Shown in pieces: positions 1 through 64,000 of a stretch of 64,000 bases of DNA; the first letter of the stretch is position 1, and the number at the start of each line of letters is the position of its first letter. The notes below the pieces were generated by a model. The model saw only the letters and a list, made by a program, of their open reading frames with translations. It did no database searches and was not told the DNA's origin. Both the position numbers and the translations under genes were made by a program. The stretch covers positions 1 to 64,000 of the forward strand of contig NZ_FOSK01000011.1 of assembly GCF_900114245.1 (NCBI RefSeq). The letters are read 5' to 3'. This stretch comes from Pseudovibrio ascidiaceicola (GTDB taxonomy: Bacteria > Pseudomonadota > Alphaproteobacteria > Rhizobiales > Stappiaceae).

Positions 1-648
1 GTGGCCATCAATGATGATGGTGTCATCGTAGTCGGGGCTACCGGTAACGATGATGATGGATCAGGTTCTGGTGCTGCTTATGTGTTTGTGCCAACCGGTT
101 CAGGTGGCTACACTGAGTACAAACTGACTGCGCCGGATGCCTCTGAGGGGGATGAGTTCGGGTTTACAGTAGCTATCAATGCTGATGGTGTTGTCACCGT
201 TTCTGCGGGGAAAGGCGATGGTAAAGTAGATGACAGCGGCGCCGTCTACACGTTCACTCTTGATGATGATGGCAACTATGTAGGCTATGATGGAACTACA
301 ATAGAACCAACAGGCCCTGCAAATGAAACTATCACCGGAACTGGTGGTGCTGATAGTTTGAATGGTGGTGCTGGTGACGACATGCTCACCGGTGGTGCAA
401 GCTCCGACGTGTTTATCTTCTCAGGCTCTGAGTTTGGCAACGATACAATCACCGACTTCGAAGCTGGTGCTGGTTCAAGCGATATTATCCAGTTTGACAG
501 TGACACTTTCGCAGACTTTGATGCCGTAATTGCTGCGGCAAGTGAAGAGGGAAGTAGTGTCGTGATCACACTAGATGATGACAACTCTGTCACTCTGAAC
601 AACGTGTCAAAGTCAGAACTGCATGCTGATGACTTCCAGTTTGTCTAA
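1..648 (+). CDS. FG-GAP/RTX-type secreted calcium-binding protein, C-terminal part
   Basis: The gene is cut by the left edge: the frame is open from base 1, so the first GTG is probably not the true start. Residues 1-95 carry two FG-GAP (integrin-like beta-propeller) units with the pattern VVVGA...GAAYVF and VSAGKG...GAVYTF. Residues about 112-135 hold an RTX nonapeptide stretch (GGADSLNGGAGDDMLTGG), which in this family binds Ca2+ after export. The last 80 residues (VFIF...NDTITDF...) match the usual C-terminal secretion region of type I-secreted proteins. Strong acidic bias fits an extracellular protein. A hairpin terminator follows the stop. Probably a large surface adhesin or exoprotein carried on the element that ends at 2427; its substrate or partner is not visible. 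Confidence 0.8.
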   Translation: MAINDDGVIVVGATGNDDDGSGSGAAYVFVPTGSGGYTEYKLTAPDASEGDEFGFTVAINADGVVTVSAGKGDGKVDDSGAVYTFTLDDDGNYVGYDGTTIEPTGPANETITGTGGADSLNGGAGDDMLTGGASSDVFIFSGSEFGNDTITDFEAGAGSSDIIQFDSDTFADFDAVIAAASEEGSSVVITLDDDNSVTLNNVSKSELHADDFQFV

Positions 649-658
649 TTGACCAAAG

Positions 659-697
659 GCCACGCTCGTCTAAGTTAAAACGAGCGTGGCTTTATTT
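659..697 (+). terminator. Rho-independent terminator of the RTX gene
   Basis: An 11-bp perfect stem (659-669 with 680-690, GCCACGCTCGT/ACGAGCGTGGC) has a 10-nt loop and a T-rich tail (TTTATTTCTT). It starts 11 nt after the stop codon at 646-648. Confidence 0.85.
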
Positions 698-873
698 CTT
701 TATGAACTCTCTGGGTCCTTCCCAGCCCTTTCTCGTCCTGCGGGGAGTTCAGCAGGGCAGGGTTTGCACCTGTGTGGGGTTTGCGGAGGCTTGGTGTTTA
801 TGTTCATGTTGTTGTTCTCATGTTCTAACCCCGCTAATCCTATGGGTTTATAGGATTTTTCACCTTCATCTCA

Positions 874-1152
874 TTGACAGTTTAAACAATCCATCGCATG
901 GTTTAAGCGAGGCTTCGAAACCTCGTAGAGCGGTCACCGCTGCCGTTTTGTTTGGCGGTCTTTTTGTGTCTGGAGTTAGGTCTTCAAATGCAAACTCTCG
1001 CTTATGGGCGGGAGGGCGGTGAATACAATACCCTTTGCGGGGGAATAAACCCGCCTGACTCTACCAGGTTTCGAACCTCCCGCTCGCCAGTGGGTTGTCG
1101 AAAGCCTTCTGCTGAGCGGCTTGTTCAACAAGCCAGTAGAGAGGGCTTACTG
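874..1152 (+). promoter_or_regulatory. Repeated structured leader, copy A
   Basis: This 279-nt segment runs from a TTGACA box (874-879) to the ATG of the small gene at 1153. It is clearly homologous to two copies near 30.3 and 30.8 kb. Conserved parts, in order, are the TTGACA box, a segment around CGAAACCTCG, a purine-rich arm GCGGGAGG (1008-1015), a GAATACAA segment, a GGGAATAAACC segment, and the complementary arm CCTCCCGC (1076-1083). The two arms can pair into a long hairpin enclosing about 60 nt. Open frames across it (702-1022, and the 5' part of 952-1419) look like accidental reading of the RNA, because copy B keeps the structure. It resembles leaders seen in front of small prophage/satellite genes, but I cannot name an RNA family. 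Confidence 0.65.
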
Positions 1153-1419
1153 ATGACTGACACTGGAAAAGAGAAATGTGCCCATACGTCCCTTCGCAAT
1201 GAAGTGGATCAGCTTCGCTTATCAAGCAATCACCTCAAAAATCTAGTTTATTCCATGAGCGTGGTGATGAGTGAGCGTATGGAACACACTCAGGAATATG
1301 AAGCGTTGCTGACGCTGTTTGATACTGTGCGCAATCACATCAATGATGTGCAGGAAAGCGGTGAGAAAATCTCAGAGCTGCTTGATCCCTGTGCACTGGA
1401 AATCTCTAAAAGCAAGTAA
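1153..1419 (+). CDS. Small helical protein of a repeated accessory module, copy A
   Basis: An 88-residue protein of unknown function. The start is ATG 1153, preceded by GAGGG about 8 nt upstream; a longer frame from 952 would read through the conserved leader and is unlikely. The protein is charged, probably all helical, and has no signal peptide or membrane segment. Its core, with LKNLVY, SERM, ALLTL and a VRN...QESGEKI tail, aligns without gaps to the protein at 29934-30272 (LQNLAY, SERM, ALFTL, FRD...QKSCGQI), so the two are paralogues. A terminator follows at 1459-1491. Location inside the integrated element and the shared leader suggest a mobile-element gene, for example a regulator or inhibitor; this is inference. 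Confidence 0.7.
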   Translation: MTDTGKEKCAHTSLRNEVDQLRLSSNHLKNLVYSMSVVMSERMEHTQEYEALLTLFDTVRNHINDVQESGEKISELLDPCALEISKSK

Positions 1420-1458
1420 GTTGGAATGATGAGAGGCTTGCCTCTTAAGGAATATTCT

Positions 1459-1491
1459 GGCTTGGGAAGCGTGAGCTTCTCAGGCCTTTTT
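1459..1491 (+). terminator. Rho-independent terminator of the small gene
   Basis: A GC-rich hairpin (GGCTTGGGAAGC, GTGA loop, GCTTCTCAGGCC, with one or two internal mismatches) is followed directly by TTTTT. It lies 40 nt after the stop of the 1153-1419 gene. Confidence 0.75.
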
Positions 1492-1533
1492 AGTATGTGG
1501 CTGCTGAGGTAAACAAAACACTGAAAAGGGCAT

Positions 1534-2256
1534 TCAATGATGGAGCGCTGCTTGGCTGCGTTCTAATCGTTGCCTTTCTTTTGCAACTTCCTCTTTCAAG
1601 AACCAATGGCCTGTCTCGCCGTCATGTTCCGAGAGTTTTTGGGATAAGACCCTTCTATTTGAGGTCTTACAAAGAACCTCAAAGAGTGGGTCTGATACTG
1701 AGATAAACTTGGATGTTCGATTGAGTATCTGCATTGCTGCTGCTTTTGCGTTAGATGACACTGATTGAAGTTCACCTGTATTATTATTTGTATATTTATC
1801 TTTATTTCGTGGTGCTCTCACGTCACCCTTTAGCTGTTCATTTTTGCACGTTTTTTGGTCTTTTTTGTCACTGCAACGGTGTTCGGGCCGCGAGTTAGGC
1901 GCGACCATAGGTGCTCTGCTGTCACGTTTTTCATCCCCTATAGGACAGAAGGCATAATGATTGCTTTGCCCACGACCACGTGCGCGTTGAGCTTTAAAAT
2001 ATCCAGCTTGTTCTAGCTTCTTCAAAGCCCGGATTACTGTTCGCCTGCTGGTGCCTGCATCCTGCTCAAGGCGAGAGATGCTTGGCCAGGCATCTCCGGT
2101 CTTTGTATTGAAGTAGTCACACAGCGCGATCCCCACGACCTTTTCTGATGCTGAAAAGTTATGATCCCGGCACAGTTTGCTAATCCAGACAGCTTTGTCG
2201 CTGTATTGGATGGTTAGGCTGTTACAATGCTGTATCTTACCAGTTGAGCCACTCAT
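1534..2256 (-). CDS. Helix-turn-helix protein, phage/plasmid replication type
   Basis: A protein of about 240 residues. The first third reads like an HTH_36/replication-initiator winged helix (NFSASEKVVGIALCDYFN, then WPSISRLEQDAGTSRRTVIRALKKLEQAGY), a domain common in phage O-like and plasmid replication proteins. The middle is Lys/Arg/Asn-rich and probably disordered; the end is charged. The frame opens at a GTG at 2271, but GGGGGAGG sits just before two adjacent ATGs, so I place the start at ATG 2256 (2259 is possible). Codon use looks more AT-rich than in the flanking chromosomal genes. It lies between the small gene and the tRNA-Phe fragment and fits a replication or control gene of the integrated element. 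Confidence 0.65.
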   Translation of the reverse strand: MSGSTGKIQHCNSLTIQYSDKAVWISKLCRDHNFSASEKVVGIALCDYFNTKTGDAWPSISRLEQDAGTSRRTVIRALKKLEQAGYFKAQRARGRGQSNHYAFCPIGDEKRDSRAPMVAPNSRPEHRCSDKKDQKTCKNEQLKGDVRAPRNKDKYTNNNTGELQSVSSNAKAAAMQILNRTSKFISVSDPLFEVLCKTSNRRVLSQKLSEHDGETGHWFLKEEVAKERQRLERSQAALHH

Positions 2257-2379
2257 CATTTCCTCCCCCACTTTAGCAGGCGAGAAACCTTTGACAAAAG
2301 TCGCCCAGTTATTTGACGTTTAAATAGCAGTTTGACGTTTTTTACGGATCTAAGCCATTGAAATTTAGACAAGAGTTCA

Positions 2380-2427
2380 GGATTGAAAATCCGCGTGTCG
2401 GTGGTTCGAATCCGCCTCCGGGCACCA
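2380..2427 (+). other. 3' part of tRNA-Phe (GAA): attachment-site remnant
   Basis: These 48 nt match the 3' part of an alphaproteobacterial tRNA-Phe: anticodon loop TTGAAAA with GAA anticodon, anticodon-stem 3' strand TCCGC, variable loop, T-arm GGTGG-TTCGAAT-CCGCC, acceptor 3' strand and encoded CCA (2425-2427). No D-arm or acceptor 5' strand lies upstream; the sequence before 2380 is unrelated. Integrases of the tyrosine family often recombine within tRNA 3' ends and leave such a partial copy at one border. The rest of the gap 2257-2690 holds no gene that I recognise. Confidence 0.85.
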
Positions 2428-2690
2428 CTTATCTTCCCAAAATCGTTCAATCGCAAAGAGTGTATAAGCTTTGCTCTTCTCATGTGAGGTGGTGAAATCA
2501 CATTGAGAGTAGCACATCTGTTGCGTGGTAAGATTATCATTGTGGAGCCGGGCGGCGTGAGTGTGATACTCGATAGCAATCAGAAAAACTTGCGATGCGA
2601 CCTATGTTGCACAAGCATAATCCTAGTGCTGGCAGCACTGAAGTAATAGCCTCAAACAGAGCCGTAACTCTGTTTGAGAAATGATGTCAG

Positions 2691-3872
2691 TTAAAGAGGC
2701 AAGGCGCCTTCCCAGACGATTTTTCTGTAACGTTCAGGATTGGTGTCGCCCTCGGTGTTGAAGATCAACACAACACTCTCTTCGTTGAGACCAGCTTTTT
2801 GTGCCAGTTCGGCGTACTCTGCTTTTGACTTCATCGCGTAAAGCAGGCCGATGTTCAAAGCTCCGGACTCGCCGCCTGTGATCGCAGGGTCCCCTTTGAG
2901 TGGGTTGCCAAGAATGCGCATGCCGGTGGCGGCAATGTTATCTTCTGCCGAGATGAAATGATCGCCGCAATCTCTCAGGATTGGCCATGTGATCGGATTT
3001 GGTTCGCCGCAGGCCAGACCAGCCATAATGGAAGTCAGGTCACCCTCAACCGCAGTCATCTCACCATTCTCGCTGGAAACAGATTGATAAAGGCAATCTG
3101 CAGCGCGCGGCTCGCTGATCACAGACGTGAAGTTCTCAGGTCCGTACGCATCAGCAAGATAGCCCAGAACACCGCCTGCCATAGCTCCGACACCTGCCTG
3201 AAGCATAACGTGAGTTGGGTGAGCATCATCCAGCTTGGCGAGTTGGTCCGCTGCTTCTCCAGCCATCGTCATGTAACCCTGGGAGATCCAGGTTGGTATC
3301 TCTTCGTAGCCATCCCAGGCAGTGTCCTGAACAAGCTCCCAGCCGTTCTCTTCCGCTGTTTTATTCGCTAGTCGAACGGTGTCATCGTAGTTCACATCAG
3401 TCACAATGCAGTCTGCACCCAAACCCCGGATGCGCTTGACAGCTGACTGAGGTGAACCTTTGGGCATGTAAACAACAGCCTTCTGTCCCATAGCGCGCGC
3501 AGCCCATGCGACACCGGTCCCATGGTTGCCGGCAGTTGCTGTTGTAAAGACCATCGGTCGCTCAAACTTTTGCGAGACAGTCTGCAGGTCGATCTCAGAA
3601 ATATCGAGATCAAGCTTCTTCGCAAGCAAGCGGCCAAGGGCATAGGAGCCACCCAGGACCTTAAAGGCATTTAGTCCGAAGCGATGAGACTCATCCTTCA
3701 CGAAAATCGCCTTCACACCCAGTTCCTTAGCTAAGGCAGGAAGACTGGTGAGCGGAGTTGGCTCATAGCCTCGAATCTGACTATGAAACTCACGTGTTTT
3801 CTCTGCAACCTGGGTGGTGAACAGTGGGCTGGTTTCACCTGTGCGGAAACGATTGCTGCGTATCTTAAGCAT
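2691..3872 (-). CDS. dpaL: Diaminopropionate ammonia-lyase
   Basis: A PLP-dependent fold-type II enzyme that converts 2,3-diaminopropionate to pyruvate and two ammonia through 2-aminoacrylate. Length from ATG 3872 is 393 aa, close to E. coli YgeX/DpaL (about 398). Visible family features are GETSPLF near the N-terminus, VKDESHRFGLNAFKVLGG with the Schiff-base lysine at about residue 71, TATAGNHG, VYMPKGSPQ, QAGVGAMAGGVLGY (phosphate loop) and ACGEPNP. The frame opens at a TTG at 3938 without a ribosome site; ATG 3872 aligns with the family N-terminus and has GAAGAG upstream. It is last in the minus-strand operon regulator-ridA-dpaL. RidA destroys exactly the aminoacrylate this enzyme makes. 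Confidence 0.9.
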   Translation of the reverse strand: MLKIRSNRFRTGETSPLFTTQVAEKTREFHSQIRGYEPTPLTSLPALAKELGVKAIFVKDESHRFGLNAFKVLGGSYALGRLLAKKLDLDISEIDLQTVSQKFERPMVFTTATAGNHGTGVAWAARAMGQKAVVYMPKGSPQSAVKRIRGLGADCIVTDVNYDDTVRLANKTAEENGWELVQDTAWDGYEEIPTWISQGYMTMAGEAADQLAKLDDAHPTHVMLQAGVGAMAGGVLGYLADAYGPENFTSVISEPRAADCLYQSVSSENGEMTAVEGDLTSIMAGLACGEPNPITWPILRDCGDHFISAEDNIAATGMRILGNPLKGDPAITGGESGALNIGLLYAMKSKAEYAELAQKAGLNEESVVLIFNTEGDTNPERYRKIVWEGALPL

Positions 3873-3971
3873 CTTGATCTCTTCAACAGCTTGGGCAGGG
3901 GGAGGAGAGCTGCGCTCGAAGAGAGTGGGGGAACTCAATCTAAGAGCGCAGCAATAATTGTGTCGTGTAGC

Positions 3972-4355
3972 CTATTTGACGTACGCGATTGCTTCGACTT
4001 CAACCAGCGCGTCTTTCGGCAGGCGGCCTGCCTGAATGCAAGAACGTGCAGGAGCACCTTCAGTGCCAAAGACTTCCGTGTAGACTTCGTTAAATGCTGC
4101 AAAATCTTCCATTTTAGCGAGGAAGCATGTGGTCTTCACCACGCTGTCGATACCAGCACCAGCCTCTTCCAGCACAGCCTTCAAGTTGGCCAGTGACATT
4201 CTGGCCTGCTCGGTGATGCCACCTTCAGGGAATGCCATTGTTTTTGGATCAAGCGGCAATTGACCAGAGGTGAAAACGAGGTTCTCTAAAACAGTTCCCT
4301 GAGAATACGGTCCGATTGCAGCTGGAGCGTTTTCTGTAGCAACTAACTTTTTCAT
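3972..4355 (-). CDS. ridA: RidA family enamine/imine deaminase
   Basis: A 127-residue protein of standard RidA/YjgF length. It hydrolyses reactive enamines such as 2-aminoacrylate in the cytosol. Signature elements are the N-terminal AIGPYSQG, FTSGQLPLDP, the FAAFNEVYTEVFG helix and the active-site arginine segment PARSCIQAGRLPKDALVEVEAIA. The start ATG 4355 lies 5 nt after the stop of the regulator gene, so the two are probably translated from one transcript. Its place beside diaminopropionate ammonia-lyase points to a dedicated detoxifying role rather than the general housekeeping copy. Confidence 0.92.
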   Translation of the reverse strand: MKKLVATENAPAAIGPYSQGTVLENLVFTSGQLPLDPKTMAFPEGGITEQARMSLANLKAVLEEAGAGIDSVVKTTCFLAKMEDFAAFNEVYTEVFGTEGAPARSCIQAGRLPKDALVEVEAIAYVK

Positions 4356-4360
4356 TTTAC

Positions 4361-5059
4361 TTACTCTTTGCTAGTGATCTGAGTTTTTGATTCTCGGATG
4401 TACTTGTAGATGGCATGTCGCGTGATCCCGAGTTTTTCCGCCACAAGCACGGTTGCTTCTTTGAACTCGAAAATGTCGCGTTCAAGAAGCAGTTTGGTGA
4501 CAGCCTTGTTGCTGGCTTTTTGTGTCACCGATGGGTCTGCCTCCACATCTCTGATCGCCTGTTCCAAAGCACCCAAAATGACCTCAGTTGAGTTGGTGCT
4601 GAAGCGTTCTGGTGTTGTTTTCTCTGCAACCTCAGCAGCATCTGGAGTGAACGTGCTGATGATCTCTGAAAAGGGCAGGGATAGATTGATGTTCAGGCAG
4701 AACAAACCAATCGGTTTGCCAGAAGCGCCAAGGATAATCGTCGTTGCTGATTTAAGCAGCTGCCCCTCAGCATTATGCGTGAAGTAGGCTTTCGGTGTCA
4801 GGTTGCCTGTCTCCTGATAAACCCGCAGCATCTTCAAACCGAGGTCTGTTATGGGAGACCCAATCGTCCGACCCGTCATGTGTCCGTTGACGATCTTGGC
4901 AACAGATGTTTCCAGGTTTTTGAGAGAATGCACTACAACCTCACAGTGTGGCCCGATCAAATCCGCGACTGTTTCTGCAATGCGAAAGTAGTTTGCAAGA
5001 CGATCATCATCATCTTCAAAGAGACATTCTACATTTGTGAAGTCATTGAGGTTGATCAT
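4361..5059 (-). CDS. YheO/DauR-like PAS-HTH transcriptional regulator
   Basis: Residues about 12-125 form a YheO-type PAS-like sensor (FRIAETVADLIGPHCEVVVHSL, then GRTIGSPITDLGLKML and a GKPIGLFCLNINL end). The C-terminus carries an HTH (TKLLLERDIFEFKEATVLVAEKLGITRHAIYKYIRE). Family members such as DauR control amino-acid catabolic genes in response to a ligand. The frame opens at a GTG at 5146, but no ribosome site is seen there; ATG 5059 gives 232 aa, near the usual 220-240, so I prefer it with moderate certainty. It is first in the operon with ridA and dpaL and divergent from the M24 gene, and so likely regulates both arms. Confidence 0.8.
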   Translation of the reverse strand: MINLNDFTNVECLFEDDDDRLANYFRIAETVADLIGPHCEVVVHSLKNLETSVAKIVNGHMTGRTIGSPITDLGLKMLRVYQETGNLTPKAYFTHNAEGQLLKSATTIILGASGKPIGLFCLNINLSLPFSEIISTFTPDAAEVAEKTTPERFSTNSTEVILGALEQAIRDVEADPSVTQKASNKAVTKLLLERDIFEFKEATVLVAEKLGITRHAIYKYIRESKTQITSKE

Positions 5060-5382
5060 AGCTGTTTTCTCAAAGCTCGCCTGAGTACGTAATAGGTTCC
5101 TTGTGTTGGTAACCACGTTTCCCGGTGTTTGCAATGAAAAGTTCACTTCATTTAACTGTAAATGTTAATTTTGAGCCGAAATGCGTAGTGGTACTGATAT
5201 TTTATCCACTAAAGAGGATGGAAATCTAGAAATATATATGTATGAACGCCTATTACAGTCTAATATTGTTGACTGAAATGATATTGTATTAAATATGTAA
5301 CTCAAAGGTTGGCTGAACCCATTTGCGTTCACAAATTTGCAATTTCGGGTCCGGCCACTCTGTCATAAAACGGGAGCACATC
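5060..5382. promoter_or_regulatory. Divergent control region of the catabolic cluster
   Basis: This AT-rich stretch of about 320 bp separates the regulator-ridA-dpaL operon from the M24-BCCT-M20 arm. A plausible plus-strand promoter is TTGACT (5269-5274) with AAATAT (5291-5296) at 16-bp spacing. No clear palindromic operator was found. The M24 gene has its ribosome site GGGAG at about 5372-5376. Confidence 0.4.
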
Positions 5383-6549
5383 ATGTCAGAGTTTTCTTTG
5401 AGGGGCTTTGAAGTTTCAGAATTTGAAAGCCGGACAGCACGCCTGCAAAAGGTGATGCATGAGCAAAAAGTGGACGCTGTCCTTTTCACGACAGAACCCA
5501 ATGTCCGTTACTTCTCTGGTTTCTTCACTCAGTTTTGGCACAGTCCAACACGTCCATGGTTTCTGATTGTGCCTCTTGAAGGCAAGCCAATCGCGGTTAT
5601 TCCAGAGATTGGTGCCACTGGAATGGCGGCAACATGGATCGATGATATCCGTACCTGGGCATCACCATGTCCTGAGGACGATGGCATTTCTCTGGTTGCC
5701 AAGGCCATGAATGATCTGCCTAAAAAGTATGGTCGTGTCGGTGCGACGCTCGGGATTGAATCCTACCTGCGTATGCCAACAAACAACTTCCTGGAACTGC
5801 GTGACAAAGTTGAGTCAGAATTTGTTGACGTTGCGCTTGCAATTCACAATCTTCGCCAGATCAAGTCTGCGGCTGAAATCAACAAAACCCGCCAAATCTG
5901 CCGTATCACCAATCAAGCCTTCGACCTCATTCCAAACTACGCAAAAACTGGAATGACCGAGCGGGAAATCTGCAAACAGTTCAGAATTGATATGCTGAGT
6001 GCAGGTGCGGATGAATGTCCTTACATTATCGCAGGGTCCGGCCCTGATGGATATGACAGCATCATCATGGGCCCAACTGACCGCGCATTGAATGACGGTG
6101 ATGTTCTCATCATTGACACAGGCGCAGTCAGAGATGGCTACTTCTCAGACTTTGACCGCAACTGGGCGTTTGGCTCTGCAAGTGAAGAGACACTTGCTGC
6201 CTATCGCGCAACATGGGAAGCAACAACCAAGGGCTTTGAAGCTGCCAAGCCGGGCAACACGACTACAGACATCTACAATGCAATGTGGAGTGTCCTGGAA
6301 GCTGCCGGTGCTCTTGGCAATGATGTAGGCCGCATTGGCCACGGCCTTGGCATGGAGCTGACAGAGCGTCCATCCCACACAGCATCCGACAATACTTTGC
6401 TCGTACCAGGTATGGTTCTGACTTTGGAACCGGGCATGAACTACGCGCCAGGTAAGCAGATGGTTCATGAAGAAAACATCGTCATCACAGAAGACGGTGC
6501 AGAGTGGCTCACCGAGCGCGCTGCACCGGAAATGATCATCATTAAATAA
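5383..6549 (+). CDS. M24 family metallohydrolase (Xaa-Pro dipeptidase/creatinase/ectoine hydrolase type)
   Basis: 388 aa from ATG 5383 (ribosome site GGGAG); the frame from 5323 is an upstream extension. The N-terminal creatinase domain (RLQKVMHEQKVDAVLFTTEPNVRYFSGF) is followed by the pita-bread catalytic domain. All five metal ligands of M24 are in place: the two Asp in IIDTGAVRDGYFSDFDRNW, His in RIGHGLGMELTE, Glu in LTLEPGM and Glu in HEENIVIT. M24 enzymes cleave Xaa-Pro bonds or, in some lineages, C-N bonds of creatine or ectoine; sequence alone does not decide here. It precedes an osmolyte-type transporter and an amidohydrolase, which favours a small zwitterionic amide over a peptide as substrate (inference). 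Confidence 0.85.
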   Translation: MSEFSLRGFEVSEFESRTARLQKVMHEQKVDAVLFTTEPNVRYFSGFFTQFWHSPTRPWFLIVPLEGKPIAVIPEIGATGMAATWIDDIRTWASPCPEDDGISLVAKAMNDLPKKYGRVGATLGIESYLRMPTNNFLELRDKVESEFVDVALAIHNLRQIKSAAEINKTRQICRITNQAFDLIPNYAKTGMTEREICKQFRIDMLSAGADECPYIIAGSGPDGYDSIIMGPTDRALNDGDVLIIDTGAVRDGYFSDFDRNWAFGSASEETLAAYRATWEATTKGFEAAKPGNTTTDIYNAMWSVLEAAGALGNDVGRIGHGLGMELTERPSHTASDNTLLVPGMVLTLEPGMNYAPGKQMVHEENIVITEDGAEWLTERAAPEMIIIK

Positions 6550-6664
6550 CAAGCATGAGCCGTCCCCTCGGGGCAGGGAGACGGCTTCCCTCCTATGCAG
6601 TCAGGATAAATTGCTTCGGCATTGTTTGTCCTTAGCGCTGTAGCGGTTAACTCAGGGGAGAGTT

Positions 6665-8227
6665 ATGAGTAACCAAGCTGTACAACAACTAAAACAAGGT
6701 AAGATGCTCTTTGCCAGCACGATGACATTTATTGTTGTCGTGGTTTTGTCAGGCATCTTGTTCCCGGATCAACTGTTTAATGTCGGTGTAAGCACCATGA
6801 ACTATCTGACCGATAAATTCGGTTGGATCTACATGGCGGGCTCCTTTGCCTATGTCATGGTGATGTTCTTCTTCGCCTTCAGTAAATACGGTAACATCCG
6901 CTTTGGGTCGGATGACTCCAGACCAGAATTCAGCACCTTCTCATGGATTGCGATGCTGTTCTCCGCTGGTATGGGTACCGTAATGCTCTACTGGGGTGTT
7001 GCAGAGCCAGTTTACCACTACATGAACCCGTTAGAGACAACCGGCATCGCTGCACAGACACCTGCAGCAGCTGAGTTTGCAATGAAGCAGAGCTTCATTC
7101 ACCAGGGCATTCAGGCCTGGGCTGCATTCTCCGTGGTTGGTCTGATCCTCGGTTATCTGATGTACCGTAAAGGCGAAAGCGGCCTGATCAGTAACATTTT
7201 GCTCCCATGGGGCCGTGATAAAGCAAACGGCGGCTGGGGCAAGCTGATCAACTTGGTCTGTGTGTTTGGCGCCATTGCAGGTATCTCTACCTCTCTTGGT
7301 CAAACAGGCCTGTCTCTGTCCATCAGCTCTTCTTACCTGATCGGAACACCGGATGGCCCTCTGACAAAAATCATTCTTGTGGGCGCTATCACAGTCATCA
7401 CCATTCTGTGCACCACCACAGGCCTTGAAAAAGGCATCAAAATCCTTTCCGATTATAACGCTTACCTTCTTGTTGGTTTGATTATACTCGTCGGCGCGCT
7501 TGGCCCAACCACCCAGATGATCAATGTTTACTTTGATACAATGGGTAACTACATGAACGACTTCTTCACAGATGCGTTGATGTTGCCAACTTTTGCTGCA
7601 GATAAAGAGACCTCCTGGATCGGTGGCTGGCCAATTTACTACTATGCATGGGCAATCGCCTGGGCACCGTTTGTTGGTCCGTTCATCGCGCGTGTCTCTA
7701 AAGGCCGCACAGTTCGTGAGTTCATCCTTGGATCCATGATCCTGCCTTGTCTTGGTATTTTCCTCTGGGTTGCTTTCTTCGGCACAATCGGCCTTGAAGC
7801 ATCTCCAGAAGCACTTGAAGCTGCAGCTGCCTCTTCTAAAGCAGCAACCTTCATCGTGCTGGAAGACTTCCCGCTCGGAACTGTCATTTCCATTGGTGTT
7901 GTAATCGCTCTGTTCACCTGCTTCATCACATCCATGAACAGCTCAACCTTTACACTCAGCTCCATGAGTGAAGATGGCTCCCTAAACCCAAGCAATAAGC
8001 AAAAGGTTATGTGGACCATTGCACAGGGCGCTATGGCTTTGACACTGATGCTGGCAACAAAATCCGGTATCGATCTGTTGCAGTCCATCAGCTTGATTTT
8101 CGCTCTGCCATTGATGTTTGTGCTCTTCGTGGCAATGATCAGTACTTTCAAAATGTTCCGCGCAGAATTTGCGGATGAAAAGCAAGCAAGTGAGAAAACA
8201 CCAGCTATCAAAGAAGCTGCAGAATAA
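6665..8227 (+). CDS. BCCT family transporter
   Basis: A 520-aa inner-membrane symporter of the betaine/carnitine/choline family with about 12 hydrophobic segments. Diagnostic stretches are SAGMGTVMLYWGVAEPVYHY (TM3 glycine segment) and the aromatic box plus loop WPIYYYAWAIAWAPFVGPFIARVSKGR with the conserved RTVREF. No long regulatory C-terminal tail is present (it ends AIKEAAE), suggesting uptake for nutrition rather than osmosensing. The ribosome site GGGGAG precedes the ATG. It follows the M24 gene by 115 bp; a terminator at 8238-8267 separates it from the M20 gene. Confidence 0.93.
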   Translation: MSNQAVQQLKQGKMLFASTMTFIVVVVLSGILFPDQLFNVGVSTMNYLTDKFGWIYMAGSFAYVMVMFFFAFSKYGNIRFGSDDSRPEFSTFSWIAMLFSAGMGTVMLYWGVAEPVYHYMNPLETTGIAAQTPAAAEFAMKQSFIHQGIQAWAAFSVVGLILGYLMYRKGESGLISNILLPWGRDKANGGWGKLINLVCVFGAIAGISTSLGQTGLSLSISSSYLIGTPDGPLTKIILVGAITVITILCTTTGLEKGIKILSDYNAYLLVGLIILVGALGPTTQMINVYFDTMGNYMNDFFTDALMLPTFAADKETSWIGGWPIYYYAWAIAWAPFVGPFIARVSKGRTVREFILGSMILPCLGIFLWVAFFGTIGLEASPEALEAAAASSKAATFIVLEDFPLGTVISIGVVIALFTCFITSMNSSTFTLSSMSEDGSLNPSNKQKVMWTIAQGAMALTLMLATKSGIDLLQSISLIFALPLMFVLFVAMISTFKMFRAEFADEKQASEKTPAIKEAAE

Positions 8228-8237
8228 AAAACAACAG

Positions 8238-8268
8238 AGAGGCAGCCAATCTAGGGCTGCCTCTTTTA
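8238..8268 (+). terminator. Hairpin terminator/attenuator between the BCCT and M20 genes
   Basis: A perfect 10-bp stem (8238-8247 AGAGGCAGCC with 8255-8264 GGCTGCCTCT) is followed by a T run. The M20 gene starts 31 nt later with a strong AAGGAGG site, so this may attenuate rather than end the transcript. Confidence 0.8.
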
Positions 8269-8298
8269 AAGTTTCTTCAAGGAGGTAAGGGAACTTCA

Positions 8299-9462
8299 AT
8301 GAGCAATATCGAAGAACAGGTTGTCGCTTGGCGTCATCACTTGCATCAAACACCGGAGTTTGGGTTTGAAGAAGTGAAAACTTCCGATTTCATCGCCCGA
8401 AAACTGGAAGAGTTTGGCATTGAAGTTCACCGGAGTATCGGCCGCACCGGTCTTGTTGGGGTGTTGAAGTGCGGAGACAGCAGTCGCACCATCGGCCTGC
8501 GTGCAGACATGGACGCCCTTAAAATCATCGAGGAAAATGACTTCGCCTATAAATCCCAAACGGATGGGATGATGCATGCCTGTGGTCATGATGGACATAC
8601 GACCATGCTGTTGGGCGCAGCTCATGAACTTGCCAAACACAAGAACTTCGACGGCACGGTCTATTTCATCTTTCAGCCGGGTGAAGAGCACGGTGTCGGT
8701 GCAAAGGCAATGATCGAAGATGGTCTGTTTGACCGATTTAAGATGGATGCCATTTATGCCATGCATAACCTGCCGGGCGTCCCAGAAGGGCACTTCGTAA
8801 CCAATCCGGGTTCGATCATGGCATCGGAAAGCGGCTTTGAAATTGAGATCATCGCGACAGGCGGCCATGCCGCAATGCCACATATGGGGACTGACCCAAT
8901 CGTGGTTGGCGCTCAAATCATTTTGGCTCTGCAAACCGTCACCAGCCGCAACCTGAGTTCGATCCACGAGCCAGCTGTGATCTCTGTAACGGAGTTCACC
9001 ACCAATGGCACAACCAACGTTATTCCCTCATCCGCAACCATCAAAGGCGACACCCGCTGCTTTACTGATGAGGCACTGGCAAAGATTGAAGCTGCCATCG
9101 AGAGAGTAGCAGCCGGTCAGTGTCTTTCTGCCGGGGTGGAGTACAAATACAAGTTCAACAATACATTCCTCTCCACGATCAACACGCCCAAAGAAACAGC
9201 TGTTGCAGTTCGCGTTGCCAAAGCAATTGCTGGAGAAGAAAACGTAGACGGCGAGGCGCCACCCTTCACAATCTCAGAGGACTTTTCCTACATGCAACGG
9301 AAAGTCCCAAGCTGCTACATCCTCGTCGGCAACGGAAAAGTAGGCGAAAAAGGCGGCACAGCCCTCCACAAACCCTTCTACGACTTCAACGACAACATCC
9401 TCATGACCGGCATCCGCTTCTGGACCGAACTCGTAAAAGACCAACTACCAGAAACAGCCTAA
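8299..9462 (+). CDS. M20 family amidohydrolase (hippurate hydrolase-like)
   Basis: 387 aa, a di-zinc hydrolase that releases amino acids from N-acyl conjugates or amides in the cytosol. Motifs: WRHHLHQTPEFGFEE, GLRADMDAL, the metal motif HACGHDGHT, QPGEEHGVGAKAM with the catalytic Glu, AMHNLPG, ATGGHAAMPH (dimerisation domain) and the late SEDFSYMQRKVP...HKPFYDFND. AAGGAGG lies 13 nt before the ATG. As the last gene of the plus arm it could deacylate the imported compound, giving an amino acid that feeds diaminopropionate ammonia-lyase or a relative; the real substrate is unknown. Confidence 0.9.
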   Translation: MSNIEEQVVAWRHHLHQTPEFGFEEVKTSDFIARKLEEFGIEVHRSIGRTGLVGVLKCGDSSRTIGLRADMDALKIIEENDFAYKSQTDGMMHACGHDGHTTMLLGAAHELAKHKNFDGTVYFIFQPGEEHGVGAKAMIEDGLFDRFKMDAIYAMHNLPGVPEGHFVTNPGSIMASESGFEIEIIATGGHAAMPHMGTDPIVVGAQIILALQTVTSRNLSSIHEPAVISVTEFTTNGTTNVIPSSATIKGDTRCFTDEALAKIEAAIERVAAGQCLSAGVEYKYKFNNTFLSTINTPKETAVAVRVAKAIAGEENVDGEAPPFTISEDFSYMQRKVPSCYILVGNGKVGEKGGTALHKPFYDFNDNILMTGIRFWTELVKDQLPETA

Positions 9463-9550
9463 CCCCAACCACCTCAGTACCCACCCAGCCTCCTTGTTTC
9501 CTTCATCCCCAGAATGAGAAGCAGGGAGGTTTTTCGATTGGGAGAGCAAA

Positions 9551-9654
9551 TTACAGCGTATCGCTGAAAAGTGGGGACCGATCTTCGGATAAAGATACGC
9601 AAAAACAAAAGCTAAAGCAGTTCAGATGCTTCAACTTAAATGCGAACTGCTTTA
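9551..9654 (+). repeat. 104-bp intergenic repeat, copy 1 (RPE-like)
   Basis: It is nearly identical to 13556-13659 in the same orientation. The first half has the rhizobial palindromic core CGAAAAGTGGGNACCG...TTCGGATAAAGATACGC; the second half is an 11-bp inverted repeat TAAAGCAGTTC (9613-9623)/GAACTGCTTTA (9644-9654). On the minus strand it lies just past the end of the fec-type operon and could act as a bidirectional terminator. Shorter relatives lie near 25.58, 26.75 and 60.6 kb. Confidence 0.8.
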
Positions 9655-9672
9655 GTGCTTAGCTTTCCCGCT

Positions 9673-10437
9673 TCAAACAGGCGTCACCACGGGTGTCTGG
9701 GAAACCGGATCTGCATAAACGCTGGTGTTAATCTCGTAGACTGAACTCACCAGAGACGGGCTAACCACCTCGTGTGGGGTGCCCTCGGCAAAGATAGCTC
9801 CATCGCGCATGACGACGAGGTGGTCTGCGTAGCGGGAGGCTTGGGCGATGTCGTGGAGGACGACGACCACGGTGCGGCCTTGGCTGTTGAGCTGTTGGAG
9901 GAGATCCAGTGTCTCGTACTGATAGCGGATATCCAGATAGCTGGTTGGTTCGTCCAACATGATGTAGGGCGTGTCCTGAGCCAGGCACATGGCGATGAAG
10001 GCTCGCTGGCGTTGGCCGCCGGAAAGGTCTTTCAAAGCCCGGTCTTTGAAAGTGTAGAGACCCGAGGTGCACAAGGCCTCCTCAACAATCTCAACATCCC
10101 GTCTGCTACGAATGCCAAGGAGAGATTGATGCGGGGCCCGGCCATAGCCGACAAGTTGCTCAACGCTGATGCCAGTCGGAACTACCGGACTTTGCGGCAA
10201 AAACGCAATCTGCCTTGCAACGGTCTTGGCAGGCAAACGGTGGATCTCTTGATCATCAACGGTGATGCTGCCGCTCTTTAATTTGGTGATCTGACCAATG
10301 GTTTTCAGCAGTGTGGATTTTCCGCAACCGTTCGGGCCGATCAAAGCGGCATAACTGCCTTTTTGAATGGTGAGATTGATGCTCTTGAGCATGAATTCTT
10401 CGTAACCGGAAATGACGTTTGCAAGAACGATGCTCAT
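9673..10437 (-). CDS. Iron-siderophore ABC transporter, ATP-binding subunit
   Basis: 254 aa, FecE/FhuC-like. Walker A GPNGCGKST is at residues 35-43, the Q-loop sits in AFLPQSPVVP, the signature is LSGGQRQR, Walker B is YIMLDEPTSYLDI, and the H-loop is VVVVLHDI. It powers uptake of ferric siderophore or ferric dicitrate through the two permeases encoded upstream. Its ATG overlaps the stop of the permease at 10434 by 4 nt (ATGA), showing translational coupling. It is the last gene of the operon. Confidence 0.92.
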   Translation of the reverse strand: MSIVLANVISGYEEFMLKSINLTIQKGSYAALIGPNGCGKSTLLKTIGQITKLKSGSITVDDQEIHRLPAKTVARQIAFLPQSPVVPTGISVEQLVGYGRAPHQSLLGIRSRRDVEIVEEALCTSGLYTFKDRALKDLSGGQRQRAFIAMCLAQDTPYIMLDEPTSYLDIRYQYETLDLLQQLNSQGRTVVVVLHDIAQASRYADHLVVMRDGAIFAEGTPHEVVSPSLVSSVYEINTSVYADPVSQTPVVTPV

Positions 10438-11486
10438 GTGCTTTGTCCTTTTTGTGAGCGGCTCATGATCCAGATGAAGTAAGGAGCGCCCAGCATTGCA
10501 CTCAAAATACCTGCGGAGACCTCAAGCGGCGGCGCAATAGCCCGTCCAACCGCATCAGCCAGAACAACCAGAAGTGCGCCCACCAGAGCAGCTGTTGGCA
10601 GCAGGAGACGATGTCGGCCTCCAACAAGAGAGCGGCTGATATGCGGTGACATCAAACCGATAAAGCCGATTACGCCGACAACCCCAACAGAGATGCTGGC
10701 AAGCAGGGTTGCAACGCCCAACAACAAAAGGCGCATCTTATTTGTGCTTTGGCCAAGCCCGCGTGCGGTCTGGTCTCCCAGTTGCTGCAGGTCCAGCTGA
10801 TAGGAAAGCACCATAGTCAGACCCAAAAGACCGATCAGTGGCAACCAGATCGACTGCACATGCACCCACGTGCGAGCCCATAGAGAGCCGGTGAGCCAGA
10901 CGAGCGGATTGGAGATTTCCAGCGTTGCTGCTGTCACCAGCAGATAATCAACGCCTGCATCGCACACCATACCAACGGCAATACCAACCAGAGCCAGACG
11001 GGCAGGGGAGACTTGGCGCAGATGCGCTGCAAACAGCACCACCACCGCAGCAACAATGCCGCCAAGAGCTGCTGCAACAGGAAGATAAGTCACGGGCACA
11101 TTGGGCAGAAACATCACTGTGCCCAAGGCAGCCAGTGCGGCGCCTGAGTTGATGCCCATAATCTTGGGGCTGGCCAGTGGGTTGCGAATGATGGCCTGTA
11201 CAATAACACCGGAAACAGCAAGGCTGGCGCCAGCCAGTAAGGCAATCAACACACGGGGAAGCCGAGATTTCCAGATGATGTAGGTCTGCTTTTGGCCATC
11301 TAAATTAAACAGGCTGTTCAGGATCACATCCAGCGGAATGTTGACTGCGCCCACGCCCAGGCTGAGCAAGCTGACAGCAACACAGGAAAACAACAGCAGC
11401 ATCTGAATGCGAAAGGCCTTCGTGCTTCGATGACTTTTGAAATCCGCACGCCACTGTGCGCCGGAGGCCTCAGAGACCACGCTCAT
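10434..11486 (-). CDS. Iron-siderophore ABC transporter, permease (FecD/FepG type)
   Basis: 350 aa, FecCD family with about 9-10 hydrophobic segments. Typical stretches are SRLPRVLIALLAGASLAVSGVIVQAIIRNPLASP and IMGINSGAALAALG near the N-terminus, GVVGVIGFIGLMSPHISRSLVGG before the last segments, and a C-terminal GAPYFIWIM. The hydrophilic N-terminus (about 25 residues) precedes the first membrane helix. It pairs with the next upstream permease as a heterodimer. Start and stop overlap with both neighbours. Confidence 0.92.
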   Translation of the reverse strand: MSVVSEASGAQWRADFKSHRSTKAFRIQMLLLFSCVAVSLLSLGVGAVNIPLDVILNSLFNLDGQKQTYIIWKSRLPRVLIALLAGASLAVSGVIVQAIIRNPLASPKIMGINSGAALAALGTVMFLPNVPVTYLPVAAALGGIVAAVVVLFAAHLRQVSPARLALVGIAVGMVCDAGVDYLLVTAATLEISNPLVWLTGSLWARTWVHVQSIWLPLIGLLGLTMVLSYQLDLQQLGDQTARGLGQSTNKMRLLLLGVATLLASISVGVVGVIGFIGLMSPHISRSLVGGRHRLLLPTAALVGALLVVLADAVGRAIAPPLEVSAGILSAMLGAPYFIWIMSRSQKGQST

Positions 11487-12475
11487 CAGTCAATCTCCTT
11501 GGCGGTGATGGTCAGGTACAAAAAGTAGGGCGCGCCAATCAGAGCAGAGACCACACCCACCGCAGTTTCCTCCGGAAAGTTGATCAGCTTGGAAGCGCCA
11601 TCAGCAACAAGCATCAAGGTGGCCCCACACAGCATAACCGCAGGCACCAGCACACGATGATCTGTGCCAAAGGCAGCGCGGCACACATGCGGTATAATCA
11701 GGCCAACAAACATGACAGGCCCGGCAACGGAAACGGAAACGCCGGTCAGGACCGCTGCGAGCAAAATGCCGAAAAGCAACGTAAAGCGCGGATCAGACCC
11801 AAGCCCCTTTGAGGCGGCTTCTCCAAGCGCCATCAAGTTAAGCTTATGTGACATGAAGAACGTCAGGAGGCCGCCTGCCAAACACCAGGCCAAAAGAGGC
11901 GTCGCCTGCTTCCAGCGAACGTCTGCAATGTCGCCGGTGGTCCACTGGATCACGGAGAGAGCCAGTTCATCATCCAGCGTAAAAGTGAACCGCACCAATG
12001 CAAACGCAAAAGCGCTGACTGCCACACCAGAAAGGATCAACCGAAGTGCGCTCAATGTGCCTTTCAGGCCACCCGCAAGCGTCAGGGTCAGGCCACCGGC
12101 AAAGGCAGCACCCAGCACGGCCATGGTGTCGATATTGAAAAGGACGAGCGAGGGGAACACCAACCCGATGGCAATGCCCAGAGCAGCCCCTTGATTGATG
12201 CCAAGAATAGACGGAGAGGAGAGCGGATTGCGCGTTGTTGCTTGCAGCAAAAGCCCGGCAAGGCCGAGGTTTGCGCCAATCAATGCAGCAATGAGAGTGC
12301 GCGGAGCACGGATATCTCGCACAATGGAAAGGCTCTGCTCATCAAGCTGAGCAAAGACTGCATTCAGGACTTCAAGAAACCCGATATCTTGTCGGCCACC
12401 TGTGGCAAGGGACAGCGCTGCTCCACCGAGCAGCGCCATCCCCATAAGGCTCCAGTACATGGCATAGGTTGGCAT
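11486..12475 (-). CDS. Iron-siderophore ABC transporter, permease (FecC/FepD type)
   Basis: 329 aa, FecCD family. Recognisable segments are RAPRTLIAALIGANLGLAGLLLQATTRNPLSSP, ILGINQGAALGIAIGLVF, VSVAGPVMFVGLIIPHVCRAAFG and the terminal ALIGAPYFLYL. Its stop shares one base with the start of the next permease (TGATG), and its ATG lies 7 bp after the binding-protein stop, so the four genes form one tight transcription unit. Confidence 0.92.
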   Translation of the reverse strand: MPTYAMYWSLMGMALLGGAALSLATGGRQDIGFLEVLNAVFAQLDEQSLSIVRDIRAPRTLIAALIGANLGLAGLLLQATTRNPLSSPSILGINQGAALGIAIGLVFPSLVLFNIDTMAVLGAAFAGGLTLTLAGGLKGTLSALRLILSGVAVSAFAFALVRFTFTLDDELALSVIQWTTGDIADVRWKQATPLLAWCLAGGLLTFFMSHKLNLMALGEAASKGLGSDPRFTLLFGILLAAVLTGVSVSVAGPVMFVGLIIPHVCRAAFGTDHRVLVPAVMLCGATLMLVADGASKLINFPEETAVGVVSALIGAPYFLYLTITAKEID

Positions 12476-12482
12476 GTGTCGC

Positions 12483-13406
12483 TTAGTTCTGCACTTGCGT
12501 CATGATGCCCTGCAGGTCGTTAGCCGTCATCTCTGCAGCCACCATACCGCGCAGACGAGACCACACATGCGCCTCCACATAAAACACGCGGTCATTTTTC
12601 ACAGCACTGATGTTCTCGTAAAGCGCTTCACCCTTCCAGCCGTCAGCAAAGGATGGGTTTGCATAGCGGCCCAAAATGAGAATGTCAGGGTTTACTGCAG
12701 AAAGCTGCTCAAGAGAAGTCTTCACATAATTGGATTCGTAAACCGCACCGTTGGTTGGCTTCATGCCGCTGGCAAACCCAAAGCCTTTCAACAACGAACC
12801 ATTGTAGGAAACAGGTGAGTGCAGCCATAGCCCCTTTGCATTGGTCACACCAAACTGAATCTTATAATCGCCAGCCTTTTCAAACTGAGCGCTGATCTCA
12901 GTCATTTTGGCTTTGTGCGCCTCAACACGCGATTTCATTTCATCCGCTTTGCCAACGGCAGCGCCAATCGCTTCCAGCTGTGCAATCGCGGAAGGGTAAT
13001 CACCGCCTAGGCTGTCAAAAACGACTGTCGGTGCAATTTCAGAGAGCGTGTCATAAGCGGCTGTATGGCGGGTCTTGTCAGCGATAATCAGGTCTGGACC
13101 TAAGGACGCAATCACTTCAAGGCTTGGCGTCTTGCGCGTGCCGACAGAAACCCAGTCCTGCCCAATCTTATCCGTATAGGCGCTGATGATGCGTTCTCGC
13201 TTTTTATCATCCGCCACACCAACAGGCGCAACACCAACCGCAGCCAGAGCATCAACAAAGCTATACTCCAGCACAACAATACGCTGAGGTTGATCAGGAA
13301 CAGTGGTCGTTCCCAACTCGTGTTTTACATCGCGCGCGGACGCTCCAAAGGCAACAAGAGTTGAAAGGGCGCCAGCGAAGGCGGCTGCGAAAAGGTTGGT
13401 TTTCAT
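12483..13406 (-). CDS. Iron-siderophore ABC transporter, periplasmic binding protein
   Basis: 307 aa, FecB/FepB-like, cluster with helical backbone. An N-terminal Sec signal (KTNLFAAAFAGALSTLVAFGASA, cleavage near residue 24) is followed by the usual start of these proteins (PQRIVVLEYSFVDALAAVGVAPVGV). PDLIIADKTRH, and further on NPDILILGRY, match the two lobes. No lipobox is seen, so it is soluble in the periplasm. First gene of the operon, with a putative iron operator upstream. No TonB-dependent receptor lies nearby. Confidence 0.92.
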   Translation of the reverse strand: MKTNLFAAAFAGALSTLVAFGASARDVKHELGTTTVPDQPQRIVVLEYSFVDALAAVGVAPVGVADDKKRERIISAYTDKIGQDWVSVGTRKTPSLEVIASLGPDLIIADKTRHTAAYDTLSEIAPTVVFDSLGGDYPSAIAQLEAIGAAVGKADEMKSRVEAHKAKMTEISAQFEKAGDYKIQFGVTNAKGLWLHSPVSYNGSLLKGFGFASGMKPTNGAVYESNYVKTSLEQLSAVNPDILILGRYANPSFADGWKGEALYENISAVKNDRVFYVEAHVWSRLRGMVAAEMTANDLQGIMTQVQN

Positions 13407-13467
13407 CGGCTTGACTTCTCATAAGGACGGGCAATAGCAAAGGTTGTAGAGTGAGCTATTGTATACC

Positions 13468-13482
13468 TGATAATTATAGTCA
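13468..13482 (-). promoter_or_regulatory. Putative RirA iron-responsive operator (TGA-N9-TCA)
   Basis: The sequence TGA TAATTATAG TCA lies 62-76 bp upstream of the binding-protein ATG. It fits the IRO-type palindrome bound by the Fe-S regulator RirA in rhizobia and relatives. A TTGACT hexamer on the minus strand (13479-13484) overlaps it and could be the -35 box, which would make the site a repressor target. An AT-rich Fur/Mur-like site is the alternative reading. Confidence 0.55.
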
Positions 13483-13555
13483 AGTTTAAATAAGAGTTTT
13501 TACCTCATATTTATTCGATAACGCAGACATCTTACAAATGCTTGCGCATAACCAC

Positions 13556-13659
13556 TTACAGCGTATCGCCGAAAAGTGGGAACCGGTTTTCGGATAAAGA
13601 TACGCAAAAATAAAGGCTAAAGCAGTTCAGATGTTTCAACCTAAATACGAACTGCTTTA
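13556..13659 (+). repeat. 104-bp intergenic repeat, copy 2 (RPE-like)
   Basis: Direct repeat of 9551-9654, same orientation, same inverted-repeat end (13618-13628 with 13649-13659). The last 3 bp form the stop codon of the MFS gene on the minus strand. Together the two copies bracket the whole siderophore ABC operon. Confidence 0.8.
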
Positions 13660-14934
13660 TGACGAAGGTTGCTCTGACAGCTCGTCCACTTCCATCTCCT
13701 TGGCAACTTCTTCATCAGCCAGAATAATCGTTTGCGGTGTGGCCGTGCGCGTTGGTGCAGAAGGCACAAACACACTCTTCTCGCTCTCGGCGACTGCAGA
13801 ACGCTGTGTGAGGCGCCAAAGGGTAAAGGCAAGAATAAGCGCATGTGCCCCGAACGTGGACATGAACAGGCCGATGGAACCGAAAACGCTCATCAACACG
13901 CCGCCCAAAAATGGCCCGATCATGGACCCCACACCAAGCATCAGCAACAAACCACCGCTGGTCTGCATGGCATCCCCTGCATCCGCATGGTCATTCGCGT
14001 GCGCAACCAACACTGGGTAAAACGTGTAAATCGCTGCGCCAAAAATCACCGCCGAGGCAATGGCAATGTTGGCGCTGCTGGTGTCTGCAAACAGGAACAT
14101 GGAGTCTGCCGCCAAAGCAACCACCGCAATCGCAATCACAACATAACGACGATCTGTGCGGTCTGAGATCATGCCAATTGGCACCTGAGCAAAGGCGCCA
14201 GCCAGAATGGATGAACTCACAAACAGTGTAATGCTGGCAATCGGTAGGCCCACTTGTCCGCCATACACAGCCGCCAACGTACCAAAACTGCCGTTGGAAA
14301 CGCCGGTCAGAACAACAGCAACTACAGCAACGGGAGAGTTACGCCACAACCGCCTTATATCCAGTTTGACCTGCGCAAGGGGAGCCGGAGCAGGGGTGCG
14401 CGTGACAGCAGTCGGGATAAGCGCCACCACGTAAAACATGGAGGCAATCACAAAGAACTCAAAACCATCAATCGGGCCCATGGAAAGAACAACCTGACCA
14501 CCCGTGGTCGCAGCAAGGTTCACCATGGTATAGGTACCAAAAACGACTCCGCGGTTGCTTGGGTCAGAGCGCTCCGTCAACCAGCTTTCCACGATCATAG
14601 CCGCACCCGCAAAAGCAAACCCTGCCACAGAGCGGAAAGCAATCCACGCAATGGGATCAACCATCAGGGAAGAGGCCAGAACTGACAAGCACGCCAGAGA
14701 TGCCATCACACCAAAGGCCCGAATATGCCCAGCCCGCTGCACAATCTTCGGCACGCTCAGGCACCCGGTCACATACCCAATCGCCCAGCCCGTACCCAGC
14801 AGACCGAGAGAAAGCGAAGAAAAGCCCTCAAACGTGCCTCGAAGCGGCAAGTGCATACCGGTAACACCACCGGCAAAAAATAGGAAGGCAGAGCCCAAAA
14901 GCAAAGAGGCGATAGGAAGCAGAAACTGACGCAT
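13657..14934 (-). CDS. MFS transporter
   Basis: 425 aa from ATG 14934, about 12 hydrophobic helices. The frame runs back to 15060, but that stretch is polar and the membrane protein proper begins at MRQFLLPIASLLLGSAFLFF. Family cues are the N-terminal GLLGTGWAIGYVTGCLSVPKIVQRAGHIRAFG (motif A-like), RSVAGFAFAGAAMIVESWLTE, and in the second half IGMISDRTDRRYV. It resembles the YcaD-type MFS subgroup. The C-terminal 45 residues are cytoplasmic and Glu/Thr-rich. Its stop lies in the 104-bp repeat. Substrate unknown; the iron operon next door has its own promoter, so a link is not implied. Confidence 0.85.
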   Translation of the reverse strand: MRQFLLPIASLLLGSAFLFFAGGVTGMHLPLRGTFEGFSSLSLGLLGTGWAIGYVTGCLSVPKIVQRAGHIRAFGVMASLACLSVLASSLMVDPIAWIAFRSVAGFAFAGAAMIVESWLTERSDPSNRGVVFGTYTMVNLAATTGGQVVLSMGPIDGFEFFVIASMFYVVALIPTAVTRTPAPAPLAQVKLDIRRLWRNSPVAVVAVVLTGVSNGSFGTLAAVYGGQVGLPIASITLFVSSSILAGAFAQVPIGMISDRTDRRYVVIAIAVVALAADSMFLFADTSSANIAIASAVIFGAAIYTFYPVLVAHANDHADAGDAMQTSGGLLLMLGVGSMIGPFLGGVLMSVFGSIGLFMSTFGAHALILAFTLWRLTQRSAVAESEKSVFVPSAPTRTATPQTIILADEEVAKEMEVDELSEQPSS

Positions 14935-15221
14935 GGCAACGACCCGGAAGCTGGGCAAGCATCCCCGAAAATACTTAACCCGAAAAACACCAGAAGAGAT
15001 AAGAGCACAACTCCCCCAAAAACGCGACAGCTTTATGTCTACTCCCCTGCTTGAGAACACCTTTTCACGAAATGATCAAACCGATCACGGAAACCCGTCG
15101 TGGAAAGCTGGAAGTCGTTCTCCGCTCCTCTTCAACCAACACATTGAGCGATGGTGCGCGTTTGGGGTATTCATAGGCTAGGGTATCATCCAGGGTGATT
15201 CAATGTGCGAGAGGGTTGGGT

Positions 15222-16115
15222 GTGATTTTATTTCGTCGGGCGTCAGAGTTTTCGTTAAGCCAGCTTCATCAGGTTATGGTTCTGGCGTTCTCCGATTATG
15301 TTATCCAGATGGATATGCCACTTGCTGATTTTGAGCGGATGATCAGGGCTCGAGGCTTTGACGCGGAGTTGTCCTGGGTGGCCACCGACAATGAGCAGCT
15401 CGTTGGCTTCTGGTTCATCGGCAAGCAAGACGCCTATCCTGGTACCATTTACGCAGTCTCCACCGGTACAGCGCCAAAGGCGCGAGGCAAGGGCATTGCG
15501 AGCAAGCTCTTTGCCAAAGTTGAAGAATACGCTGCTCAGCAGGGCTATCATCACATACAGCTGGAGGTGATCACCAGCAACACGGCAGCCGTAAAGGCCT
15601 ACGAAAAGCTCGGTTTCCAAACAAAGCGCAACTTCCAGTGCTTCAGTCTGCACAAAGCTGCTTTTGCTGATCGGAATTCTGAGCGTATGCCGGTCCCTGC
15701 AGATTGGGCCGAGATCGAACCGAAAGCCGCTGGGCTGTGGGAGCGCGCACCCAGCTGGCAGAACACTGCATTTGCAATCCGGGCGCTCACAGACGGTGTT
15801 ACCGCCTACAAGATTGAGCAGAATGGCCAGCTTGCAGGTTACATCGCATTCACCCGCAAGACAGGCGCAGTCATGCAAATCGCTGTGGCTCCGGATAAGC
15901 GCCGTCAGGGCTATGCCACCGCACTACTCACAGCTGCATTTGCCAATATGAACAAGGAGGCGCTCACCTTCATTAACCTGGACGAAGGTGATGAGACTAT
16001 CATGCAGGCCCTGTCAAAACTGGGGGCAACAAAAACACTGCAGCAATATGAGATGCATAGAGCATTGCAAACGAGCACCGCTCATGGTCAAGAGAGCATG
16101 CTGACCACCCCATAA
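15222..16115 (+). CDS. Tandem GNAT N-acetyltransferase
   Basis: About 297 aa with two GNAT folds. The first (residues about 1-150) has the acetyl-CoA motif APKARGKGIASKLFAKVEEYA and ends AVKAYEKLGFQTKR. The second (about 165-280) has AVAPDKRRQGYATALLTAAF and a degenerate end. Such double-domain GNATs usually act on small amines or antibiotics; the substrate cannot be read. The frame opens at GTG 15195, but AGAGGG at 15210-15215 is spaced correctly for GTG 15222, which I prefer. It is followed at 12 bp by a small membrane protein, possibly co-transcribed. Confidence 0.82.
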   Translation: MILFRRASEFSLSQLHQVMVLAFSDYVIQMDMPLADFERMIRARGFDAELSWVATDNEQLVGFWFIGKQDAYPGTIYAVSTGTAPKARGKGIASKLFAKVEEYAAQQGYHHIQLEVITSNTAAVKAYEKLGFQTKRNFQCFSLHKAAFADRNSERMPVPADWAEIEPKAAGLWERAPSWQNTAFAIRALTDGVTAYKIEQNGQLAGYIAFTRKTGAVMQIAVAPDKRRQGYATALLTAAFANMNKEALTFINLDEGDETIMQALSKLGATKTLQQYEMHRALQTSTAHGQESMLTTP

Positions 16116-16127
16116 CTGGCACATTTC

Positions 16128-16577
16128 ATGACACAACTGCACCGCTCTCTCTGGTTCTATCTCAGCTCATTCATTGTGATCTACACACTGGTGCAGGTGG
16201 CTGTGACTGTGTTGGTGTTTCAGTATGGCATCAAGGAAGCAGGCAATCTGTTCATCGAGCTGGGTTTGCCTGTGGTTTTGGTCAGCCTGATCTTTGTGCG
16301 CAACGAACATAAAGCACCAACCGGCTCTGTGTACTGGGGCCTGTTTGTCGGTTCCCTCTCAATCAGCATTCCCATTTCCATGATGGTGCGCAGCTATCTG
16401 CTGTCGGGCAGTGAGCATGCTGGTTCAATCAGCCCTTTCCCATCATTCGCAGGGGATGAAATGGGTTTGTTCTTCATCATTGATCTGGTGATCCGCGCAC
16501 TGGCGTTTGGCATCGGTTACGGCTTTTTCGCCCGTTTGCTGAGTGATGCACAAAACCGCTCGCAAGAGCCGAAATAA
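16128..16577 (+). CDS. Small integral membrane protein (ABZJ_00895-like)
   Basis: 149 aa with four hydrophobic segments (about 10-32, 38-55, 66-88, 110-138). The stretch FVRNEHKAPTGSVYWGL after the second helix recalls the ABZJ_00895 family, whose role is unknown. It begins 12 bp after the GNAT gene. Confidence 0.6.
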   Translation: MTQLHRSLWFYLSSFIVIYTLVQVAVTVLVFQYGIKEAGNLFIELGLPVVLVSLIFVRNEHKAPTGSVYWGLFVGSLSISIPISMMVRSYLLSGSEHAGSISPFPSFAGDEMGLFFIIDLVIRALAFGIGYGFFARLLSDAQNRSQEPK

Positions 16578-16791
16578 CTTCCCTCAACCACATAAATCCT
16601 GAAAATCAATGGCTGGCGGAACTGTCCTCCCTCCTGCTTTGCTGTCTGCATCTATCGCGTGTTCCTCAAAAGGAACCTCCGGTATCGGAAGACGAAGACG
16701 CGGAGCAAAAGCCCGAAGTGGCTTGATGTTCCTGACGTTAAGAGATGCTGCATTATGAGAATTTTTGCATAAATGTCGTTTGCTTTGCTCT

Positions 16792-16809
16792 TGCTAACAC
16801 GAGTTAGCA
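16792..16809. promoter_or_regulatory. Palindromic operator, LacI-family type
   Basis: A perfect palindrome TGCTAAC-ACGA-GTTAGCA lies 54-71 bp upstream of the sugar kinase ATG. Symmetry and length suit a LacI/FruR-type dimer, and a LacI-family gene closes the same locus at 20386. The rest of the 285-bp gap (16578-16862) shows no gene. Confidence 0.55.
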
Positions 16810-16862
16810 GGTGTACTTAGCAAGGTAGAAGAACAATCGCGAGTCGAAAGGGGAGGCCGCGT

Positions 16863-18452
16863 ATGAAACAGACATGTTACGCTGGCATTGATGTCGGTTC
16901 TGCAAGCGCACGTGTAGGACTGTTCAATGAAAATGGGGAGCGGCTGGCTTTTGCGGCCAAGCCCATCAAGCAGTTTCATGGACGTACCAATTTCGTAGAG
17001 CAATCTTCCGCAGACATCTGGCAGCAGATTTGTGCAGCCATGAAAGAGGCGATGGCCAAGGCAAACGTGTCGGCAGATGAGATCCGCTCTCTGGGCGTAG
17101 ATGCCACCTGCTCACTTGTGGCTGTCGCACAGGGCGGTAAACCTGTTTCCCTCGCTGAAAATGGCGAGGCGGATCAGGACATCATCATGTGGATGGACCA
17201 TCGCGCAGCAGAAGAGACCGCACAGATCAACGCCACAGGTGATGATGCGCTCAAGTATGTAGGTGGTGAAGTTTCCATTGAGATGGAACTGCCAAAAATC
17301 CTCTGGCTCAAGAACCATTATCCAGATCGTTACGCCAACACAGTCCGGTTTTTTGATCTGGCCGACTATCTGGTCTGGCGGGCAACAGGTGCTGATGTCG
17401 CCAGCACATGCACGCTGACCTGCAAGTGGAACTATCTGGCACATGAGGGCCGCTTTGCAGGGGATATGCTGCAAGCCGTTGGCCTGCATGATCTACCGGA
17501 AAAAGTACCGGAGAGAATACTTGATCTGGGCGCTTCCGCTGGCGGCCTGTCAGAAAAAGCTGCAAAGGATCTCGGCCTCAATACAGGAACATCGGTTGCA
17601 GCTGGCATCATTGATGCACACGCAGGCGGTTTGGCGCTCATCGGCGCAGAGCCGGACGGCGGTCTTGCCATCATCAGCGGCACCTCCAACTGCCACATGA
17701 TCGTCAACGAAAAACCAGTCATGGTGCCGGGCGTCTGGGGGCCGTACTGGGGCGCCATGCTGCCGGGGTACTGGTTGGGTGAGGGTGGCCAGAGTGCAGC
17801 AGGCTCTCTGGTAGAATGGACGCTTCAACAGTCTGATGCCTACGACGAGCTCAAAGCCGAAGCTGCCAAACAGGGCATGCATGAGATTGTACTCCTCAAC
17901 AATTGGGTGCTGGATCTGGAGGCGCGGGAGGCGAACCCGACCCGTGACCTCCATGTCCTCTCAGACCATCACGGCAACCGCTCGCCGCGCGCTAACCCGC
18001 ATGCCAGAGGCGTTGTCTCCGGCATGACGTTGGAAACCGGCCGCGATGCACTGGCCCGCCTTTATCTGGCAACGCTGCAAGCCATCGCCTATGGCACGCG
18101 CCATATCATCGAAGAAATGACGAAGGCCGGTCACAGCATCACCAAGCTGTTCATGTGCGGTGGCGCTACCAAAAATCCGATATGGCTCAGAGAATATGCC
18201 AACATTACAGGCCGTGAAATTCAGCTGGCGCAAGAAGAAGATGCCGTCACGCTGGGCGCTGCCATTCTGGGGGCCGTGGCCTGCGGAGACTTCAAGGACA
18301 TTCCATCAGCCAGCGCAAAGCTGGTGCGTGTTGGTGGTCTCATCAAGCCGGTGCGCAACACCACTGAGTTCCACGCCGCCAAATATCAGGTCTACCTCAA
18401 TCTTTACGACAACCATCAGCACCACAAGGCGCTCATGGAAAAAGCCATTTAA
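16863..18452 (+). CDS. FGGY family pentulose kinase (D-ribulokinase-like)
   Basis: 529 aa. The N-terminal ATPase fold begins CYAGIDVGSASARVGLF (phosphate 1 loop); substrate motif MWMDHRAAEE is at about residue 112; AGIIDAHAGGLALIGA and IISGTSNCHM form the second domain; the GGQSAAGSL and LFMCGGATKNPIWLREYANITG motifs are FGGY hallmarks. The MDHRA pattern and length fit the FGGY/YDR109C ribulokinase group (TIGR01315-like), which phosphorylates ketopentoses. It begins a kinase-isomerase-LacI locus. No sugar transporter is encoded nearby, so uptake must come from elsewhere. Confidence 0.85.
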   Translation: MKQTCYAGIDVGSASARVGLFNENGERLAFAAKPIKQFHGRTNFVEQSSADIWQQICAAMKEAMAKANVSADEIRSLGVDATCSLVAVAQGGKPVSLAENGEADQDIIMWMDHRAAEETAQINATGDDALKYVGGEVSIEMELPKILWLKNHYPDRYANTVRFFDLADYLVWRATGADVASTCTLTCKWNYLAHEGRFAGDMLQAVGLHDLPEKVPERILDLGASAGGLSEKAAKDLGLNTGTSVAAGIIDAHAGGLALIGAEPDGGLAIISGTSNCHMIVNEKPVMVPGVWGPYWGAMLPGYWLGEGGQSAAGSLVEWTLQQSDAYDELKAEAAKQGMHEIVLLNNWVLDLEAREANPTRDLHVLSDHHGNRSPRANPHARGVVSGMTLETGRDALARLYLATLQAIAYGTRHIIEEMTKAGHSITKLFMCGGATKNPIWLREYANITGREIQLAQEEDAVTLGAAILGAVACGDFKDIPSASAKLVRVGGLIKPVRNTTEFHAAKYQVYLNLYDNHQHHKALMEKAI

Positions 18453-18481
18453 ATATCAAAACAAGTTCAGGAGGACACCAC

Positions 18482-20122
18482 GTGCTCAACCTGCCACAGG
18501 CCCCAGCGCCTATCTGTGTAGCGGACAAAGAAATCCTTGTCGTCACCAATGCCGACCTTCGCGAAAGCGCCAATGTCGCTTGTTGGCCAACCTTTGAGGA
18601 TTACGCGCAGCGATTGGAAACTGCGCTGACTGCACAAGGTTTCAAGATGAAGCGTGCCCATGAGTATGATGCAGCGCGCGGCCACGGCTTCATCTCTTCG
18701 CAAAAAGAAGGCTCAGAACTCTTTGCGCGGATTGATCCGGAAGCCCCGCTCATCGTGTTGCTCACTGCATGGCAGTACTCACACCACATCGCGCCATCGC
18801 TTGCAAAACACAAAGGGCCAATCCTGCTGCTTGCCAATTTTGATGGCACATGGCCGGGGCTCGTCGGCATGCTCTGCATGGCCGGTTCTCTCACCAGCCT
18901 TGGCGTTGATTACTCCCGCCTCTGGTCCCAGTCGTTTGAGGATGAGTTCTTCAACTCAAGCCTCGCCACATGGCTGAAGGATGGCAAGCTCAATCATGAT
19001 ACCTCCTACCTGCAAGATGTCTCCGCAAACCATGCGGTCCTGCAAACCCCTGCCGGTCAGGCAGGGCAACAGGTAGGCGAGTACATCCTAAAGAACAAAG
19101 CCATTCTTGGCCTGTTTGATACCTTCTGCATGGGCATGATGAACGGCTATTTCCCGGTCAAAGCCCTGACAGATATCGGCATGCCGCTGGAAAGCCTCTC
19201 CCAGTCAGCCCTTCTGGTAGAAATGGAGAAAGTGCCTCAGTCACTGCGCGAAGAATGCCTGAAGTTCTACGAGGACCGGGGCATGACCTTCAGGTTCGGC
19301 AGTGATGATGCCACTGAGCTGACCCGTGCGCAGGTGCTGGAACAGTGCGCCATGATGATTGCCATGGCCCGCTTCACCACCCGCTTCGGCCTCTCTGCGG
19401 TTGGCGTGCAGTACCAGCAGGGCCTGAAAGACAGCTGCGCAGCTTCAGACTTTGCTGAGGGAGCCATCGGTTCCACAGAGCGCTTCCCGATCCCGGACGA
19501 AGACGGCACCATCATTTGGGAAGGCAAACCAATCCCATGCATCAACGAAGTGGACATGGGCACCGCAATTCCTCAGACCATGATGTGGCGCCTGCTCGAT
19601 GCCATGGGCCTGCCTGCTGAAACCACACTGCATGACGTGCGTTGGGGCAGCGAGTATGAAGGCACCTTCTATTGGGACTTCGAAATCTCCGGCTCTGTGC
19701 CGTTTGAGCATCTCAAAGGTGGCCTTGCAGGTGCAACAGGCTATCGCCAGCCTGCCATGTACTTCCCGAAAGGCGGGTCCAGCATCGCAGGCCAGTGTAA
19801 GGCAGGAGCGTTCCTCTGGGCACGTGCGCATTATGAGGGTACGCAGGTCATCATGCACATCGGCACAGGTCACGCTGTTGAACTGCCGGAAGACGAGTTT
19901 GAGCGTCGCCGTAAAGCAACCACTTACGAGTGGCCACTGATGAACTGCACGCTCGATGGTGTTGGTCGTGACGACCTTATGGCTGGGCACCAGTCCAACC
20001 ACATCACAGTCGCCTATGTGCCAGAAGACAAGCTGCGCGATGTGCTTCAAGCGTTCGTGGCTCAGGCACTGACACAGGGCATAAATGTCAAGATCGCAGG
20101 CTCTGCGAAAGACATGCTCTAA
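18482..20122 (+). CDS. L-fucose/L-arabinose isomerase-like protein
   Basis: 546 aa, starting at a GTG with AGGAGG 9 nt upstream. The protein reads as a FucI-type aldose-ketose isomerase: an N-terminal Rossmann-like part (residues 1-180), a central part with LFDTFCMGMMNGYFP, and a C-terminal part with EVDMGTAIPQ (Glu about 356), HDVRWG (Asp about 385) and GHQSNHITVAYV (His about 503/507), consistent with the Glu/Asp/His metal site of the fold. It would produce the ketose that the adjacent FGGY kinase phosphorylates. The sugar is unknown; overall likeness to canonical FucI looks distant. Confidence 0.7.
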   Translation: MLNLPQAPAPICVADKEILVVTNADLRESANVACWPTFEDYAQRLETALTAQGFKMKRAHEYDAARGHGFISSQKEGSELFARIDPEAPLIVLLTAWQYSHHIAPSLAKHKGPILLLANFDGTWPGLVGMLCMAGSLTSLGVDYSRLWSQSFEDEFFNSSLATWLKDGKLNHDTSYLQDVSANHAVLQTPAGQAGQQVGEYILKNKAILGLFDTFCMGMMNGYFPVKALTDIGMPLESLSQSALLVEMEKVPQSLREECLKFYEDRGMTFRFGSDDATELTRAQVLEQCAMMIAMARFTTRFGLSAVGVQYQQGLKDSCAASDFAEGAIGSTERFPIPDEDGTIIWEGKPIPCINEVDMGTAIPQTMMWRLLDAMGLPAETTLHDVRWGSEYEGTFYWDFEISGSVPFEHLKGGLAGATGYRQPAMYFPKGGSSIAGQCKAGAFLWARAHYEGTQVIMHIGTGHAVELPEDEFERRRKATTYEWPLMNCTLDGVGRDDLMAGHQSNHITVAYVPEDKLRDVLQAFVAQALTQGINVKIAGSAKDML

Positions 20123-20385
20123 AGCGGGGATGAGAGAGGTTGAGCATCACGTGGTGCTCAAACTCACGCTAAGCTGCGGGATATCCACGGACACCAGCCC
20201 GCACCTGCCATATTCTGCTTGGCAATTTGAGGAAGGCTGACTACCACTCAACAGTTAAGCGTGTCTCCCAAAATGCTGAATGCATTTCGCAAAAGGATAC
20301 ACGCCAGAGCAATGGGTTAGAGCGTACTCCGCCACCGCAGGCAAGCGAGGAGGGGCTCTGAAAAATCAGGGCGAGAAACGACGCA

Positions 20386-21381
20386 ATGGCCAAAAAGCCG
20401 GATGAAATTGCAAAGGCGCTCGGCGTCTCCATTACCACAGTGCGACTGGTGCTGGGCGGCAAGGCAGAAAAGTACCGCATCAGCAAAGCCACCCAGGCCC
20501 GCATTCGTGAGTATGTGGAAGAGCATGGCGTCAAATTCGACCTGACCGCTCGCAGCCTCAAGCTCAAACGCACCAACACGTTTGGCCTGATCATCCCGCG
20601 CCTTGCCAACCCGTTCTTTGCCAAACTCTCTGAAGAATTGGAACACAGATGCCGCGAAACCGGCTATCAGCTCATCATCAGTTGCTCCAACTCAGATGAG
20701 GAGACGGAGAAGGAGCTGGCAAACGGCCTTGTTCAGCGCAATGTAGACGGCCTGTTTGTGGTCTCATCCACCTCTGGCAGTCAGCAGCACTTGGGCAAAA
20801 CCATCACCAAACCTATGGTGTTTTTGGATCGTGACTACGGCAACACCGATGCCCCCATTATCACCTCCAGCAACTTTGAAGGTGCAAAAGACCTGACGAC
20901 AGCCATTGCGAAGGCTGCGGGAAGTGAGCCAGTCTACTTCCTGATCGGCGGCAGCAATCAACCCACCATCACCGAGCGTGCACGCGGATATCTGGATGTC
21001 ATGCCGGAAAACGCAGGTGAAGACTGGACCCTCCAGTCCGCCCGTAACCGCACGCAGGATGGGGAGCAGATGATGCAGACCCTTTGGAATAAACTCGGCA
21101 CTGCCCCGCAAAACCTGATGGCATCTTCGCTACCGGTTCTGGAGGGCGCCTTGGCAGTCCTGCGTGAGAAGCTCGGACACATCCCAGCTCAGCTACGCCT
21201 TGCCACCTTCGATGACGATAAGATGCTGTCCTTCCTGCCTAATGAGATCTGGTCAATCAAACAGCAGGAACCGGAGTGGGCAGAAGCAGCACTGCAGGCC
21301 ATGACCCAGACCATGAGCAGTGAGCAACCACACAGCAAAACCATTGCGACCCGCCTGATCCACCGGCCCAAAGATCAGTAA
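20386..21381 (+). CDS. LacI/FruR family transcriptional regulator
   Basis: 331 aa. The N-terminal HTH (DEIAKALGVSITTVRLVLGGKAEKYRISKATQARI, then YVEEHG and LTARSLKLKRTNTFGLI hinge) is of the FruR/Cra subtype. A periplasmic-binding-like domain follows: PRLANPFFAKLSEELEHRCRE, NVDGLFVVSS, PMVFLDRDYG. Likely represses the kinase/isomerase genes through the palindrome at 16792-16809 and releases it on sugar phosphate. It lies 263 bp after the isomerase; no second copy of the operator was seen there. Confidence 0.88.
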   Translation: MAKKPDEIAKALGVSITTVRLVLGGKAEKYRISKATQARIREYVEEHGVKFDLTARSLKLKRTNTFGLIIPRLANPFFAKLSEELEHRCRETGYQLIISCSNSDEETEKELANGLVQRNVDGLFVVSSTSGSQQHLGKTITKPMVFLDRDYGNTDAPIITSSNFEGAKDLTTAIAKAAGSEPVYFLIGGSNQPTITERARGYLDVMPENAGEDWTLQSARNRTQDGEQMMQTLWNKLGTAPQNLMASSLPVLEGALAVLREKLGHIPAQLRLATFDDDKMLSFLPNEIWSIKQQEPEWAEAALQAMTQTMSSEQPHSKTIATRLIHRPKDQ

Positions 21382-21650
21382 TCTGTCACTATTTGTGGCG
21401 GAAATGCGGCGGAGAATTATACCTCTGAAAACCATAGGATCGGAAGAAGGTGCTCATTCCGCTGCGTAACCGTTATATTCCTTAGGTATGTAGAGCAGGC
21501 AAATGCGCTAGTCTGCCTGCGGCTATGGTACTCTTTGGAGACGAACTCGGGCTTATCCCTGAAATGCACACCGGATTTCGTCAGATGGATACGCGCGAAA
21601 ACAAATAGTTAGAGCATTGCCGGATGCCCTGACCAGCTGGGAGCATGTAG

Positions 21651-22112
21651 ATGGATACTATTGGGCCAATCCAAAATCGCATAAGTCGTTTCTTTATTGA
21701 TGTCGACGACCGGAACTGGGAGTCCGTCGAAGCTGCGATGACTGGCCGTGTCCATCTGGACTATTCCTCCTTTGGGGCAGGGGAACCTGTTGACCTGACG
21801 CCAGAAGCAATCACAACTGCATGGAAAGAGCTGCTGCCCGGGTTTGATCAGACCCATCATCAGATCGGCAATGCACTCGTTGAATCCAAAGAGCAAAAAG
21901 CCAAGGTCAAAGTCCATGCCACCGCCACCCACTTTATTGATGGTGCAGAAGGCGGAGATATCTGGGTGGTTTATGGCAGCTATCATATTGCACTGGTGCA
22001 TGAAGGCGGGGCCTGGAAAATCAGCAGCATCCAGTTCAACTTCAAGTTCCAGGATGGCAATATGGATCTGCCGGTGATCGCGCAGGCCCGTGCCAATGAA
22101 AAAGCTGAGTAA
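21651..22112 (+). CDS. SnoaL/NTF2-like protein
   Basis: 153 aa, a cone-shaped alpha+beta barrel of the SnoaL/NTF2 superfamily: helices at 5-30 (IQNRISRFFIDVDDRNWESVEAAM), then beta strands VHLDYSSF, KAKVKVHATATHFI, GDIWVVYGSYHIALVHEGGAWKISSIQF. Such proteins bind or isomerise small molecules; nothing fixes the ligand. It is a single gene on the plus strand. The 269-bp gap before it (21382-21650) has no gene. Confidence 0.7.
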   Translation: MDTIGPIQNRISRFFIDVDDRNWESVEAAMTGRVHLDYSSFGAGEPVDLTPEAITTAWKELLPGFDQTHHQIGNALVESKEQKAKVKVHATATHFIDGAEGGDIWVVYGSYHIALVHEGGAWKISSIQFNFKFQDGNMDLPVIAQARANEKAE

Positions 22113-22204
22113 GCAGCAACAGCATTTTATTCTGGGCGAATGCCCGCAGGCCGCATATAACAGCAGGTGCGATACTGCCGTAACTGGCGTGATAGGACTT
22201 GCTT

Positions 22205-22990
22205 ATGCTGCTGAACTTGCTTTCCAAATGCGCCTTAGGGGCGGCTCTCCTCATCGCGCTGGGCGCAGCCGCAACACAGGCGCAGGATAAGCCCAGCAAA
22301 TCGGAAAAGTTCTTTCCCGGCATCATCGGTGAAGACAACCGCGAGATCATCGACAGCTGGGATAAGCCGTGGAACGCCATTGGCCGCGTCAACGTCGCCG
22401 GGTTCCGCTCCCGCTCCATGTGCTCTGGTACATTGATCTCAGATCGCATGGTCATCACTGCTGCCCACTGCCTGTACAACGCCCGCACCGGTAAAGCCCA
22501 CGTCCCTTCCAAAATCAACTTCGTTGCAGGCGTGCGCCGGGACAAATTCATCGCCCACACCACAGCTGCCTGCACCTATCTGTTGGATGGTTACACCTTC
22601 ACCACCCGCCCAACGTTGAAACATGCCGCAACCGATGTTGGCGTGATCATCCTCTCAAAACCACTGGATGTTCCGCCCATGCCAGTGATCAGCAAATCGC
22701 CGGAAGTCACCCAAAATCTTGACCTCACAAGCGCAGGATATGCTCGTGATCGTCCGTTTTTGTTGGCTGCAGATAAAAACTGCAAGCTGCTGAAAGACCG
22801 TGGTAACCTCTGGCTCACCAGCTGCGACACCAATTACGGCGGCTCCGGCGGTCCGGTGATGGTAGAAGAGGGCGGAGAACTCAAACTCACCGCCATCATG
22901 GTCGCCTCCGCCCAAAACAAATTCTCCATCGCAGTGCCAATTAACACTTGGTCTTACCTGCTTGAGAACACCACCTGTGAGGGAAACTAA
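22205..22990 (+). CDS. Secreted trypsin-like serine protease
   Basis: About 261 aa with a Sec signal (NLLSKCALGAALLIALGAAATQAQ). The S1 triad is complete: His in VITAAHCLY, Asp in TDVGVIILS, Ser in NYGGSGGPV. Cysteines are placed for disulfides, as expected in the periplasm or outside. The frame opens at a TTG at 22199; I prefer ATG 22205. The stop overlaps by 4 bp the stop of the convergent gene at 22987. Target unknown. Confidence 0.85.
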   Translation: MLLNLLSKCALGAALLIALGAAATQAQDKPSKSEKFFPGIIGEDNREIIDSWDKPWNAIGRVNVAGFRSRSMCSGTLISDRMVITAAHCLYNARTGKAHVPSKINFVAGVRRDKFIAHTTAACTYLLDGYTFTTRPTLKHAATDVGVIILSKPLDVPPMPVISKSPEVTQNLDLTSAGYARDRPFLLAADKNCKLLKDRGNLWLTSCDTNYGGSGGPVMVEEGGELKLTAIMVASAQNKFSIAVPINTWSYLLENTTCEGN

Positions 22991-23655
22991 GCAGCAACCC
23001 GCTCTGCCAGATACTGCTCCCGCACATCAATGATACAGCGCTGTCTCGAAGACTGGGCGACTTCGTGGGGAGCGAATTCGGATTCCACACCGTCCAGAAA
23101 ATCCACTGTCTGCCTCAGTAGTCCAAGTTGCTCGCCCGAGAGCAGGTGCGGCTCGGTCTTTGTCATATTCTCCACAAACCGCACACCAACCTGCTTCTGG
23201 AAGATTGTGTCCGGCTGTCCATCACGGGTGCAGATGCCGTAAGTTCCGTTGAGAAAGTGCCCCCATGTGCGCTCTTCCAGATCCCCGTCAAAGGCACTCA
23301 GCACCTCAGGGTCGGACGCATGCAAGCGAGACCCGAGCTCGCCGGCTAGAAAAGCCTCCTTTGCATTGCGGAAACGGGAGAGGAAGAATGCCTTGGCAGC
23401 CTGCTCCTGTGTCAGACCAAAGCACTGCAGATCTTCAAACCAACGCCGATGGCTCTTCAGATGGAAACGATAAAGCTCCCGTTCCTGAAACTGACCGAGG
23501 AAGGAAACACACAGAGAGCTGTTGGTGAACAGGTAAGAGGCCGCAGGCATCACCCGCCGCTCCAGCAGACTCTGCCAGTCCGCGGATGAAAGGCCAAGCA
23601 GATCCTGAAACACCTGTTCCTCATAGAACTCTGAATAAAGATAGTTGAGCAGCAT
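22987..23655 (-). CDS. Hypothetical protein, possibly DUF6058-like
   Basis: 222 aa from ATG 23655, chosen because GCGAGG precedes it by 7 nt; the frame continues to 23829 but that part is not supported. No signal or membrane segment. The N-terminus (LNYLYSEFYEEQVFQDLLGLSSADWQSLLERRVMPAASYLF) reminds me of the DUF6058 natural-product-biosynthesis family, which is recall rather than a search. Conserved-looking Trp, His and Cys residues (CTRDGQP, RQRCIIDVREQYL) are present. It stands alone on the minus strand. Confidence 0.5.
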   Translation of the reverse strand: MLLNYLYSEFYEEQVFQDLLGLSSADWQSLLERRVMPAASYLFTNSSLCVSFLGQFQERELYRFHLKSHRRWFEDLQCFGLTQEQAAKAFFLSRFRNAKEAFLAGELGSRLHASDPEVLSAFDGDLEERTWGHFLNGTYGICTRDGQPDTIFQKQVGVRFVENMTKTEPHLLSGEQLGLLRQTVDFLDGVESEFAPHEVAQSSRQRCIIDVREQYLAERVAA

Positions 23656-23976
23656 AATCATACCTCGCAGCAAAAAACGAACTGTGACGATGAATAACCT
23701 GAAATATTGGAAGGGTGCTTCCATGCTGATCGAACTAAGTTGTAATGTCAGGACTGTCATGCCCTGCGGAAAAAGTTCAGCGAAGGGCTGGCATTGCTTC
23801 ATTACATTCTGTAAGACCCAATCCGACAAAAGTTTCAGCAGATTTTGCGCGTGTTAGGTGTTCCTTGCTGCGGACGGCCATAAGCCGGAAAGAACACCTT
23901 AGAACGTCGCGCCAGATGGATACCCTCAAATCTGCCCTATTAGAATATGCAGGAGTTGCCTGCAAAAGGAGGCTCT
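23656..23976. other. Gene-free interval upstream of prfC
   Basis: About 320 bp between divergent genes. No coding potential, RNA gene or repeat recognised. It must hold promoters in both directions; I found no convincing hexamers. Confidence 0.5.
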
Positions 23977-25578
23977 ATGAGCACAGCAGGCACGGAAGCC
24001 TATAAGGCACGCCGCACATTCGCGATCATCTCTCACCCGGATGCCGGTAAAACCACACTCACCGAGAAGCTGCTTCTGGGTGGTGGTGCGATCCGTGCTG
24101 CGGGGCAGGTGCGTGCTCGTGGTGAGCGTCGTCGTGCACGTTCTGACTGGATGAAGATTGAACAGGAACGCGGTATCTCCGTTTCAAGTTCCGTGATGAC
24201 GTTTGAGCGCGATGGCATCCTCTTCAACCTGCTTGATACACCGGGCCACGAAGACTTTTCTGAAGACACCTATCGTACACTGACCGCTGTTGACGCAGCC
24301 ATCATGGTGATTGACGCTGCAAAGGGTATTGAAACTCAGACCCGCAAGCTGTTTGAAGTTTGCCGGCTGCGCGATATTCCAATCATCACCTTCGTCAACA
24401 AGATCGACCGTGAAGGTCGCCACCCAATGGAAGTCATTGACGAGATTCAAGAGGCGCTGGCCCTTGATGTGACGCCAATGAGCTGGCCTGTTGGTATGGG
24501 TTCCGACTTCTTTGGTGTTTACGACCATATCGGCAACCGCTTCTTCACCTCCACTGAGGGCCGCGGTGGTGCTCTGGATACCATCAAAGATGTTAAAGGT
24601 CTGGAAGACCCTGAGTTGGTTGGTGAACTGTTCGACAACATCCGCGAAGAACTGGAAGAAAACGTGGAACTGGGCGGCGCAGGTTACCCCGAGTTCGATC
24701 ACGAAAGCTTCCTTGAAGGCCATCTGACTCCGGTCTTCTTCGGTTCCGCTCTGCGCGATTACGGTATCGACCAGATCCTTGATTTCATCGCCGCATATGC
24801 ACCACCTCCACATTCTCAGCCAGCAACGGGTGGTCGCACCATCAAGCCGGAAGAGAAAAAGGTAACCGGCTTCGTGTTTAAGGTTCAGGCCAATATGGAC
24901 CCCAAACACCGTGACCGCATCGCGTTCGTACGTCTGTGCTCCGGGACATTCAAACGCGGCATGAAGCTCAAGCACGTGCGTGCAGGCAAGCCAATCACCG
25001 TGTCCGCTCCAATCTTCTTCTTTGCAGAAGAGCGTGAGATCGCGGAAAAAGCCTATCCGGGCGACGTGATCGGCGTGCCAAACCATGGCCAGCTGCGTGT
25101 GGGCGATACCCTGTCAGAAGGCGAAGAAATCCACGTCACCGGCCTGCCAGCATTCGCGCCTGAAATTCTGCGCCGTGTGCGCCTGACAGACACCATGCGC
25201 GTTAAGCAGATGCGCCGCGGCTTAGAAGATCTAGCAGAAGAAGGTCTGGTACAGATCTTCAAACCAGCCATTGGCACCAACTGGATTGTCGGTGTTGTGG
25301 GTGTGCTTCAGCTGGACGTTGTGGTGGATCGCCTCAAAGCGGAATACCAGACAGAAATCGGCTTCGAGACCGCCATGTACAACACGGCACGCTGGATCGA
25401 GTGTGAAGACAAGCTCAAGCTTGATAAGTTCCTTGAGACCAACCGCGCACATGTGGCACTGGACCGGGACGACAAGCCTGTTTACCTCTTCAAAAACGCT
25501 TGGGAAGTAAGCTACATCGGTGAAAAGAACCCTGATATCGGCTTCCGCGAAACCCGTGAAATTGTGCACACGTCTTAA
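23977..25578 (+). CDS. prfC: Peptide chain release factor 3
   Basis: 533 aa translational GTPase that recycles RF1/RF2 from the ribosome after peptide release. The start is ATG 23977, with AAAGGAGG 8 nt upstream. G1 is HPDAGKTT, switch I ends ERGISVSSSVM, G3 is DTPGHEDFSEDTYRTL, G4 is NKIDRE, followed by the RF3 domain II (KHRDRIAFVRLCSGTFKRGMKLKHVR) and the C-terminal GVVGVLQLDVVVDRLKAEY and WIECED stretches. Length matches E. coli RF3 (529). Confidence 0.97.
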   Translation: MSTAGTEAYKARRTFAIISHPDAGKTTLTEKLLLGGGAIRAAGQVRARGERRRARSDWMKIEQERGISVSSSVMTFERDGILFNLLDTPGHEDFSEDTYRTLTAVDAAIMVIDAAKGIETQTRKLFEVCRLRDIPIITFVNKIDREGRHPMEVIDEIQEALALDVTPMSWPVGMGSDFFGVYDHIGNRFFTSTEGRGGALDTIKDVKGLEDPELVGELFDNIREELEENVELGGAGYPEFDHESFLEGHLTPVFFGSALRDYGIDQILDFIAAYAPPPHSQPATGGRTIKPEEKKVTGFVFKVQANMDPKHRDRIAFVRLCSGTFKRGMKLKHVRAGKPITVSAPIFFFAEEREIAEKAYPGDVIGVPNHGQLRVGDTLSEGEEIHVTGLPAFAPEILRRVRLTDTMRVKQMRRGLEDLAEEGLVQIFKPAIGTNWIVGVVGVLQLDVVVDRLKAEYQTEIGFETAMYNTARWIECEDKLKLDKFLETNRAHVALDRDDKPVYLFKNAWEVSYIGEKNPDIGFRETREIVHTS

Positions 25579-25691
25579 GCTTATCTCCGAAAAGCGGTTT
25601 GGACTAGAATACGCCTACAAATAAAGCCTTGGGCTCGGCGCGTGACTTGAGTGAACGCGACAGGCTCCAGGGCAGCAAGGATAAGAACAAG

Positions 25692-26735
25692 ATGAAAGAT
25701 CCAGCTCTCGATACATTGCTGCTGCCATTTGAAGACGGTCTGCTCAATTTCTTCGAAGAAGGTGCCGCTGATCAAAAGGCACTCTTCCTGCGTGCCCGCA
25801 TGGGCTTTGCCATGAATGGCATCGCCAAAGACCGCCTGATCTGCCAGCAGACATTCGCTCCAGACAGAGACAATCTGGAACGCGCTGGCTTCACAGTTGC
25901 ACCAGAAGTTGAGGGCCAGTACCCGCTGGTCATGCTGCTGCCTCCGCGCCAGCGTGACGAAGCACGTGCACTCATGGCAAAAGCCGTGAAGTCCGCAGTA
26001 GAGGGCGGTATTGTCGTTGTCAGTGCCTCCAACACAGAAGGTGCCAAGACTGCTGAAAGCGATCTCACCAAATTGGCAGGCAATACCGGCAAGGTCTCCA
26101 AGAACAAATGCCGTGTGTTCTGGGCAGAAATTACACCAGAAACCGTGAACCACGAGCTGGTGGAAGAATGGTCTAAACTGGATGCACCGCGCGAAATCAT
26201 GGAGGGCGAATTCGTCAGCCGTCCGGGCGTATTCGCATGGGACCATCTGGACAAAGCCTCTCAGCTTCTTGTCGCGACACTGCCCGAGAAACTGGCGGGC
26301 CGTGGGGCTGATCTGGGCTGTGGTTTCGGCTACCTGACCCGTGAAGTTGCCAAGCGTGAAAAGGTCAAGGCTATTGATCTTTATGAAGCAGAAAAGCGTG
26401 CGCTGGATCTTGCAGAGCAGAATCTGAAGGGTAAGACTGGTGAGGTTGCACTGGACTTTATCTGGCAGGATGCCACCAAAAAGCTGGCACGCACCTACGA
26501 CTTCATCTTCACCAACCCGCCATTCCACGCAGGTGGTAAGCAGGACCGCGCAGACATCGGGCAGGAGTTCATCAAGTCCGCCGCCCGTGGTTTGCGTCCA
26601 TCCGGTCATCTGTGGTTGGTCGCCAACCGTCATCTGCCATATGAGGCAACGCTGGATAAGGTGTTCGCGTCCTACGAGATCATGGCAGACCAGAATGGCT
26701 ACAAAGTCATCCGCGCGATTAAAGCGAATAAGTAA
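25692..26735 (+). CDS. 16S rRNA m2G1207 methyltransferase (RsmC-like)
   Basis: 347 aa from ATG 25692 (AAGGA about 10 nt upstream). Two methyltransferase-like halves: an N-terminal degenerate domain (DTLLLPFEDGLLNFF, then GGIVVVSASNTEGAKTAESDL) and a C-terminal catalytic domain with SAM motif ADLGCGFGYLTREVAK and target motif TNPPFH, the NPPF signature of N-methylating rRNA enzymes. Linker FVSRPGVFAWDHLDKASQLL is typical of RsmC. It methylates guanine in small-subunit rRNA. It follows prfC by 113 bp and precedes another rRNA-modifying gene. Confidence 0.85.
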   Translation: MKDPALDTLLLPFEDGLLNFFEEGAADQKALFLRARMGFAMNGIAKDRLICQQTFAPDRDNLERAGFTVAPEVEGQYPLVMLLPPRQRDEARALMAKAVKSAVEGGIVVVSASNTEGAKTAESDLTKLAGNTGKVSKNKCRVFWAEITPETVNHELVEEWSKLDAPREIMEGEFVSRPGVFAWDHLDKASQLLVATLPEKLAGRGADLGCGFGYLTREVAKREKVKAIDLYEAEKRALDLAEQNLKGKTGEVALDFIWQDATKKLARTYDFIFTNPPFHAGGKQDRADIGQEFIKSAARGLRPSGHLWLVANRHLPYEATLDKVFASYEIMADQNGYKVIRAIKANK

Positions 26736-26743
26736 GTAAAGCG

Positions 26744-26790
26744 CGCGTGCGCCCGAAAAGTGGGCACCGGTTTTCGGATAAGCGTACGCG
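26744..26790 (+). repeat. RPE-like palindromic element
   Basis: CCCGAAAAGTGGGCACCGGTTTTCGGATAAGCG shares its core with the repeats at 9551 and 13556 but lacks their second hairpin. It fills the gap between rsmC and rsuA and can form an imperfect hairpin. A weaker relative lies at about 25577-25612. Confidence 0.65.
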
Positions 26791-26814
26791 GCAACAGAAC
26801 CGAAGGTTCGAAAA

Positions 26815-27513
26815 ATGAGACTTGTAAAGCTATTGGCAAATCTGGGATACGGCAGCCGCAAAGAAATGCAGGCCGCCATCCGCAATGGTTGGGTCACTGA
26901 TAAAGATGGCAACCCAATCAAAGCCGATAGCAAGCTACCTCATGAAGACATCCTGTTTGATGATGAGCCACTGGACCCGCCAGAGGGCTCCGTCATCCTG
27001 CTCAACAAACCGCTTGGCTACACCTGTTCCATGAAGGATCGCGGGCGCCTTGTGTTTGACTTGCTGCCAGACCGCTACCGCGTGCGCAAACCTGCTCTGT
27101 CCTTTGTGGGCAGACTGGACAAGGACACCACCGGCCTGTTGCTGTTCACTGATGACGGCAAACTCCTGCACCAGATCATCTCACCCAAAGCAGATGCCGC
27201 AAAGATCTATGAGGTCGAGCTCGATCGCCCGATGACCGGTGGGGAAGCCGATCAGTTCGCCTCCGGTGAAATGATGCTGGAAAACGAGACCAAGCCGCTC
27301 AAACCAGCAGAATTGGAAGTCCTGAGCGAGACAACAGCCCGCCTCACACTCCACGAAGGTCGCTACCACCAGGTCCGCCGCATGTTCGCCGCCACCGGCA
27401 ACCACGTAAACAAACTCCACCGCGCCCAACTCGGCGGCCTCACACTGGACGGCGTGGAAGAGGGAAGCTGGAAGCTGCTCTCCCAAGACGACATCGACAA
27501 GATCTTTGGCTGA
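26815..27513 (+). CDS. 16S rRNA pseudouridine synthase (RsuA family)
   Basis: 232 aa. An N-terminal S4 RNA-binding domain (MRLVKLLANLGYGSRKEMQAAIRNGWV) is followed by the RsuA catalytic domain with SVILLNKPLGYTCS, catalytic Asp in VGRLDKDTTGLLLFTDDG, and LHEGRYHQVRRMFAATGNHV. RsuA forms pseudouridine 516 in 16S rRNA; RluE/RluF relatives act on 23S, so the site is inferred. It sits with prfC and rsmC in a translation group. Confidence 0.9.
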   Translation: MRLVKLLANLGYGSRKEMQAAIRNGWVTDKDGNPIKADSKLPHEDILFDDEPLDPPEGSVILLNKPLGYTCSMKDRGRLVFDLLPDRYRVRKPALSFVGRLDKDTTGLLLFTDDGKLLHQIISPKADAAKIYEVELDRPMTGGEADQFASGEMMLENETKPLKPAELEVLSETTARLTLHEGRYHQVRRMFAATGNHVNKLHRAQLGGLTLDGVEEGSWKLLSQDDIDKIFG

Positions 27514-27637
27514 TCGCTGAAAAGAGCATTCAGCCTCACTCCGGCTCCAAATGAGACATGAGACCTTTATTGCGTAAGGTCATGCCAGCAGCACTTCAAG
27601 CTTTGCAGGACATGGCCTTCTGAAATGAGGTCCATCA

Positions 27638-28027
27638 ATGCATCCAAAACTGAAGCTGGCTGCAGCTATTGTGCTCAGCGGAGTTGCTCTGGCTGGCTGC
27701 CAAAGCCCCAACCAAAAACGTATTCATGAGAGTATCAAATCGGGCCAGTATCCGCTGATCTATACAAAGAAGGTTGGCAAGTACACTTTGTCCTATGGCA
27801 AGCCAGACAAAGCGCGGAACTGGCAGTTCTTGCTCAGTATCACCCCAACCACCAATCCATTCCGGGATCAGGAAGTGCTGGCGGCGATCTTTGATACGGT
27901 CACGCCCATGTGTAACTCCCGTCTGCCAAATGCCGATCCCAACAAGTTCGGTATCCTGAGCAAGAAACCGCTCGTGGATGAGAGCACACAGACCTCAAGG
28001 ATCCTGCTGTCCTGCAAAACTCGATAG
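27638..28027 (+). CDS. Small lipoprotein of unknown function
   Basis: 129 aa. The signal peptide ends in the lipobox LAGC (Cys about residue 21), so it is lipid-anchored. The mature part is polar, with one Cys pair (PMCNSRLPN, LLSCKTR) that could form a disulfide, and a beta-rich segment KYTLSYGKPDKARNWQFLLSI. No family recognised. Single gene. Confidence 0.75.
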   Translation: MHPKLKLAAAIVLSGVALAGCQSPNQKRIHESIKSGQYPLIYTKKVGKYTLSYGKPDKARNWQFLLSITPTTNPFRDQEVLAAIFDTVTPMCNSRLPNADPNKFGILSKKPLVDESTQTSRILLSCKTR

Positions 28028-28090
28028 AGCGAAAGATAAGATAGAGCGCTGAAGCCGTTCTTCTGCGCTCATCGCCTCAAGCAATCAACA

Positions 28091-28495
28091 TCACCGCTCC
28101 GCCTTCTCCCGCACCATGTTCAGATGCGCGCGGATCTTCTCCTCATAAGCCCATGTGGAGAGCAGGTTGCCGAGCACCTTTTGGTTCGGCGTGCGCAGGC
28201 AGATCATGTAAAGCTGGGTGTCCAGCGCTGCCATCCACACCAGCGGAACCCACAGCGACCAGCAGGCGACCTCAGCCAGCACATACCCGCCGGACTGCAC
28301 AAAGACCCAACCCGTAAACCAGTAAATCCCGATGGCATAGAAGATCGTCAGCACGGTCATCAAAACACCCGCAAACAGCCCCCAATACAGCCCCTTGCGC
28401 GCCCACAGCAGCAAAGACAGGTAGAGCCCCCACATCCTGAACAGGGTCAGGAGGCGATAGAAGAACAGGCGCCTGAATATCCAGCCGAAGACCAT
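28091..28495 (-). CDS. Small membrane protein of unknown function
   Basis: 134 aa with three or four hydrophobic helices (about 8-32, 36-62, 66-92) and a basic/amphipathic C-terminus (NLLSTWAYEEKIRAHLNMVREKAER). Rich in Trp and Tyr. No family recognised. It follows the AraC-type gene on the same strand at 110 bp and may be its downstream partner. Confidence 0.6.
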   Translation of the reverse strand: MVFGWIFRRLFFYRLLTLFRMWGLYLSLLLWARKGLYWGLFAGVLMTVLTIFYAIGIYWFTGWVFVQSGGYVLAEVACWSLWVPLVWMAALDTQLYMICLRTPNQKVLGNLLSTWAYEEKIRAHLNMVREKAER

Positions 28496-28605
28496 GAACC
28501 GCTCGCGAACCAGCCAACACCGCCAAACCCTAAGGCGGCGCCCCTTAACTCTGCGATAAACCGCAGGCGCAGTTTGACGGCAACCCGCTTACCAATCACA
28601 GGAGC

Positions 28606-29496
28606 TTAAGAAAGAGGCCGTACCGGAATGCAGATCACCACTTCATGTGGTCCCGTCTCGCCGGTCATGGACGGATACAGCTGGAAGCACGGCATATTCT
28701 CCGGCTCATAACCACTCATGGGCAACCAGTCGCCATACATATATTCCCACGCGGCCTGTGATTGATCATGGGTGATCACAAAGTGTCCGCAGGCATAGCG
28801 CCCGCCGCCAACCACCATCTTGCCCACTTCACCCTCAACATCCGCTGGCCCGCGCAGCGTCAGGCAGGAGCTGAAACGCATCAGCTCCACGTCAGTCACC
28901 TGCGGGTCGTCGTGGAACAGGCACATCATCTCCGCTCCATGCGCCAGCCCGCGCGGTCCGGCCCACGCCATCAGCGCGCCAAATGCCTCGCCAAAAATCT
29001 CGGGCCGTTCCTGAAAGTTGCCCGTCCGGCGCACATAAGCCACCGTGCGCGGCGCTAGCTTGCACACCTCCGCCTTGTCCGCCACCAACCCGCTCACAGG
29101 CCGTTCCAGCACCACGGTCTCACCATCAATCGCCTCAACAGATGCGCTTGCATCCCGCCGCCACTGACTGGCCGACATGCCAAACCGTGCCTGAAACGAG
29201 CGCGCAAAGGTGGAGGGTGAGGCAAAGCCCATGTCTAGCGCTGCATCAGTAATGGAGATCGCAGGGTTCTGCTTCAGCCGCCGCGCTGCCTTCTCCACAC
29301 GCAGCCGACTGGTGAACTGGTTGACCGTCTCTCCGGTCATAGCGCGAAAGATGCGGTGAAAGTGATAGGGAGAAAAACAGGCCGCATCGGCAATCTGCGT
29401 CAGCGAAAGCTCCTCGCAGATGTTCTGCTCAATGTAATCCATCGCCCGGTTAATCCGCTGCGTATAGATGTTCTTCTGCAAAGCTTCATGCCGCAT
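28606..29496 (-). CDS. AraC family regulator with GyrI-like ligand-binding domain
   Basis: 296 aa. Residues about 14-115 are the double HTH of AraC/Rob type (RAMDYIEQNICEELSLTQIADAACFSPYHFHRIFRAMTGETVNQF, then AALDMGFASPSTFARSFQARFGMSASQWR). Residues about 130-296 form a GyrI-like domain (RTVAYVRRTGNF, GGRYACGHFVI, YMYGDWLPMSGYEPENMPCFQLY), which binds hydrophobic or cationic compounds. The order is that of SoxS/Rob-like multidrug sensors. Target genes cannot be told. Confidence 0.9.
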   Translation of the reverse strand: MRHEALQKNIYTQRINRAMDYIEQNICEELSLTQIADAACFSPYHFHRIFRAMTGETVNQFTSRLRVEKAARRLKQNPAISITDAALDMGFASPSTFARSFQARFGMSASQWRRDASASVEAIDGETVVLERPVSGLVADKAEVCKLAPRTVAYVRRTGNFQERPEIFGEAFGALMAWAGPRGLAHGAEMMCLFHDDPQVTDVELMRFSSCLTLRGPADVEGEVGKMVVGGGRYACGHFVITHDQSQAAWEYMYGDWLPMSGYEPENMPCFQLYPSMTGETGPHEVVICIPVRPLS

Positions 29497-29933
29497 AATC
29501 AGCCCCCCAAACTTGCAAGGAGACTACAACATCTCCCCCAAAAGGGGAGCCTGATTTTAACGCGAAGCAAAGGTAATCCGGCAAAACGGGCAGGGGGTAC
29601 AACATCAAAGGCACAGCTCGGTCAGGGATAAAGAAAACTCCACCCACTCTATGCTGTCGCCGCCCACCGTTCTTTGCAATTCTTGCTATGTTTGCATCCC
29701 ACATGCCACGGCCTGAAAAGGCGCTGGCCTGCGAAGGGATGACAGCTCCGCAGACCAGCAGGGCACCCTTGGCGGCAATGCGGGGTGTATGCGCGTTCCG
29801 CCTCCGGCACCACAGCGGCTGGCACGCACGGCGCCAAACGCTCAAGCACAGTCGGTCTGCACAGGGACATCGTGGCAAAACACCCGCCACGGGCACCTAT
29901 GCGGCCATCAAAAAAGCCGATTGCCTGAGATGA
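29497..29933. other. Gene-free interval with terminator near 29916-29945
   Basis: About 437 bp; the minus-strand frame 29486-29896 shows no family likeness and a composition of non-coding type. An imperfect hairpin (29916-29945, with GCCG/CGGC ends and CCTGA/TCAGG core) ends on the minus strand in TTTTTT and overlaps the stop of the small gene at 29934, so it probably terminates that gene. Confidence 0.5.
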
Positions 29934-30272
29934 TCAGGAACCGGCTTTGTCTGGAAACACCACTGTTTTGGTTATGGGCTGCGGCTGGTCGACCTGCTCC
30001 CGACCGTATTCCCGAAACCTGCTTTTGGGCATGGGAGAGGAATACGCATCAATAATCTGTCCGCAGCTTTTTTGAAGAGCTTCCAGTCGGTCGCGGAAGG
30101 CATAATGCAAAGTGAACAAAGCATCCCGTTCACTGCTGTCCTGCATCCTCTCACTCAGCAACAGCTGCTGCATATAAGCAAGGTTCTGCAAATCAGATGC
30201 AGCGACGAGCACTTCGTCTATTTCATTTTGGAAAGTATTTGTGGTGCCACAGGCACATGCGGAACTGGTCAT
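29934..30272 (-). CDS. Small helical protein of a repeated accessory module, copy B
   Basis: 112 aa, paralogous to the protein at 1153-1419 over about 60 gap-free residues (NEIDEV..., LQNLAY, SERM, ALFTL, QKSCGQI). It adds a Cys-containing N-terminus (SSACACGTT) and a basic/polar C-terminal tail of about 35 residues. The start ATG 30272 has AGGGG 7 nt upstream. Its leader, 30273-30551, is homologous to the leader of copy A. Function unknown. Confidence 0.7.
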   Translation of the reverse strand: MTSSACACGTTNTFQNEIDEVLVAASDLQNLAYMQQLLLSERMQDSSERDALFTLHYAFRDRLEALQKSCGQIIDAYSSPMPKSRFREYGREQVDQPQPITKTVVFPDKAGS

Positions 30273-30551
30273 TTCAATGCCCCTTGTATTTGGCAGTTGA
30301 AGGACCGCGCGTCAGAAGGGCTTTCGACGACCCACTGGCGAGCGGGAGGTTCGAAACCTGATACAAGGCAGGCAGGTTTATTCCTTCCCGAAGGAAGTGT
30401 TGTATTCACCGTCCTCCCGCTCATAGCAAAGGGTTTGCGCCCTTCAGAAAAAAGGCACAAAAAATCCGCTAGTTACGGGAGCGGTAGCCGCTTGTATCGA
30501 GGTTTCGACGCCTCACACATGAATGTGGAATGAAACACCGCCCTTGTCAAA
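30273..30551 (-). promoter_or_regulatory. Repeated structured leader, copy B
   Basis: Read on the minus strand it runs from TTGACA (30551-30546) to the ATG at 30272, 279 nt as in copy A. Hairpin arms GAGCGGGAGG (minus 30422-30413) and CCTCCCGCTC (minus 30349-30340) are perfect 10-bp complements; between them lie the conserved GAATACAACA, an inner hairpin CTTCC-TTCG-GGAAG and GGAATAAACCTGCC. Sequence differs from copy A at many loop positions while the arms remain paired. Confidence 0.65.
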
Positions 30552-30632
30552 TCGGTAATTTAGGCAAGGGGTGTGGATTGGTGGAAAGAGTAGGGCGCTT
30601 CAACGGGTCATGAGACAAACAGCTGCCTCCTC

Positions 30633-30668
30633 CTCGGTGTCTTCCCGGCCCCCGAGCCGGGATCCATA
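30633..30668. repeat. REP-like palindrome
   Basis: CTCGGTGTCTTCCCGGCCCCCGAGCCGGGATCCAT belongs to the GTCATCCCGG...CCGGGATCCA element class found also at 31060, 33161, 59855, 59918 and 60015. It sits where copy C of the leader would be expected to run into a coding region. Confidence 0.7.
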
Positions 30669-30724
30669 GCCGCAATCGCCAAAACTCATGAACTCAGCAC
30701 TGGATGCTTGAGCTCCACAGTGAA

Positions 30725-30952
30725 TTCTACGACCTACTGGCGAGCGGGAGGTTCACAACCTGATACAAGACAGGCAGGTTTATTCCTTCCCAAAGGAAGT
30801 GTTGTATTCACCGTCCTCCCGCTCATAACAAAAGGTTTGCGCCTAGTCAGAAAGTCGGTCCAAAAATCTGCTGATCATGGATGCGGTAACCGCTTGTATA
30901 AAGATTGTGACGCCTCTCATATGAATGTGAAATGACATACCCCCTTTGTCAA
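30725..30952 (-). repeat. Orphan copy C of the repeated leader
   Basis: It matches copy B from the TTGACA box (minus 30952-30947) through both hairpin arms (30824-30815 and 30751-30742) to about 30725, where homology stops. No small protein follows; a REP-like palindrome lies there instead. Copies B and C are direct repeats about 400 bp apart, and the similarity goes on beyond the TTGACA box to about 30605 and 31005. So the segment was tandemly duplicated and one copy lost its gene. Confidence 0.65.
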
Positions 30953-31059
30953 ATCAGCAGTTTTGACAGGGGTACGGACTGGTGGAAAGTAGGTGTCACT
31001 TCAACCGAAGATTGGGGAGACAGATTGCCATCTGCCACCAGATATCGACCCCCACCATC

Positions 31060-31100
31060 CGTCATCCCGCGCAAGCGCAGCGCGATGCGGGATCTAGAGC
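31060..31100. repeat. REP-like palindrome
   Basis: CCGTCATCCCGCGCAAGCGC followed by AGCGCGATGCGGGATCT: imperfect inverted repeat of the same class as the palindrome at 59918. The interval 31005-31181 contains no gene. Confidence 0.6.
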
Positions 31101-31181
31101 GGTACCCACCACAATTTGCGACTTCAGCACTGGATACCGGATCTCCACTCCGCTCCGTCCGGCATGGCGGCGAGGAGTATA

Positions 31182-33116
31182 CTAATGAGAAGGCAAACCA
31201 AGTTTGTCAAAAAAGGCTTTGTTTCGCTCTTTGGCAGAAACAAGCAAGCCGTCGAATGATAGTACTTGGATATAGGCGTTGTAATTTTTGCCATCATGAT
31301 ATCCAAAGTATCCCATTCCATCGGCTGTGGGGATGAGCCGATGGTACTCGCAGCACTCAATCATATTATCTGTTAAGTCGGCTAGTACGTAGATAAAGCC
31401 GGGTATCTCCATTGATCTTGGGATTGTTCTACCATTGTATGTTGTTGTGCCTTCTCTCAGGGCTTTGAGGTACTTTAGTGCTTGGTCTATCGGATCTTTT
31501 GTTCCAGTATTCTCAGCATCTCCCGCTTTGATGTCGTTTCTCATTGGTCGTTTGATTTCAACGACCGTAAGAGAAGCTAATGGAGATGCATGTGTGTCGG
31601 AAACAAGCATAGGATTCTCGAAAACCTTCAAACATGAAATGTCGGGTTCTTTTCGAGTTCCATTTTCTGTTATTGGGTGTGCGGAAAGAGGAGTATCGGA
31701 CGCTAGATAGTCGTGGAATGCAAGCCTTTCATCTAGCAACCAAAGGTTTTGATTTGAAAATTCAAAATCTCGAGATGTTACGCGCATTGGCACGATGAGC
31801 TTGTGTACTGCCTCCTCGAGAGAGAATTTCCCATTTAACTGCTTTTGTATAACTGAATCGAGTAGATCGATAATAACCCTGCGGTGTGTCACATAACTTG
31901 CAAGATCCGATTCTTTTAAGTCCTTTGAAACTTCAAGATACTTACTTAACCTATCTTTGTAGTTTTCATGGGTCTCGTCTTCTCTTGGGTTAGCGATGTC
32001 GTGACCATCTTGAAGAAGCTCTTGTTCTATTTGATATAAATGTCTGTGAAGCTTGATATCTAAGTCTTTATCAGAAATCTGCGGGTCTACGGTGAGGTCT
32101 GCTTCCGGAATACGCGAGATTATGGACCGATATCGAGGAGCTTTATTCGATACGAATGTGTCGACCCTTTCTCGCCCCAACTTAATTTTTTCATTCAGCT
32201 GATCTCCGAGATAGTGCTTAATGTTTGCGAAAACGGCTTCATGTATGTCTTCGAAGGATATTTCGGTTTCCTCGAATAAGTCATGAACGCGATCTTCGAT
32301 ATCGAACCCAATTCGTTGCTCATATACACGCTCGTTTAGGTACTCGCCGGTGATGTAGCCAGAATAAGAGAACTCTCCTTTTTCATCCGACATGCTACCA
32401 TTCAGTCCTGGAATTTTTCCTTGAATAGCTTCATCCTTCACAACTCTTCCGGCAGCGCAGAAGCTGATAGAGTGGTTGGCCTTTTTCCCTGAAGAGACGA
32501 ACTTTACGTGCGTTATTCCGAACTTTCTTTGTTTGATCTTCAAGGTTTCTGTAAAGGTCTGGGAATGCAACTGATGCTTAAAATGGTCTTTGAGATCTAG
32601 TCTCTCACCGCCGTCAATTATAATGATTTGAGGTAAGCCCTCATCTCTTACAAAGTACCAAAGACAGTGCTCTAGTAGGCCATCTGCAACAGTTTCTATT
32701 GTCTTGTGAAGGAGGAATTTCTTGTCAGGATATTGAAGAGTAATGCTTGTTCTTTTGGGAACGGAGCCTTTAATTAACTCCTGAGTATTGGCGACACCGT
32801 CAGTCCGATTAAAGTCAAAACGTCGTCGAAGCAATTCACCGTCAGTCTCAAAGTCTGATGAAACGGAAATGGAGCTGAAGACTTTCAACCACATCAGTCG
32901 TCCGATACCGCGACACCCTTTTTCGACCTTTCTGAGACTGTCCAAGGTTTGGAAGGAGTTAAAATTATCATCGTTAAAACCAATGCCATCGTCATTGATA
33001 CGAAAACCGATTAAGGACGGTTTTGCTTCAGCCGTTTCTTCAAGTGGAAGATTTGATTGACTTGTATCTCGAATAAACTCAACAGTGATTTCGAACTTTG
33101 AGAGATTTTTATGTAA
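31182..33116 (-). pseudogene. 5'-truncated HSP90-like ATPase/PD-(D/E)XK nuclease
   Basis: The conserved frame is open from a stop at 33117-33119 to 31182, but there is no usual start before the TTG at 32945. The upstream part still codes for the Bergerat motif NDDGIGFNDDNFNSFQTLDSLRKVEKGCRGIGRLMWLKVF (DxGxG plus GxxGxGR), so the true N-terminus, which would bear the Asn-box helix, is missing. Residues 434-465 (counted from the TTG) show EPDI...VVEIKRP, a PD-(D/E)XK nuclease core with a following QALKYLKALR helix. ATPase-nuclease proteins of this kind are seen among putative defence genes. A REP-like palindrome lies 45 bp upstream of the break. Composition is more AT-rich than the flanks. Expression from the TTG would give a protein without an ATP site. 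Confidence 0.7.
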
Positions 33117-33160
33117 TTACAATTTAAAGTTGCTAACCTATGTTGATGTGACCGTAGCCC

Positions 33161-33187
33161 TAGATCCCGGCTCGGAGGCCGGGAAGA
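33161..33187. repeat. REP-like palindrome at the break of the ATPase gene
   Basis: TAGATCCCGGCTCGGAGGCCGGGAAGAC, same class as the element at 30633. The region 33117-33332 has no other feature; the minus-strand frame 33011-33274 reads through this palindrome and is not a gene. Confidence 0.65.
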
Positions 33188-33332
33188 CGCCGGAGAGGGT
33201 GGTAGCTTGGTATCACTGATGGTATCAGCACCCTCCAAAATTTCACGGGCTAACCCACCCTTCAGATTTCCCATTCCTTAGCCTTCATTTGCGAAAATTG
33301 AGGCAAAATAACAAAGGAAACTGAGGCTCTAG

Positions 33333-34019
33333 GTGCGGTCGAAGTCTTTAAAGAACCTGTTTGACTATCGGATTGAAGTGTTTCTCTTCAGTCAGATGCT
33401 GCTCATGTTTGGGGCGCTGATCCTGCCGGGCCAAACGTTGGAAGCCCATGTTTTCGGAGCATTTTATATCTTCAACATCGCAACCGGCATGCTGATCACG
33501 CTAAAGAAGAGAGAGTTCTTTCGTGTGGTCACTATCTTGCTGGTGTGCTCGCTGGTGCTGGCGTTTCTGGATACACCCATCTTCCCCACCATCGATCCGT
33601 TAATCCCACAGATCGCCATCTACTTTGCCTTTCATGCTGTGGTGGCGGTGGTGCTGATAGATGAGATGCTCCGAACCTTTGAAGAAAACTATCGCGTCGT
33701 GCTGGGGGTACTCAGCGGCTACATTTCCATCGGTATGGTCTCGTTCTTTCTCTTTATTCTTATAGAGCATATGAACCCAGGCTCCTTCAAAGGGCTGCCC
33801 ATTGAAAATATGGATACCCACTCGCAGGAGGAAGCACTGATGTACGCCGCGTTCATCACGTTGATGACCATTGGCTACGGCGACATCGTACCGCTCACAC
33901 CCATCGCCCGAAAGGCGGCGATCATTGTTGGTCTGGCAGGCCAGTTTTACATGGTCGTGCTCACCGCCATCATTGTCGGCAAGTTTTTAAAATACAGACA
34001 GCCGAAAAAGAAGGACTGA
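33333..34019 (+). CDS. Two-pore-domain type potassium channel protein
   Basis: 228 aa membrane protein with about six hydrophobic segments and one pore loop: the selectivity filter TIGYGD is in ITLMTIGYGDIVPLTPIARKAA, and the last helix (IIVGLAGQFYMVVLTAIIVGKFL) is the inner pore helix. It belongs to the Ion_trans_2 group and assembles as a tetramer. No RCK/TrkA-N domain is attached. The start is GTG 33333, with GAGG 6 nt upstream. Confidence 0.9.
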   Translation: MRSKSLKNLFDYRIEVFLFSQMLLMFGALILPGQTLEAHVFGAFYIFNIATGMLITLKKREFFRVVTILLVCSLVLAFLDTPIFPTIDPLIPQIAIYFAFHAVVAVVLIDEMLRTFEENYRVVLGVLSGYISIGMVSFFLFILIEHMNPGSFKGLPIENMDTHSQEEALMYAAFITLMTIGYGDIVPLTPIARKAAIIVGLAGQFYMVVLTAIIVGKFLKYRQPKKKD

Positions 34020-34038
34020 GCCTGTACAGCTCTAGTGC

Positions 34039-34162
34039 AAAACGACGCCTGCAACTCTTTACAAAAATGGCACCTGCAGCCTTTTTCCAAAATGGCGCCC
34101 GCGGCTTTTTTCCAAAATGGCGCCCGCGGCTTATTTCCAAAATAGCGCCCGCGGCTTTTTCC
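34039..34162. repeat. 25-bp tandem repeat, five copies
   Basis: Five head-to-tail units of 24-25 bp with consensus AAAATGGCGCCCGCGGCTTT plus TTTCC (units at 34039, 34064, 34089, 34114 and 34139). Units 3 and 4 are almost identical; unit 1 is the most decayed. Each has a GC-rich core between A and T runs. It lies between the channel gene stop and the AhpD-like gene. Confidence 0.9.
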
Positions 34163-34284
34163 AAAATAAAGAATGAAAGTGACCGGTCTGATCCTGATTA
34201 AAGCTGAACGGGTTTCATTGGTGCTTGTTAAGCGCAGCCTGTTTTAATTTCCGGGAAAAATCTGAGCCAATCGGAAGGTCGCCC

Positions 34285-34605
34285 ATGCCAATGTTCTCCA
34301 TGGACAATATGCGCAAGCTGAAGAAGTTCAACTCTTTGGCCACCGGCAAAACATGGAAGATGTTTATCGCCTTCAATGCAGAGGCCATGTCCGATGGGGC
34401 GATCTCCAAAAAGAACAAGCAGCTCATCTCATTGGCCGCCGCTCTCACCACCCAGTGCCCGTACTGCATCGAGATCCACCGAGAGAACGCCAAGGTCTGC
34501 GGAGCAACCGACGCAGAGCTCGCCGAAGTGGTTTTCATCGCCGCCGCCATCCGCGCCAGCAGCGCCATCACCCACGGCACCCACATGATCGAGCACGATG
34601 AGTAA
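34285..34605 (+). CDS. AhpD/carboxymuconolactone decarboxylase-like protein
   Basis: 107 aa, all helical. The thiol motif QCPYCIEIHRENAKVCGAT has the CxxC and downstream His of the AhpD fold, pointing to a thiol peroxidase/disulfide reductase role. The helix AELAEVVFIAAAIRASSAITHGTHM closes the domain. ATG 34285 with GGAAGG upstream is preferred over the frame start at 34225. Confidence 0.88.
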   Translation: MPMFSMDNMRKLKKFNSLATGKTWKMFIAFNAEAMSDGAISKKNKQLISLAAALTTQCPYCIEIHRENAKVCGATDAELAEVVFIAAAIRASSAITHGTHMIEHDE

Positions 34606-34727
34606 CGCCCCGGGCAGGGGGATAAGTCAGGGGCTGAGTGTCAGCGGTACCACGCGATCAATTTCATAAAAAACGCAAGTCTCTCGCAAATAACGCAAAC
34701 CAACGCACAAAGGAACGCAAACAAAAA

Positions 34728-34757
34728 AGGCTCCGGACCGGTCCGAAGCCTTTCTTA
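34728..34757. terminator. Bidirectional terminator
   Basis: A 12-bp stem AGGCTCCGGACC/GGTCCGAAGCCT with one mismatch and no loop beyond the centre. It is flanked by AAAAAA on the left and TTCTT on the right, so on the minus strand it gives a T-run terminator for the ABC-F gene and serves the convergent AhpD gene too. Confidence 0.75.
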
Positions 34758-34779
34758 AAATCATAAGGATATGAGTGGC

Positions 34780-36600
34780 TTAGCTCTCATCGGCAAGCAT
34801 CTCCAGCTCCAGCCACTCTTCTTCAAGCGCAGCAAGGTCCTCATGCAGCTTCCCAACAGCGGTCATCACTTTGTGAAAACGGTCCGGATTGGAGGTAAAC
34901 AGGTTCGCATCTTCTAACTCCTTCTGACCTTTGGCGATTTTCGCTTCCAGTTTTTCAATTTCACCCGGAATATCCTTCAGGCGATGCTGCTGCGTAAAGT
35001 TGAGGCCGGACTTCTTAGTCTCCTTCTTCGGCGCAGCAGTAGAAGACTTATCCCCCTTCGCAGCGCCGGAAGCCTTGTCCGCCTTGGCAACTTTACGCGC
35101 CTGCACACCTTCACCACGCTGGCGCACCATGTCGGTGTAGCCACCCGCATATTCACCCCAGTTGCCGCTGTCATCTTCCATCGTGATGATGCTGGTGCAA
35201 ATGCGGTCAAGGAAGTCACGGTCGTGGCTCACAAGCAGGACGGTGCCGGGATAGTCAGAAATAAGCTCCTGCAACAGGTCCAGCGTTTCAAGGTCCAGAT
35301 CGTTGGTCGGCTCATCAAGCACCATCAGGTTGGAAGGTGCAGCCAACGCGCGCGCCAGCAGCAAACGCCCCCGTTCCCCGCCAGAAAGCACACGCACAGG
35401 GGTGCGCGCTTGTTCCGGCTTAAACAGGAAGTCCTTGAGATAACTCATGACATGCTTGGAGGTGTCCCCCAAAATAACCATGTCCCCACTGCCACCCGTC
35501 ATCGCATTGACGAGCGTGTCATTGGGGTCAAGCTTCTCGCGCTTCTGATCAAGCGTGATCATCTGAAGATTGGCGCCAAGACGGATAGTGCCCGCATCCG
35601 GTGCAAGCTCGCCGGTCAGCATCTTCAGCAAGGTGGTCTTGCCAGCCCCGTTCGGCCCCACAAAGCCAATCCGGTCCCCACGCAAAATGCGGGTGGAGAA
35701 ATCCTTGACGATCGGGCGCTCTTCATAGGTCTTGCCGATGTGCTTGGCTTCAGAGACGAGCTTACCGGAGATATCCCCCTCAGTGGCAGCCATCTTCACG
35801 CTGCCCTGCGGTCCTTTATGCTCCTTGCGCTGCTGACGCAGATCAGCCAGCTCCCGCACCCGCCGCATATTCCGCTTACGACGCGCAGTCACGCCATAAA
35901 CCATCCAATGCTCTTCCTGTCGGATCTTCTCATTCAGCCGCGCTTGCTCTTTTTCTTCCTCTTCAAAAACCTTGTCCCGCCACTCTTCAAATTTGGCAAA
36001 ACCCTGGTCCATTCGGCGGGAGATACCTCTGTCAATCCAGTAGGTTACGCGGGATAGGTTCTCTAAAAAACGACGGTCATGCGAGATCAGAACAATGGCA
36101 GACTTCATCTGCTTAAGCTCAGATTCCAGCCACTCAATCACCGGAAGGTCCAGATGGTTGGTCGGCTCGTCCAGCAACAAAATGTCCGGCTCCGGCGCCA
36201 AAGCCCGCGCAATCGCCGCCCGCTTGGCTTCCCCGCCCGAAAGCGTCTCCGGATCTTCCTCACCGGTTAAGCCTAGGATTTCTAATAGGTATTTCGCCCG
36301 ATATTGATCATCACCCGGTGCCAGCCCACCTTCAGCATAGGCAAGCACTGTCGCATACCCCGAAAGATCCGGCTCCTGAGGCAAATACCGGATCGTCCGT
36401 CCCGGCTGTAAAAAATACTCGCCCTTATCCGGCTCTGTTAATCCCGCAGCGATTTTCAGCAGTGTCGACTTGCCAGACCCGTTTCGACCGACTAAGCAGA
36501 TCCGCTCGCCTTCCCCGACTTGCAGTTCTGCACCAGTCAGAAGAGGGGTCGTTCCAAAGTTAAGGTGTATGTCTCGCACATGAAGAAGCGGTGGTGCCAT
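34780..36600 (-). CDS. ABC-F family ATPase (Uup-like)
   Basis: 606 aa, soluble, two ATP-binding domains and no membrane part. Domain 1: Walker A GRNGSGKST, signature LSGGEAKRAAIARAL, Walker B ILLLDEPTNHLDLP. Linker about 240-300 is charged (ARRKRNMRRVRELADLRQQRKEHKG). Domain 2: GPNGAGKTT, LSGGERGRLLLARAL, LMVLDEPTNDLDLE. The C-terminal 85 residues form a coiled coil (IPGEIEKLEAKIAKGQKELE), the Uup-type DNA/RNA-binding tail. Such proteins act on ribosomes or DNA-repair intermediates. Confidence 0.92.
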   Translation of the reverse strand: MAPPLLHVRDIHLNFGTTPLLTGAELQVGEGERICLVGRNGSGKSTLLKIAAGLTEPDKGEYFLQPGRTIRYLPQEPDLSGYATVLAYAEGGLAPGDDQYRAKYLLEILGLTGEEDPETLSGGEAKRAAIARALAPEPDILLLDEPTNHLDLPVIEWLESELKQMKSAIVLISHDRRFLENLSRVTYWIDRGISRRMDQGFAKFEEWRDKVFEEEEKEQARLNEKIRQEEHWMVYGVTARRKRNMRRVRELADLRQQRKEHKGPQGSVKMAATEGDISGKLVSEAKHIGKTYEERPIVKDFSTRILRGDRIGFVGPNGAGKTTLLKMLTGELAPDAGTIRLGANLQMITLDQKREKLDPNDTLVNAMTGGSGDMVILGDTSKHVMSYLKDFLFKPEQARTPVRVLSGGERGRLLLARALAAPSNLMVLDEPTNDLDLETLDLLQELISDYPGTVLLVSHDRDFLDRICTSIITMEDDSGNWGEYAGGYTDMVRQRGEGVQARKVAKADKASGAAKGDKSSTAAPKKETKKSGLNFTQQHRLKDIPGEIEKLEAKIAKGQKELEDANLFTSNPDRFHKVMTAVGKLHEDLAALEEEWLELEMLADES

Positions 36601-36848
36601 TAAGCTTGTCTTTCCAGATTCCCAAAACAGCGCATTTCAACGCTAGGAGTAGATTTGTTGGTAGTGCTCTACCACAAATGAGCCAAGGTTAAAGTTTTTT
36701 GCCGCGCCTGTGAAAAAATGGGGGCGACAAACACTGGGCGTCATAGTGACGCGATTGCAAAAGATTCAGCAACGTAAGTTGAAAGATTTGTTCTAATTCG
36801 AGTTGAAATTAGAAATAATACTTCCGTAATCGTTTATAATCTAAATAA

Positions 36849-36906
36849 GAGATTAAAATAATCTCCGATTACGAGGAAATTTTGATCCCTCGACACTTGC
36901 TATAAT
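36849..36906 (+). promoter_or_regulatory. oppA promoter with upstream palindrome
   Basis: An extended -10 box TGCTATAAT (36898-36906) lies about 80 bp before the oppA ATG. A perfect palindrome GAGATTA-AAA-TAATCTC (36849-36865) lies about 35 bp upstream of it, a good spot for an activator or repressor. The gap 36601-36985 is AT-rich and has no gene. Confidence 0.45.
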
Positions 36907-36985
36907 AACGCAACAGTGAAATGTTGCTGCGAACTGCCAGTCTCCAAATCTGGCGGAATGTAACTTGAGGAGAGGGGAGATCTGC

Positions 36986-38572
36986 ATGATCAAGTCCATT
37001 CGTATGTCAGCGCTAGCTGCAGCTCTTATTGCTGCTACATCGCTATCTGCTGCGGCTGAAACCGTTTACAACCGTGGTAATTCCGCTGACCCAGAAACTC
37101 TTGACCAGCATAAGACATCTACAACTTATGAAGCTCACATCCTGCGTGATCTTTATGAGGGTCTTGTTGCTTACAACGCGAAGGGTGAAATCATCCCCGG
37201 CGCGGCAGCAAGCTGGACTGTTTCTGACGATGGTCTGACATACACATTCAAGATGCGCGACGACGCAAAGTGGTCAAACGGCGATCCAGTTCTTGCTGGT
37301 GACTTCGTTTACTCCCTGCGCCGCATCATGAACCCAATGACCGGTGCGAAATACGCAAACGTTCTCTACCCTATCCTGAATTCCGAAGCCGTTAACAAAG
37401 GCGACATGGAAGGTGAGAAGCTCGGCGTTAAAGCAATTGATGACAAGACCCTTGAAATCAAGCTGCACGCTCCAACTCCTTACTTCATCCAGCTTCTGGC
37501 ACACCAGTCCGGTCTTCCAGTACATCCTGCATCCGTTGAAAAGTACGGTTCTGACTTCGTAAAGCCAGGCAACATCGTAACCAACGGCGCATTTGTACTG
37601 TCCAGCTTCGTACCAAACGATGCAGTGACCGCAACGAAGAACCCACACTTCCATGATGCAGCAAACGTTGCTCTGGATACAGTTAAGTTCTACCCAACTG
37701 AAGACCGTGGTGCAGCTCTTCGCCGCTTCCAGGCTGGCGAACTGGACACCAACAACGATGCTCCACTGGAGCAGATCGAATTCATCCGTAGCGAACTGGG
37801 CGATCAGTTCAAAGTAGCGCCATACCTTGGCACATACTACTACGCGCTGAACCATGAATCTGAAGCTATGAAAGACCCTGATGTACGTCAGGCTCTGTCC
37901 ATGGCGATCGACCGTGAGTTCCTTGCAGAAGACATCTGGGGCGGCACCATGGTTGCTGCATACTCCCTCGTGCCTCCTGGAATCGACAACTACGGCGAAC
38001 CAGCTTACTCCTCTTGGGCAGACACAGACCTGCTCGATCGTGAGGAAGAAGCTAAGAAAATTCTTGAGTCCAAAGGTTACAACGAGAGCAACCCTCTGAA
38101 GGTTGAAATCCGTTACAATACCTCTGAGAACCACAAAAACACTGCTGTTGCAATCGCAGACATGTGGAAGCCTCTTGGCGTTGAAGTGTCCATGTTGAAC
38201 ACTGACACCAAGACCCACTACGCACACCTGCGTGACCGTGGTGATTTTGATGTTGCTCGCGCAGGCTGGATCGGTGACTACTCCGACCCACAGAACTTCC
38301 TGTTCATGACTGAAAGCGACAACACAGGCTTCAACTACGCTCGCTACAACAATCCTGAGTACGATGCACTCATGGATGAAGCAGCTGTAACTGTTGACCT
38401 CGAAAAGCGTGCAGCGATCCTGAAGAAAGCGGAAACGATCTTCATGCGTGATCTGCCATTCCTTCCTTTGATGTACTACGGCTCCAAAAACCTTGTTTCT
38501 GATAAGGTTTCCGGTTTCGAAACCAACCTGTTGGACGTGCATCCAAGCCGCTTCGTCAAGATTAACAAGTAA
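36986..38572 (+). CDS. oppA: Oligopeptide ABC transporter, periplasmic binding protein
   Basis: 528 aa from ATG 36986 (GGGGAG 8 nt upstream). A Sec signal (KSIRMSALAAALIAATSLSAAAET) precedes the SBP_bac_5 fold: YNRGNSADPETLDQHKTS, ILRDLYEGLVAYNAKGEIIPGAA, YTFKMRDDAKWSNGDPV, DVRQALSMAIDREFLAE, and near the end NYARYNNPEYDALMDEA and RDLPFLPLMYY. This pattern fits OppA/MppA-type binding of short peptides. Codon use is strongly biased toward a highly expressed set (ctg, gct, aac, cgt). An attenuating hairpin separates it from oppB. Confidence 0.92.
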   Translation: MIKSIRMSALAAALIAATSLSAAAETVYNRGNSADPETLDQHKTSTTYEAHILRDLYEGLVAYNAKGEIIPGAAASWTVSDDGLTYTFKMRDDAKWSNGDPVLAGDFVYSLRRIMNPMTGAKYANVLYPILNSEAVNKGDMEGEKLGVKAIDDKTLEIKLHAPTPYFIQLLAHQSGLPVHPASVEKYGSDFVKPGNIVTNGAFVLSSFVPNDAVTATKNPHFHDAANVALDTVKFYPTEDRGAALRRFQAGELDTNNDAPLEQIEFIRSELGDQFKVAPYLGTYYYALNHESEAMKDPDVRQALSMAIDREFLAEDIWGGTMVAAYSLVPPGIDNYGEPAYSSWADTDLLDREEEAKKILESKGYNESNPLKVEIRYNTSENHKNTAVAIADMWKPLGVEVSMLNTDTKTHYAHLRDRGDFDVARAGWIGDYSDPQNFLFMTESDNTGFNYARYNNPEYDALMDEAAVTVDLEKRAAILKKAETIFMRDLPFLPLMYYGSKNLVSDKVSGFETNLLDVHPSRFVKINK

Positions 38573-38590
38573 TCTTTAACGCGACAGAAA

Positions 38591-38628
38591 ATGCCAGTCA
38601 TGCAGGATAGCTCATGGCTGGCATTTTT
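38591..38628 (+). terminator. Intercistronic hairpin after oppA
   Basis: A 12-bp stem ATGCCAGTCATG (38591-38602)/CATGGCTGGCAT (38613-38624) with one G-T pair, followed by TTTTT. It probably ends most oppA transcripts so that the binding protein outnumbers the membrane parts. Confidence 0.8.
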
Positions 38629-38677
38629 GTGAACTATCGGTAAATAAAAACGATAAACAACTGGAGAAGCAAGGCCC

Positions 38678-39601
38678 ATGTTACGCTATGTCCTGAGCAG
38701 ATTGCTCAGCGCGATACCGACCTTGTTCTTGATCATTACGATTTCCTTCTTCCTTATGCGCGTAGCGCCAGGTGGTCCGTTCGATTTGGAACGTCCATTG
38801 GAAGCAAAGGTTATGGAGAATCTGAACAAGATCTACAATTTGGACAAATCTCTTTGGGAACAGTACCTCATTTATCTCAAGAGCGTATTGTCCGGTGATT
38901 TTGGTCCAAGTTTCTTCTTCCGAGATTTCTCGATCAATGAACTTTTCGCCCAAAGTCTTCCAATCTCCATGCAGCTCGGTCTTTCTGCACTGGCTCTTGC
39001 CTTGGCTGTTGGTGGGTTTTTGGGGGTTATCGCAGCACTGCGCCAGAATAAAGGCGTCGACTACTCTGTAATGGCCGTTGCGACACTCGGGGTGACCATC
39101 CCGAACTTTGTTGTGGCACCAATTCTGACACTCATTCTGGGTGTGCATTTTGGTTGGCTCCCTGTGGGGGGCTGGGGCGGTGGCGCCTTCGTCAACATGG
39201 TTCTGCCTGTCGTAACACTGGCTCTTCCGCAGATTGCAGTTGTTGCCCGTTTGACCCGTGGTTCAATGATTGAAGCACTGCGTTCCAACCACGTCCGCAC
39301 AGCACGCGCTTATGGCCTGTCCGGATACACCGTCGTTGTCATTCACGCTCTGCGTGGTGCCATCTTGCCGGTTGTGTCCTACCTCGGCCCTGCAGCTGCT
39401 GCATTGCTGACGGGGTCCGTTGTTATCGAAACCATCTTCGGTATCCCGGGAATTGGCCGCTACTTCGTACAAGGCGCTCTGAACCGCGACTACACACTCG
39501 TAATGGGTACTGTCGTAGTCGTCGCTTGTTTCGTCATTATCTTCAACCTCATCGTGGATCTGCTTTATGCAATGCTTGATCCTCGTGTGCGTTTTGATTG
39601 A
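38678..39601 (+). CDS. oppB: Oligopeptide ABC transporter, permease OppB
   Basis: 307 aa, six predicted membrane helices. N-terminus MLRYVLSRLLSAIPTLFLIITISFFLMRVAPGGPFD is the OppB/DppB standard. The EAA loop reads EALRSNHVRTARAYGLSGYTVVVIHALRGAILPVVSYLGP. The end VDLLYAMLDPRVRFD is typical. GGAGAAG lies before the ATG. Pairs with OppC. Confidence 0.95.
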   Translation: MLRYVLSRLLSAIPTLFLIITISFFLMRVAPGGPFDLERPLEAKVMENLNKIYNLDKSLWEQYLIYLKSVLSGDFGPSFFFRDFSINELFAQSLPISMQLGLSALALALAVGGFLGVIAALRQNKGVDYSVMAVATLGVTIPNFVVAPILTLILGVHFGWLPVGGWGGGAFVNMVLPVVTLALPQIAVVARLTRGSMIEALRSNHVRTARAYGLSGYTVVVIHALRGAILPVVSYLGPAAAALLTGSVVIETIFGIPGIGRYFVQGALNRDYTLVMGTVVVVACFVIIFNLIVDLLYAMLDPRVRFD

Positions 39602-39613
39602 GGACTCGAATTT

Positions 39614-40741
39614 ATGAGTGTTACCTCCGACCAGCTGAAAGAAGCCCCGAAAATGGGCCGCTCGCTGTGGGATGACGCCCGTGATCGTCTTCTCGCAAAC
39701 AAAGCAGCAGTGACCTCTCTGATCGTGCTGGCAGTGATCACACTGCTGTCCGTCGTTGGGCCAATGCTGACGCCGCATCCGTACGATCAGGTTTATCGCG
39801 ACTACGTGAAGAAGCCTGCGAGCCTGGAAGCTTATCCAAAGCAGGATGAGATCCAGCCAGCCTTTGCTAAAATTGCAAAGCGTGCTCGTATGACCATCGA
39901 CAGCTATGAGTTGAACGATGGCAAGGTGACTGCGACCGTAACATCCCGTCGCAAACTGGATGAGCGTTATGCGCGTTACTTCGATCGTTCTGATCTGTTT
40001 GAGAGTGCTGCAATCAGCAACATCTCATCAGATAAGAAGAGCGCGACCGTAACCGCCGACATTCAGTACATGCATTTCTACTTTGGGACGGATGCAAACG
40101 GCCGTGACATGCTCACCCGTACACTGATTGCAGGCCGTGTTTCCTTGACCATCGGTCTGCTGGCAACCTTCGTTGCAATCAGCATCGGTGTGTTCTGGGG
40201 GGCTGCCTCAGGTTACTTCGGTGGCAGAGTCGATCTGGTGATGATGCGTGTTGTAGACATCCTCTACTCACTGCCATTCATCTTCTTCGTGATCATGCTT
40301 GTTGTGTTCTTTGGCCGTAACTTCGTCCTAATGTTTATTGCTGTGGGCGCAGTTGAGTGGCTGGATATGGCGCGTATTGTGCGCGGCCAGACCCTGTCCA
40401 TCAAACGCCAGGAATACGTACAGGCTGCAGAAGCTATGGGTGTTGAAGGTGGCGGCATTCTGAAGCGCCACATCATTCCAAACACCCTTGGTCCGGTTGT
40501 GATCTACATGACCCTGCTGGTACCAAAAGTGATCCTGCTGGAAAGCTTCCTGTCCTTCCTTGGCCTTGGTGTTCAGGAGCCAATGACCTCTTGGGGTGTG
40601 TTGATCTCCGAAGGTGCGCGTAACCTGCAAGGTGCTGCATGGATGCTGGTGTTCCCGGCAATCTTCCTCACCTCCACATTGTTCGCGCTGAACTTCATCG
40701 GCGACGGTCTGCGCGATGCGCTGGACCCTAAGGATCGATAA
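39614..40741 (+). CDS. oppC: Oligopeptide ABC transporter, permease OppC
   Basis: 375 aa, longer than the usual 300: after the first helix (AAVTSLIVLAVITLLSVVGPML) an insert of about 100 residues (about 60-150) lies in the periplasm before the family motif FGTDANGRDMLTRTLIAGRVSLTIGLLATF. The EAA loop is KRQEYVQAAEAMGVEGGGILKRHIIPNTLGPVV and the end is NFIGDGLRDALDPKDR. It begins 12 bp after oppB. The periplasmic insert is found in the OppC subset and may touch the binding protein. Confidence 0.94.
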   Translation: MSVTSDQLKEAPKMGRSLWDDARDRLLANKAAVTSLIVLAVITLLSVVGPMLTPHPYDQVYRDYVKKPASLEAYPKQDEIQPAFAKIAKRARMTIDSYELNDGKVTATVTSRRKLDERYARYFDRSDLFESAAISNISSDKKSATVTADIQYMHFYFGTDANGRDMLTRTLIAGRVSLTIGLLATFVAISIGVFWGAASGYFGGRVDLVMMRVVDILYSLPFIFFVIMLVVFFGRNFVLMFIAVGAVEWLDMARIVRGQTLSIKRQEYVQAAEAMGVEGGGILKRHIIPNTLGPVVIYMTLLVPKVILLESFLSFLGLGVQEPMTSWGVLISEGARNLQGAAWMLVFPAIFLTSTLFALNFIGDGLRDALDPKDR

Positions 40742-40750
40742 GAGGACAGA

Positions 40751-42361
40751 ATGAGCAAGATTAACGAAAACACTGTTCTTGAGATCGACACTCTTAAAGT
40801 TGATTTCGAAACCAACACCGGCATGGTTCACGCAGTAAAAGGCGTGAACATCCATGTGGACTCCGGCGAGACAGTCGCGATTGTGGGTGAGTCTGGCTCT
40901 GGTAAGTCCCAGACCATGATGGCAGCCATGGGTCTTCTGGCAGGCAACGGCATCACTCACGGTGAAGTCCGTTACCGCGGCACGAACATCCTTGGGTCTT
41001 CCATTCGTCAGCTCAACAAGATCCGTGGTGCGAAAGTCACCATGATCTTCCAGGAGCCGATGACCTCTCTGGACCCGCTCTACACCATCGAACGTCAGCT
41101 CTGTGAGCCAATGGTTGAGCACGGGGAATACACCTGGGCAACAGCCAAGAAGCGTGCTGTAGAGCTTCTGGAACTCGTGGGTATTCCTGAGCCTGCACGT
41201 AAAGTGAAGGCGTTCCCCTATGAGATGTCTGGCGGTCAGCGCCAGCGTGTCATGATCGCAATGGCGCTCGCAAACGATCCGGATATCCTGATCGCGGATG
41301 AGCCAACCACTGCGTTGGACGTGACCACTCAGGCTCAGATCCTTGAGCTGATGGCAGATCTTCAAAAACGCCTCGGCATGGCAGTTGTGTTCATCACCCA
41401 CGATCTGGGTATCGTTGAGCGCATCTCCGACCGTGTGTATGTGATGAAGTCTGGTGAAGTTGTTGAAGAGGGCAACACCAAAGAGATCTTTGGTAACCCT
41501 CAGCACGAGTACACCAAGATGCTGCTGGATGCAGAGCCAACCGGTTCTAAAGCCGTTGTGCCTGACAGCAATCCGATTGTTCTGGATGCAAAGGACGTGC
41601 GCGTTGAGTTTGAAACCGAGACTGGTTTCCTCAAGCCAAACCACGTCCTGCGCGCTGTAAACGACATTTCCATGGAAGTGCGCGAAGGCCAGACACTCGG
41701 CATTGTAGGCGAGTCCGGTTCCGGTAAATCCACTCTGGGCCGTGCTGTGCTTCAGCTTCTGCCAACAGCAGGTGGCCGTGTTGTTTACCTCGGAAACGAC
41801 ATCACCGGCGCAGCCAAAAAGAAGATGCAGCCGCTTCGTAAAGAAATGCAGCTCATCTTCCAGGATCCGTTCGGGTCTCTGTCCCCACGTATGACTGTGG
41901 GACAGATCATCACCGAAGGTCTGCTGGTGCATGAGCCTCAGCTTTCAGCCAAGGAGCGTGATCTACGGGCGATCCAGGCGCTTGAAGAAGTGTCCATGGA
42001 TCCGGCCATGCGCAACCGCTACCCACACGAGTTCTCTGGTGGACAGCGTCAGCGTATCGCGATTGCACGCACTATGATCCTCAATCCAAAGCTTGTTGTG
42101 CTGGACGAACCAACCTCCGCGTTGGACCGTACCGTGCAGAAGCAGGTGGTTGAGCTTCTGCGCAACCTGCAAAAAGAGCACGGCTTGACCTATCTCTTCA
42201 TCTCTCACGATCTGGCCGTGGTTCGCGCCATGTCCGATACTGTGATGGTGATGCAGAAAGGCGAAGTGGTTGAAAAGGGACTGGCAGAAGAGATCTTCTC
42301 CAACCCGAAAGAAGACTATACCAAAGAGCTGCTTGCTGCTGCTGCGTTGAAGCCAGCGTAA
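40751..42361 (+). CDS. Oligopeptide ABC transporter, fused OppD-OppF ATPase
   Basis: 536 aa carrying both nucleotide-binding domains in one chain. OppD half: GESGSGKSQT (Walker A, Ser-Gln in place of Ser-Thr), EPMTSLDPLYTIERQL, MSGGQRQRVMIAMAL, LIADEPTTALDVT. OppF half: GESGSGKSTLGRAVL, FQDPFGSLSPRMTVG, FSGGQRQRIAIARTM, VVLDEPTSALDRT. A junction of about 20 residues near 265-285 joins the halves. Starts 10 bp after oppC and ends in a strong terminator. Energises peptide uptake. Confidence 0.93.
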   Translation: MSKINENTVLEIDTLKVDFETNTGMVHAVKGVNIHVDSGETVAIVGESGSGKSQTMMAAMGLLAGNGITHGEVRYRGTNILGSSIRQLNKIRGAKVTMIFQEPMTSLDPLYTIERQLCEPMVEHGEYTWATAKKRAVELLELVGIPEPARKVKAFPYEMSGGQRQRVMIAMALANDPDILIADEPTTALDVTTQAQILELMADLQKRLGMAVVFITHDLGIVERISDRVYVMKSGEVVEEGNTKEIFGNPQHEYTKMLLDAEPTGSKAVVPDSNPIVLDAKDVRVEFETETGFLKPNHVLRAVNDISMEVREGQTLGIVGESGSGKSTLGRAVLQLLPTAGGRVVYLGNDITGAAKKKMQPLRKEMQLIFQDPFGSLSPRMTVGQIITEGLLVHEPQLSAKERDLRAIQALEEVSMDPAMRNRYPHEFSGGQRQRIAIARTMILNPKLVVLDEPTSALDRTVQKQVVELLRNLQKEHGLTYLFISHDLAVVRAMSDTVMVMQKGEVVEKGLAEEIFSNPKEDYTKELLAAAALKPA

Positions 42362-42383
42362 GCACTGATCGCTTTGTGATAAT

Positions 42384-42416
42384 AAAAACCCCGGGGCATT
42401 GCTCCGGGGTTTTTGC
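42384..42416 (+). terminator. Rho-independent terminator of the opp operon
   Basis: Stem AAAAACCCCGG (42384-42394)/CCGGGGTTTTT (42404-42414), loop GGCATTGCT, T-rich tail. It also suits the convergent LysE gene. Confidence 0.9.
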
Positions 42417-42465
42417 ATTTGCAAGACACGCAACGCGTGATGCTGACATTCACTCGATGGACGTG

Positions 42466-43095
42466 TTAACCGTTTCGAGAGGCAGCAAGACCAAACCCAC
42501 TGGCAACAAACAAACCGCCTGTGGTTTTGTAAACACGAGACATGAGAGTTTTGGAAAGCTCCAGTCCGCGCACCCATGCACCAAGGCATCCATAGATCAT
42601 CGCAACGAGAAATGCTCCCAAACCAACCAGCACAATCATCGTGCTCAATTGCGCCCAACTGTTATCGTCGGCGGACATGAACTGCGGGAAGAGCGCAGTA
42701 AAAAACGCGATGGCTTTAGGGTTGCTGATGGCAACTGTAAAGCCTCCAGAAAACAGTTTTCGAGATTGTCTGCCGTGATGGCTGTCTTGAGAAGCAAGCG
42801 ACACCGGCTGAGCAGCACTGCGCCACATCTGAATGCCGACATAAATAAGGTAGGCTGCACCTGCATATTTAATTGCCGCAAACATAAGTGCGGAGCTTGT
42901 TATGATGACCCCCAAGCCTGCGGAGGCAGCGCTTGCTTGCAGGACTGATGCAGTACTGTTTCCAAACGCTGTATAAGCAGAACGGCTCCATCCATAGGTC
43001 GCGCCGTGTGTAAATGCGATCAAGGTGCTAGGACCCGGTATGAGAGACACACCAAGCACGGTCGCAAAAAAGATTACCCAGTAATATATATCCAT
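42466..43095 (-). CDS. LysE/RhtB family amino-acid exporter
   Basis: 209 aa, about five or six hydrophobic segments. N-terminal VIFFATVLGVSLIPGPSTLIAFTHGATYGWSRSAYTAFGNSTAS is the LysE signature (the PGP turn). KLFSGGFTVAISNPKAIAFFTALFPQF is the second hallmark. It follows the dipeptidase gene by 42 bp on the same strand, so it could export surplus amino acids freed from imported peptides. Confidence 0.92.
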   Translation of the reverse strand: MDIYYWVIFFATVLGVSLIPGPSTLIAFTHGATYGWSRSAYTAFGNSTASVLQASAASAGLGVIITSSALMFAAIKYAGAAYLIYVGIQMWRSAAQPVSLASQDSHHGRQSRKLFSGGFTVAISNPKAIAFFTALFPQFMSADDNSWAQLSTMIVLVGLGAFLVAMIYGCLGAWVRGLELSKTLMSRVYKTTGGLFVASGFGLAASRNG

Positions 43096-43137
43096 TGAAA
43101 CTCACCGCTTAATCCGTGTTTGAGGTGTGAAACCAGC

Positions 43138-44205
43138 CTAGATTCCAGCCCGTTCCAAAACGCTGATCCAGTTCTTATGCGCGATCTTGGCAATAAGCTC
43201 TTCACCAAAGTCGGCTTTGCGGAACGCTTCGATCAGGTTCGGCAACCCAGCCACATCCTTGATGTCATTGGCAACCAGACATCCGTCATAGTCTGATCCA
43301 AGCGCAACTCCGTCTTCACCCAGCTTGTTGAGCAGGTAATCCGCATGGCGTAAGATCACGTCCAAAGGCATGTCAGAGTTGAGCTGACCATCAGGGCGTA
43401 GGAAGAAGACCGCGAAATTGATGCCCACCAGTCCCTTGGACTCGGCAATCGCATCAAGCTGTTTATCTGTCAGGTTCCGGCTCATCGGACAGATCTTGAA
43501 CACATTGGAATGGCTCGCCACGATCGGCTTGTCGGTGATCTTGGCCAGATCCCAAAAGCCTTTCTCATTCAAGTGAGATACGTCCAGCTGGATCTTGCGG
43601 TGGTTACACTGGCGCACGAGCTCTTTACCCACGTCGGTCAAACCCGGTCCAATATCTGGGCTATGCTCAAACTCCATCGGTACACCGTGCCCAAAGATGG
43701 TCTCACGGCTCCATACAGGGCCGATAGAGCGCAAACCGCGATTATACAGCAACTCCAGCGCCTCAAAGTCCTTGTCGATGCACTCGGCGCCTTCAACATG
43801 CAGCATCATCGCCAGTTGCTCAGCTGCCATTGCCTCCTTGATTGCAGTGGTCGAACGGCAGATCTTCACCTCACTATTCCCCTTGGCTTCAAGGTCCTCT
43901 GCAATATCAAAAAGCTTCAGCGTATAATCCAGAGCCTCCTGCTGCGGCACGCCTTTGAAGTGTTCAGGGCTTTTGAAGTCAACCTCTTTACCTTCCTTCG
44001 GTTTGGCTCGCACAGAAGGGGTAAACATGGCAAACAGCCCGCCGGCAAAACCGCCTTTGCGGGCGCGTGGCAGATCGATGTGATCGTGACCAGCCTCCTC
44101 AAAGAAACTGCGTTCCTTGGGAGTGTTCGACCGACGCTCTAACGAGAGCAATGTATCGTTATGGCCGTCAAAAACCGGAACCAAATTGGAGGCAGTATCT
44201 GTCAT
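43138..44205 (-). CDS. M19 membrane dipeptidase-like zinc peptidase
   Basis: 355 aa amidohydrolase-fold dipeptidase. Zinc ligands are visible: PVFDGHNDTLL (His15, Asp17), MLHVEGAECI (bridging Glu), LDVSHLNEKGFWDL and PIVASHSNVF (His pair), and GSDYDG near the C-terminus. No signal peptide, so it is cytosolic. M19 enzymes cleave dipeptides, including D-residues at the C-terminus. Next to the Opp importer and the LysE exporter it makes a complete peptide-use route. Confidence 0.93.
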   Translation of the reverse strand: MTDTASNLVPVFDGHNDTLLSLERRSNTPKERSFFEEAGHDHIDLPRARKGGFAGGLFAMFTPSVRAKPKEGKEVDFKSPEHFKGVPQQEALDYTLKLFDIAEDLEAKGNSEVKICRSTTAIKEAMAAEQLAMMLHVEGAECIDKDFEALELLYNRGLRSIGPVWSRETIFGHGVPMEFEHSPDIGPGLTDVGKELVRQCNHRKIQLDVSHLNEKGFWDLAKITDKPIVASHSNVFKICPMSRNLTDKQLDAIAESKGLVGINFAVFFLRPDGQLNSDMPLDVILRHADYLLNKLGEDGVALGSDYDGCLVANDIKDVAGLPNLIEAFRKADFGEELIAKIAHKNWISVLERAGI

Positions 44206-44401
44206 GAAGAACTCCGAAAATGAAAAATGCTATGAGAAAAACCAAATGTGAAAAGCAAAAGGGATCTACGCAAAACCCAAGGCCACTGGCATAAAGCTAG
44301 GTCACATTGGCGGAATTTGAAACTACACTGTTAAATATTAAACCCTTAAAATCAATAGGATCAGCGGATATTTCTGGATGGTTTTACGAGGGAACAACGC
44401 A

Positions 44402-44716
44402 ATGGCGACAGTGATCAGAAGCTCTGACTTTACGGCAGACAAAGCCTGGGGTGCACAGCAGATTGCCAACATGAATGGCATTACCACACGGCTGCATTGG
44501 ACGGATCAGCCCTATAAATGGCATGTGAATGAAGGAGAGGAAGTGTTTGTCGTGCTGTCTGGATGCGTCGAGATGAAGTATCGCCAAAACGGCGAGGAAC
44601 TCACCGCTCTATTGAATTCAGGCGATATTTTCTATGCATCAATCGGCACCGAACATATAGCGCAGCCCCATGGTGAGGCGCGTATCCTGGTCGTTGAAAC
44701 AGAGGGCAGTGTTTGA
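44402..44716 (+). CDS. Small cupin protein
   Basis: 104 aa from ATG 44402 (GAGGGA upstream). A single cupin barrel: KWHVNEGEEVFVVLSGCVEMKY (motif 1, H...E) and LNSGDIFYASIGTEHIAQP (motif 2, H). The metal-binding His/Glu are mostly present. Role unknown. Divergent from the dipeptidase gene across about 200 bp. Confidence 0.8.
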   Translation: MATVIRSSDFTADKAWGAQQIANMNGITTRLHWTDQPYKWHVNEGEEVFVVLSGCVEMKYRQNGEELTALLNSGDIFYASIGTEHIAQPHGEARILVVETEGSV

Positions 44717-44773
44717 TGTCAGATGCGCAGGGAAGGGGACTGTTGTCCCCATCCTCGGTCTAAATCGTTTAGG

Positions 44774-45418
44774 TCAGGCTAAGCCGGGCAACGCTACATC
44801 CACCATGATCATCGCAAAATGACAGGCCGCTGCTGACAACACAAAACCGTGCCAGATCGCGTTCTGGAAGGGCAGGTTCTTCCAGATGTAAAACAGGGTT
44901 CCAACCGTATAGAGGCCACCGCCGGTTGCCAGCAGAGTAAAGCCTGCAAGGGAAAGCTCATTGTAAATCGGAACAATCGCAAAGAAGCTCACCCAGCCCA
45001 TCGCCAGATAGATAGGCACGGCTAGTTTGTCCATCGAGGATATGTGTAGGATCTTGATGGCTGCACCAGCAATCGCACAAATCCAGATCCCAACGAGCAT
45101 GGAAATCCCAAGCCAGCCGCCAAGAACCATCAGGCATAGGGGAGTATAGGTGCCAGCAATAAGGAAATAGATTGCAGAATGGTCCAGACGACGCAGAATG
45201 CCAATCTTATTATCTTTCTGCAGAATATTGTAGGTCGCAGAGCAGACAAGCATGGCCAACAGCGTACCAGCATATATGTAGATGCTGATTTGCCGGGCGT
45301 AGTCATCCGCCGCCCACAAGACCATAACAAAGGCTGTTGTTGCAGCAGCTCCAAACGCAATGCCCACAACGTGGATGATGCCATCAACCACTCGTTCTGC
45401 GTAGGTTTCTTCCCTCAT
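44774..45418 (-). CDS. Hemolysin III/YqfA family membrane protein
   Basis: About 215 aa with seven hydrophobic helices. Starts ERVVDGIIHVVGIAFGAAATTAFV and carries RRLDHSAIYFLIAGTYTPLCLM, the usual DHS...GTYTP metal-like motif, and IWHGFVLSAAACHFAMIM with the paired His. This is the PAQR/hemolysin III superfamily; the name does not prove haemolysis. I prefer ATG 45418 by family length; ATG 45463 or the longer frame to 45490 remains possible. Confidence 0.85.
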   Translation of the reverse strand: MREETYAERVVDGIIHVVGIAFGAAATTAFVMVLWAADDYARQISIYIYAGTLLAMLVCSATYNILQKDNKIGILRRLDHSAIYFLIAGTYTPLCLMVLGGWLGISMLVGIWICAIAGAAIKILHISSMDKLAVPIYLAMGWVSFFAIVPIYNELSLAGFTLLATGGGLYTVGTLFYIWKNLPFQNAIWHGFVLSAAACHFAMIMVDVALPGLA

Positions 45419-45881
45419 CCGCGGACAATCCCCCCAATTAATCCAATATATGCCCTCTTCCATAATGCAGGTCCAAGCTCGCAAACTCAACTGTAACTAA
45501 GTTGCAATCTGGTCATTTACTGGGCAATTCTCAAATCTGAAGGTCATGCCCTTGGAAATCGGGCATATCCAATTGCCAGTCTCGCCTAGATGTGGCATTG
45601 CCTCTCTCGGCTTCCCAAAAGAAGCTGCTCTGGTTTGAAAGGTCCTTTGGGCTCTGTGGGAAAGAACGCGAAAGCGGAACAGCTTCTTTGCAATTTTCCT
45701 TAGAATCGGAGATTTTGCGCTGACTTCCCAAGCAGCAGTTGATGCCATTTTCGGGTTTATCAACGTTGGCTCTCGCCAGCGCCAAACTCTGAGAAGTGAA
45801 CCGCAGCGCACTTTAGAAAACGTTTATTGCCGATACCCGGTTAATCACCTGCCTCCTGTGAGGCGCAACAAGAGATTTTGA
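45419..45881. other. Gene-free interval
   Basis: About 460 bp between divergent genes. Minus-strand frames at 45497-45811 show no family likeness. No repeat, RNA or clear promoter recognised. Confidence 0.45.
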
Positions 45882-47348
45882 ATGACGGTCAGCATCGAAA
45901 TGGGTGTCAAACCTAATGGCACCTCCTCTGTTGTCGATCTTGAAGAATTGCTTGCAACGCGACTACTCGTGCAGGGAAACTCCGGCTCGGGCAAATCGCA
46001 TCTGCTACGCCGCCTCATGGAGCAAAGCGCGCCGTGGGTACAGCAGGTGGTGATTGACCCGGAAGGCGACTTCGTATCGCTGGCAGATGAGTTTGGGCAT
46101 GTGGTGATTGAGGCGACAATGAATGATCGCGAACTCACCATGATCGCCGCCCGCGTGCGCCAGCACCGCATTTCCGTCATTCTAAACCTGGAACATCTGG
46201 AGCCGGACAAGCAGCTCAAAGCCGCAGCTGCCTTCCTGAACGGCTTGTTCGATTCCGACCGCCAATACTGGTATCCGGTTCTGGTCGTCGTGGATGAAGC
46301 CCAGCTGTTTGCGCCTTCCGCCTCTGGTGATTACGGCGAAGAAGCCCGCCGCCTTTCCCTGATGGCCATGACCAACCTCATGTGTCGTGGTCGTAAGCGT
46401 GGTCTGGCTGGCATCATCGCAACCCAGCGTCTGGCAAAGCTTGCCAAGAACGTGGCTGCGGAAGCCTCCAACTTCCTGATGGGCCGTACATTCCTTGACA
46501 TTGATATGGCTCGTGCCTCCGACTTGCTCGGCATGGACCGGCGTCAGGCAGAACAGTTCCGTAACCTTGAGCGCGGACAGTTCATCTCCCTCGGCCCGGC
46601 AATGACCCGCCGGCCGCAAAAGGTGGTTATTGGCGAAGTTGTTACTGGCAGCCGTGGCGGCTCGCCAAAGCTGATGCCAATGCCGAACCAGCCCGTTGAA
46701 ACAGCTGCTGAATTGATCTTCACAGCAACGGACAATGATCCGGTGCTGCACAACAACCGTGTGGCCGCGCCTTCTGCAAAAGACGTTATGTTGCAGCTGT
46801 CACAAACAGCCGCCAGCAACATGCAGGCGCAGCATAAAGAAGTTGTTGAAGCCGAGCCGGAAGACCTCTTCAACCTGGAAGAAAAGAACCAGCAGTATAA
46901 GGAGATCATCGCCAAAATCCTTGAAGACCCTGAAGCTGCCTTCGCACCAGTCTCCCAGCTCTATCAGGATTTTCAGGTCCGCTGTCGCATTGATCGGCTG
47001 AAGTCTCAGGATCTCGCTAAGTTCCGTAAGCTTCTTTCTGTGGCTCGTGCTGGTGTCGATAAAAAAGAAGTCGAAGAAGGTGATTGGCAGCAGGCAGAAG
47101 TGATTGCTGGGCAGCTGCCAGAAGAGATGCGCGGCGTCTATCTTCTGCTGGCAAAAGCCGCGTTTGCAGATGAGCCGTGCCCGGAAGATCTGGACATCGC
47201 GAAAGCGTATGGCACCCGCTCACCGGGCAGAGCGCGCTGGCTGCTCACACATATGGAAGAGCAGGGCTTCATCATCTGCGCCAGTGATCTGCGTGGAAAC
47301 CGTATCGTGACCCTGCCGGATATCGGCAAGCAAACCGCAACCAAATAA
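45882..47348 (+). CDS. HerA/FtsK-like ATPase (DUF87 type)
   Basis: 488 aa. RecA-fold ATPase: Walker A LVQGNSGSGKSHLLRRLME at about residues 30-48, Walker B VLVVVDEAQLF, arginine-rich sensor MCRGRKRGLAGIIATQRLAKLAKNVAAEASNFLMGRTF, typical of bacterial HerA. The second half is charged and predicted helical (QAQHKEVVEAEPEDLFNLEEKNQQYKEIIAKI) with a winged-helix-like end (RSPGRARWLLTHMEEQGFIICASD). HerA pumps DNA with a nuclease partner such as NurA; no such partner lies beside it, so its task is open. Confidence 0.8.
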   Translation: MTVSIEMGVKPNGTSSVVDLEELLATRLLVQGNSGSGKSHLLRRLMEQSAPWVQQVVIDPEGDFVSLADEFGHVVIEATMNDRELTMIAARVRQHRISVILNLEHLEPDKQLKAAAAFLNGLFDSDRQYWYPVLVVVDEAQLFAPSASGDYGEEARRLSLMAMTNLMCRGRKRGLAGIIATQRLAKLAKNVAAEASNFLMGRTFLDIDMARASDLLGMDRRQAEQFRNLERGQFISLGPAMTRRPQKVVIGEVVTGSRGGSPKLMPMPNQPVETAAELIFTATDNDPVLHNNRVAAPSAKDVMLQLSQTAASNMQAQHKEVVEAEPEDLFNLEEKNQQYKEIIAKILEDPEAAFAPVSQLYQDFQVRCRIDRLKSQDLAKFRKLLSVARAGVDKKEVEEGDWQQAEVIAGQLPEEMRGVYLLLAKAAFADEPCPEDLDIAKAYGTRSPGRARWLLTHMEEQGFIICASDLRGNRIVTLPDIGKQTATK

Positions 47349-47355
47349 GTCTTAG

Positions 47356-48228
47356 TCAGCGGCCATCCGGCAAGGAGTGGCCGCCTACAGGCCCGTCCAC
47401 TTCGTCAAAGAAGGTTGTCTCGGTGCTCCGCGAGCAGGTCGAGCACAAATGCGGTTTGGACGGCAAGACATACTTCAGGCAACATGCCTTACGCCGCGGG
47501 GCATACTCTGTCAGCCCCTCTTGCTGACGTTGCCGCCAGACAATCCCGCCATTGATCTTCTTACCAAGGCTCGCAAGATAGGCGCGCATCAAGCTCGCCA
47601 CATCTGATGGCTTTGCACCATGACGACGCAAGACAAGAAACGGCGATGTGATGGAAACAGCCACGGTGGAATAAAACACCGAAGGCGCCACTTTTCGCCG
47701 CCCCAGCTCCCGGTGGAAGACCTGAATGATCTCTTCGAAGCAAATGGAAAGTGCGAACAGCTCCGCAGGGCCCTGGTCCGGATTAAGCTCAAAATCCTCT
47801 TCCGAAAGGCGAGGGTCAAAGAAAATCTCTACCCAGGGACCTTTGCCATGCAGGACAAACCGTAGCTCATCAATGCGCGGTGCGCGGCCACTTAAAAGGT
47901 AGCTGACTGATATCCGGTTGAGCAGGATCTGGCAGATTGTCTTCAAGGCAAGGCTTGCGGCAATCTTTGTCGTTGGGGCTCCGCGATCTTCCTTGATGTA
48001 GTCAATCATACGCTTTGCAACCAAACCGAAGTTGCTGTCAAATCCGGAAAATTCCCGCAGCTCTGCAGCCACCACGTGCGGCGCAGGCGCGGTGATTGCC
48101 CGTGCTGCAACCAGCTCACCACCTTCAGGCAGAGCAGCTTCAATGAGGCCAGCAAAACGTGCGGGAATACCCGCCGTTTCGAAAGTGGGAATATCTGAGG
48201 GCGATAGACCGGTGGACACTGCCTGCAA
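47356..48228 (-). CDS. FhuF-like [2Fe-2S] siderophore-iron reductase
   Basis: About 290 aa. The C-terminus has the FhuF cluster motif C-C-x10-C-x2-C (ACCLKYVLPSKPHLCSTCSR). The middle (EIIQVFHRELGRRKVAPSVFYSTVAVSITSPFLVL) fits the helical IucA/FhuF region. The enzyme reduces Fe(III) released from siderophores in the cytosol. The first start codon is TTG 48228, but the frame is open up to 48297 and codes for FRICAVVDPEVLQAVSTGLS, which looks like part of the protein; no ATG, GTG or TTG lies in it. It converges at 7 bp with the ATPase gene. Confidence 0.75.
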   Translation of the reverse strand: MQAVSTGLSPSDIPTFETAGIPARFAGLIEAALPEGGELVAARAITAPAPHVVAAELREFSGFDSNFGLVAKRMIDYIKEDRGAPTTKIAASLALKTICQILLNRISVSYLLSGRAPRIDELRFVLHGKGPWVEIFFDPRLSEEDFELNPDQGPAELFALSICFEEIIQVFHRELGRRKVAPSVFYSTVAVSITSPFLVLRRHGAKPSDVASLMRAYLASLGKKINGGIVWRQRQQEGLTEYAPRRKACCLKYVLPSKPHLCSTCSRSTETTFFDEVDGPVGGHSLPDGR

Positions 48229-48443
48229 AACCTCTGGATCTACGACTGCGCATATCCGGAATGTGGAATTGAGTTTCCGAAATGGATACGCTGAAACTTA
48301 TAGTTACGAGGCGCGCATGTTTGGCTGACAGTTGGCTGAACACGACACAACAACACTTTCGCGTTACTTAGCACAAAAACAAAGTCTACCGAAATGGTAG
48401 ACTTTGAAGTCTGTGAGTAATGCACCTGTCTGTTGCAAATGGG

Positions 48444-49367
48444 TCAGGCTTTCGCCTTGTTGGCTCGCTTCTCCCAGGCAAATTTTTCTGCAATCCAGAT
48501 CCCGCCCAGCACCAGCGCCAGAGCAGCACCGTGATAAAACGCAAACAATTCCCCAAGCAGCACAATTGCCATCACCGATGCAAACACCGGAACCAGATTG
48601 ACAAAAACACCAGCCCGGTTGGGGCCAATCAGTTCCACCCCACGCATATAGAAAATTTGGGCAAGGAATGATGGGCAAAGTGAGATGTACAAAATAACGA
48701 GCCAACCTTGCACAGAAGGCCAGACCAACGTTTCCTGACTGTACTCAACCGCCAGCATCGGAAGTGACACCAGGGAAGCCACAAAGGCCATCACCGCAAA
48801 AAAGGCCAGCGCAGGGACCTTGGGGCGGTTTCTCAAAGCCAGCGTGTATCCAGCATAAAACACCGCCGCAACAAGCATCAGCGCATCACCCGGATTGATG
48901 TGCATATTGAGCAGAACCTGAAGACTGCCCTGACTGGCCACAACGAAAACACCAAGCAATGTCAGCAAAATGCCGATGAATTGGATTAGCGTCACCCGAG
49001 CGCCAAACAGGAAGTAAGCCCCAATCACAACGATCATCGGAATGGAGCCCTGCAAGATGCCCATGTTCACCGCTGTGGTGTTGTGAGCAGCCAGATAGAA
49101 CAAGCCATTGAAGCCGGAAAATCCGAACGCGGCCATCAAAGCGATGCTGATCAGGTGAGGGCGGATGTCCGCCCAGGACGCAACAAGATCCCGCCAGGCA
49201 ATCAGGCTCATGAGCGCGGCCACAATCCCCCATCGCAAGAACACGATCACCATAGGTGAAACATGCCCCACAGCAAGCTGACTGGCCACGGCGTTGCCGC
49301 TCCACATGAGTGTGGTCAACACCAGAAGCAGCATAGGCCTGCTGTACAGCGAGGTGAGAATAGGCAT
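48444..49367 (-). CDS. EamA/DMT family exporter
   Basis: 307 aa with ten hydrophobic helices in two EamA repeats (MWSGNAVASQLAVGHVSPMVIVFLRWGIVA; later DALMLVAAVFYAGYTLALRNRP). Conserved GPNRAGVFVNLVPVFASVMAIVLLGE at the start of the last helices is the family signature. The start ATG 49367 is preferred over the frame opening at 49421. Exports small metabolites, kind unknown. Confidence 0.88.
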   Translation of the reverse strand: MPILTSLYSRPMLLLVLTTLMWSGNAVASQLAVGHVSPMVIVFLRWGIVAALMSLIAWRDLVASWADIRPHLISIALMAAFGFSGFNGLFYLAAHNTTAVNMGILQGSIPMIVVIGAYFLFGARVTLIQFIGILLTLLGVFVVASQGSLQVLLNMHINPGDALMLVAAVFYAGYTLALRNRPKVPALAFFAVMAFVASLVSLPMLAVEYSQETLVWPSVQGWLVILYISLCPSFLAQIFYMRGVELIGPNRAGVFVNLVPVFASVMAIVLLGELFAFYHGAALALVLGGIWIAEKFAWEKRANKAKA

Positions 49368-49716
49368 GTAAAAAGTCCGTCGGTGAGCGGGCAGAAGGCA
49401 CCGCTGAAAAGGAGCAGTCACCCTTCACCGTCCCCCTAACAAATGCAAGGTGAATTTCCGCAAGGGCTGTAGAGGTTTCATCAAGTATGTCGTTTTGCTT
49501 GGCATGCCGTCTTGAAATGCACGCAAATCCACCCAAAATCAAAGCATTAGACCGCGTGACTAAAGCTTGCCATTCAATCACCTGTGTTTTGAAAGAGCCG
49601 GAAACGAATTGATGCATTGAAACTTGAGATTGAATTTGCAAGGGTTTGGTTTGAAAAACTCAGCGGCAGGAAGTGACGGCATATCCTGCTAAAAAATGAC
49701 AATACGAGGGGGACCC
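49368..49716. other. Gene-free interval upstream of glcB
   Basis: About 350 bp between divergent genes. I see no gene, RNA or repeat. The glcB ribosome site GAGGGGG lies at 49706-49712. Confidence 0.5.
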
Positions 49717-51900
49717 ATGTCGCAAAGAGTAAGTGTTGCATCACTACAGGTTTCACCAGAGCTCCATGACTTCATCGAAAAAGAAGCGCTTCCGGGAACC
49801 GGTGTGTCATCCGATCAGTTCTGGGAGGGCTTTTCGCAGATCATCAAGGATCTGACACCGAAGAACCGCGAGTTGCTCCAGATCCGTGAAGATATCCAGA
49901 CCAAGATTGACGACTGGCACAAAGCCAATCCCGGTACCATTGATCTTGAAAGCTACAAGGCATTCCTCAAAGAGCTCGGCTACCTCTTGCCAGAGGGTGA
50001 CAGCTTTGAAGTTGAGACGGACAACGTAGACCCGGAAATCGCAGAAATTGCAGGCCCACAGCTCGTTGTGCCAGTGATGAATGCGCGCTACGCTCTTAAC
50101 GCAGCCAATGCACGCTGGGGCTCCCTGTATGACGCGCTCTATGGCACCGACGCCATGGGCACGACGCCACAAGCGGGCGGGTATGACGAAAAGCGCGGCG
50201 CAGAAGTGATCGCTTACGCCCGCAAGAAGCTGGATGAAGCTCTGCCGTTGGATGAAGGCAGCTGGGTTGATGTCAAAGAGTTCGCCATTATGGGTGGTTC
50301 TCTGGCCCTGACCCTTGAAAACGAAGACATGGCTGGCCTGCAGGATCCGCTCGGGTTTGTTGGCTATGCAGGCGACAAAGACGAGCCAACCTCTATCCTG
50401 CTGCAGAAGAATGGCCTGCACTTTGATGTTCTGTTTGACAGCACCAGCCCGATTGGTGCTGCGGACAAAGCTGGCATCAGCGATATCATTTTAGAATCCG
50501 CCATCTCCACAATCATGGACTGCGAAGACTCTGTTGCTGCCGTGGATGGGGAAGACAAAGCACTGGCCTACCGCAATTGGCTGGGTCTGATGAACGGCGA
50601 TCTGAAGGAAGAAGTCGCAAAAGGCGGCAAAACCTTCACCCGCACGTTGAATGCTGACCGCCACTATACAGATGCGCAGGGTGATGCACTGGCTCTGAAA
50701 GGGCGCTCCCTGATGCTGGTGCGCAACGTCGGACACCTGATGACCAACCCGGCAATCCTTGATGAGGATGGCAACGAGGTCTTCGAAGGTATCATGGACG
50801 CCATGGTGACAGCTCTTTGCGCAGTGCATGACATTGGCCTGCGCAAAGGGGCAACAGCCCGCAACATGAACTCTGTGGCTGGTTCCGTTTATATCGTGAA
50901 GCCAAAGATGCATGGCCCGGAAGAAGTCACCTTCGCAAACGAGCTGTTTGGCCGCGTTGAAGATGTTTTGGAACTGCCGCGCAACACCTTGAAAATGGGC
51001 ATCATGGATGAGGAACGCCGCACCACGGTCAACCTCAAAGAGTGCATTCGTGCAGCCAAAGCCCGTGTCTGCTTCATCAACACCGGCTTCCTTGATCGCA
51101 CTGGTGATGAAATTCACACCTCCATGGAAGCTGGCCCGATGATCCGCAAGGCGGACATGAAGCAAGCAGCATGGATCAACGCTTATGAGAACCACAACGT
51201 GGATACCGGTCTTGCCTGCGGTTTGAGAGAGCATGCGCAAATCGGTAAAGGCATGTGGGCTATGCCGGATCTTATGCACGCTATGCTGGAGCAGAAGATC
51301 GGGCATCCAAAAGCCGGTGCCAACACCGCATGGGTTCCATCTCCAACCGCAGCAACCTTGCATGCCATGCATTACCATCAGGTCTGTGTGCCAGCCGTTC
51401 AGGAAGAACTGGCAAGCCGCGAGCCTGCAAAGCTGGACGACATTCTGTCTATTCCGGTTGCGACCAATCCAAACTGGACGCCGGAAGACATTCAGGCGGA
51501 AGTTGAAAACAACGCACAAGGCATCCTTGGTTATGTTGTCCGCTGGGTGGAACACGGCACAGGTTGTTCTAAGGTGCTGGACATTCACAATGTTGCTTTG
51601 ATGGAAGACCGTGCCACCTGCCGCATCTCTTCCCAGCACATCGCCAACTGGCTGCATCACAATGTCTGCTCAAAAGAGCAAGTGATGGAGATCATGAAGC
51701 GTATGGCCGCTGTGGTGGATGAACAGAACGCTGGCGATGCGGCCTACCACAATATGGCACCGGACTTCGACAACTCCGTCGCCTTCCAGGCTGCTTGTGA
51801 TCTGGTATTCAAAGGCCGCGTCCAGCCAAGTGGTTACACCGAACCTGTCCTGCACCAACGCCGTTTGGAAGCAAAAGCCAAGTTCGGCGTTTCAGCATAA
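49717..51900 (+). CDS. glcB: Malate synthase G
   Basis: 727 aa, close to E. coli GlcB (723). It condenses glyoxylate with acetyl-CoA to malate. Visible landmarks: [27 protein letters not shown] near residue 120, [26 protein letters not shown] (acetyl-CoA/Arg loop), [41 protein letters not shown], and [14 protein letters not shown]-like [11 protein letters not shown] with a Cys. No isocitrate lyase lies in the window. ATG 49717 has GAGGGGG upstream; the frame from 49696 is an extension. Confidence 0.96.
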
Positions 51901-51907
51901 AAGAGAA

Positions 51908-51941
51908 AACCCTGCGCAGTCCCAAACAACTGCGCAGGGTT
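51908..51941. terminator. Bidirectional terminator between glcB and the DUF1906 gene
   Basis: A 13-bp perfect stem AACCCTGCGCAGT (51908-51920)/ACTGCGCAGGGTT (51929-51941). The T-rich tail is on the minus strand (TTCTCTTTT), the plus side being only weakly T-rich. Confidence 0.75.
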
Positions 51942-51970
51942 CGCTTAAATGATACTCTAAGAGTCTGAAC

Positions 51971-52633
51971 TCAGCTGCCATCCTTGGGTACAAGGTGGGT
52001 AAACCCACCAAAATCGCCGTTTGTCAGGTTGATTGTGTCACCATCAAACTCAGTCCCTGAAATTTTTATAGCCGGCCCTTGTAGGATGTTCCACTTTCTG
52101 GAATCGCGGAATTTCTTGTAGTCGCGAAACCCTTGTGACTGGCTTAACCATGTCAGATCCACAAGGCCGTCTTGCAAGGCATTGGCGGCAACCAATCCAT
52201 TTCCATAGATGCCAATCTTGTAAGGATTTCCAGCCTTTTTAAAGACTGACTGGATTTCTTTGAAGTAGGGCGTGATGTAGTGCACGTAGTCGTAATAGGA
52301 CGCGTCATAGTCAACGGCAAAGTAGATGCCAGAGCCTTTGGGCTGCCTGATTACATCCTGCGCCAGATGCAGCGCTTGTTGAGCTTGCTGTGTTCCTGCA
52401 GCACTCGTAAAGGAGGATGGCCTGTCATTGCTGTCCTCATAAACAGTGATGATGGAAAGGCCCGCAGCAATCAACTGCTGGGCTTCCGTTGGCTGCAACT
52501 GCTTCCACTTGGAAAAAGAGTAATAACGCCCAACGGCCTTGTACCCTTTCTTGGCGATCGCGCTCGCCAGCACTTCCACACCTTCAGCTGTATCAACGGC
52601 AGGTTCGGTCTTGATGCCTTTATCGTCAGTCAT
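51971..52633 (-). CDS. DUF1906 glycoside-hydrolase-like protein, copy 1
   Basis: 220 aa, a TIM-barrel domain of the DUF1906/Rv2525c type: YKAVGRYYSFSKWKQLQPTEAQQLIAAGLSIITVYEDSNDRPSSF, then GSGIYFAVDYDASYYDYVHYITPYFKEI, KIGIYGNGLV and LTWLSQSQGF. The Asp in FAVDYDAS is the expected catalytic/ligand residue. No signal peptide seen. It shares nearly its whole length with the next gene and even the leader before the ATG (GCATAACAA...GCAGAGAA). Confidence 0.85.
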   Translation of the reverse strand: MTDDKGIKTEPAVDTAEGVEVLASAIAKKGYKAVGRYYSFSKWKQLQPTEAQQLIAAGLSIITVYEDSNDRPSSFTSAAGTQQAQQALHLAQDVIRQPKGSGIYFAVDYDASYYDYVHYITPYFKEIQSVFKKAGNPYKIGIYGNGLVAANALQDGLVDLTWLSQSQGFRDYKKFRDSRKWNILQGPAIKISGTEFDGDTINLTNGDFGGFTHLVPKDGS

Positions 52634-52766
52634 TGCTTCTCTGCTTCTTATTGTTATGCAGAGTGATGACGAACATGAGAGAAAGACCGTGAGAGCCTAC
52701 CAGTTCCAATGGTTAGCGAAGTTATACGCTGGGTTTGGAAGGATGATCCAATGGAAGGTTTAGACC

Positions 52767-53435
52767 TCATTTGGAGCAGGAAGGAGCTGCAAAGCTTCCA
52801 AAGCCACCATAAGAGCCTCGGTTCAGATTGAGCGTGTCCTGATCGTATTGAGTACCAGCAATTGTCACGTAAGGACCTTGAAGAATGTTCCAGTCTCCAG
52901 ATTGCTTGTATTCCTGATAGTCATAGTAACCCGTTGACTGAGAAAGCCATGTCAGGTTGGCAAGACCATCATCTTTGGCACAGGAACAGACGAGACCATT
53001 GCCATAAACGCCCACATGGTAGGGATAGCCAAAGGAAGCAAAAACATCGTTGATCGCTCTCAGGTAAGGCCTGATGTAATGGGTGTAGTCATAGCTTGAT
53101 GCATCATAATCGACAGCAAAATAGATGCCGGTTTGCCTTGGCTGATGGATGACGGCATCTGCCTGATAAAGTGCTCGTAGCGCCTGTTGAATTCCAATTT
53201 CTGATGAGAAATAGGACGGAGCATCATTGCTGTCTTCATAAACCACAAAGATGTTCAGGTCGGCTGCAAAGAGCTCAGAGGCTTCTGCTCTGGTTAACTG
53301 TTTCCAGCTGTGCTGGGAGTAATAACGTCCCACGGCTTTGTAGCCATCTTGAGCAAGTGTTTCGGCGGAATTACCGGCATTTGATGCTGTATCAAGTGCT
53401 GGCAGCAAGAGTTTAGGAGAGGTTGGATTTGTCAT
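52767..53435 (-). CDS. DUF1906 glycoside-hydrolase-like protein, copy 2
   Basis: 222 aa, tandem paralogue of the gene at 51971, with the same landmarks: YKAVGRYYSQHSWKQLTRAEASELFAADLNIFVVYEDSNDAPSYF, TGIYFAVDYDASSYDYTHYIRPYLRAI, HVGVYGNGLV, LTWLSQSTGYYDY. The stretch before each ATG is also duplicated (about 60 bp), so both likely share a promoter type. Cell-wall or polysaccharide lysis is the usual guess for the family. Confidence 0.85.
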   Translation of the reverse strand: MTNPTSPKLLLPALDTASNAGNSAETLAQDGYKAVGRYYSQHSWKQLTRAEASELFAADLNIFVVYEDSNDAPSYFSSEIGIQQALRALYQADAVIHQPRQTGIYFAVDYDASSYDYTHYIRPYLRAINDVFASFGYPYHVGVYGNGLVCSCAKDDGLANLTWLSQSTGYYDYQEYKQSGDWNILQGPYVTIAGTQYDQDTLNLNRGSYGGFGSFAAPSCSK

Positions 53436-53548
53436 TGTTCTCTGCTTTTTGTTGTTATGCAGAGCAGTGACGAAGTAGAGAGATGTGACGTGAGAGAGTG
53501 ACTTCTGCTAGGGTAACAGAAGCCTTAATCTCTCACTCAAGGTGGGTG

Positions 53549-54997
53549 TTAAAGCGGTAGTCTCACAATCGCGACAAGGCCTTTTTCCTCGCCATTTTCA
53601 AGACGAATAGTACCGCCTTGCGCATGAATGATGCTGCGTGTGATAGCAAGGCCCAGACCAATGCCGCCGGTCTGTTCATTCCTGGATTCCTCCAGACGAA
53701 CAAACGGCTCAAAAACGTCTTCAAGGCGGTTCTGCGGGATGCCCGGACCTTTGTCTGCGATACGCACCTCAGCATGAGCCTCATCAATCAGGAAGGAGAC
53801 ATCAGCCTCCTCACCATAACGGATCGCATTGCCAATCAGGTTCTGGAAGGCGCGTTTAAGTGACATTGGACGACACTTCAGCACAACCCGGTTTTGCGCC
53901 TCAACGCTCACATGGTTGCCCATGTCCTCCTGATCATTGGCGATGCTCTCCAGCAAACCACCAAGGTCTACGGAACGCAGTTCTTCCTGCTTGGAATCCT
54001 CACGGGTAAAGGCAAGCGTTTCCTCCACCATCGCCTGCATTTCATCCAGCGTGGCGATCATGCGTTCCCGGTCTTCGTCATCATCAATAAACTCGGCCCG
54101 AATGCGTAGCGAGGTGATCGGAGTACGCAAATCATGACTGATTGCGGCCAGCATGCGAGTACGGTCAGAAATAAACCGCGTCAAACGCTCCTGCATCTGG
54201 TTAAACGAGCGCGTCACAGCCCGTACCTCAGCTGGTCCCGCTTCTTTCAGCGGCTTCGCATCTGCACCACGACCAAGGTCATTGGCAGCAGCTTCCAGCG
54301 TTCGAAGCGGCTTCGTCAGGCGGTAAACAGAGACCCAGATGATCAGGATGGTCAGCAAAGCCATAATGACGATCGGCAGCAATATCGGCACAAATGAAGG
54401 TTTCGGAAGCCGGAAGTTGCTCTCGATGTTGAGCCACTGGCCATTCTTCAGCTCAATGGCAGCAAAGAGCTGAACGCCTTTTAGAGAAAACCAGCGGTAT
54501 TTTTTGAAATAATCATCCCGTCGGTCATGCATCGCCTGCATGGAACCATGAGAAGTCCGCTCACGTCCTTCTGGAGGCGGAGAGGATCGATCACGCCACT
54601 TCTCTTCTTGAAAGCGCTCATTGTAGATAACGGCAACACGGGCCTGCCGGTCATGATCCAACTTGCGCTTCAGGTAGTCGGCAAGCCGAGCCTCCATGCT
54701 TTCATCACCACCCATTTCGGCCACAACGGGAGTATCGCCAATGCTAAAGCGGGTGCGGGTGTTGGAGACCGTGCGCAGAACCTGCTTTTGTAAGCGCGGC
54801 GGCGTGGCTTCTAGCAGCTTCACCACATTGGCTGTGCGCCAAAGAGCATTGTCGCGAGCAAGGTTGGCAAGAGCATATTGACGCTCGCGACCCAGCAGCA
54901 CAAAGCTGACGATCTGCGAGAAAATAAGCGCTGCCAGCAGCAACAGGATAAGCTGAGGGGCAAGACGGCGCGGGATCAGTTTACCAAGAAACTTCAT
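53549..54997 (-). CDS. EnvZ-like sensor histidine kinase
   Basis: 482 aa. TM1 at about 14-36, a periplasmic sensor of about 165 residues (rich in Arg/Asp/Glu, with RSSPPPEGRERTSHGSMQAMHDRRDD), TM2 about 203-224, a HAMP domain (YRLTKPLRTLEAAANDLGRG), the H-box AAISHDLRTPITSLRIRAEF with His288, N-box NLIGNAIRYGE, G boxes ADKGPGIP and GGIGLGLAI. The gene overlaps its response regulator by 4 bp. The highly charged sensor could bind cations. Confidence 0.93.
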   Translation of the reverse strand: MKFLGKLIPRRLAPQLILLLLAALIFSQIVSFVLLGRERQYALANLARDNALWRTANVVKLLEATPPRLQKQVLRTVSNTRTRFSIGDTPVVAEMGGDESMEARLADYLKRKLDHDRQARVAVIYNERFQEEKWRDRSSPPPEGRERTSHGSMQAMHDRRDDYFKKYRWFSLKGVQLFAAIELKNGQWLNIESNFRLPKPSFVPILLPIVIMALLTILIIWVSVYRLTKPLRTLEAAANDLGRGADAKPLKEAGPAEVRAVTRSFNQMQERLTRFISDRTRMLAAISHDLRTPITSLRIRAEFIDDDEDRERMIATLDEMQAMVEETLAFTREDSKQEELRSVDLGGLLESIANDQEDMGNHVSVEAQNRVVLKCRPMSLKRAFQNLIGNAIRYGEEADVSFLIDEAHAEVRIADKGPGIPQNRLEDVFEPFVRLEESRNEQTGGIGLGLAITRSIIHAQGGTIRLENGEEKGLVAIVRLPL

Positions 54998-55722
54998 GCA
55001 GTGACTTCTTTGACTTCACCGGTAAAGGTGTAACCGCCCCCCCAGACAGTCTTGATCAATTCCGGATTTTTGGGATCAATCTCGATCTTCCGGCGCAGCC
55101 GGGAAACCTGATTGTCGATGGACCGGTCAAACACACCCAGTGACCGGCCAGAGGTCAGATCAAGCAGTTGCTCGCGGGACAACACCACGCGAGGTCGCTT
55201 CAAAAACGCCAGCAGCAGCTGAAACTCACCGGAAGACAGCGGGACGCTCACATCTTCCGGATCAATCAGTTCACGCCGCGCTGTATCCAGAACCCAGCCG
55301 TTAAACGCCAGTTTTTCTGTATCGATGGGGTCACGTTCCCGCGGAACACTGGTGGCACGGCGCAGCACAGCGCGGATGCGGGCCAGCAGCTCACGCGGAT
55401 TAAAGGGCTTGGTCACATAATCATCTGCACCAATCTCAAGGCCAACAACACGGTCTGTATCTTCAGCCATTGCTGTCAGCAGGATCACAGGTGCCTGATT
55501 GGTTTCCACCAGATGCCGGCAGAGCGATAAGCCATCTTCGCCCGGCATCATGATGTCCAGCACCACCAGATCAATCGAGGAGTTCCTCAGAGCCTTACGT
55601 GCAGCGGCTGCACTTTCTGCCACGGTCGTACGCATATTATTCTTCGTCAGATAACGGGCAAGGCTCTCCCGAATATCCCGATGATCATCGACGATAAGAA
55701 TATGTGCTGTACTCTGAGACAT
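54994..55722 (-). CDS. OmpR-like response regulator
   Basis: 242 aa. Receiver domain: acidic pair in ILIVDDHRD, phospho-acceptor Asp56 in LVVLDIMMPGEDG, Thr/Lys in ILLTAMAEDTD and YVTKPFNPREL. C-terminal winged helix: VPLSSGEFQLLLAFLKRPRVVLSREQLLDLTSG, then IDNQVSRLRRKIE and KTVWGGGYTF. First gene of the pair with the kinase; divergent, across 273 bp, from the EF-hand gene, a probable target. Confidence 0.94.
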   Translation of the reverse strand: MSQSTAHILIVDDHRDIRESLARYLTKNNMRTTVAESAAAARKALRNSSIDLVVLDIMMPGEDGLSLCRHLVETNQAPVILLTAMAEDTDRVVGLEIGADDYVTKPFNPRELLARIRAVLRRATSVPRERDPIDTEKLAFNGWVLDTARRELIDPEDVSVPLSSGEFQLLLAFLKRPRVVLSREQLLDLTSGRSLGVFDRSIDNQVSRLRRKIEIDPKNPELIKTVWGGGYTFTGEVKEVTA

Positions 55723-55995
55723 GCATCCTCGCTTGAGTCCCGTCTCTCATGGCAGATGAAAGACCATATAGTATGCGATGCCTAACTTATGCCGTATTCC
55801 CGGGACCAGCGAAAGGTTCTCGGCATCCAAAAATGTATCAAACTGTCCCAACCCGATACTCTGGTAAATCCTGTGACAAAACAACGTGTTTTCTGGTGTA
55901 GTTTTGCGACACTTCGCTCCTACCTTCTGTTTATCGAAGCACACTCACACAAACCTTCCCCTCGTTTTAGGCTTTGATTTTTAGGAGAACACGAC

Positions 55996-57003
55996 ATGAT
56001 GAATTTCAAAACTATTATGGCTGGCTCTGTAGCTGCATTGATTGCTGGTACCGCTCTGTCTCCTGCCATGGCTGCTCCGGGTTTTGGCGGAAGCTTTGGC
56101 AAGAAGATGTCTTCCCAGTTCTTTACAAATTTTGACGCAAACAAAGACGGCTCTGTCACCGCTGCTGAAATTGAAACAAAACGCAAAGCAGACTTTGCAA
56201 AAGCAGACACAGCTGGCGACGGCGCAATCACTCTGGAAGAATGGAAAGTCTTTGCAGCAGATCGCTCATCCGAGCGCAGCAAAGACCGTTCAGTCCGCAT
56301 CTTCCAGCGCTTTGACAGCGACGGTGATGGTCAGGTGACCCGCGAAGAGTTCCTTGATAAGGCAGAACGCATGACAGCGCGCATGGACAAGATGAAAAAG
56401 CGCATGGGCGACCGCATGGCCAAGATGCAGGATGGCAAGGGCGGCAAAGGCAGCTGGGGCGATGGCAAACAAGGTAAGGATGGCAAGGACGGCTGGCAGA
56501 AAGGCCCTCGCGACGGGAAACAAGCCGACGGCAAGCAAGGCAAAGGTGGCTGGGGTAATGGCCCACGCGATCAGGGTATGATGAGCTTCGGCAAGCACGG
56601 TGGCAAAGGCATGCGCGGCGAAATGATGGGCGCAATGTTCGCCAAGGTTGATTTGGACAAGAACGGCAAGATCTCCAAGGATGAGCTGAACAAACTCGCT
56701 GACCAGCTCTTCGCAAATGGCCCTGTTGATCTGGCTGGTTTCAGAACCATCGCAGCCGAATTCAAAGAACCAATGTACGTGCGTTCCTTCCAGCGTCTGG
56801 ATGCTGACGGCGACCTGAAAGTGACACAGGAAGAGTTCTTTGCACCAACTGCTCAGATGATGAAACGCATGGACCGTAACAACGACGGCGTCATCACCTC
56901 CGCAGACTTCAAAAAGATGAAGAAAGACTGGCGCAAAGGCCACAAGGACCGCAAAGGTGGCCACGGTCATGGTCACGGCATGGGGCAAGGCCAGCGCGGA
57001 TAA
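55996..57003 (+). CDS. Secreted six-EF-hand calcium-binding protein
   Basis: 335 aa. Sec signal with cleavage near AMA-APG (residue 26). Six EF-hand loops: D47-E58, D71-E82, D107-E118, D219-E230, D269-E280 and D293-D304; the fifth lacks the usual Gly after its centre and the last ends in Asp. Residues about 145-205 form a Gly/Lys/Asp linker (GKGGKGSWGDGKQGKDG), and the C-terminus is His/Gly-rich (GGHGHGHGMG), which may hold other metals. GGAG lies 9 nt before the ATG. Divergent from the EnvZ/OmpR pair, so likely part of a calcium or cation response. Confidence 0.88.
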   Translation: MMNFKTIMAGSVAALIAGTALSPAMAAPGFGGSFGKKMSSQFFTNFDANKDGSVTAAEIETKRKADFAKADTAGDGAITLEEWKVFAADRSSERSKDRSVRIFQRFDSDGDGQVTREEFLDKAERMTARMDKMKKRMGDRMAKMQDGKGGKGSWGDGKQGKDGKDGWQKGPRDGKQADGKQGKGGWGNGPRDQGMMSFGKHGGKGMRGEMMGAMFAKVDLDKNGKISKDELNKLADQLFANGPVDLAGFRTIAAEFKEPMYVRSFQRLDADGDLKVTQEEFFAPTAQMMKRMDRNNDGVITSADFKKMKKDWRKGHKDRKGGHGHGHGMGQGQRG

Positions 57004-57024
57004 GCCTAACCGCTTGAGCGAATA

Positions 57025-57057
57025 AAAAAGGCGGAGCCAGTGTGCTCCGCCTTTTCT
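57025..57057. terminator. Bidirectional terminator
   Basis: Stem AAAAAGGCGGAGC (57025-57037)/GCTCCGCCTTTT (57044-57055) with 6-nt loop. T-run on the plus strand; A-run on the left gives a T-run on the minus strand for the SulP gene. Confidence 0.88.
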
Positions 57058-57079
57058 GTATCAGTTTAGGAAACCTGAA

Positions 57080-58666
57080 CTAGCTTGTGGCTGGTTTGGT
57101 CTCTTGCATCTCTGCATCATAATCAACTGCAATACCGTAATGCGGATCTTCCAGAACGGCGACCTCAACCATGCTGCCAGCTTTGTGCAGCAGGTCTTTA
57201 CAATCCGGAGATAAGTGACGCAGATGCAAGGTTTTACCAACCTGCTCATAGCGCGTTGCCAGTGCATCAATCGCTGCCAGACCGGAATGGTCCACCACGC
57301 GGGAATTGATGAAGTCAACAATCACATCATCCGGATCAGACTGAGGATCAAAGATCTCCTGGAAACCAGCAGCAGACCCGAAGAACAGCGGGCCTTCCAG
57401 CTTGTAGATCTTCTGGCCTTCAGAGTTGGTTGTTGTGTGCGCATCAATACGCTTGGACGCGTTCCACGCATAAGCCAGCGCAGAAACAATCACGCCAACC
57501 ACAACAGCAACAGCAAGGTCAGAATACACGGTCACACCAGTTACCAGCGCAATAACAATTGCATCAGTACGTGGGATCTTGTGCAGGATCTTGAAGGTGT
57601 TCCACGCAAAGGTACCAATCACCACCATGAACATCACACCAACCAGCGCCGCCAGAGGGATCTGCTCAATCAGCGAAGAGGCAAACAGAATGAAACTGAG
57701 TAAGAACAACGCTGCCGCAATACCTGCAAGACGTGTCCGGCCACCGGATTTCACGTTGATCATGGACTGACCAATCATCGCACAACCACCCATGCCGCCG
57801 AAGAAGCCAGTTACAACGTTTGCAGCACCCTGAGCAAGACACTCTTTGGAGGCGCCGCCGCGTGTATCTGTCATTTCAGAAACAAGGTTCAGCGTCAAAA
57901 GGCTCTCAATCAAACCAATCGCTGCCAAAATAACGGAGTAAGGCAGGATGATCATCAGAGTTTCCATGTTCAGCGGAACCATTGGGATGTGGAACTCAGG
58001 CAGGCCGCCAGCAATTGGAGCCAGATCACCAACGGTCTGAACGTTAAGCCCAAGGCCAATCACCAGCACAGAAACAACAACAATAGCAGCCAGTGGGGCA
58101 GGAATAGCATTGGTCAGCTTTGGCAGATACCAGATCACAGCCATGGTCAACGCTACAAGACCAAGCATAAGCGTCAGGTCCATACCTGCAAGCCAGCTTG
58201 TTGTACCGCTCACTTCATCAACGATCTGGAACTGGCCCATCTGCGCAAGAAAGATCACGATCGCAAGGCCGTTCACAAACCCAAGCATAACTGGGTGCGG
58301 TACCATGCGGATAAACTTACCCCAGCGCATCAGGCCGAAGATCAGCTGAAGGATGCCCATCAGCACAACGGTCGCAAACAGGTATTCCACGCCGTAGGTC
58401 ACCACGAGTGAGACCATAACAACGGCAAGCGCGCCGGTTGCACCAGAGATCATGCCCGGACGACCACCGAAAACAGCAGTAATAATGCCGACGATGAAGG
58501 CCGCGTACAAACCAACAAGTGGTTCAACCTGGGCAACAAATGCGAATGCAACAGCTTCTGGAACCAGAGCAAGAGCGACGGTAAGCCCGGAGAGGAGCTC
58601 AACCTTAATAGTATTGGCTGTAAAGCCAGTCTTTTCGGGCGCGTGCGCCTTCGAGGACGAATGCAA
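57080..58666 (-). CDS. SulP family anion permease with STAS domain
   Basis: 528 aa. The start is TTG 58666: GGAGGTG lies 6 nt upstream, while the longer frame to 58714 has no ribosome site. The membrane domain (about 25-400) opens VELLSGLTVALALVPEAVAFAFVAQVEPLVGLYAAF, carries TGALAVVMVSLV and GGMGGCAMIGQSMINVKSGGRTRLAG. The STAS domain (about 415-500) has VIVDFINSRVVDHSGLAAIDALATRYEQVGKTLHLRHLS. Substrates in the family are sulfate, bicarbonate or dicarboxylates; not decided here. A structured leader precedes it. Confidence 0.92.
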   Translation of the reverse strand: MHSSSKAHAPEKTGFTANTIKVELLSGLTVALALVPEAVAFAFVAQVEPLVGLYAAFIVGIITAVFGGRPGMISGATGALAVVMVSLVVTYGVEYLFATVVLMGILQLIFGLMRWGKFIRMVPHPVMLGFVNGLAIVIFLAQMGQFQIVDEVSGTTSWLAGMDLTLMLGLVALTMAVIWYLPKLTNAIPAPLAAIVVVSVLVIGLGLNVQTVGDLAPIAGGLPEFHIPMVPLNMETLMIILPYSVILAAIGLIESLLTLNLVSEMTDTRGGASKECLAQGAANVVTGFFGGMGGCAMIGQSMINVKSGGRTRLAGIAAALFLLSFILFASSLIEQIPLAALVGVMFMVVIGTFAWNTFKILHKIPRTDAIVIALVTGVTVYSDLAVAVVVGVIVSALAYAWNASKRIDAHTTTNSEGQKIYKLEGPLFFGSAAGFQEIFDPQSDPDDVIVDFINSRVVDHSGLAAIDALATRYEQVGKTLHLRHLSPDCKDLLHKAGSMVEVAVLEDPHYGIAVDYDAEMQETKPATS

Positions 58667-59038
58667 GTAGCACCTCCAATGGGATTCTTGGTACTGTTTT
58701 AAAGTAGTGGGCAAATCCTAGGCACGCACTGTGAAGTCCGTGTGAAACCAAGAGGTTTCCTGCTCAAGGACAAGAGCTATTCAGCCAGGACACCGCTAAA
58801 ATTTGAGCGGTTTTTGTCTCCCTTTTGACGCGCTTATACGGGAATATCGTCAAAAACACCATCCCCCCAACGCATAATAGCCATGCACGGGGTACGGGGA
58901 GGGATGCCTGGTGGATGTTACGACCAATGTGGCCCCTGGATTTTATCTAATGGAAAAAGTGTTGGCACACGATCTATGAGTGGGGCTTCTGTTTCCCTGA
59001 AAACGTGATATGCCTCTGCCATTGCAAGGAATTTTCAG
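58667..59038. promoter_or_regulatory. Intergenic region with structured sulP leader
   Basis: About 370 bp between divergent genes. On the minus strand, in the 170 nt before sulP, three hairpins follow one another: ACCGCT...AGCGGT (58792-58813), GCTC...GAGC (about 58765-58781) and GAAACC-TCTT-GGTTTC (58745-58760). This recalls sulfate-permease leaders of alphaproteobacteria (a sul1-like RNA), but I cannot confirm the family by eye. The part 58820-59030 shows no feature apart from the AAGGA ribosome site of the next gene. Confidence 0.35.
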
Positions 59039-59857
59039 ATGACAGTTTTAACACCATTCAAACCAAGTATTTCAGAGAGCATGCGCACCAGAATTTTGGA
59101 GCAACTGTATAAGATTGAGGCCGACAACGATGTAACGATCCTCTTTGCTATTGAAAGCGGTAGCCGTGCCTGGGGCTTTCCTTCGCCGGATAGCGACTAT
59201 GATGTGCGGTTCGTCTATACGCATAAACTGGATTGGTATCTTTCTTTAGAAGCTGGCAGAGACGTAATTGAGTTGCCGATCGACGATGAATTGGACATCA
59301 GCGGTTGGGAAATTCGTAAAGCCTTGAACTTGATGCTCAAGTCCAATCCGGTGCTGCTCGAATGGCTTCACAGCCCTATAAGGTACATTTGGCGTGACGA
59401 ATTAGTCTCGCCATTGCTTGACCTCTCAAGAGAAGCTGCAAGCCAAACACCTTGTATCCATCATTATCGAAATCTTGGATTGCGCTATTGGGAAAAATCT
59501 CACACAACTGAAAATCGCCTAAACCTAAAACGTTTCTTTTATGCGCTTCGCCCAGCACTTGCGCTTCTTTGGATTAAAGAGCACCCGACCCTCACACCAC
59601 CGATGAATGTACAGGAGTTGGCTGCAGGGCTCCCACTTTCTTCAGTTGTTTTGCACGAAATGGAATGTTTGATTACAACAAAGACCCAACTCAAAGAAAA
59701 ACATGAGTTAGAAGAGTTCCCTGAAATCGTGCAGCTTGAAGCCCTGGTATTAGATGCCTTCGAGTGGGCAAAAAACGTTGATAAATCAAAATACATCCCA
59801 AGTTCGAAGTCAAAGATTGAAGCCTACTTTCGTCAAGTGGTCATGGAAGTAAACTAG
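59039..59857 (+). CDS. RlaP-type nucleotidyltransferase
   Basis: 272 aa, DNA polymerase beta-like nucleotidyltransferase (PF10127 type). Active site: FAIESGSRAWGFPSPDSDYDVRFVY, with GS and two Asp in the D-x-D pattern, followed by a third acidic strand (DVIELPIDDELDISGWEIRKALNLMLKSNPVLLEWL). The C-terminal part is helical (RFFYALRPALALLWI). The family is tied to RNA repair or nucleotide transfer; no partner ligase or cyclase lies beside it. Its stop codon overlaps a REP-like palindrome. Confidence 0.85.
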   Translation: MTVLTPFKPSISESMRTRILEQLYKIEADNDVTILFAIESGSRAWGFPSPDSDYDVRFVYTHKLDWYLSLEAGRDVIELPIDDELDISGWEIRKALNLMLKSNPVLLEWLHSPIRYIWRDELVSPLLDLSREAASQTPCIHHYRNLGLRYWEKSHTTENRLNLKRFFYALRPALALLWIKEHPTLTPPMNVQELAAGLPLSSVVLHEMECLITTKTQLKEKHELEEFPEIVQLEALVLDAFEWAKNVDKSKYIPSSKSKIEAYFRQVVMEVN

Positions 59858-60056
59858 ATCCCGCATCAAGTGCGGGAAGACGACTGTGGGTGGCTATGAG
59901 GATTGTTTGCTCGCCCCCTCGGTGTCATCCCGGGCGAAGCGCAGCGTAGACCCGGGATCCATACTACCAGTATGAGAGGTGGGTTGAAGGTCTTTATGAG
60001 AAAGCAAGGCAAGCGGATATGGATCCCGGCTCATGGGCCGGGATGACACCGAAGGG
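59855..60056. repeat. Cluster of three REP-like palindromes
   Basis: Elements at 59855-59883 (AGATCCCGCATCAAGTGCGGGAAGAC), 59918-59961 (CTCGGTGTCATCCCGGG...CCCGGGATCCAT) and 60015-60056 (ATGGATCCCGGCTC...GCCGGGATGACACCGA). The last two are inverted to each other, GGTGTCATCCCGG to CCGGGATGACACC, over about 130 bp, and could fold into one long hairpin. Confidence 0.75.
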
Positions 60057-60771
60057 GATTGCAGGCAACCTGAAAAAACTTATCCCCCCGGCCTCAAACC
60101 GTGCCCATACTAATCCCATGCCTACGTAACGGGCTGCTGGCGGAGCGACCGTCAGTTTGTCGTAGGCTGGGCGGGGCTATTGGAAGACGTAACGCACCTT
60201 TCAGTGGTCCGGTGAACCGAACTTCAAACGTGGCCGCATGGTTTGAGGGGAAGGGCCCAGGACTATAGGGTATCACGCGGTGATAGATACTCGAGCACCG
60301 GCAGTAAAACCTGCTTTTGTGAAAGTGTCTATCAAAGACGGAGGAACTGTTTGGGCATGGAAACGTGTCTAGATAAGCCATTGTCTTTCCGGGAAACCGG
60401 CTATCGTGCCTTATAGGCAAAAGAGGCGACGTTGTTCATTACAAGAAAGCCCGGGCAAGGCGCGTAGCCAATGCCGAAGAATTAGTTTCAATAAGTAGCG
60501 CAGGTATTGCCTGCCGCCTTGCTCATCCCGACTTCCGGGAATTCTGGTTCCACACTGCATGAGAGGTCATGTGGTGCTATTGGTGCTTCTACAAACGTCA
60601 AAGCGTATTGCTGAAACTTGAGAAACGGTTTGGGCACAAAAATCCGCAATAGATGAAACCGCTTTATGTGGAAATACGCAGGAAATGCATCTAATGCAGA
60701 CTTTGCAGGATGCCGCCTAATCGTTAGCTTGTCGTCCTGCAAAGAAGCGTGTCAGGCAAGGAGCACCCCGG
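60057..60771. other. Long gene-free interval upstream of the aminotransferase
   Basis: About 715 bp without a convincing gene. The minus-strand frame 60094-60420 (108 aa) shows no family likeness. 60600-60655 faintly resembles the RPE-like repeats (GCGTATTGCTGAAAC...GAAACGGTTTGGGCAC). Several short inverted repeats occur (TATCACGCGGTGATA at about 60270-60284). I cannot assign an RNA family. Ribosome site and promoter of the aminotransferase must lie near its right end. Confidence 0.4.
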
Positions 60772-61944
60772 ATGAAACCGACAAACTCAGTATTTACCGG
60801 AATAGAAACGACGGTATTTGAGCGCATGTCGCGTCTGGCTATGGAACATCAGGCCATCAATCTGGGGCAGGGCTTCCCGGATGTAGATGGCCCGCAGGAT
60901 GTGAGACAGGTTGCTGCTGACACTTTGATGGAAGGACCAAACCAGTACCCGCCTATGTTGGGCGTTCCGGCCTTGCGACAGGCTGTGGCGGACAACAACA
61001 AGCGCTTCTATGATCTGGATGTAGATTGGCAGAGCGAAGTACTCGTCACCTCAGGCGCCACCGAAGCGCTGGCAGACAGCATCTGCGCGCTGGTTGAACC
61101 GGGCGATGAAGTCATCCTCATAGAGCCGCTCTACGATTGCTATCTCTCGCTAGTCAAACGGGCAGGCGCCACTCCGGTCTTCGTGCAGGTAACACCGCCA
61201 AATTGGGAGCTGCGTGAAGAGACACTGCGCAAGGCGTTCTCCGGCAAAACCAAAGCCATCTTGCTCAACAACCCAATGAACCCAAGCGCAAAGGTCTTTT
61301 CCACGAAGGAACTGCAACTCATTGCAGACCTGTGCCTGGAGTTTGATTGCTACGCGATCTGCGATGAAGTCTACGAGCACATCGTCTTTTCCAAGGACAA
61401 GCACAAGCCACTCATGACCCTTCCGGGGATGCGTGACCGCTGCATTCGCATCGGCTCTGCAGGCAAGACGTTTTCACTGACAGGCTGGAAAGTTGGCTAC
61501 ATCACAGCCGCCTCAAACCTGCTGGAACCAATCGCCAAGGCGCACCAGTTCATCACCTTCACCACACCGCCCAACCTGCAAAAAGCAGTCGCTTACGGTC
61601 TGAGCAAGGAAGATGACTACTATACCTCACTGGAAGACGACCTGAGAGCAAAGCGAGACCTGATCACCAAACCGCTGGAAGACATGGGCTTTAAAGTGCT
61701 GCCGTGCGAAGGCACCTACTTTGTCACCTGCGACTTCTCTCCACTTGGCTTCAAAGGCAATGACGTAGACTTCTGCCAGAAGATGGTGGAACAGGCTGGG
61801 GTCGCAGCTGTCCCAATCTCGGCATTTTATGGCACCGAAGGCCCGCAAACATTCGTCCGGTTTTGCTTCTGCAAAAAGGACGAAGTCCTGCAAGAAGCAC
61901 TGGGCCGTTTGCGTGCATGGATGGGAGAACTGGCAGTTTCCTGA
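60772..61944 (+). CDS. Class I aminotransferase (kynurenine/methionine aminotransferase-like)
   Basis: 390 aa, fold-type I PLP enzyme. INLGQGFPDVDGPQ near residue 30, NQYPPMLGVPALRQAVADN, LVTSGATEALADSI, NNPMNPSAKVFS (substrate Asn), CDEVYEHIVF, PLP Lys232 in SAGKTFSLTGWKVGY, and the C-terminal FVRFCFCKKDE with the carboxylate-binding Arg. This set fits the YbdL/kynurenine aminotransferase group with broad keto-acid use. It stands before the asparaginase gene, 219 bp apart. Confidence 0.9.
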   Translation: MKPTNSVFTGIETTVFERMSRLAMEHQAINLGQGFPDVDGPQDVRQVAADTLMEGPNQYPPMLGVPALRQAVADNNKRFYDLDVDWQSEVLVTSGATEALADSICALVEPGDEVILIEPLYDCYLSLVKRAGATPVFVQVTPPNWELREETLRKAFSGKTKAILLNNPMNPSAKVFSTKELQLIADLCLEFDCYAICDEVYEHIVFSKDKHKPLMTLPGMRDRCIRIGSAGKTFSLTGWKVGYITAASNLLEPIAKAHQFITFTTPPNLQKAVAYGLSKEDDYYTSLEDDLRAKRDLITKPLEDMGFKVLPCEGTYFVTCDFSPLGFKGNDVDFCQKMVEQAGVAAVPISAFYGTEGPQTFVRFCFCKKDEVLQEALGRLRAWMGELAVS

Positions 61945-62163
61945 GAGCTCGCATCAGACGATAGACACTGCTTCTCTGATAAGCAGTTCTGGCTTTCGGG
62001 AATACGCGTAAAAATAAAGACAAATTCGCAAAAGTAGCTCTGCGTTTAAAAATAGGGTATGCAGACTACAACGAGCCGGAGCTGCTTGGTCAGGCAAGGA
62101 CGACTGACAGCCTCCCGCAGATAACCAATTGGCCTGTAATCCAACCCCTGGAAGTTTGAGTGA

Positions 62164-63186
62164 ATGGATAATCCCGTACTCGTCGAAGTGACACGCGGCA
62201 CCACAGTCGAGAGCCGTCACCGTGGTTCAATCGCTATCGTTGATGCCGATGGTAAGCTGGCATTCAGCGCAGGTGACGTGGAGCAGGGCATCTTTGCACG
62301 CTCCGCAATCAAAGCTCTTCAGGCAATTCCAATGGTGGAATCCGGAGCGGCAGAAGCCCTTGATTTTGACGATGCAGAACTGGCACTAGCCTGCGCCTCT
62401 CATAACGGCGAAGAAACCCATGCCAACTCCGCACGCATCATGCTCTTCAAAGCTGGCCTGACAGAAGAAGACCTGCTGTGTGGCGCACAATGGCCAAAGC
62501 ACATGGATGATTGCGTCGGCCTTGTGAAGACCGATGACAGCCCATGCCAGCTGCACAACAACTGTTCTGGCAAGCATGCCGGTTTCCTTGCCATGGCCAA
62601 GACCTTGGGTATTCCAACCGAAAACTACATCGACTTTGACCACCCAGTTCAGATGGAAATCCGCAACGTTTTGGAACAGATGAGCGGTGGCATTCTGGCG
62701 CGTGATGTATGCGGCACAGATGGTTGTTCCATCCCGACCTACGCCATGGACCAACAGAAAACAGCGCTGGCCTTTGCGCGCTTTGCAACAGGTGTTGGCC
62801 TCGATCCGGTCCGCGCCAGTGCAGCGGAAACGCTCTACGAGGCGTGCGTCAACGAGCCATACATGGTCGCAGGCAAAAACCGCTTCTGCACCGAGATCAT
62901 GGATATCTTCAAAGGCCGCGTCTTCGTAAAAGTTGGCGCAGAGGGTGTCTTCTGTGCAGCCTTGCCAGAGCTTGGCTTCGGCGTGACGCTGAAATGTGAA
63001 GACGGTTCCGTGCGTGGTGCTGAGGTGATGATGGCATCCACCATCAGATCGCTTCTGGATATTTCTGATGAAGAAGAAAAAGGCCTGAACGCCTGGGAAC
63101 ACCAGCAGTTGAAGAACCGCCGCGATGTTCTCGTCGGCGAAGTACGCCCTGTTGCAGACTTCAAGCGTCTTCTGAACGCCATGTGA
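62164..63186 (+). CDS. Rhizobium etli-type L-asparaginase II
   Basis: 340 aa of the AnsA/ReAV family, unrelated to the E. coli type. The Ser-Lys active-site motif FARSAIKALQ places Ser47/Lys50 as in ReAV, and the metal set is kept: Cys and Lys in HNNCSGKHAGF and Cys in VCGTDGCSIPTYAMD. Hydrolyses L-asparagine to aspartate and ammonia in the cytosol. No signal peptide. ATG 62164 follows a GTTTGAGTGA stretch without a strong ribosome site. Confidence 0.92.
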   Translation: MDNPVLVEVTRGTTVESRHRGSIAIVDADGKLAFSAGDVEQGIFARSAIKALQAIPMVESGAAEALDFDDAELALACASHNGEETHANSARIMLFKAGLTEEDLLCGAQWPKHMDDCVGLVKTDDSPCQLHNNCSGKHAGFLAMAKTLGIPTENYIDFDHPVQMEIRNVLEQMSGGILARDVCGTDGCSIPTYAMDQQKTALAFARFATGVGLDPVRASAAETLYEACVNEPYMVAGKNRFCTEIMDIFKGRVFVKVGAEGVFCAALPELGFGVTLKCEDGSVRGAEVMMASTIRSLLDISDEEEKGLNAWEHQQLKNRRDVLVGEVRPVADFKRLLNAM

Positions 63187-63220
63187 TACAAGGCAGGAGT
63201 TTCATCTCCTGCCGCCTCAT

Positions 63221-64000
63221 CTAAACTGCACTGACAAGATTGTCTGTCACGCGAATGGAGTGTGGCAGATCCTCCGTTGAAACTGCCAGATCGCCGCTCA
63301 CTTGCTCATCCCATTTGAAGCCAGCGATATTCACGGCGCAGTCAGCAGTGATATTCTGGGAAATGAGCGCAATTTGTCCTTCAGCTGCAAAGCTGACGGC
63401 AATACCCACCGGGGCAGAGCGCACAGTATTTTGAGCTGCAATCAAATTACGTAGATACGGGCCCCAACCCAGATTAATGCCAACAACCCGCGCATCCTCG
63501 ACAACATTGCCAGTCACACTGGTATCCGCCTCAACCGCAATACCAACCCCAAAACTCGGATTGTCCTTCGCATAAGGCCCAGTGCCAGTAATATCGCGCA
63601 ATACATTGTTGGAGCACACGGCCAGACGACCACCCTCGCGGAAGTTGGTGATGGAAATCCCGTTGGCGGCTGTCTCAATCAGGTTACTGCTGACAATAGC
63701 GCCCTGAAAACCGAACTCAACAAACAAAGCCACCTCGCCGGAACGATGGCAGGTATTGCCAAGCACCTGAACATTAGACGCAGCATTGGCGCGGATTGCG
63801 GAGAACGTACAATCACTCACCTTGTTGTTGGAGATGGTAACATTGTCCGCCCGAAACACATTGATGCCATTGCCATTTTGACCGGTTCCACCACTTTGCG
63901 CTCGAATGTTGGAGACTTGATTGCTGGAAATGGTAGAGCCATCATGCCCTTCAGACCACCTATGCACCAGAATACCACCGTTTCCGCAGTCAGAAACGAT
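63221..64000 (-). CDS. TIGR03808-like repetitive beta-helix protein, 3' part
   Basis: The frame is open through the right window edge (the GTG at 63967 is internal), so only the C-terminal 259 residues are seen. The chain is a right-handed beta-helix with repeated NVTISNNKVSD / NVQVLGNTCHRSGEV / AIVSSNLIETAANGISITNF units, each about 22-25 residues. It fits the TAT-exported repeat protein family TIGR03808 common in Hyphomicrobiales. No catalytic residues recognised. Confidence 0.75.
   Translation of the reverse strand: MVSDCGNGGILVHRWSEGHDGSTISSNQVSNIRAQSGGTGQNGNGINVFRADNVTISNNKVSDCTFSAIRANAASNVQVLGNTCHRSGEVALFVEFGFQGAIVSSNLIETAANGISITNFREGGRLAVCSNNVLRDITGTGPYAKDNPSFGVGIAVEADTSVTGNVVEDARVVGINLGWGPYLRNLIAAQNTVRSAPVGIAVSFAAEGQIALISQNITADCAVNIAGFKWDEQVSGDLAVSTEDLPHSIRVTDNLVSAV

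Follow-up and report, generated by a model that had tools for sequence, protein, structure and literature searches.

The C4 RNA of phages P1 and P7 (RF01695, clan CL00128) controls ant and is matured by RNase P, which acts at the 5' end of its P1 stem. Many C4 copies in one genome are also known, in Acinetobacter (PMC5320573). The CI RNA of satellite phage P4 is derived from a leader, pairs with sequences both upstream and downstream (seqA and seqC), and causes premature termination; IsrK is called a structural homologue of P4 SeqA (PMC4825925).

The sRNA-Xcc1 RNA (Rfam family RF02221) was identified in Xanthomonas as a discrete RNA of 88 nt by RACE and about 100 nt on Northern blots (PMC2996969). 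It is reported to be under HrpG/HrpX control in Xanthomonas, and bacterial and plant targets are predicted in Xylella (PMC12189769, PMC12444791). It is treated as a virulence-linked, trans-acting sRNA, with one paper proposing vesicle delivery to plants (PMC2996969, PMC12189769, PMC12444791), and is also located upstream of symE in Xanthomonas integron cassettes, where the control of symE is described only as a divergent mechanism (PMC12444791). The available text of this literature, to which the original 2011 paper does not belong, nowhere describes sRNA-Xcc1/RF02221 as repressing its downstream gene. Where both are named in that text, sRNA-Xcc1 and the C4 antisense RNA are given as separate families.

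Organization of the cassettes in Pseudovibrio ascidiaceicola

The window analyzed is a 64,000-nucleotide stretch of P. ascidiaceicola DNA (assembly GCF_900114245.1, contig NZ_FOSK01000011.1, positions 1 to 64,000, forward strand). An earlier note had reported a duplicated module at 874-1419 (+) and 30551-29934 (-), and both copies are present there, organized in a common order of promoter-like TTGACA, hairpin, terminator, structured RNA, Shine-Dalgarno sequence, and small open reading frame (ORF). A third copy of the RNA, which the note had missed, lies beside copy 2 at 30735-30823 (-) and is without a small ORF. The RNA seeds b' and a' are complementary to upstream targets a1/b1 and downstream targets a2/b2, located as follows.

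874..902 (+): copy 1 promoter-like boxes, TTGACA 874-879, 17 nt, CATGGT 897-902 (consensus match only)
909..930 (+): copy 1 upstream target hairpin, a1 914-922 and b1 925-930
929..966 (+): copy 1 attenuator, antiterminator GCGG..CCGC 930-940 and terminator 937-966 ending in a T run
1007..1092 (+): copy 1 RNA, RF02221 (sRNA-Xcc1), seeds b' 1059-1064 and a' 1067-1075
1097..1106 (+): copy 1 target a2 downstream of the RNA, by complementarity
1136..1145 (+): copy 1 target b2 downstream of the RNA, in overlap with the Shine-Dalgarno sequence
1153..1419 (+): copy 1 predicted small helical protein, type A, 88 aa
1456..1491 (+): likely terminator closing the type A homology unit, read from the sequence
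29934..30272 (-): copy 2 predicted small helical protein, type B, 112 aa
30280..30289 (-): copy 2 target b2 downstream of the RNA, at the Shine-Dalgarno sequence
30319..30328 (-): copy 2 target a2 downstream of the RNA, by complementarity
30333..30421 (-): copy 2 RNA, 48.7 bits against RF02221, with b' and a' in 30350-30369
30458..30492 (-): copy 2 antiterminator/terminator, by sequence and genus count
30491..30514 (-): copy 2 target upstream of the RNA, with a1 at 30501-30509 and b1 at 30491-30497
30522..30550 (-): copy 2 promoter-like boxes TTGACA / CACATT
30735..30823 (-): copy 3 RNA, 48.4 bits against RF02221, not followed by a small-protein ORF
30924..30952 (-): copy 3 promoter-like boxes

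The 3' arm of the copy 1 antiterminator is part of the terminator, an arm common to both structures. Copy 3 has its own a1/b1 (30893-30911) and has lost a2 complementarity. The TTGACA-to-ATG distance of 279 nt claimed for both copies is exact for copy 1 (874 to 1153) and is 278 nt in copy 2 (30550 to 30272); because it ranges from 271 to 286 nt across the genus (82 of 84 full copies, those in which TTGACA was found), the precise figure carries no weight. Homology among type A copies mostly stops about 400 nt after the RNA, and nothing convincing was seen when the ends of cassette homology were inspected for terminal repeats or target duplication. Copy 1 had been assigned to an integrated element, but a Pfam scan of ten ORFs near the two copies identifies no integrase; it is flanked by genes for an FG-GAP/RTX protein and an HTH_36 protein. 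Copy 2 has as neighbors the gene of an AraC/GyrI-like regulator and that of a 587-aa protein to which no family could be assigned.

The leader RNA belongs to a widespread family

All three leaders match the Rfam covariance model RF02221, copy 1 with 55.4 bits (E 3.8e-9), above the curated cut-off of 53 bits, and copies 2 (48.7 bits, E 2.7e-7) and 3 (48.4 bits, E about 3e-7) below it. The genome has 20 copies, i.e., 17 beyond the three in the window, with 8 of the 20 over the cut-off. The likeness of the two leaders is not due to chance, as both match one Rfam family, and chance duplication is rejected by this match together with the 20 genome copies. A protein-coding leader, the alternative raised in the earlier note, is also rejected: the distance from RNA start to ATG varies from 141 to 151 in single-base steps, and the ATG frame is open through the RNA and spacer in only 23 of 84 copies. 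In the Rfam model, the RNA core folds as its own three-stem structure of 87 positions, in agreement with the 88 nt reported for mapped sRNA-Xcc1; minimum-energy folds are unremarkable, with z scores of 0.54 for the attenuator stretch and -1.73 and -2.02 for the RNAs.

RF02221 is present in 55 of 398 Pseudomonadota genomes (P. ascidiaceicola included), and the core RNA pattern occurs in at least 120 viral-contig stretches. Nineteen of 20 pattern-found viral loci that were checked are over the RF02221 cut-off, the exception being L245. IsrK was considered as the family of the window attenuators and rejected, as its match at 30459-30526 is at chance level (E 0.79) and 10 of 14 control genomes also match.

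Seeds and targets co-vary

The upstream targets a1/b1 are located at the terminator/antiterminator and b2 at the Shine-Dalgarno sequence; the a1-a' and b1-b' pairings are nested, and a'-a2 and b'-b2 likewise. Comparison among loci shows that all four pairings (a' and b', upstream and downstream) co-vary, with none of 20,000 permutations reaching the observed mean of own- versus other-locus complementarity for any of them. The result is the same in the genome itself (n=20), in the genus (all 96 matches used), and in the phylum Pseudomonadota (n=59, from 60 fetched of the 96 matches outside the genome, mostly the best). In a sliding control, a large complementarity excess is seen only in windows over b' and a'.

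Column covariation was scored in 44 genus copies, one per seed combination, with 8 loci and those near contig ends left out. It is 0.326 for a1-a' plus b1-b' compared with 0.113 when shuffled (0/500 as high; slid structures at most 0.084) and 0.475 for a2-a' compared with 0.179 (0/500; slid at most 0.180). Further pair types in these 44 sequences are not above shuffles (197/500 and 246/500 as high in the two counts), nor are a2 pairs changed on both sides (190/500), and 21/44 and 28/44 of the sequences lack pairing at the outermost a positions. Pairing with the downstream targets is the weaker of the two; in the phylum set, a2 is at least 6 in 28/59 loci and b2 at least 6 in 31/59.

The 20 copies in the genome have 20 different seed pairs; seeds were delimited by constant distances to the end of the RNA, and genus counts of distinct combinations are approximate. 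By duplex energy, ranked for 17 of the 20 copies with the three ORF-less ones left out, the copy's own RNA is best for the upstream target in 14/17 and for the downstream target in 9/17, with outliers ranking 15th downstream (L012) and 16th upstream (L001). A single genome thus offers a natural set of 20 differently coded RNA-target pairs for learning how short seeds separate regulators. The same two-seed by two-target profile is present in 64 non-redundant pattern-found RNAs of viral contigs (80 loci of the at least 120 stretches gave 81 RNAs with enough flank, of which 64 are non-redundant and 54 have an ORF), as well as in a C4 positive control of 30 loci, one per genome, from 42 genomes with a match.

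Of 95 genus copies, 87 have a terminator/antiterminator triad (the mean for shuffled sequences is 1.6), but of 59 phylum loci only 21 have a strict triad. Among the 93 genus loci for which an ORF was called, a set that includes a few spurious ORFs behind ORF-less copies, target b2 is at least 6 in 87; it ends a median of 10 nt before the start, and in all 87 it is within 30 nt of it.

Genes behind the RNA

In viral contigs, the genes behind the RNA mostly code for proteins with antirepressor domains. Pfam identifies Bro-N in 15, KilA-N in 11, AntA in 10, Rha in 6, ORF6N in 6, and P22_AR_N in 5 of 54 such genes (counts overlap), and of ten doubtful viral cargo proteins scanned singly, three have no family (L249, L252, and L293). 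The 55 genes in the genome set, from which 9 of 64 loci without a convincing ORF were left out, include XAC0095 (8), Bro-N (5), Rha (4), SymE (4), and KilA-N (2). Two Pseudovibrio loci have antirepressor domains, KilA-N in L021 and Rha with an ANT domain in L022, and in both window copies with a gene, it codes for the predicted helical protein, which has no antirepressor domain.

The two small proteins of the window are related, as had been reported, with 24 identities (30%) and 4 gap columns among 81 aligned columns (BLASTP E 5e-13, single comparison). The protein is under purifying selection (dN/dS), and its predicted structure is a helical hairpin. The earlier observation that it has no described family is upheld by the absence of credible matches in Pfam, PHROGs, NCBIfam, PADLOC, PDB sequences, and a viral fold library, and none of its homologues has an assigned function. 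The best E values are 0.047 in PHROGs (two window proteins), 0.034 in NCBIfam and 0.039 in PADLOC (one member each of 22 small proteins), and 0.014 in a profile search of PDB sequences, with weak matches to helical proteins; the viral fold library gave no match to the hairpin at E 0.001 or better, and stray Pfam matches in a few members are to unrelated families (best E 0.00074). XAC0095-type homology was rejected, with none found by profile comparison. An order-wide search of 150 genomes, including P. ascidiaceicola, found the protein in this genome alone, and searches with one query protein each found no relatives in viral contigs (P0002), phages (P0001), or plasmids (P0002), such that within the scans made it is seen only in Pseudovibrio. 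It represents a new small protein family in a slot held elsewhere by toxins and antirepressors, and by analogy with that slot it may, more tentatively, be harmful or inducing, either toxin-like or antirepressor-like.

RF02221 as a candidate antisense repressor

These comparisons suggest, with a probability of roughly 0.83, that RF02221 originates from the leader and represses the adjoining downstream gene by an antisense mechanism, similar to C4 and P4 CI, and that the module is one transcription unit. The likeness in action to C4 and P4 CI is proposed because of the seed-target co-variation, the C4 profile being the same, and the antirepressor and SymE cargo in relatives. The unit would consist of a promoter, the a1/b1 target with attenuator, an RNA of about 87 nt, a2/b2 around the ribosome-binding site, and the small gene. 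The RNA would be expressed in Pseudovibrio, either cut from the leader or transcribed alone, and as a free RNA would act in trans as an antisense repressor. Pairing of a'/b' with a1/b1 would tie up the antiterminator's 5' arm and thereby let the terminator form, and pairing with a2/b2 would cover the Shine-Dalgarno sequence. Because the RNA would pair with both flanking targets, a resident unit is proposed to keep its own gene off, and its RNA would silence an incoming copy with the same seeds, which would constitute immunity. The earlier guess of a mobile-element regulatory cassette with a P4-type leader/immunity RNA is thus supported by the co-varying two-seed by two-target layout, the leader terminator, and the antirepressor genes of phage type that follow this RNA in viral contigs, with the qualifications that the RNA is an already described family and that the element context of both window copies is not confirmed by the scan of ten ORFs.

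All of these pairings lie on one transcript in nested sets, which is consistent with an attenuator acting only in cis, where a', b', and their partners are alternative pairings, as in a folding timer or a device resembling a riboswitch, and there is neither a free antisense RNA nor immunity. This is improbable, however, as the RNA core has its own three-stem structure, the Xanthomonas RNA was independently found as a discrete species (PMC2996969), the C4 RNA, whose profile is the same, is known to act as an antisense RNA (PMC5320573), and ORF-less RNA copies persist with the scaffold largely kept. The published view, in which sRNA-Xcc1 is a virulence sRNA that acts in trans on numerous targets in the chromosome or in plants, draws on the reported HrpG/HrpX control in Xanthomonas and the predicted bacterial and plant targets in Xylella (PMC12189769, PMC12444791), but is highly improbable given that comparison of flanks places the conserved complementarity in the RNA's own flanks, with which it changes, and that members of the family occur widely, in viral contigs as well as in many Pseudomonadota. 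A phage-type immunity RNA is the simpler reading, and sRNA-Xcc1, linked to plant disease, looks instead like such an RNA guarding antirepressors, SymE, and other cargo.

For the helical protein, a role as the toxin of a type I toxin-antitoxin system has somewhat less than even odds; it would poison the host if unrepressed, with the RNA as antitoxin and the cassettes as addiction modules. SymE toxins in the same slot (4/55 genome loci), the high copy number, and a separate seed pair for each copy point this way, but the RNA is upstream on the gene's strand and not opposite the gene, the slot in viral contigs holds mostly antirepressors, and the modelled hairpin is without a known toxin fold. 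It is rather doubtful that the protein is an antirepressor or inducer that inactivates the repressor of some mobile element, as Ant does. The antirepressor domains in this slot in phages and in L021 and L022 argue for it; against it are the lack of sequence or fold likeness to antirepressors in Pfam, PHROGs, PDB, and viral folds, the presence of up to 20 copies per genome, and the lack of any element among the ten ORFs next to the two window copies.

ORF-less copies and strain-to-strain seeds

At one locus, three strains have an ORF-less RNA (a status assigned by hand) about 350 nt upstream of a full module, with a common scaffold and different seeds. Two of these three RNAs are seed-identical to the full module at the same locus in another strain (L024 to L004 and L090 to L083), and none of the three has the seeds of its own neighboring module. 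Similarly, the seeds of copy 3 in the window are those of related modules in two other strains (L119 and L120), with one difference in 24. The ORF-less RNAs could be inherited immunity genes against other strains' modules, an explanation we consider unlikely. If true, the cassettes would be selfish units in competition with one another, in which allele recognition is encoded by RNA, can be exchanged, and is recorded in RNA-only genes.

Comparison with known systems

IsrK (RF01394) of the Gifsy-1 prophage resembles these cassettes in having a leader with a terminator upstream of an antirepressor, but it is reported to activate anrP, and its match to window copy 2 is at chance level. IsrK matches also lie directly upstream of C4 RNAs, in the P. 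ascidiaceicola genome (L234, 38.5 bits, below cut-off) and in viral contigs (L261 and L289, over cut-off). The terminator-antiterminator triad of the Pseudovibrio cassettes recalls the premature termination caused by P4 CI; antisense-dependent termination is here a prediction from the sequence. The sRNA-Xcc1 of Xanthomonas is of the same Rfam family, and Pseudovibrio differs by the helical-protein gene behind the RNA; the antisense repressor proposed here would give this widespread family a concrete, testable mechanism and a target, the gene directly behind, and suggests how symE might be silenced in the Xanthomonas integron cassettes.

C4 differs in sequence and covariance model, RF02221 being in no clan, and the Pseudovibrio cargo is a new small protein. 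The C4 model has no match up to E 1 in 780-1500 and 29900-31200, and therefore RF02221 would work like C4 but is not filed as C4. Both are three-stem leader RNAs of 87 model positions, with two variable seeds, targets upstream and downstream, and antirepressor cargo in phages.

RF02221 RNAs in the modules and their distribution

Both modules described in the earlier note, at 874-1419 (+, copy 1) and 30551-29934 (-, copy 2), exist in the window, and the structured part of each leader is an RF02221 RNA (sRNA-Xcc1). A third RNA, beside copy 2 and not followed by a small open reading frame (ORF), had been overlooked. The curated cut-off of the family is 53 bits, and the window RNAs score as follows.

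1007-1092, + strand: RF02221 (sRNA-Xcc1) RNA of copy 1, 55.4 bits
30333-30421, - strand: RF02221 RNA of copy 2, 48.7 bits, below cut-off
30735-30823, - strand: RF02221 RNA of copy 3, without small ORF, 48.4 bits, below cut-off

The whole genome has 20 RF02221 matches, 8 of them over the cut-off, and the RNA is present in 11 of 16 Pseudovibrio genomes (this one included) at 1 to 20 copies per genome. It is confined to one of seven genera at the family level (61 genomes searched) and is found in 55 of 398 genomes of the phylum, again counting this one. Viral contigs contain at least 120 stretches with a core pattern of this RNA, and when 20 of these loci were tested against the RF02221 model, 19 were over the cut-off.

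Two seeds complementary to targets on both sides of the RNA

The 3' part of the RNA contains two short elements, b' and a', which vary from copy to copy in this genome. Both are complementary to an upstream hairpin region (targets a1 and b1), located where an antiterminator, overlapping a terminator, has its 5' arm, and also to a downstream region (a2 and b2), where b2 extends into the Shine-Dalgarno sequence; this layout is only partly retained in the degenerate copies L013, L018, and L020 and in L001. In an alignment-free test, the RNAs are on average more complementary to their own flanks than to those of the remaining loci in all four seed-target pairings, with 0 of 20,000 permutations as extreme in this genome (n = 20), the genus (n = 96), and the phylum set (n = 59) alike. 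When a 12-nt window is slid over the RNA, the large excess is confined to b', a', and the window between them (in the genus, +1.5 nt for b' and +2.4 nt for a' upstream, and +2.1 nt and +1.1 nt, respectively, downstream), and 64 non-redundant viral RNAs give the same seed profile as the genomes. Minor excesses, rarely matched by permutations, occur at -81 upstream and -15 downstream in the genus (+0.11 each) and at -21 upstream (+0.39) and -15 downstream (+0.45) in the phylum set. The RNA 3' end has a weaker third excess against the downstream flank (+1.40 in C4, the phage P1/P7 immunity RNA; +0.75 in the viral set; +0.45 in the phylum set), perhaps a further contact with that flank.

Among 44 aligned genus copies, covariation is 0.326 for a1-a' plus b1-b' (0.113 when shuffled) and 0.475 for a2-a' (0.179 when shuffled), neither reached in 500 shuffles; slid structures are without covariation, pair-type counts show no excess over shuffles in this alignment, and the a helices are frequently open at their outermost pairs. 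A b2 match of at least 6 is present at 87 of 93 genus loci, ending a median of 10 nt upstream of the start codon, and at 29 of 53 phylum-set loci, 25 of which lie within 30 nt of it. The antiterminator/terminator triad is found in 87 of 95 genus copies (1.6 in shuffles); with this strict definition unchanged, it drops to 21 of 59 loci in the phylum set (0.7 in shuffles).

Seed codes within one genome

With seed elements delimited by fixed cuts, the 20 copies in this genome have 20 different seed pairs, which combine 7 a' with 18 b' sequences, and 92 genus copies have 46. Seeds are repeated within a genome 4 times, compared with 10.3 in shuffles (37 of 5,000 as low), although so few repeats could also be explained by vertical inheritance of a set that was diverse from the outset. 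When 17 RNAs are ranked by duplex energy, a target's own RNA comes first for 14 upstream and 9 downstream targets. An exception is L001 (contig C42), in which the half of the module with the upstream target is mismatched to the module's RNA; by eye, that half resembles a fit for the RNA of L019 (contig C27), as if these two modules had recombined.

RNA copies without an ORF

Four full modules have an RNA-only copy 345 to 395 nt upstream. One such locus is common to three strains, with flanks alike on both sides; as read from the alignment, its ORF-less RNA is without attenuator or small ORF, and the RNA scaffold is kept with differing seeds. Its promoter region is kept in two strains (64 of 70 positions identical), whereas the third strain reaches 41 and 37. 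The seeds of L024 and L090 are exactly those of L004 and L083, full modules at the same locus in other strains, and L013 has no exact partner, its nearest full modules differing at 3 of 24 positions; none of these three RNAs has the seeds of its own neighboring module. Copy 3, in tandem with copy 2, has a promoter and an attenuator, and its seeds are 1 of 24 bases off those of L119 and L120, related modules of two other strains that share its flank on one side. Duplex energies point both ways: the best upstream duplexes are with the matching modules for L024 (L004) and L018 (L119 and L120) and with others for L013 (L006, in its own genome) and L090 (L112 and L016 before L083), and downstream, other loci outscore the matching module for all four ORF-less RNAs. 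In this sample of four, relics left by seed turnover account for the pattern no less well than selection for immunity.

By eye, the region at about 30600-31160 and the flanks of ORF-less copies of the copy 2 type contain intergenic repeats of the GGGATCCAGAGC or GGGATCCATAGC type, adjacent to the tandem RNA copies. Viral contig L298 carries a pair of RF02221 RNAs (75.7 and 70 bits) separated by 249 nt without an ORF, with an identical a', a different b', and an antirepressor-like gene downstream; tandem RNA-only copies thus occur in phages as well.

The small protein and other cargo

The small proteins are about 88 residues long in type A (as in copy 1) and 88 to 134 in type B (as in copy 2), and both are under purifying selection (median dN/dS of 0.17 over 24 copies and 0.23 over 43 copies, respectively). 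No convincing relative was found in Pfam, PHROGs, NCBIfam, PADLOC, or PDB, and AlphaFold2 models the copy 1 protein as a helical hairpin spanning residues 3-43 and 49-77 (mean pLDDT 85.6, pTM 0.67). A pattern-based scan of named genomes, which reaches close relatives only, gave 34 loci, every one in Pseudovibrio, and a profile search of 150 genomes of the order found the protein in this genome and no other. A distant paralogue without an RF02221 match (L233, C41:15395-15613) lies, by eye, directly 3' of an AraC-like reading frame.

Pfam matches for 54 viral genes behind RF02221 are to antirepressor-type domains, namely Bro-N (15), KilA-N (11), AntA (10), Rha (6), ORF6N (6), and P22_AR_N (5), counted as domain matches rather than distinct proteins, so that double counting is possible; at least 3 of the 54 have no family. 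The 55 genome loci have Bro-N (5), Rha (4), SymE (4), KilA-N (2), others once or twice each, and XAC0095 (8), the remainder having no family or scattered ones. The NCBIfam name of XAC0095 bears a type III secretion label; its position behind RF02221 suggests phage-type cargo instead. Two Pseudovibrio loci carry a KilA-N gene (L021) and a Rha/ANT gene (L022), and the helical protein of the window occupies the same slot as antirepressor and SymE cargo.

A recurring cargo protein of 117 to 192 aa as called, with a common N-terminal motif, is encoded at L049, L065, L066, L075, L076, L147, and L156; that of L065, the one scanned singly, has no Pfam match. Viral contig L250 has three CRISPR-DR4 repeat matches (2202-2349, -) about 1 kb from its RF02221 RNA.

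Comparison with C4, P4 CI, and isrK

In the available portions of the publications, sRNA-Xcc1 is a virulence-linked or vesicle-carried RNA (PMC2996969, PMC12189769, PMC12444791) and a symE neighbor of unexplained mechanism (PMC12444791); a tie to C4 or P4 immunity was not found in the mostly open-access literature searched. According to PMC5320573, C4 of P1/P7 is an antisense RNA that acts in immunity and is processed by RNase P, and Acinetobacter has a group of 21 C4-like sRNAs, 15 of them full-length, with variable a' loops; the CI RNA of satellite phage P4 pairs with seqA and seqC, one on either side of it (PMC4825925).

C4 is present in 42 of 299 genomes, and 30 loci, one per genome, give the same profile as RF02221 in the complementarity test, with two seed windows that each have upstream and downstream excesses (+2.25/+3.17 and +1.80/+2.06; 0 of 5,000 permutations). 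The C4 covariance model (RF01695) does not match the window RNAs, and Rfam places C4 in clan CL00128 and RF02221 in no clan, and we therefore say that RF02221 works like C4, not that it is C4. On contig C39 of this genome, two C4 RNAs (L234 and L235) exceed the C4 cut-off and precede small ORFs of 85 and 133 aa; one has an isrK match just upstream, under the isrK cut-off. Viral contig L261 (2422-2834 and 3565-3753) has isrK directly followed by C4, then RF02221, and then a gene. Together with the C4 RNAs of C39, this series suggests that the RNA types serve the same role. In viral contig L289 (843-1672), isrK is also directly followed by C4, and modules of both RNA types thus stand in tandem in prophage-like contigs.

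What is new is the family assignment, as far as found, together with the cargo and the scale and apparent privacy of the codes in one genome. The system itself is real and is known in kind, a predicted leader-encoded antisense immunity RNA with two targets.
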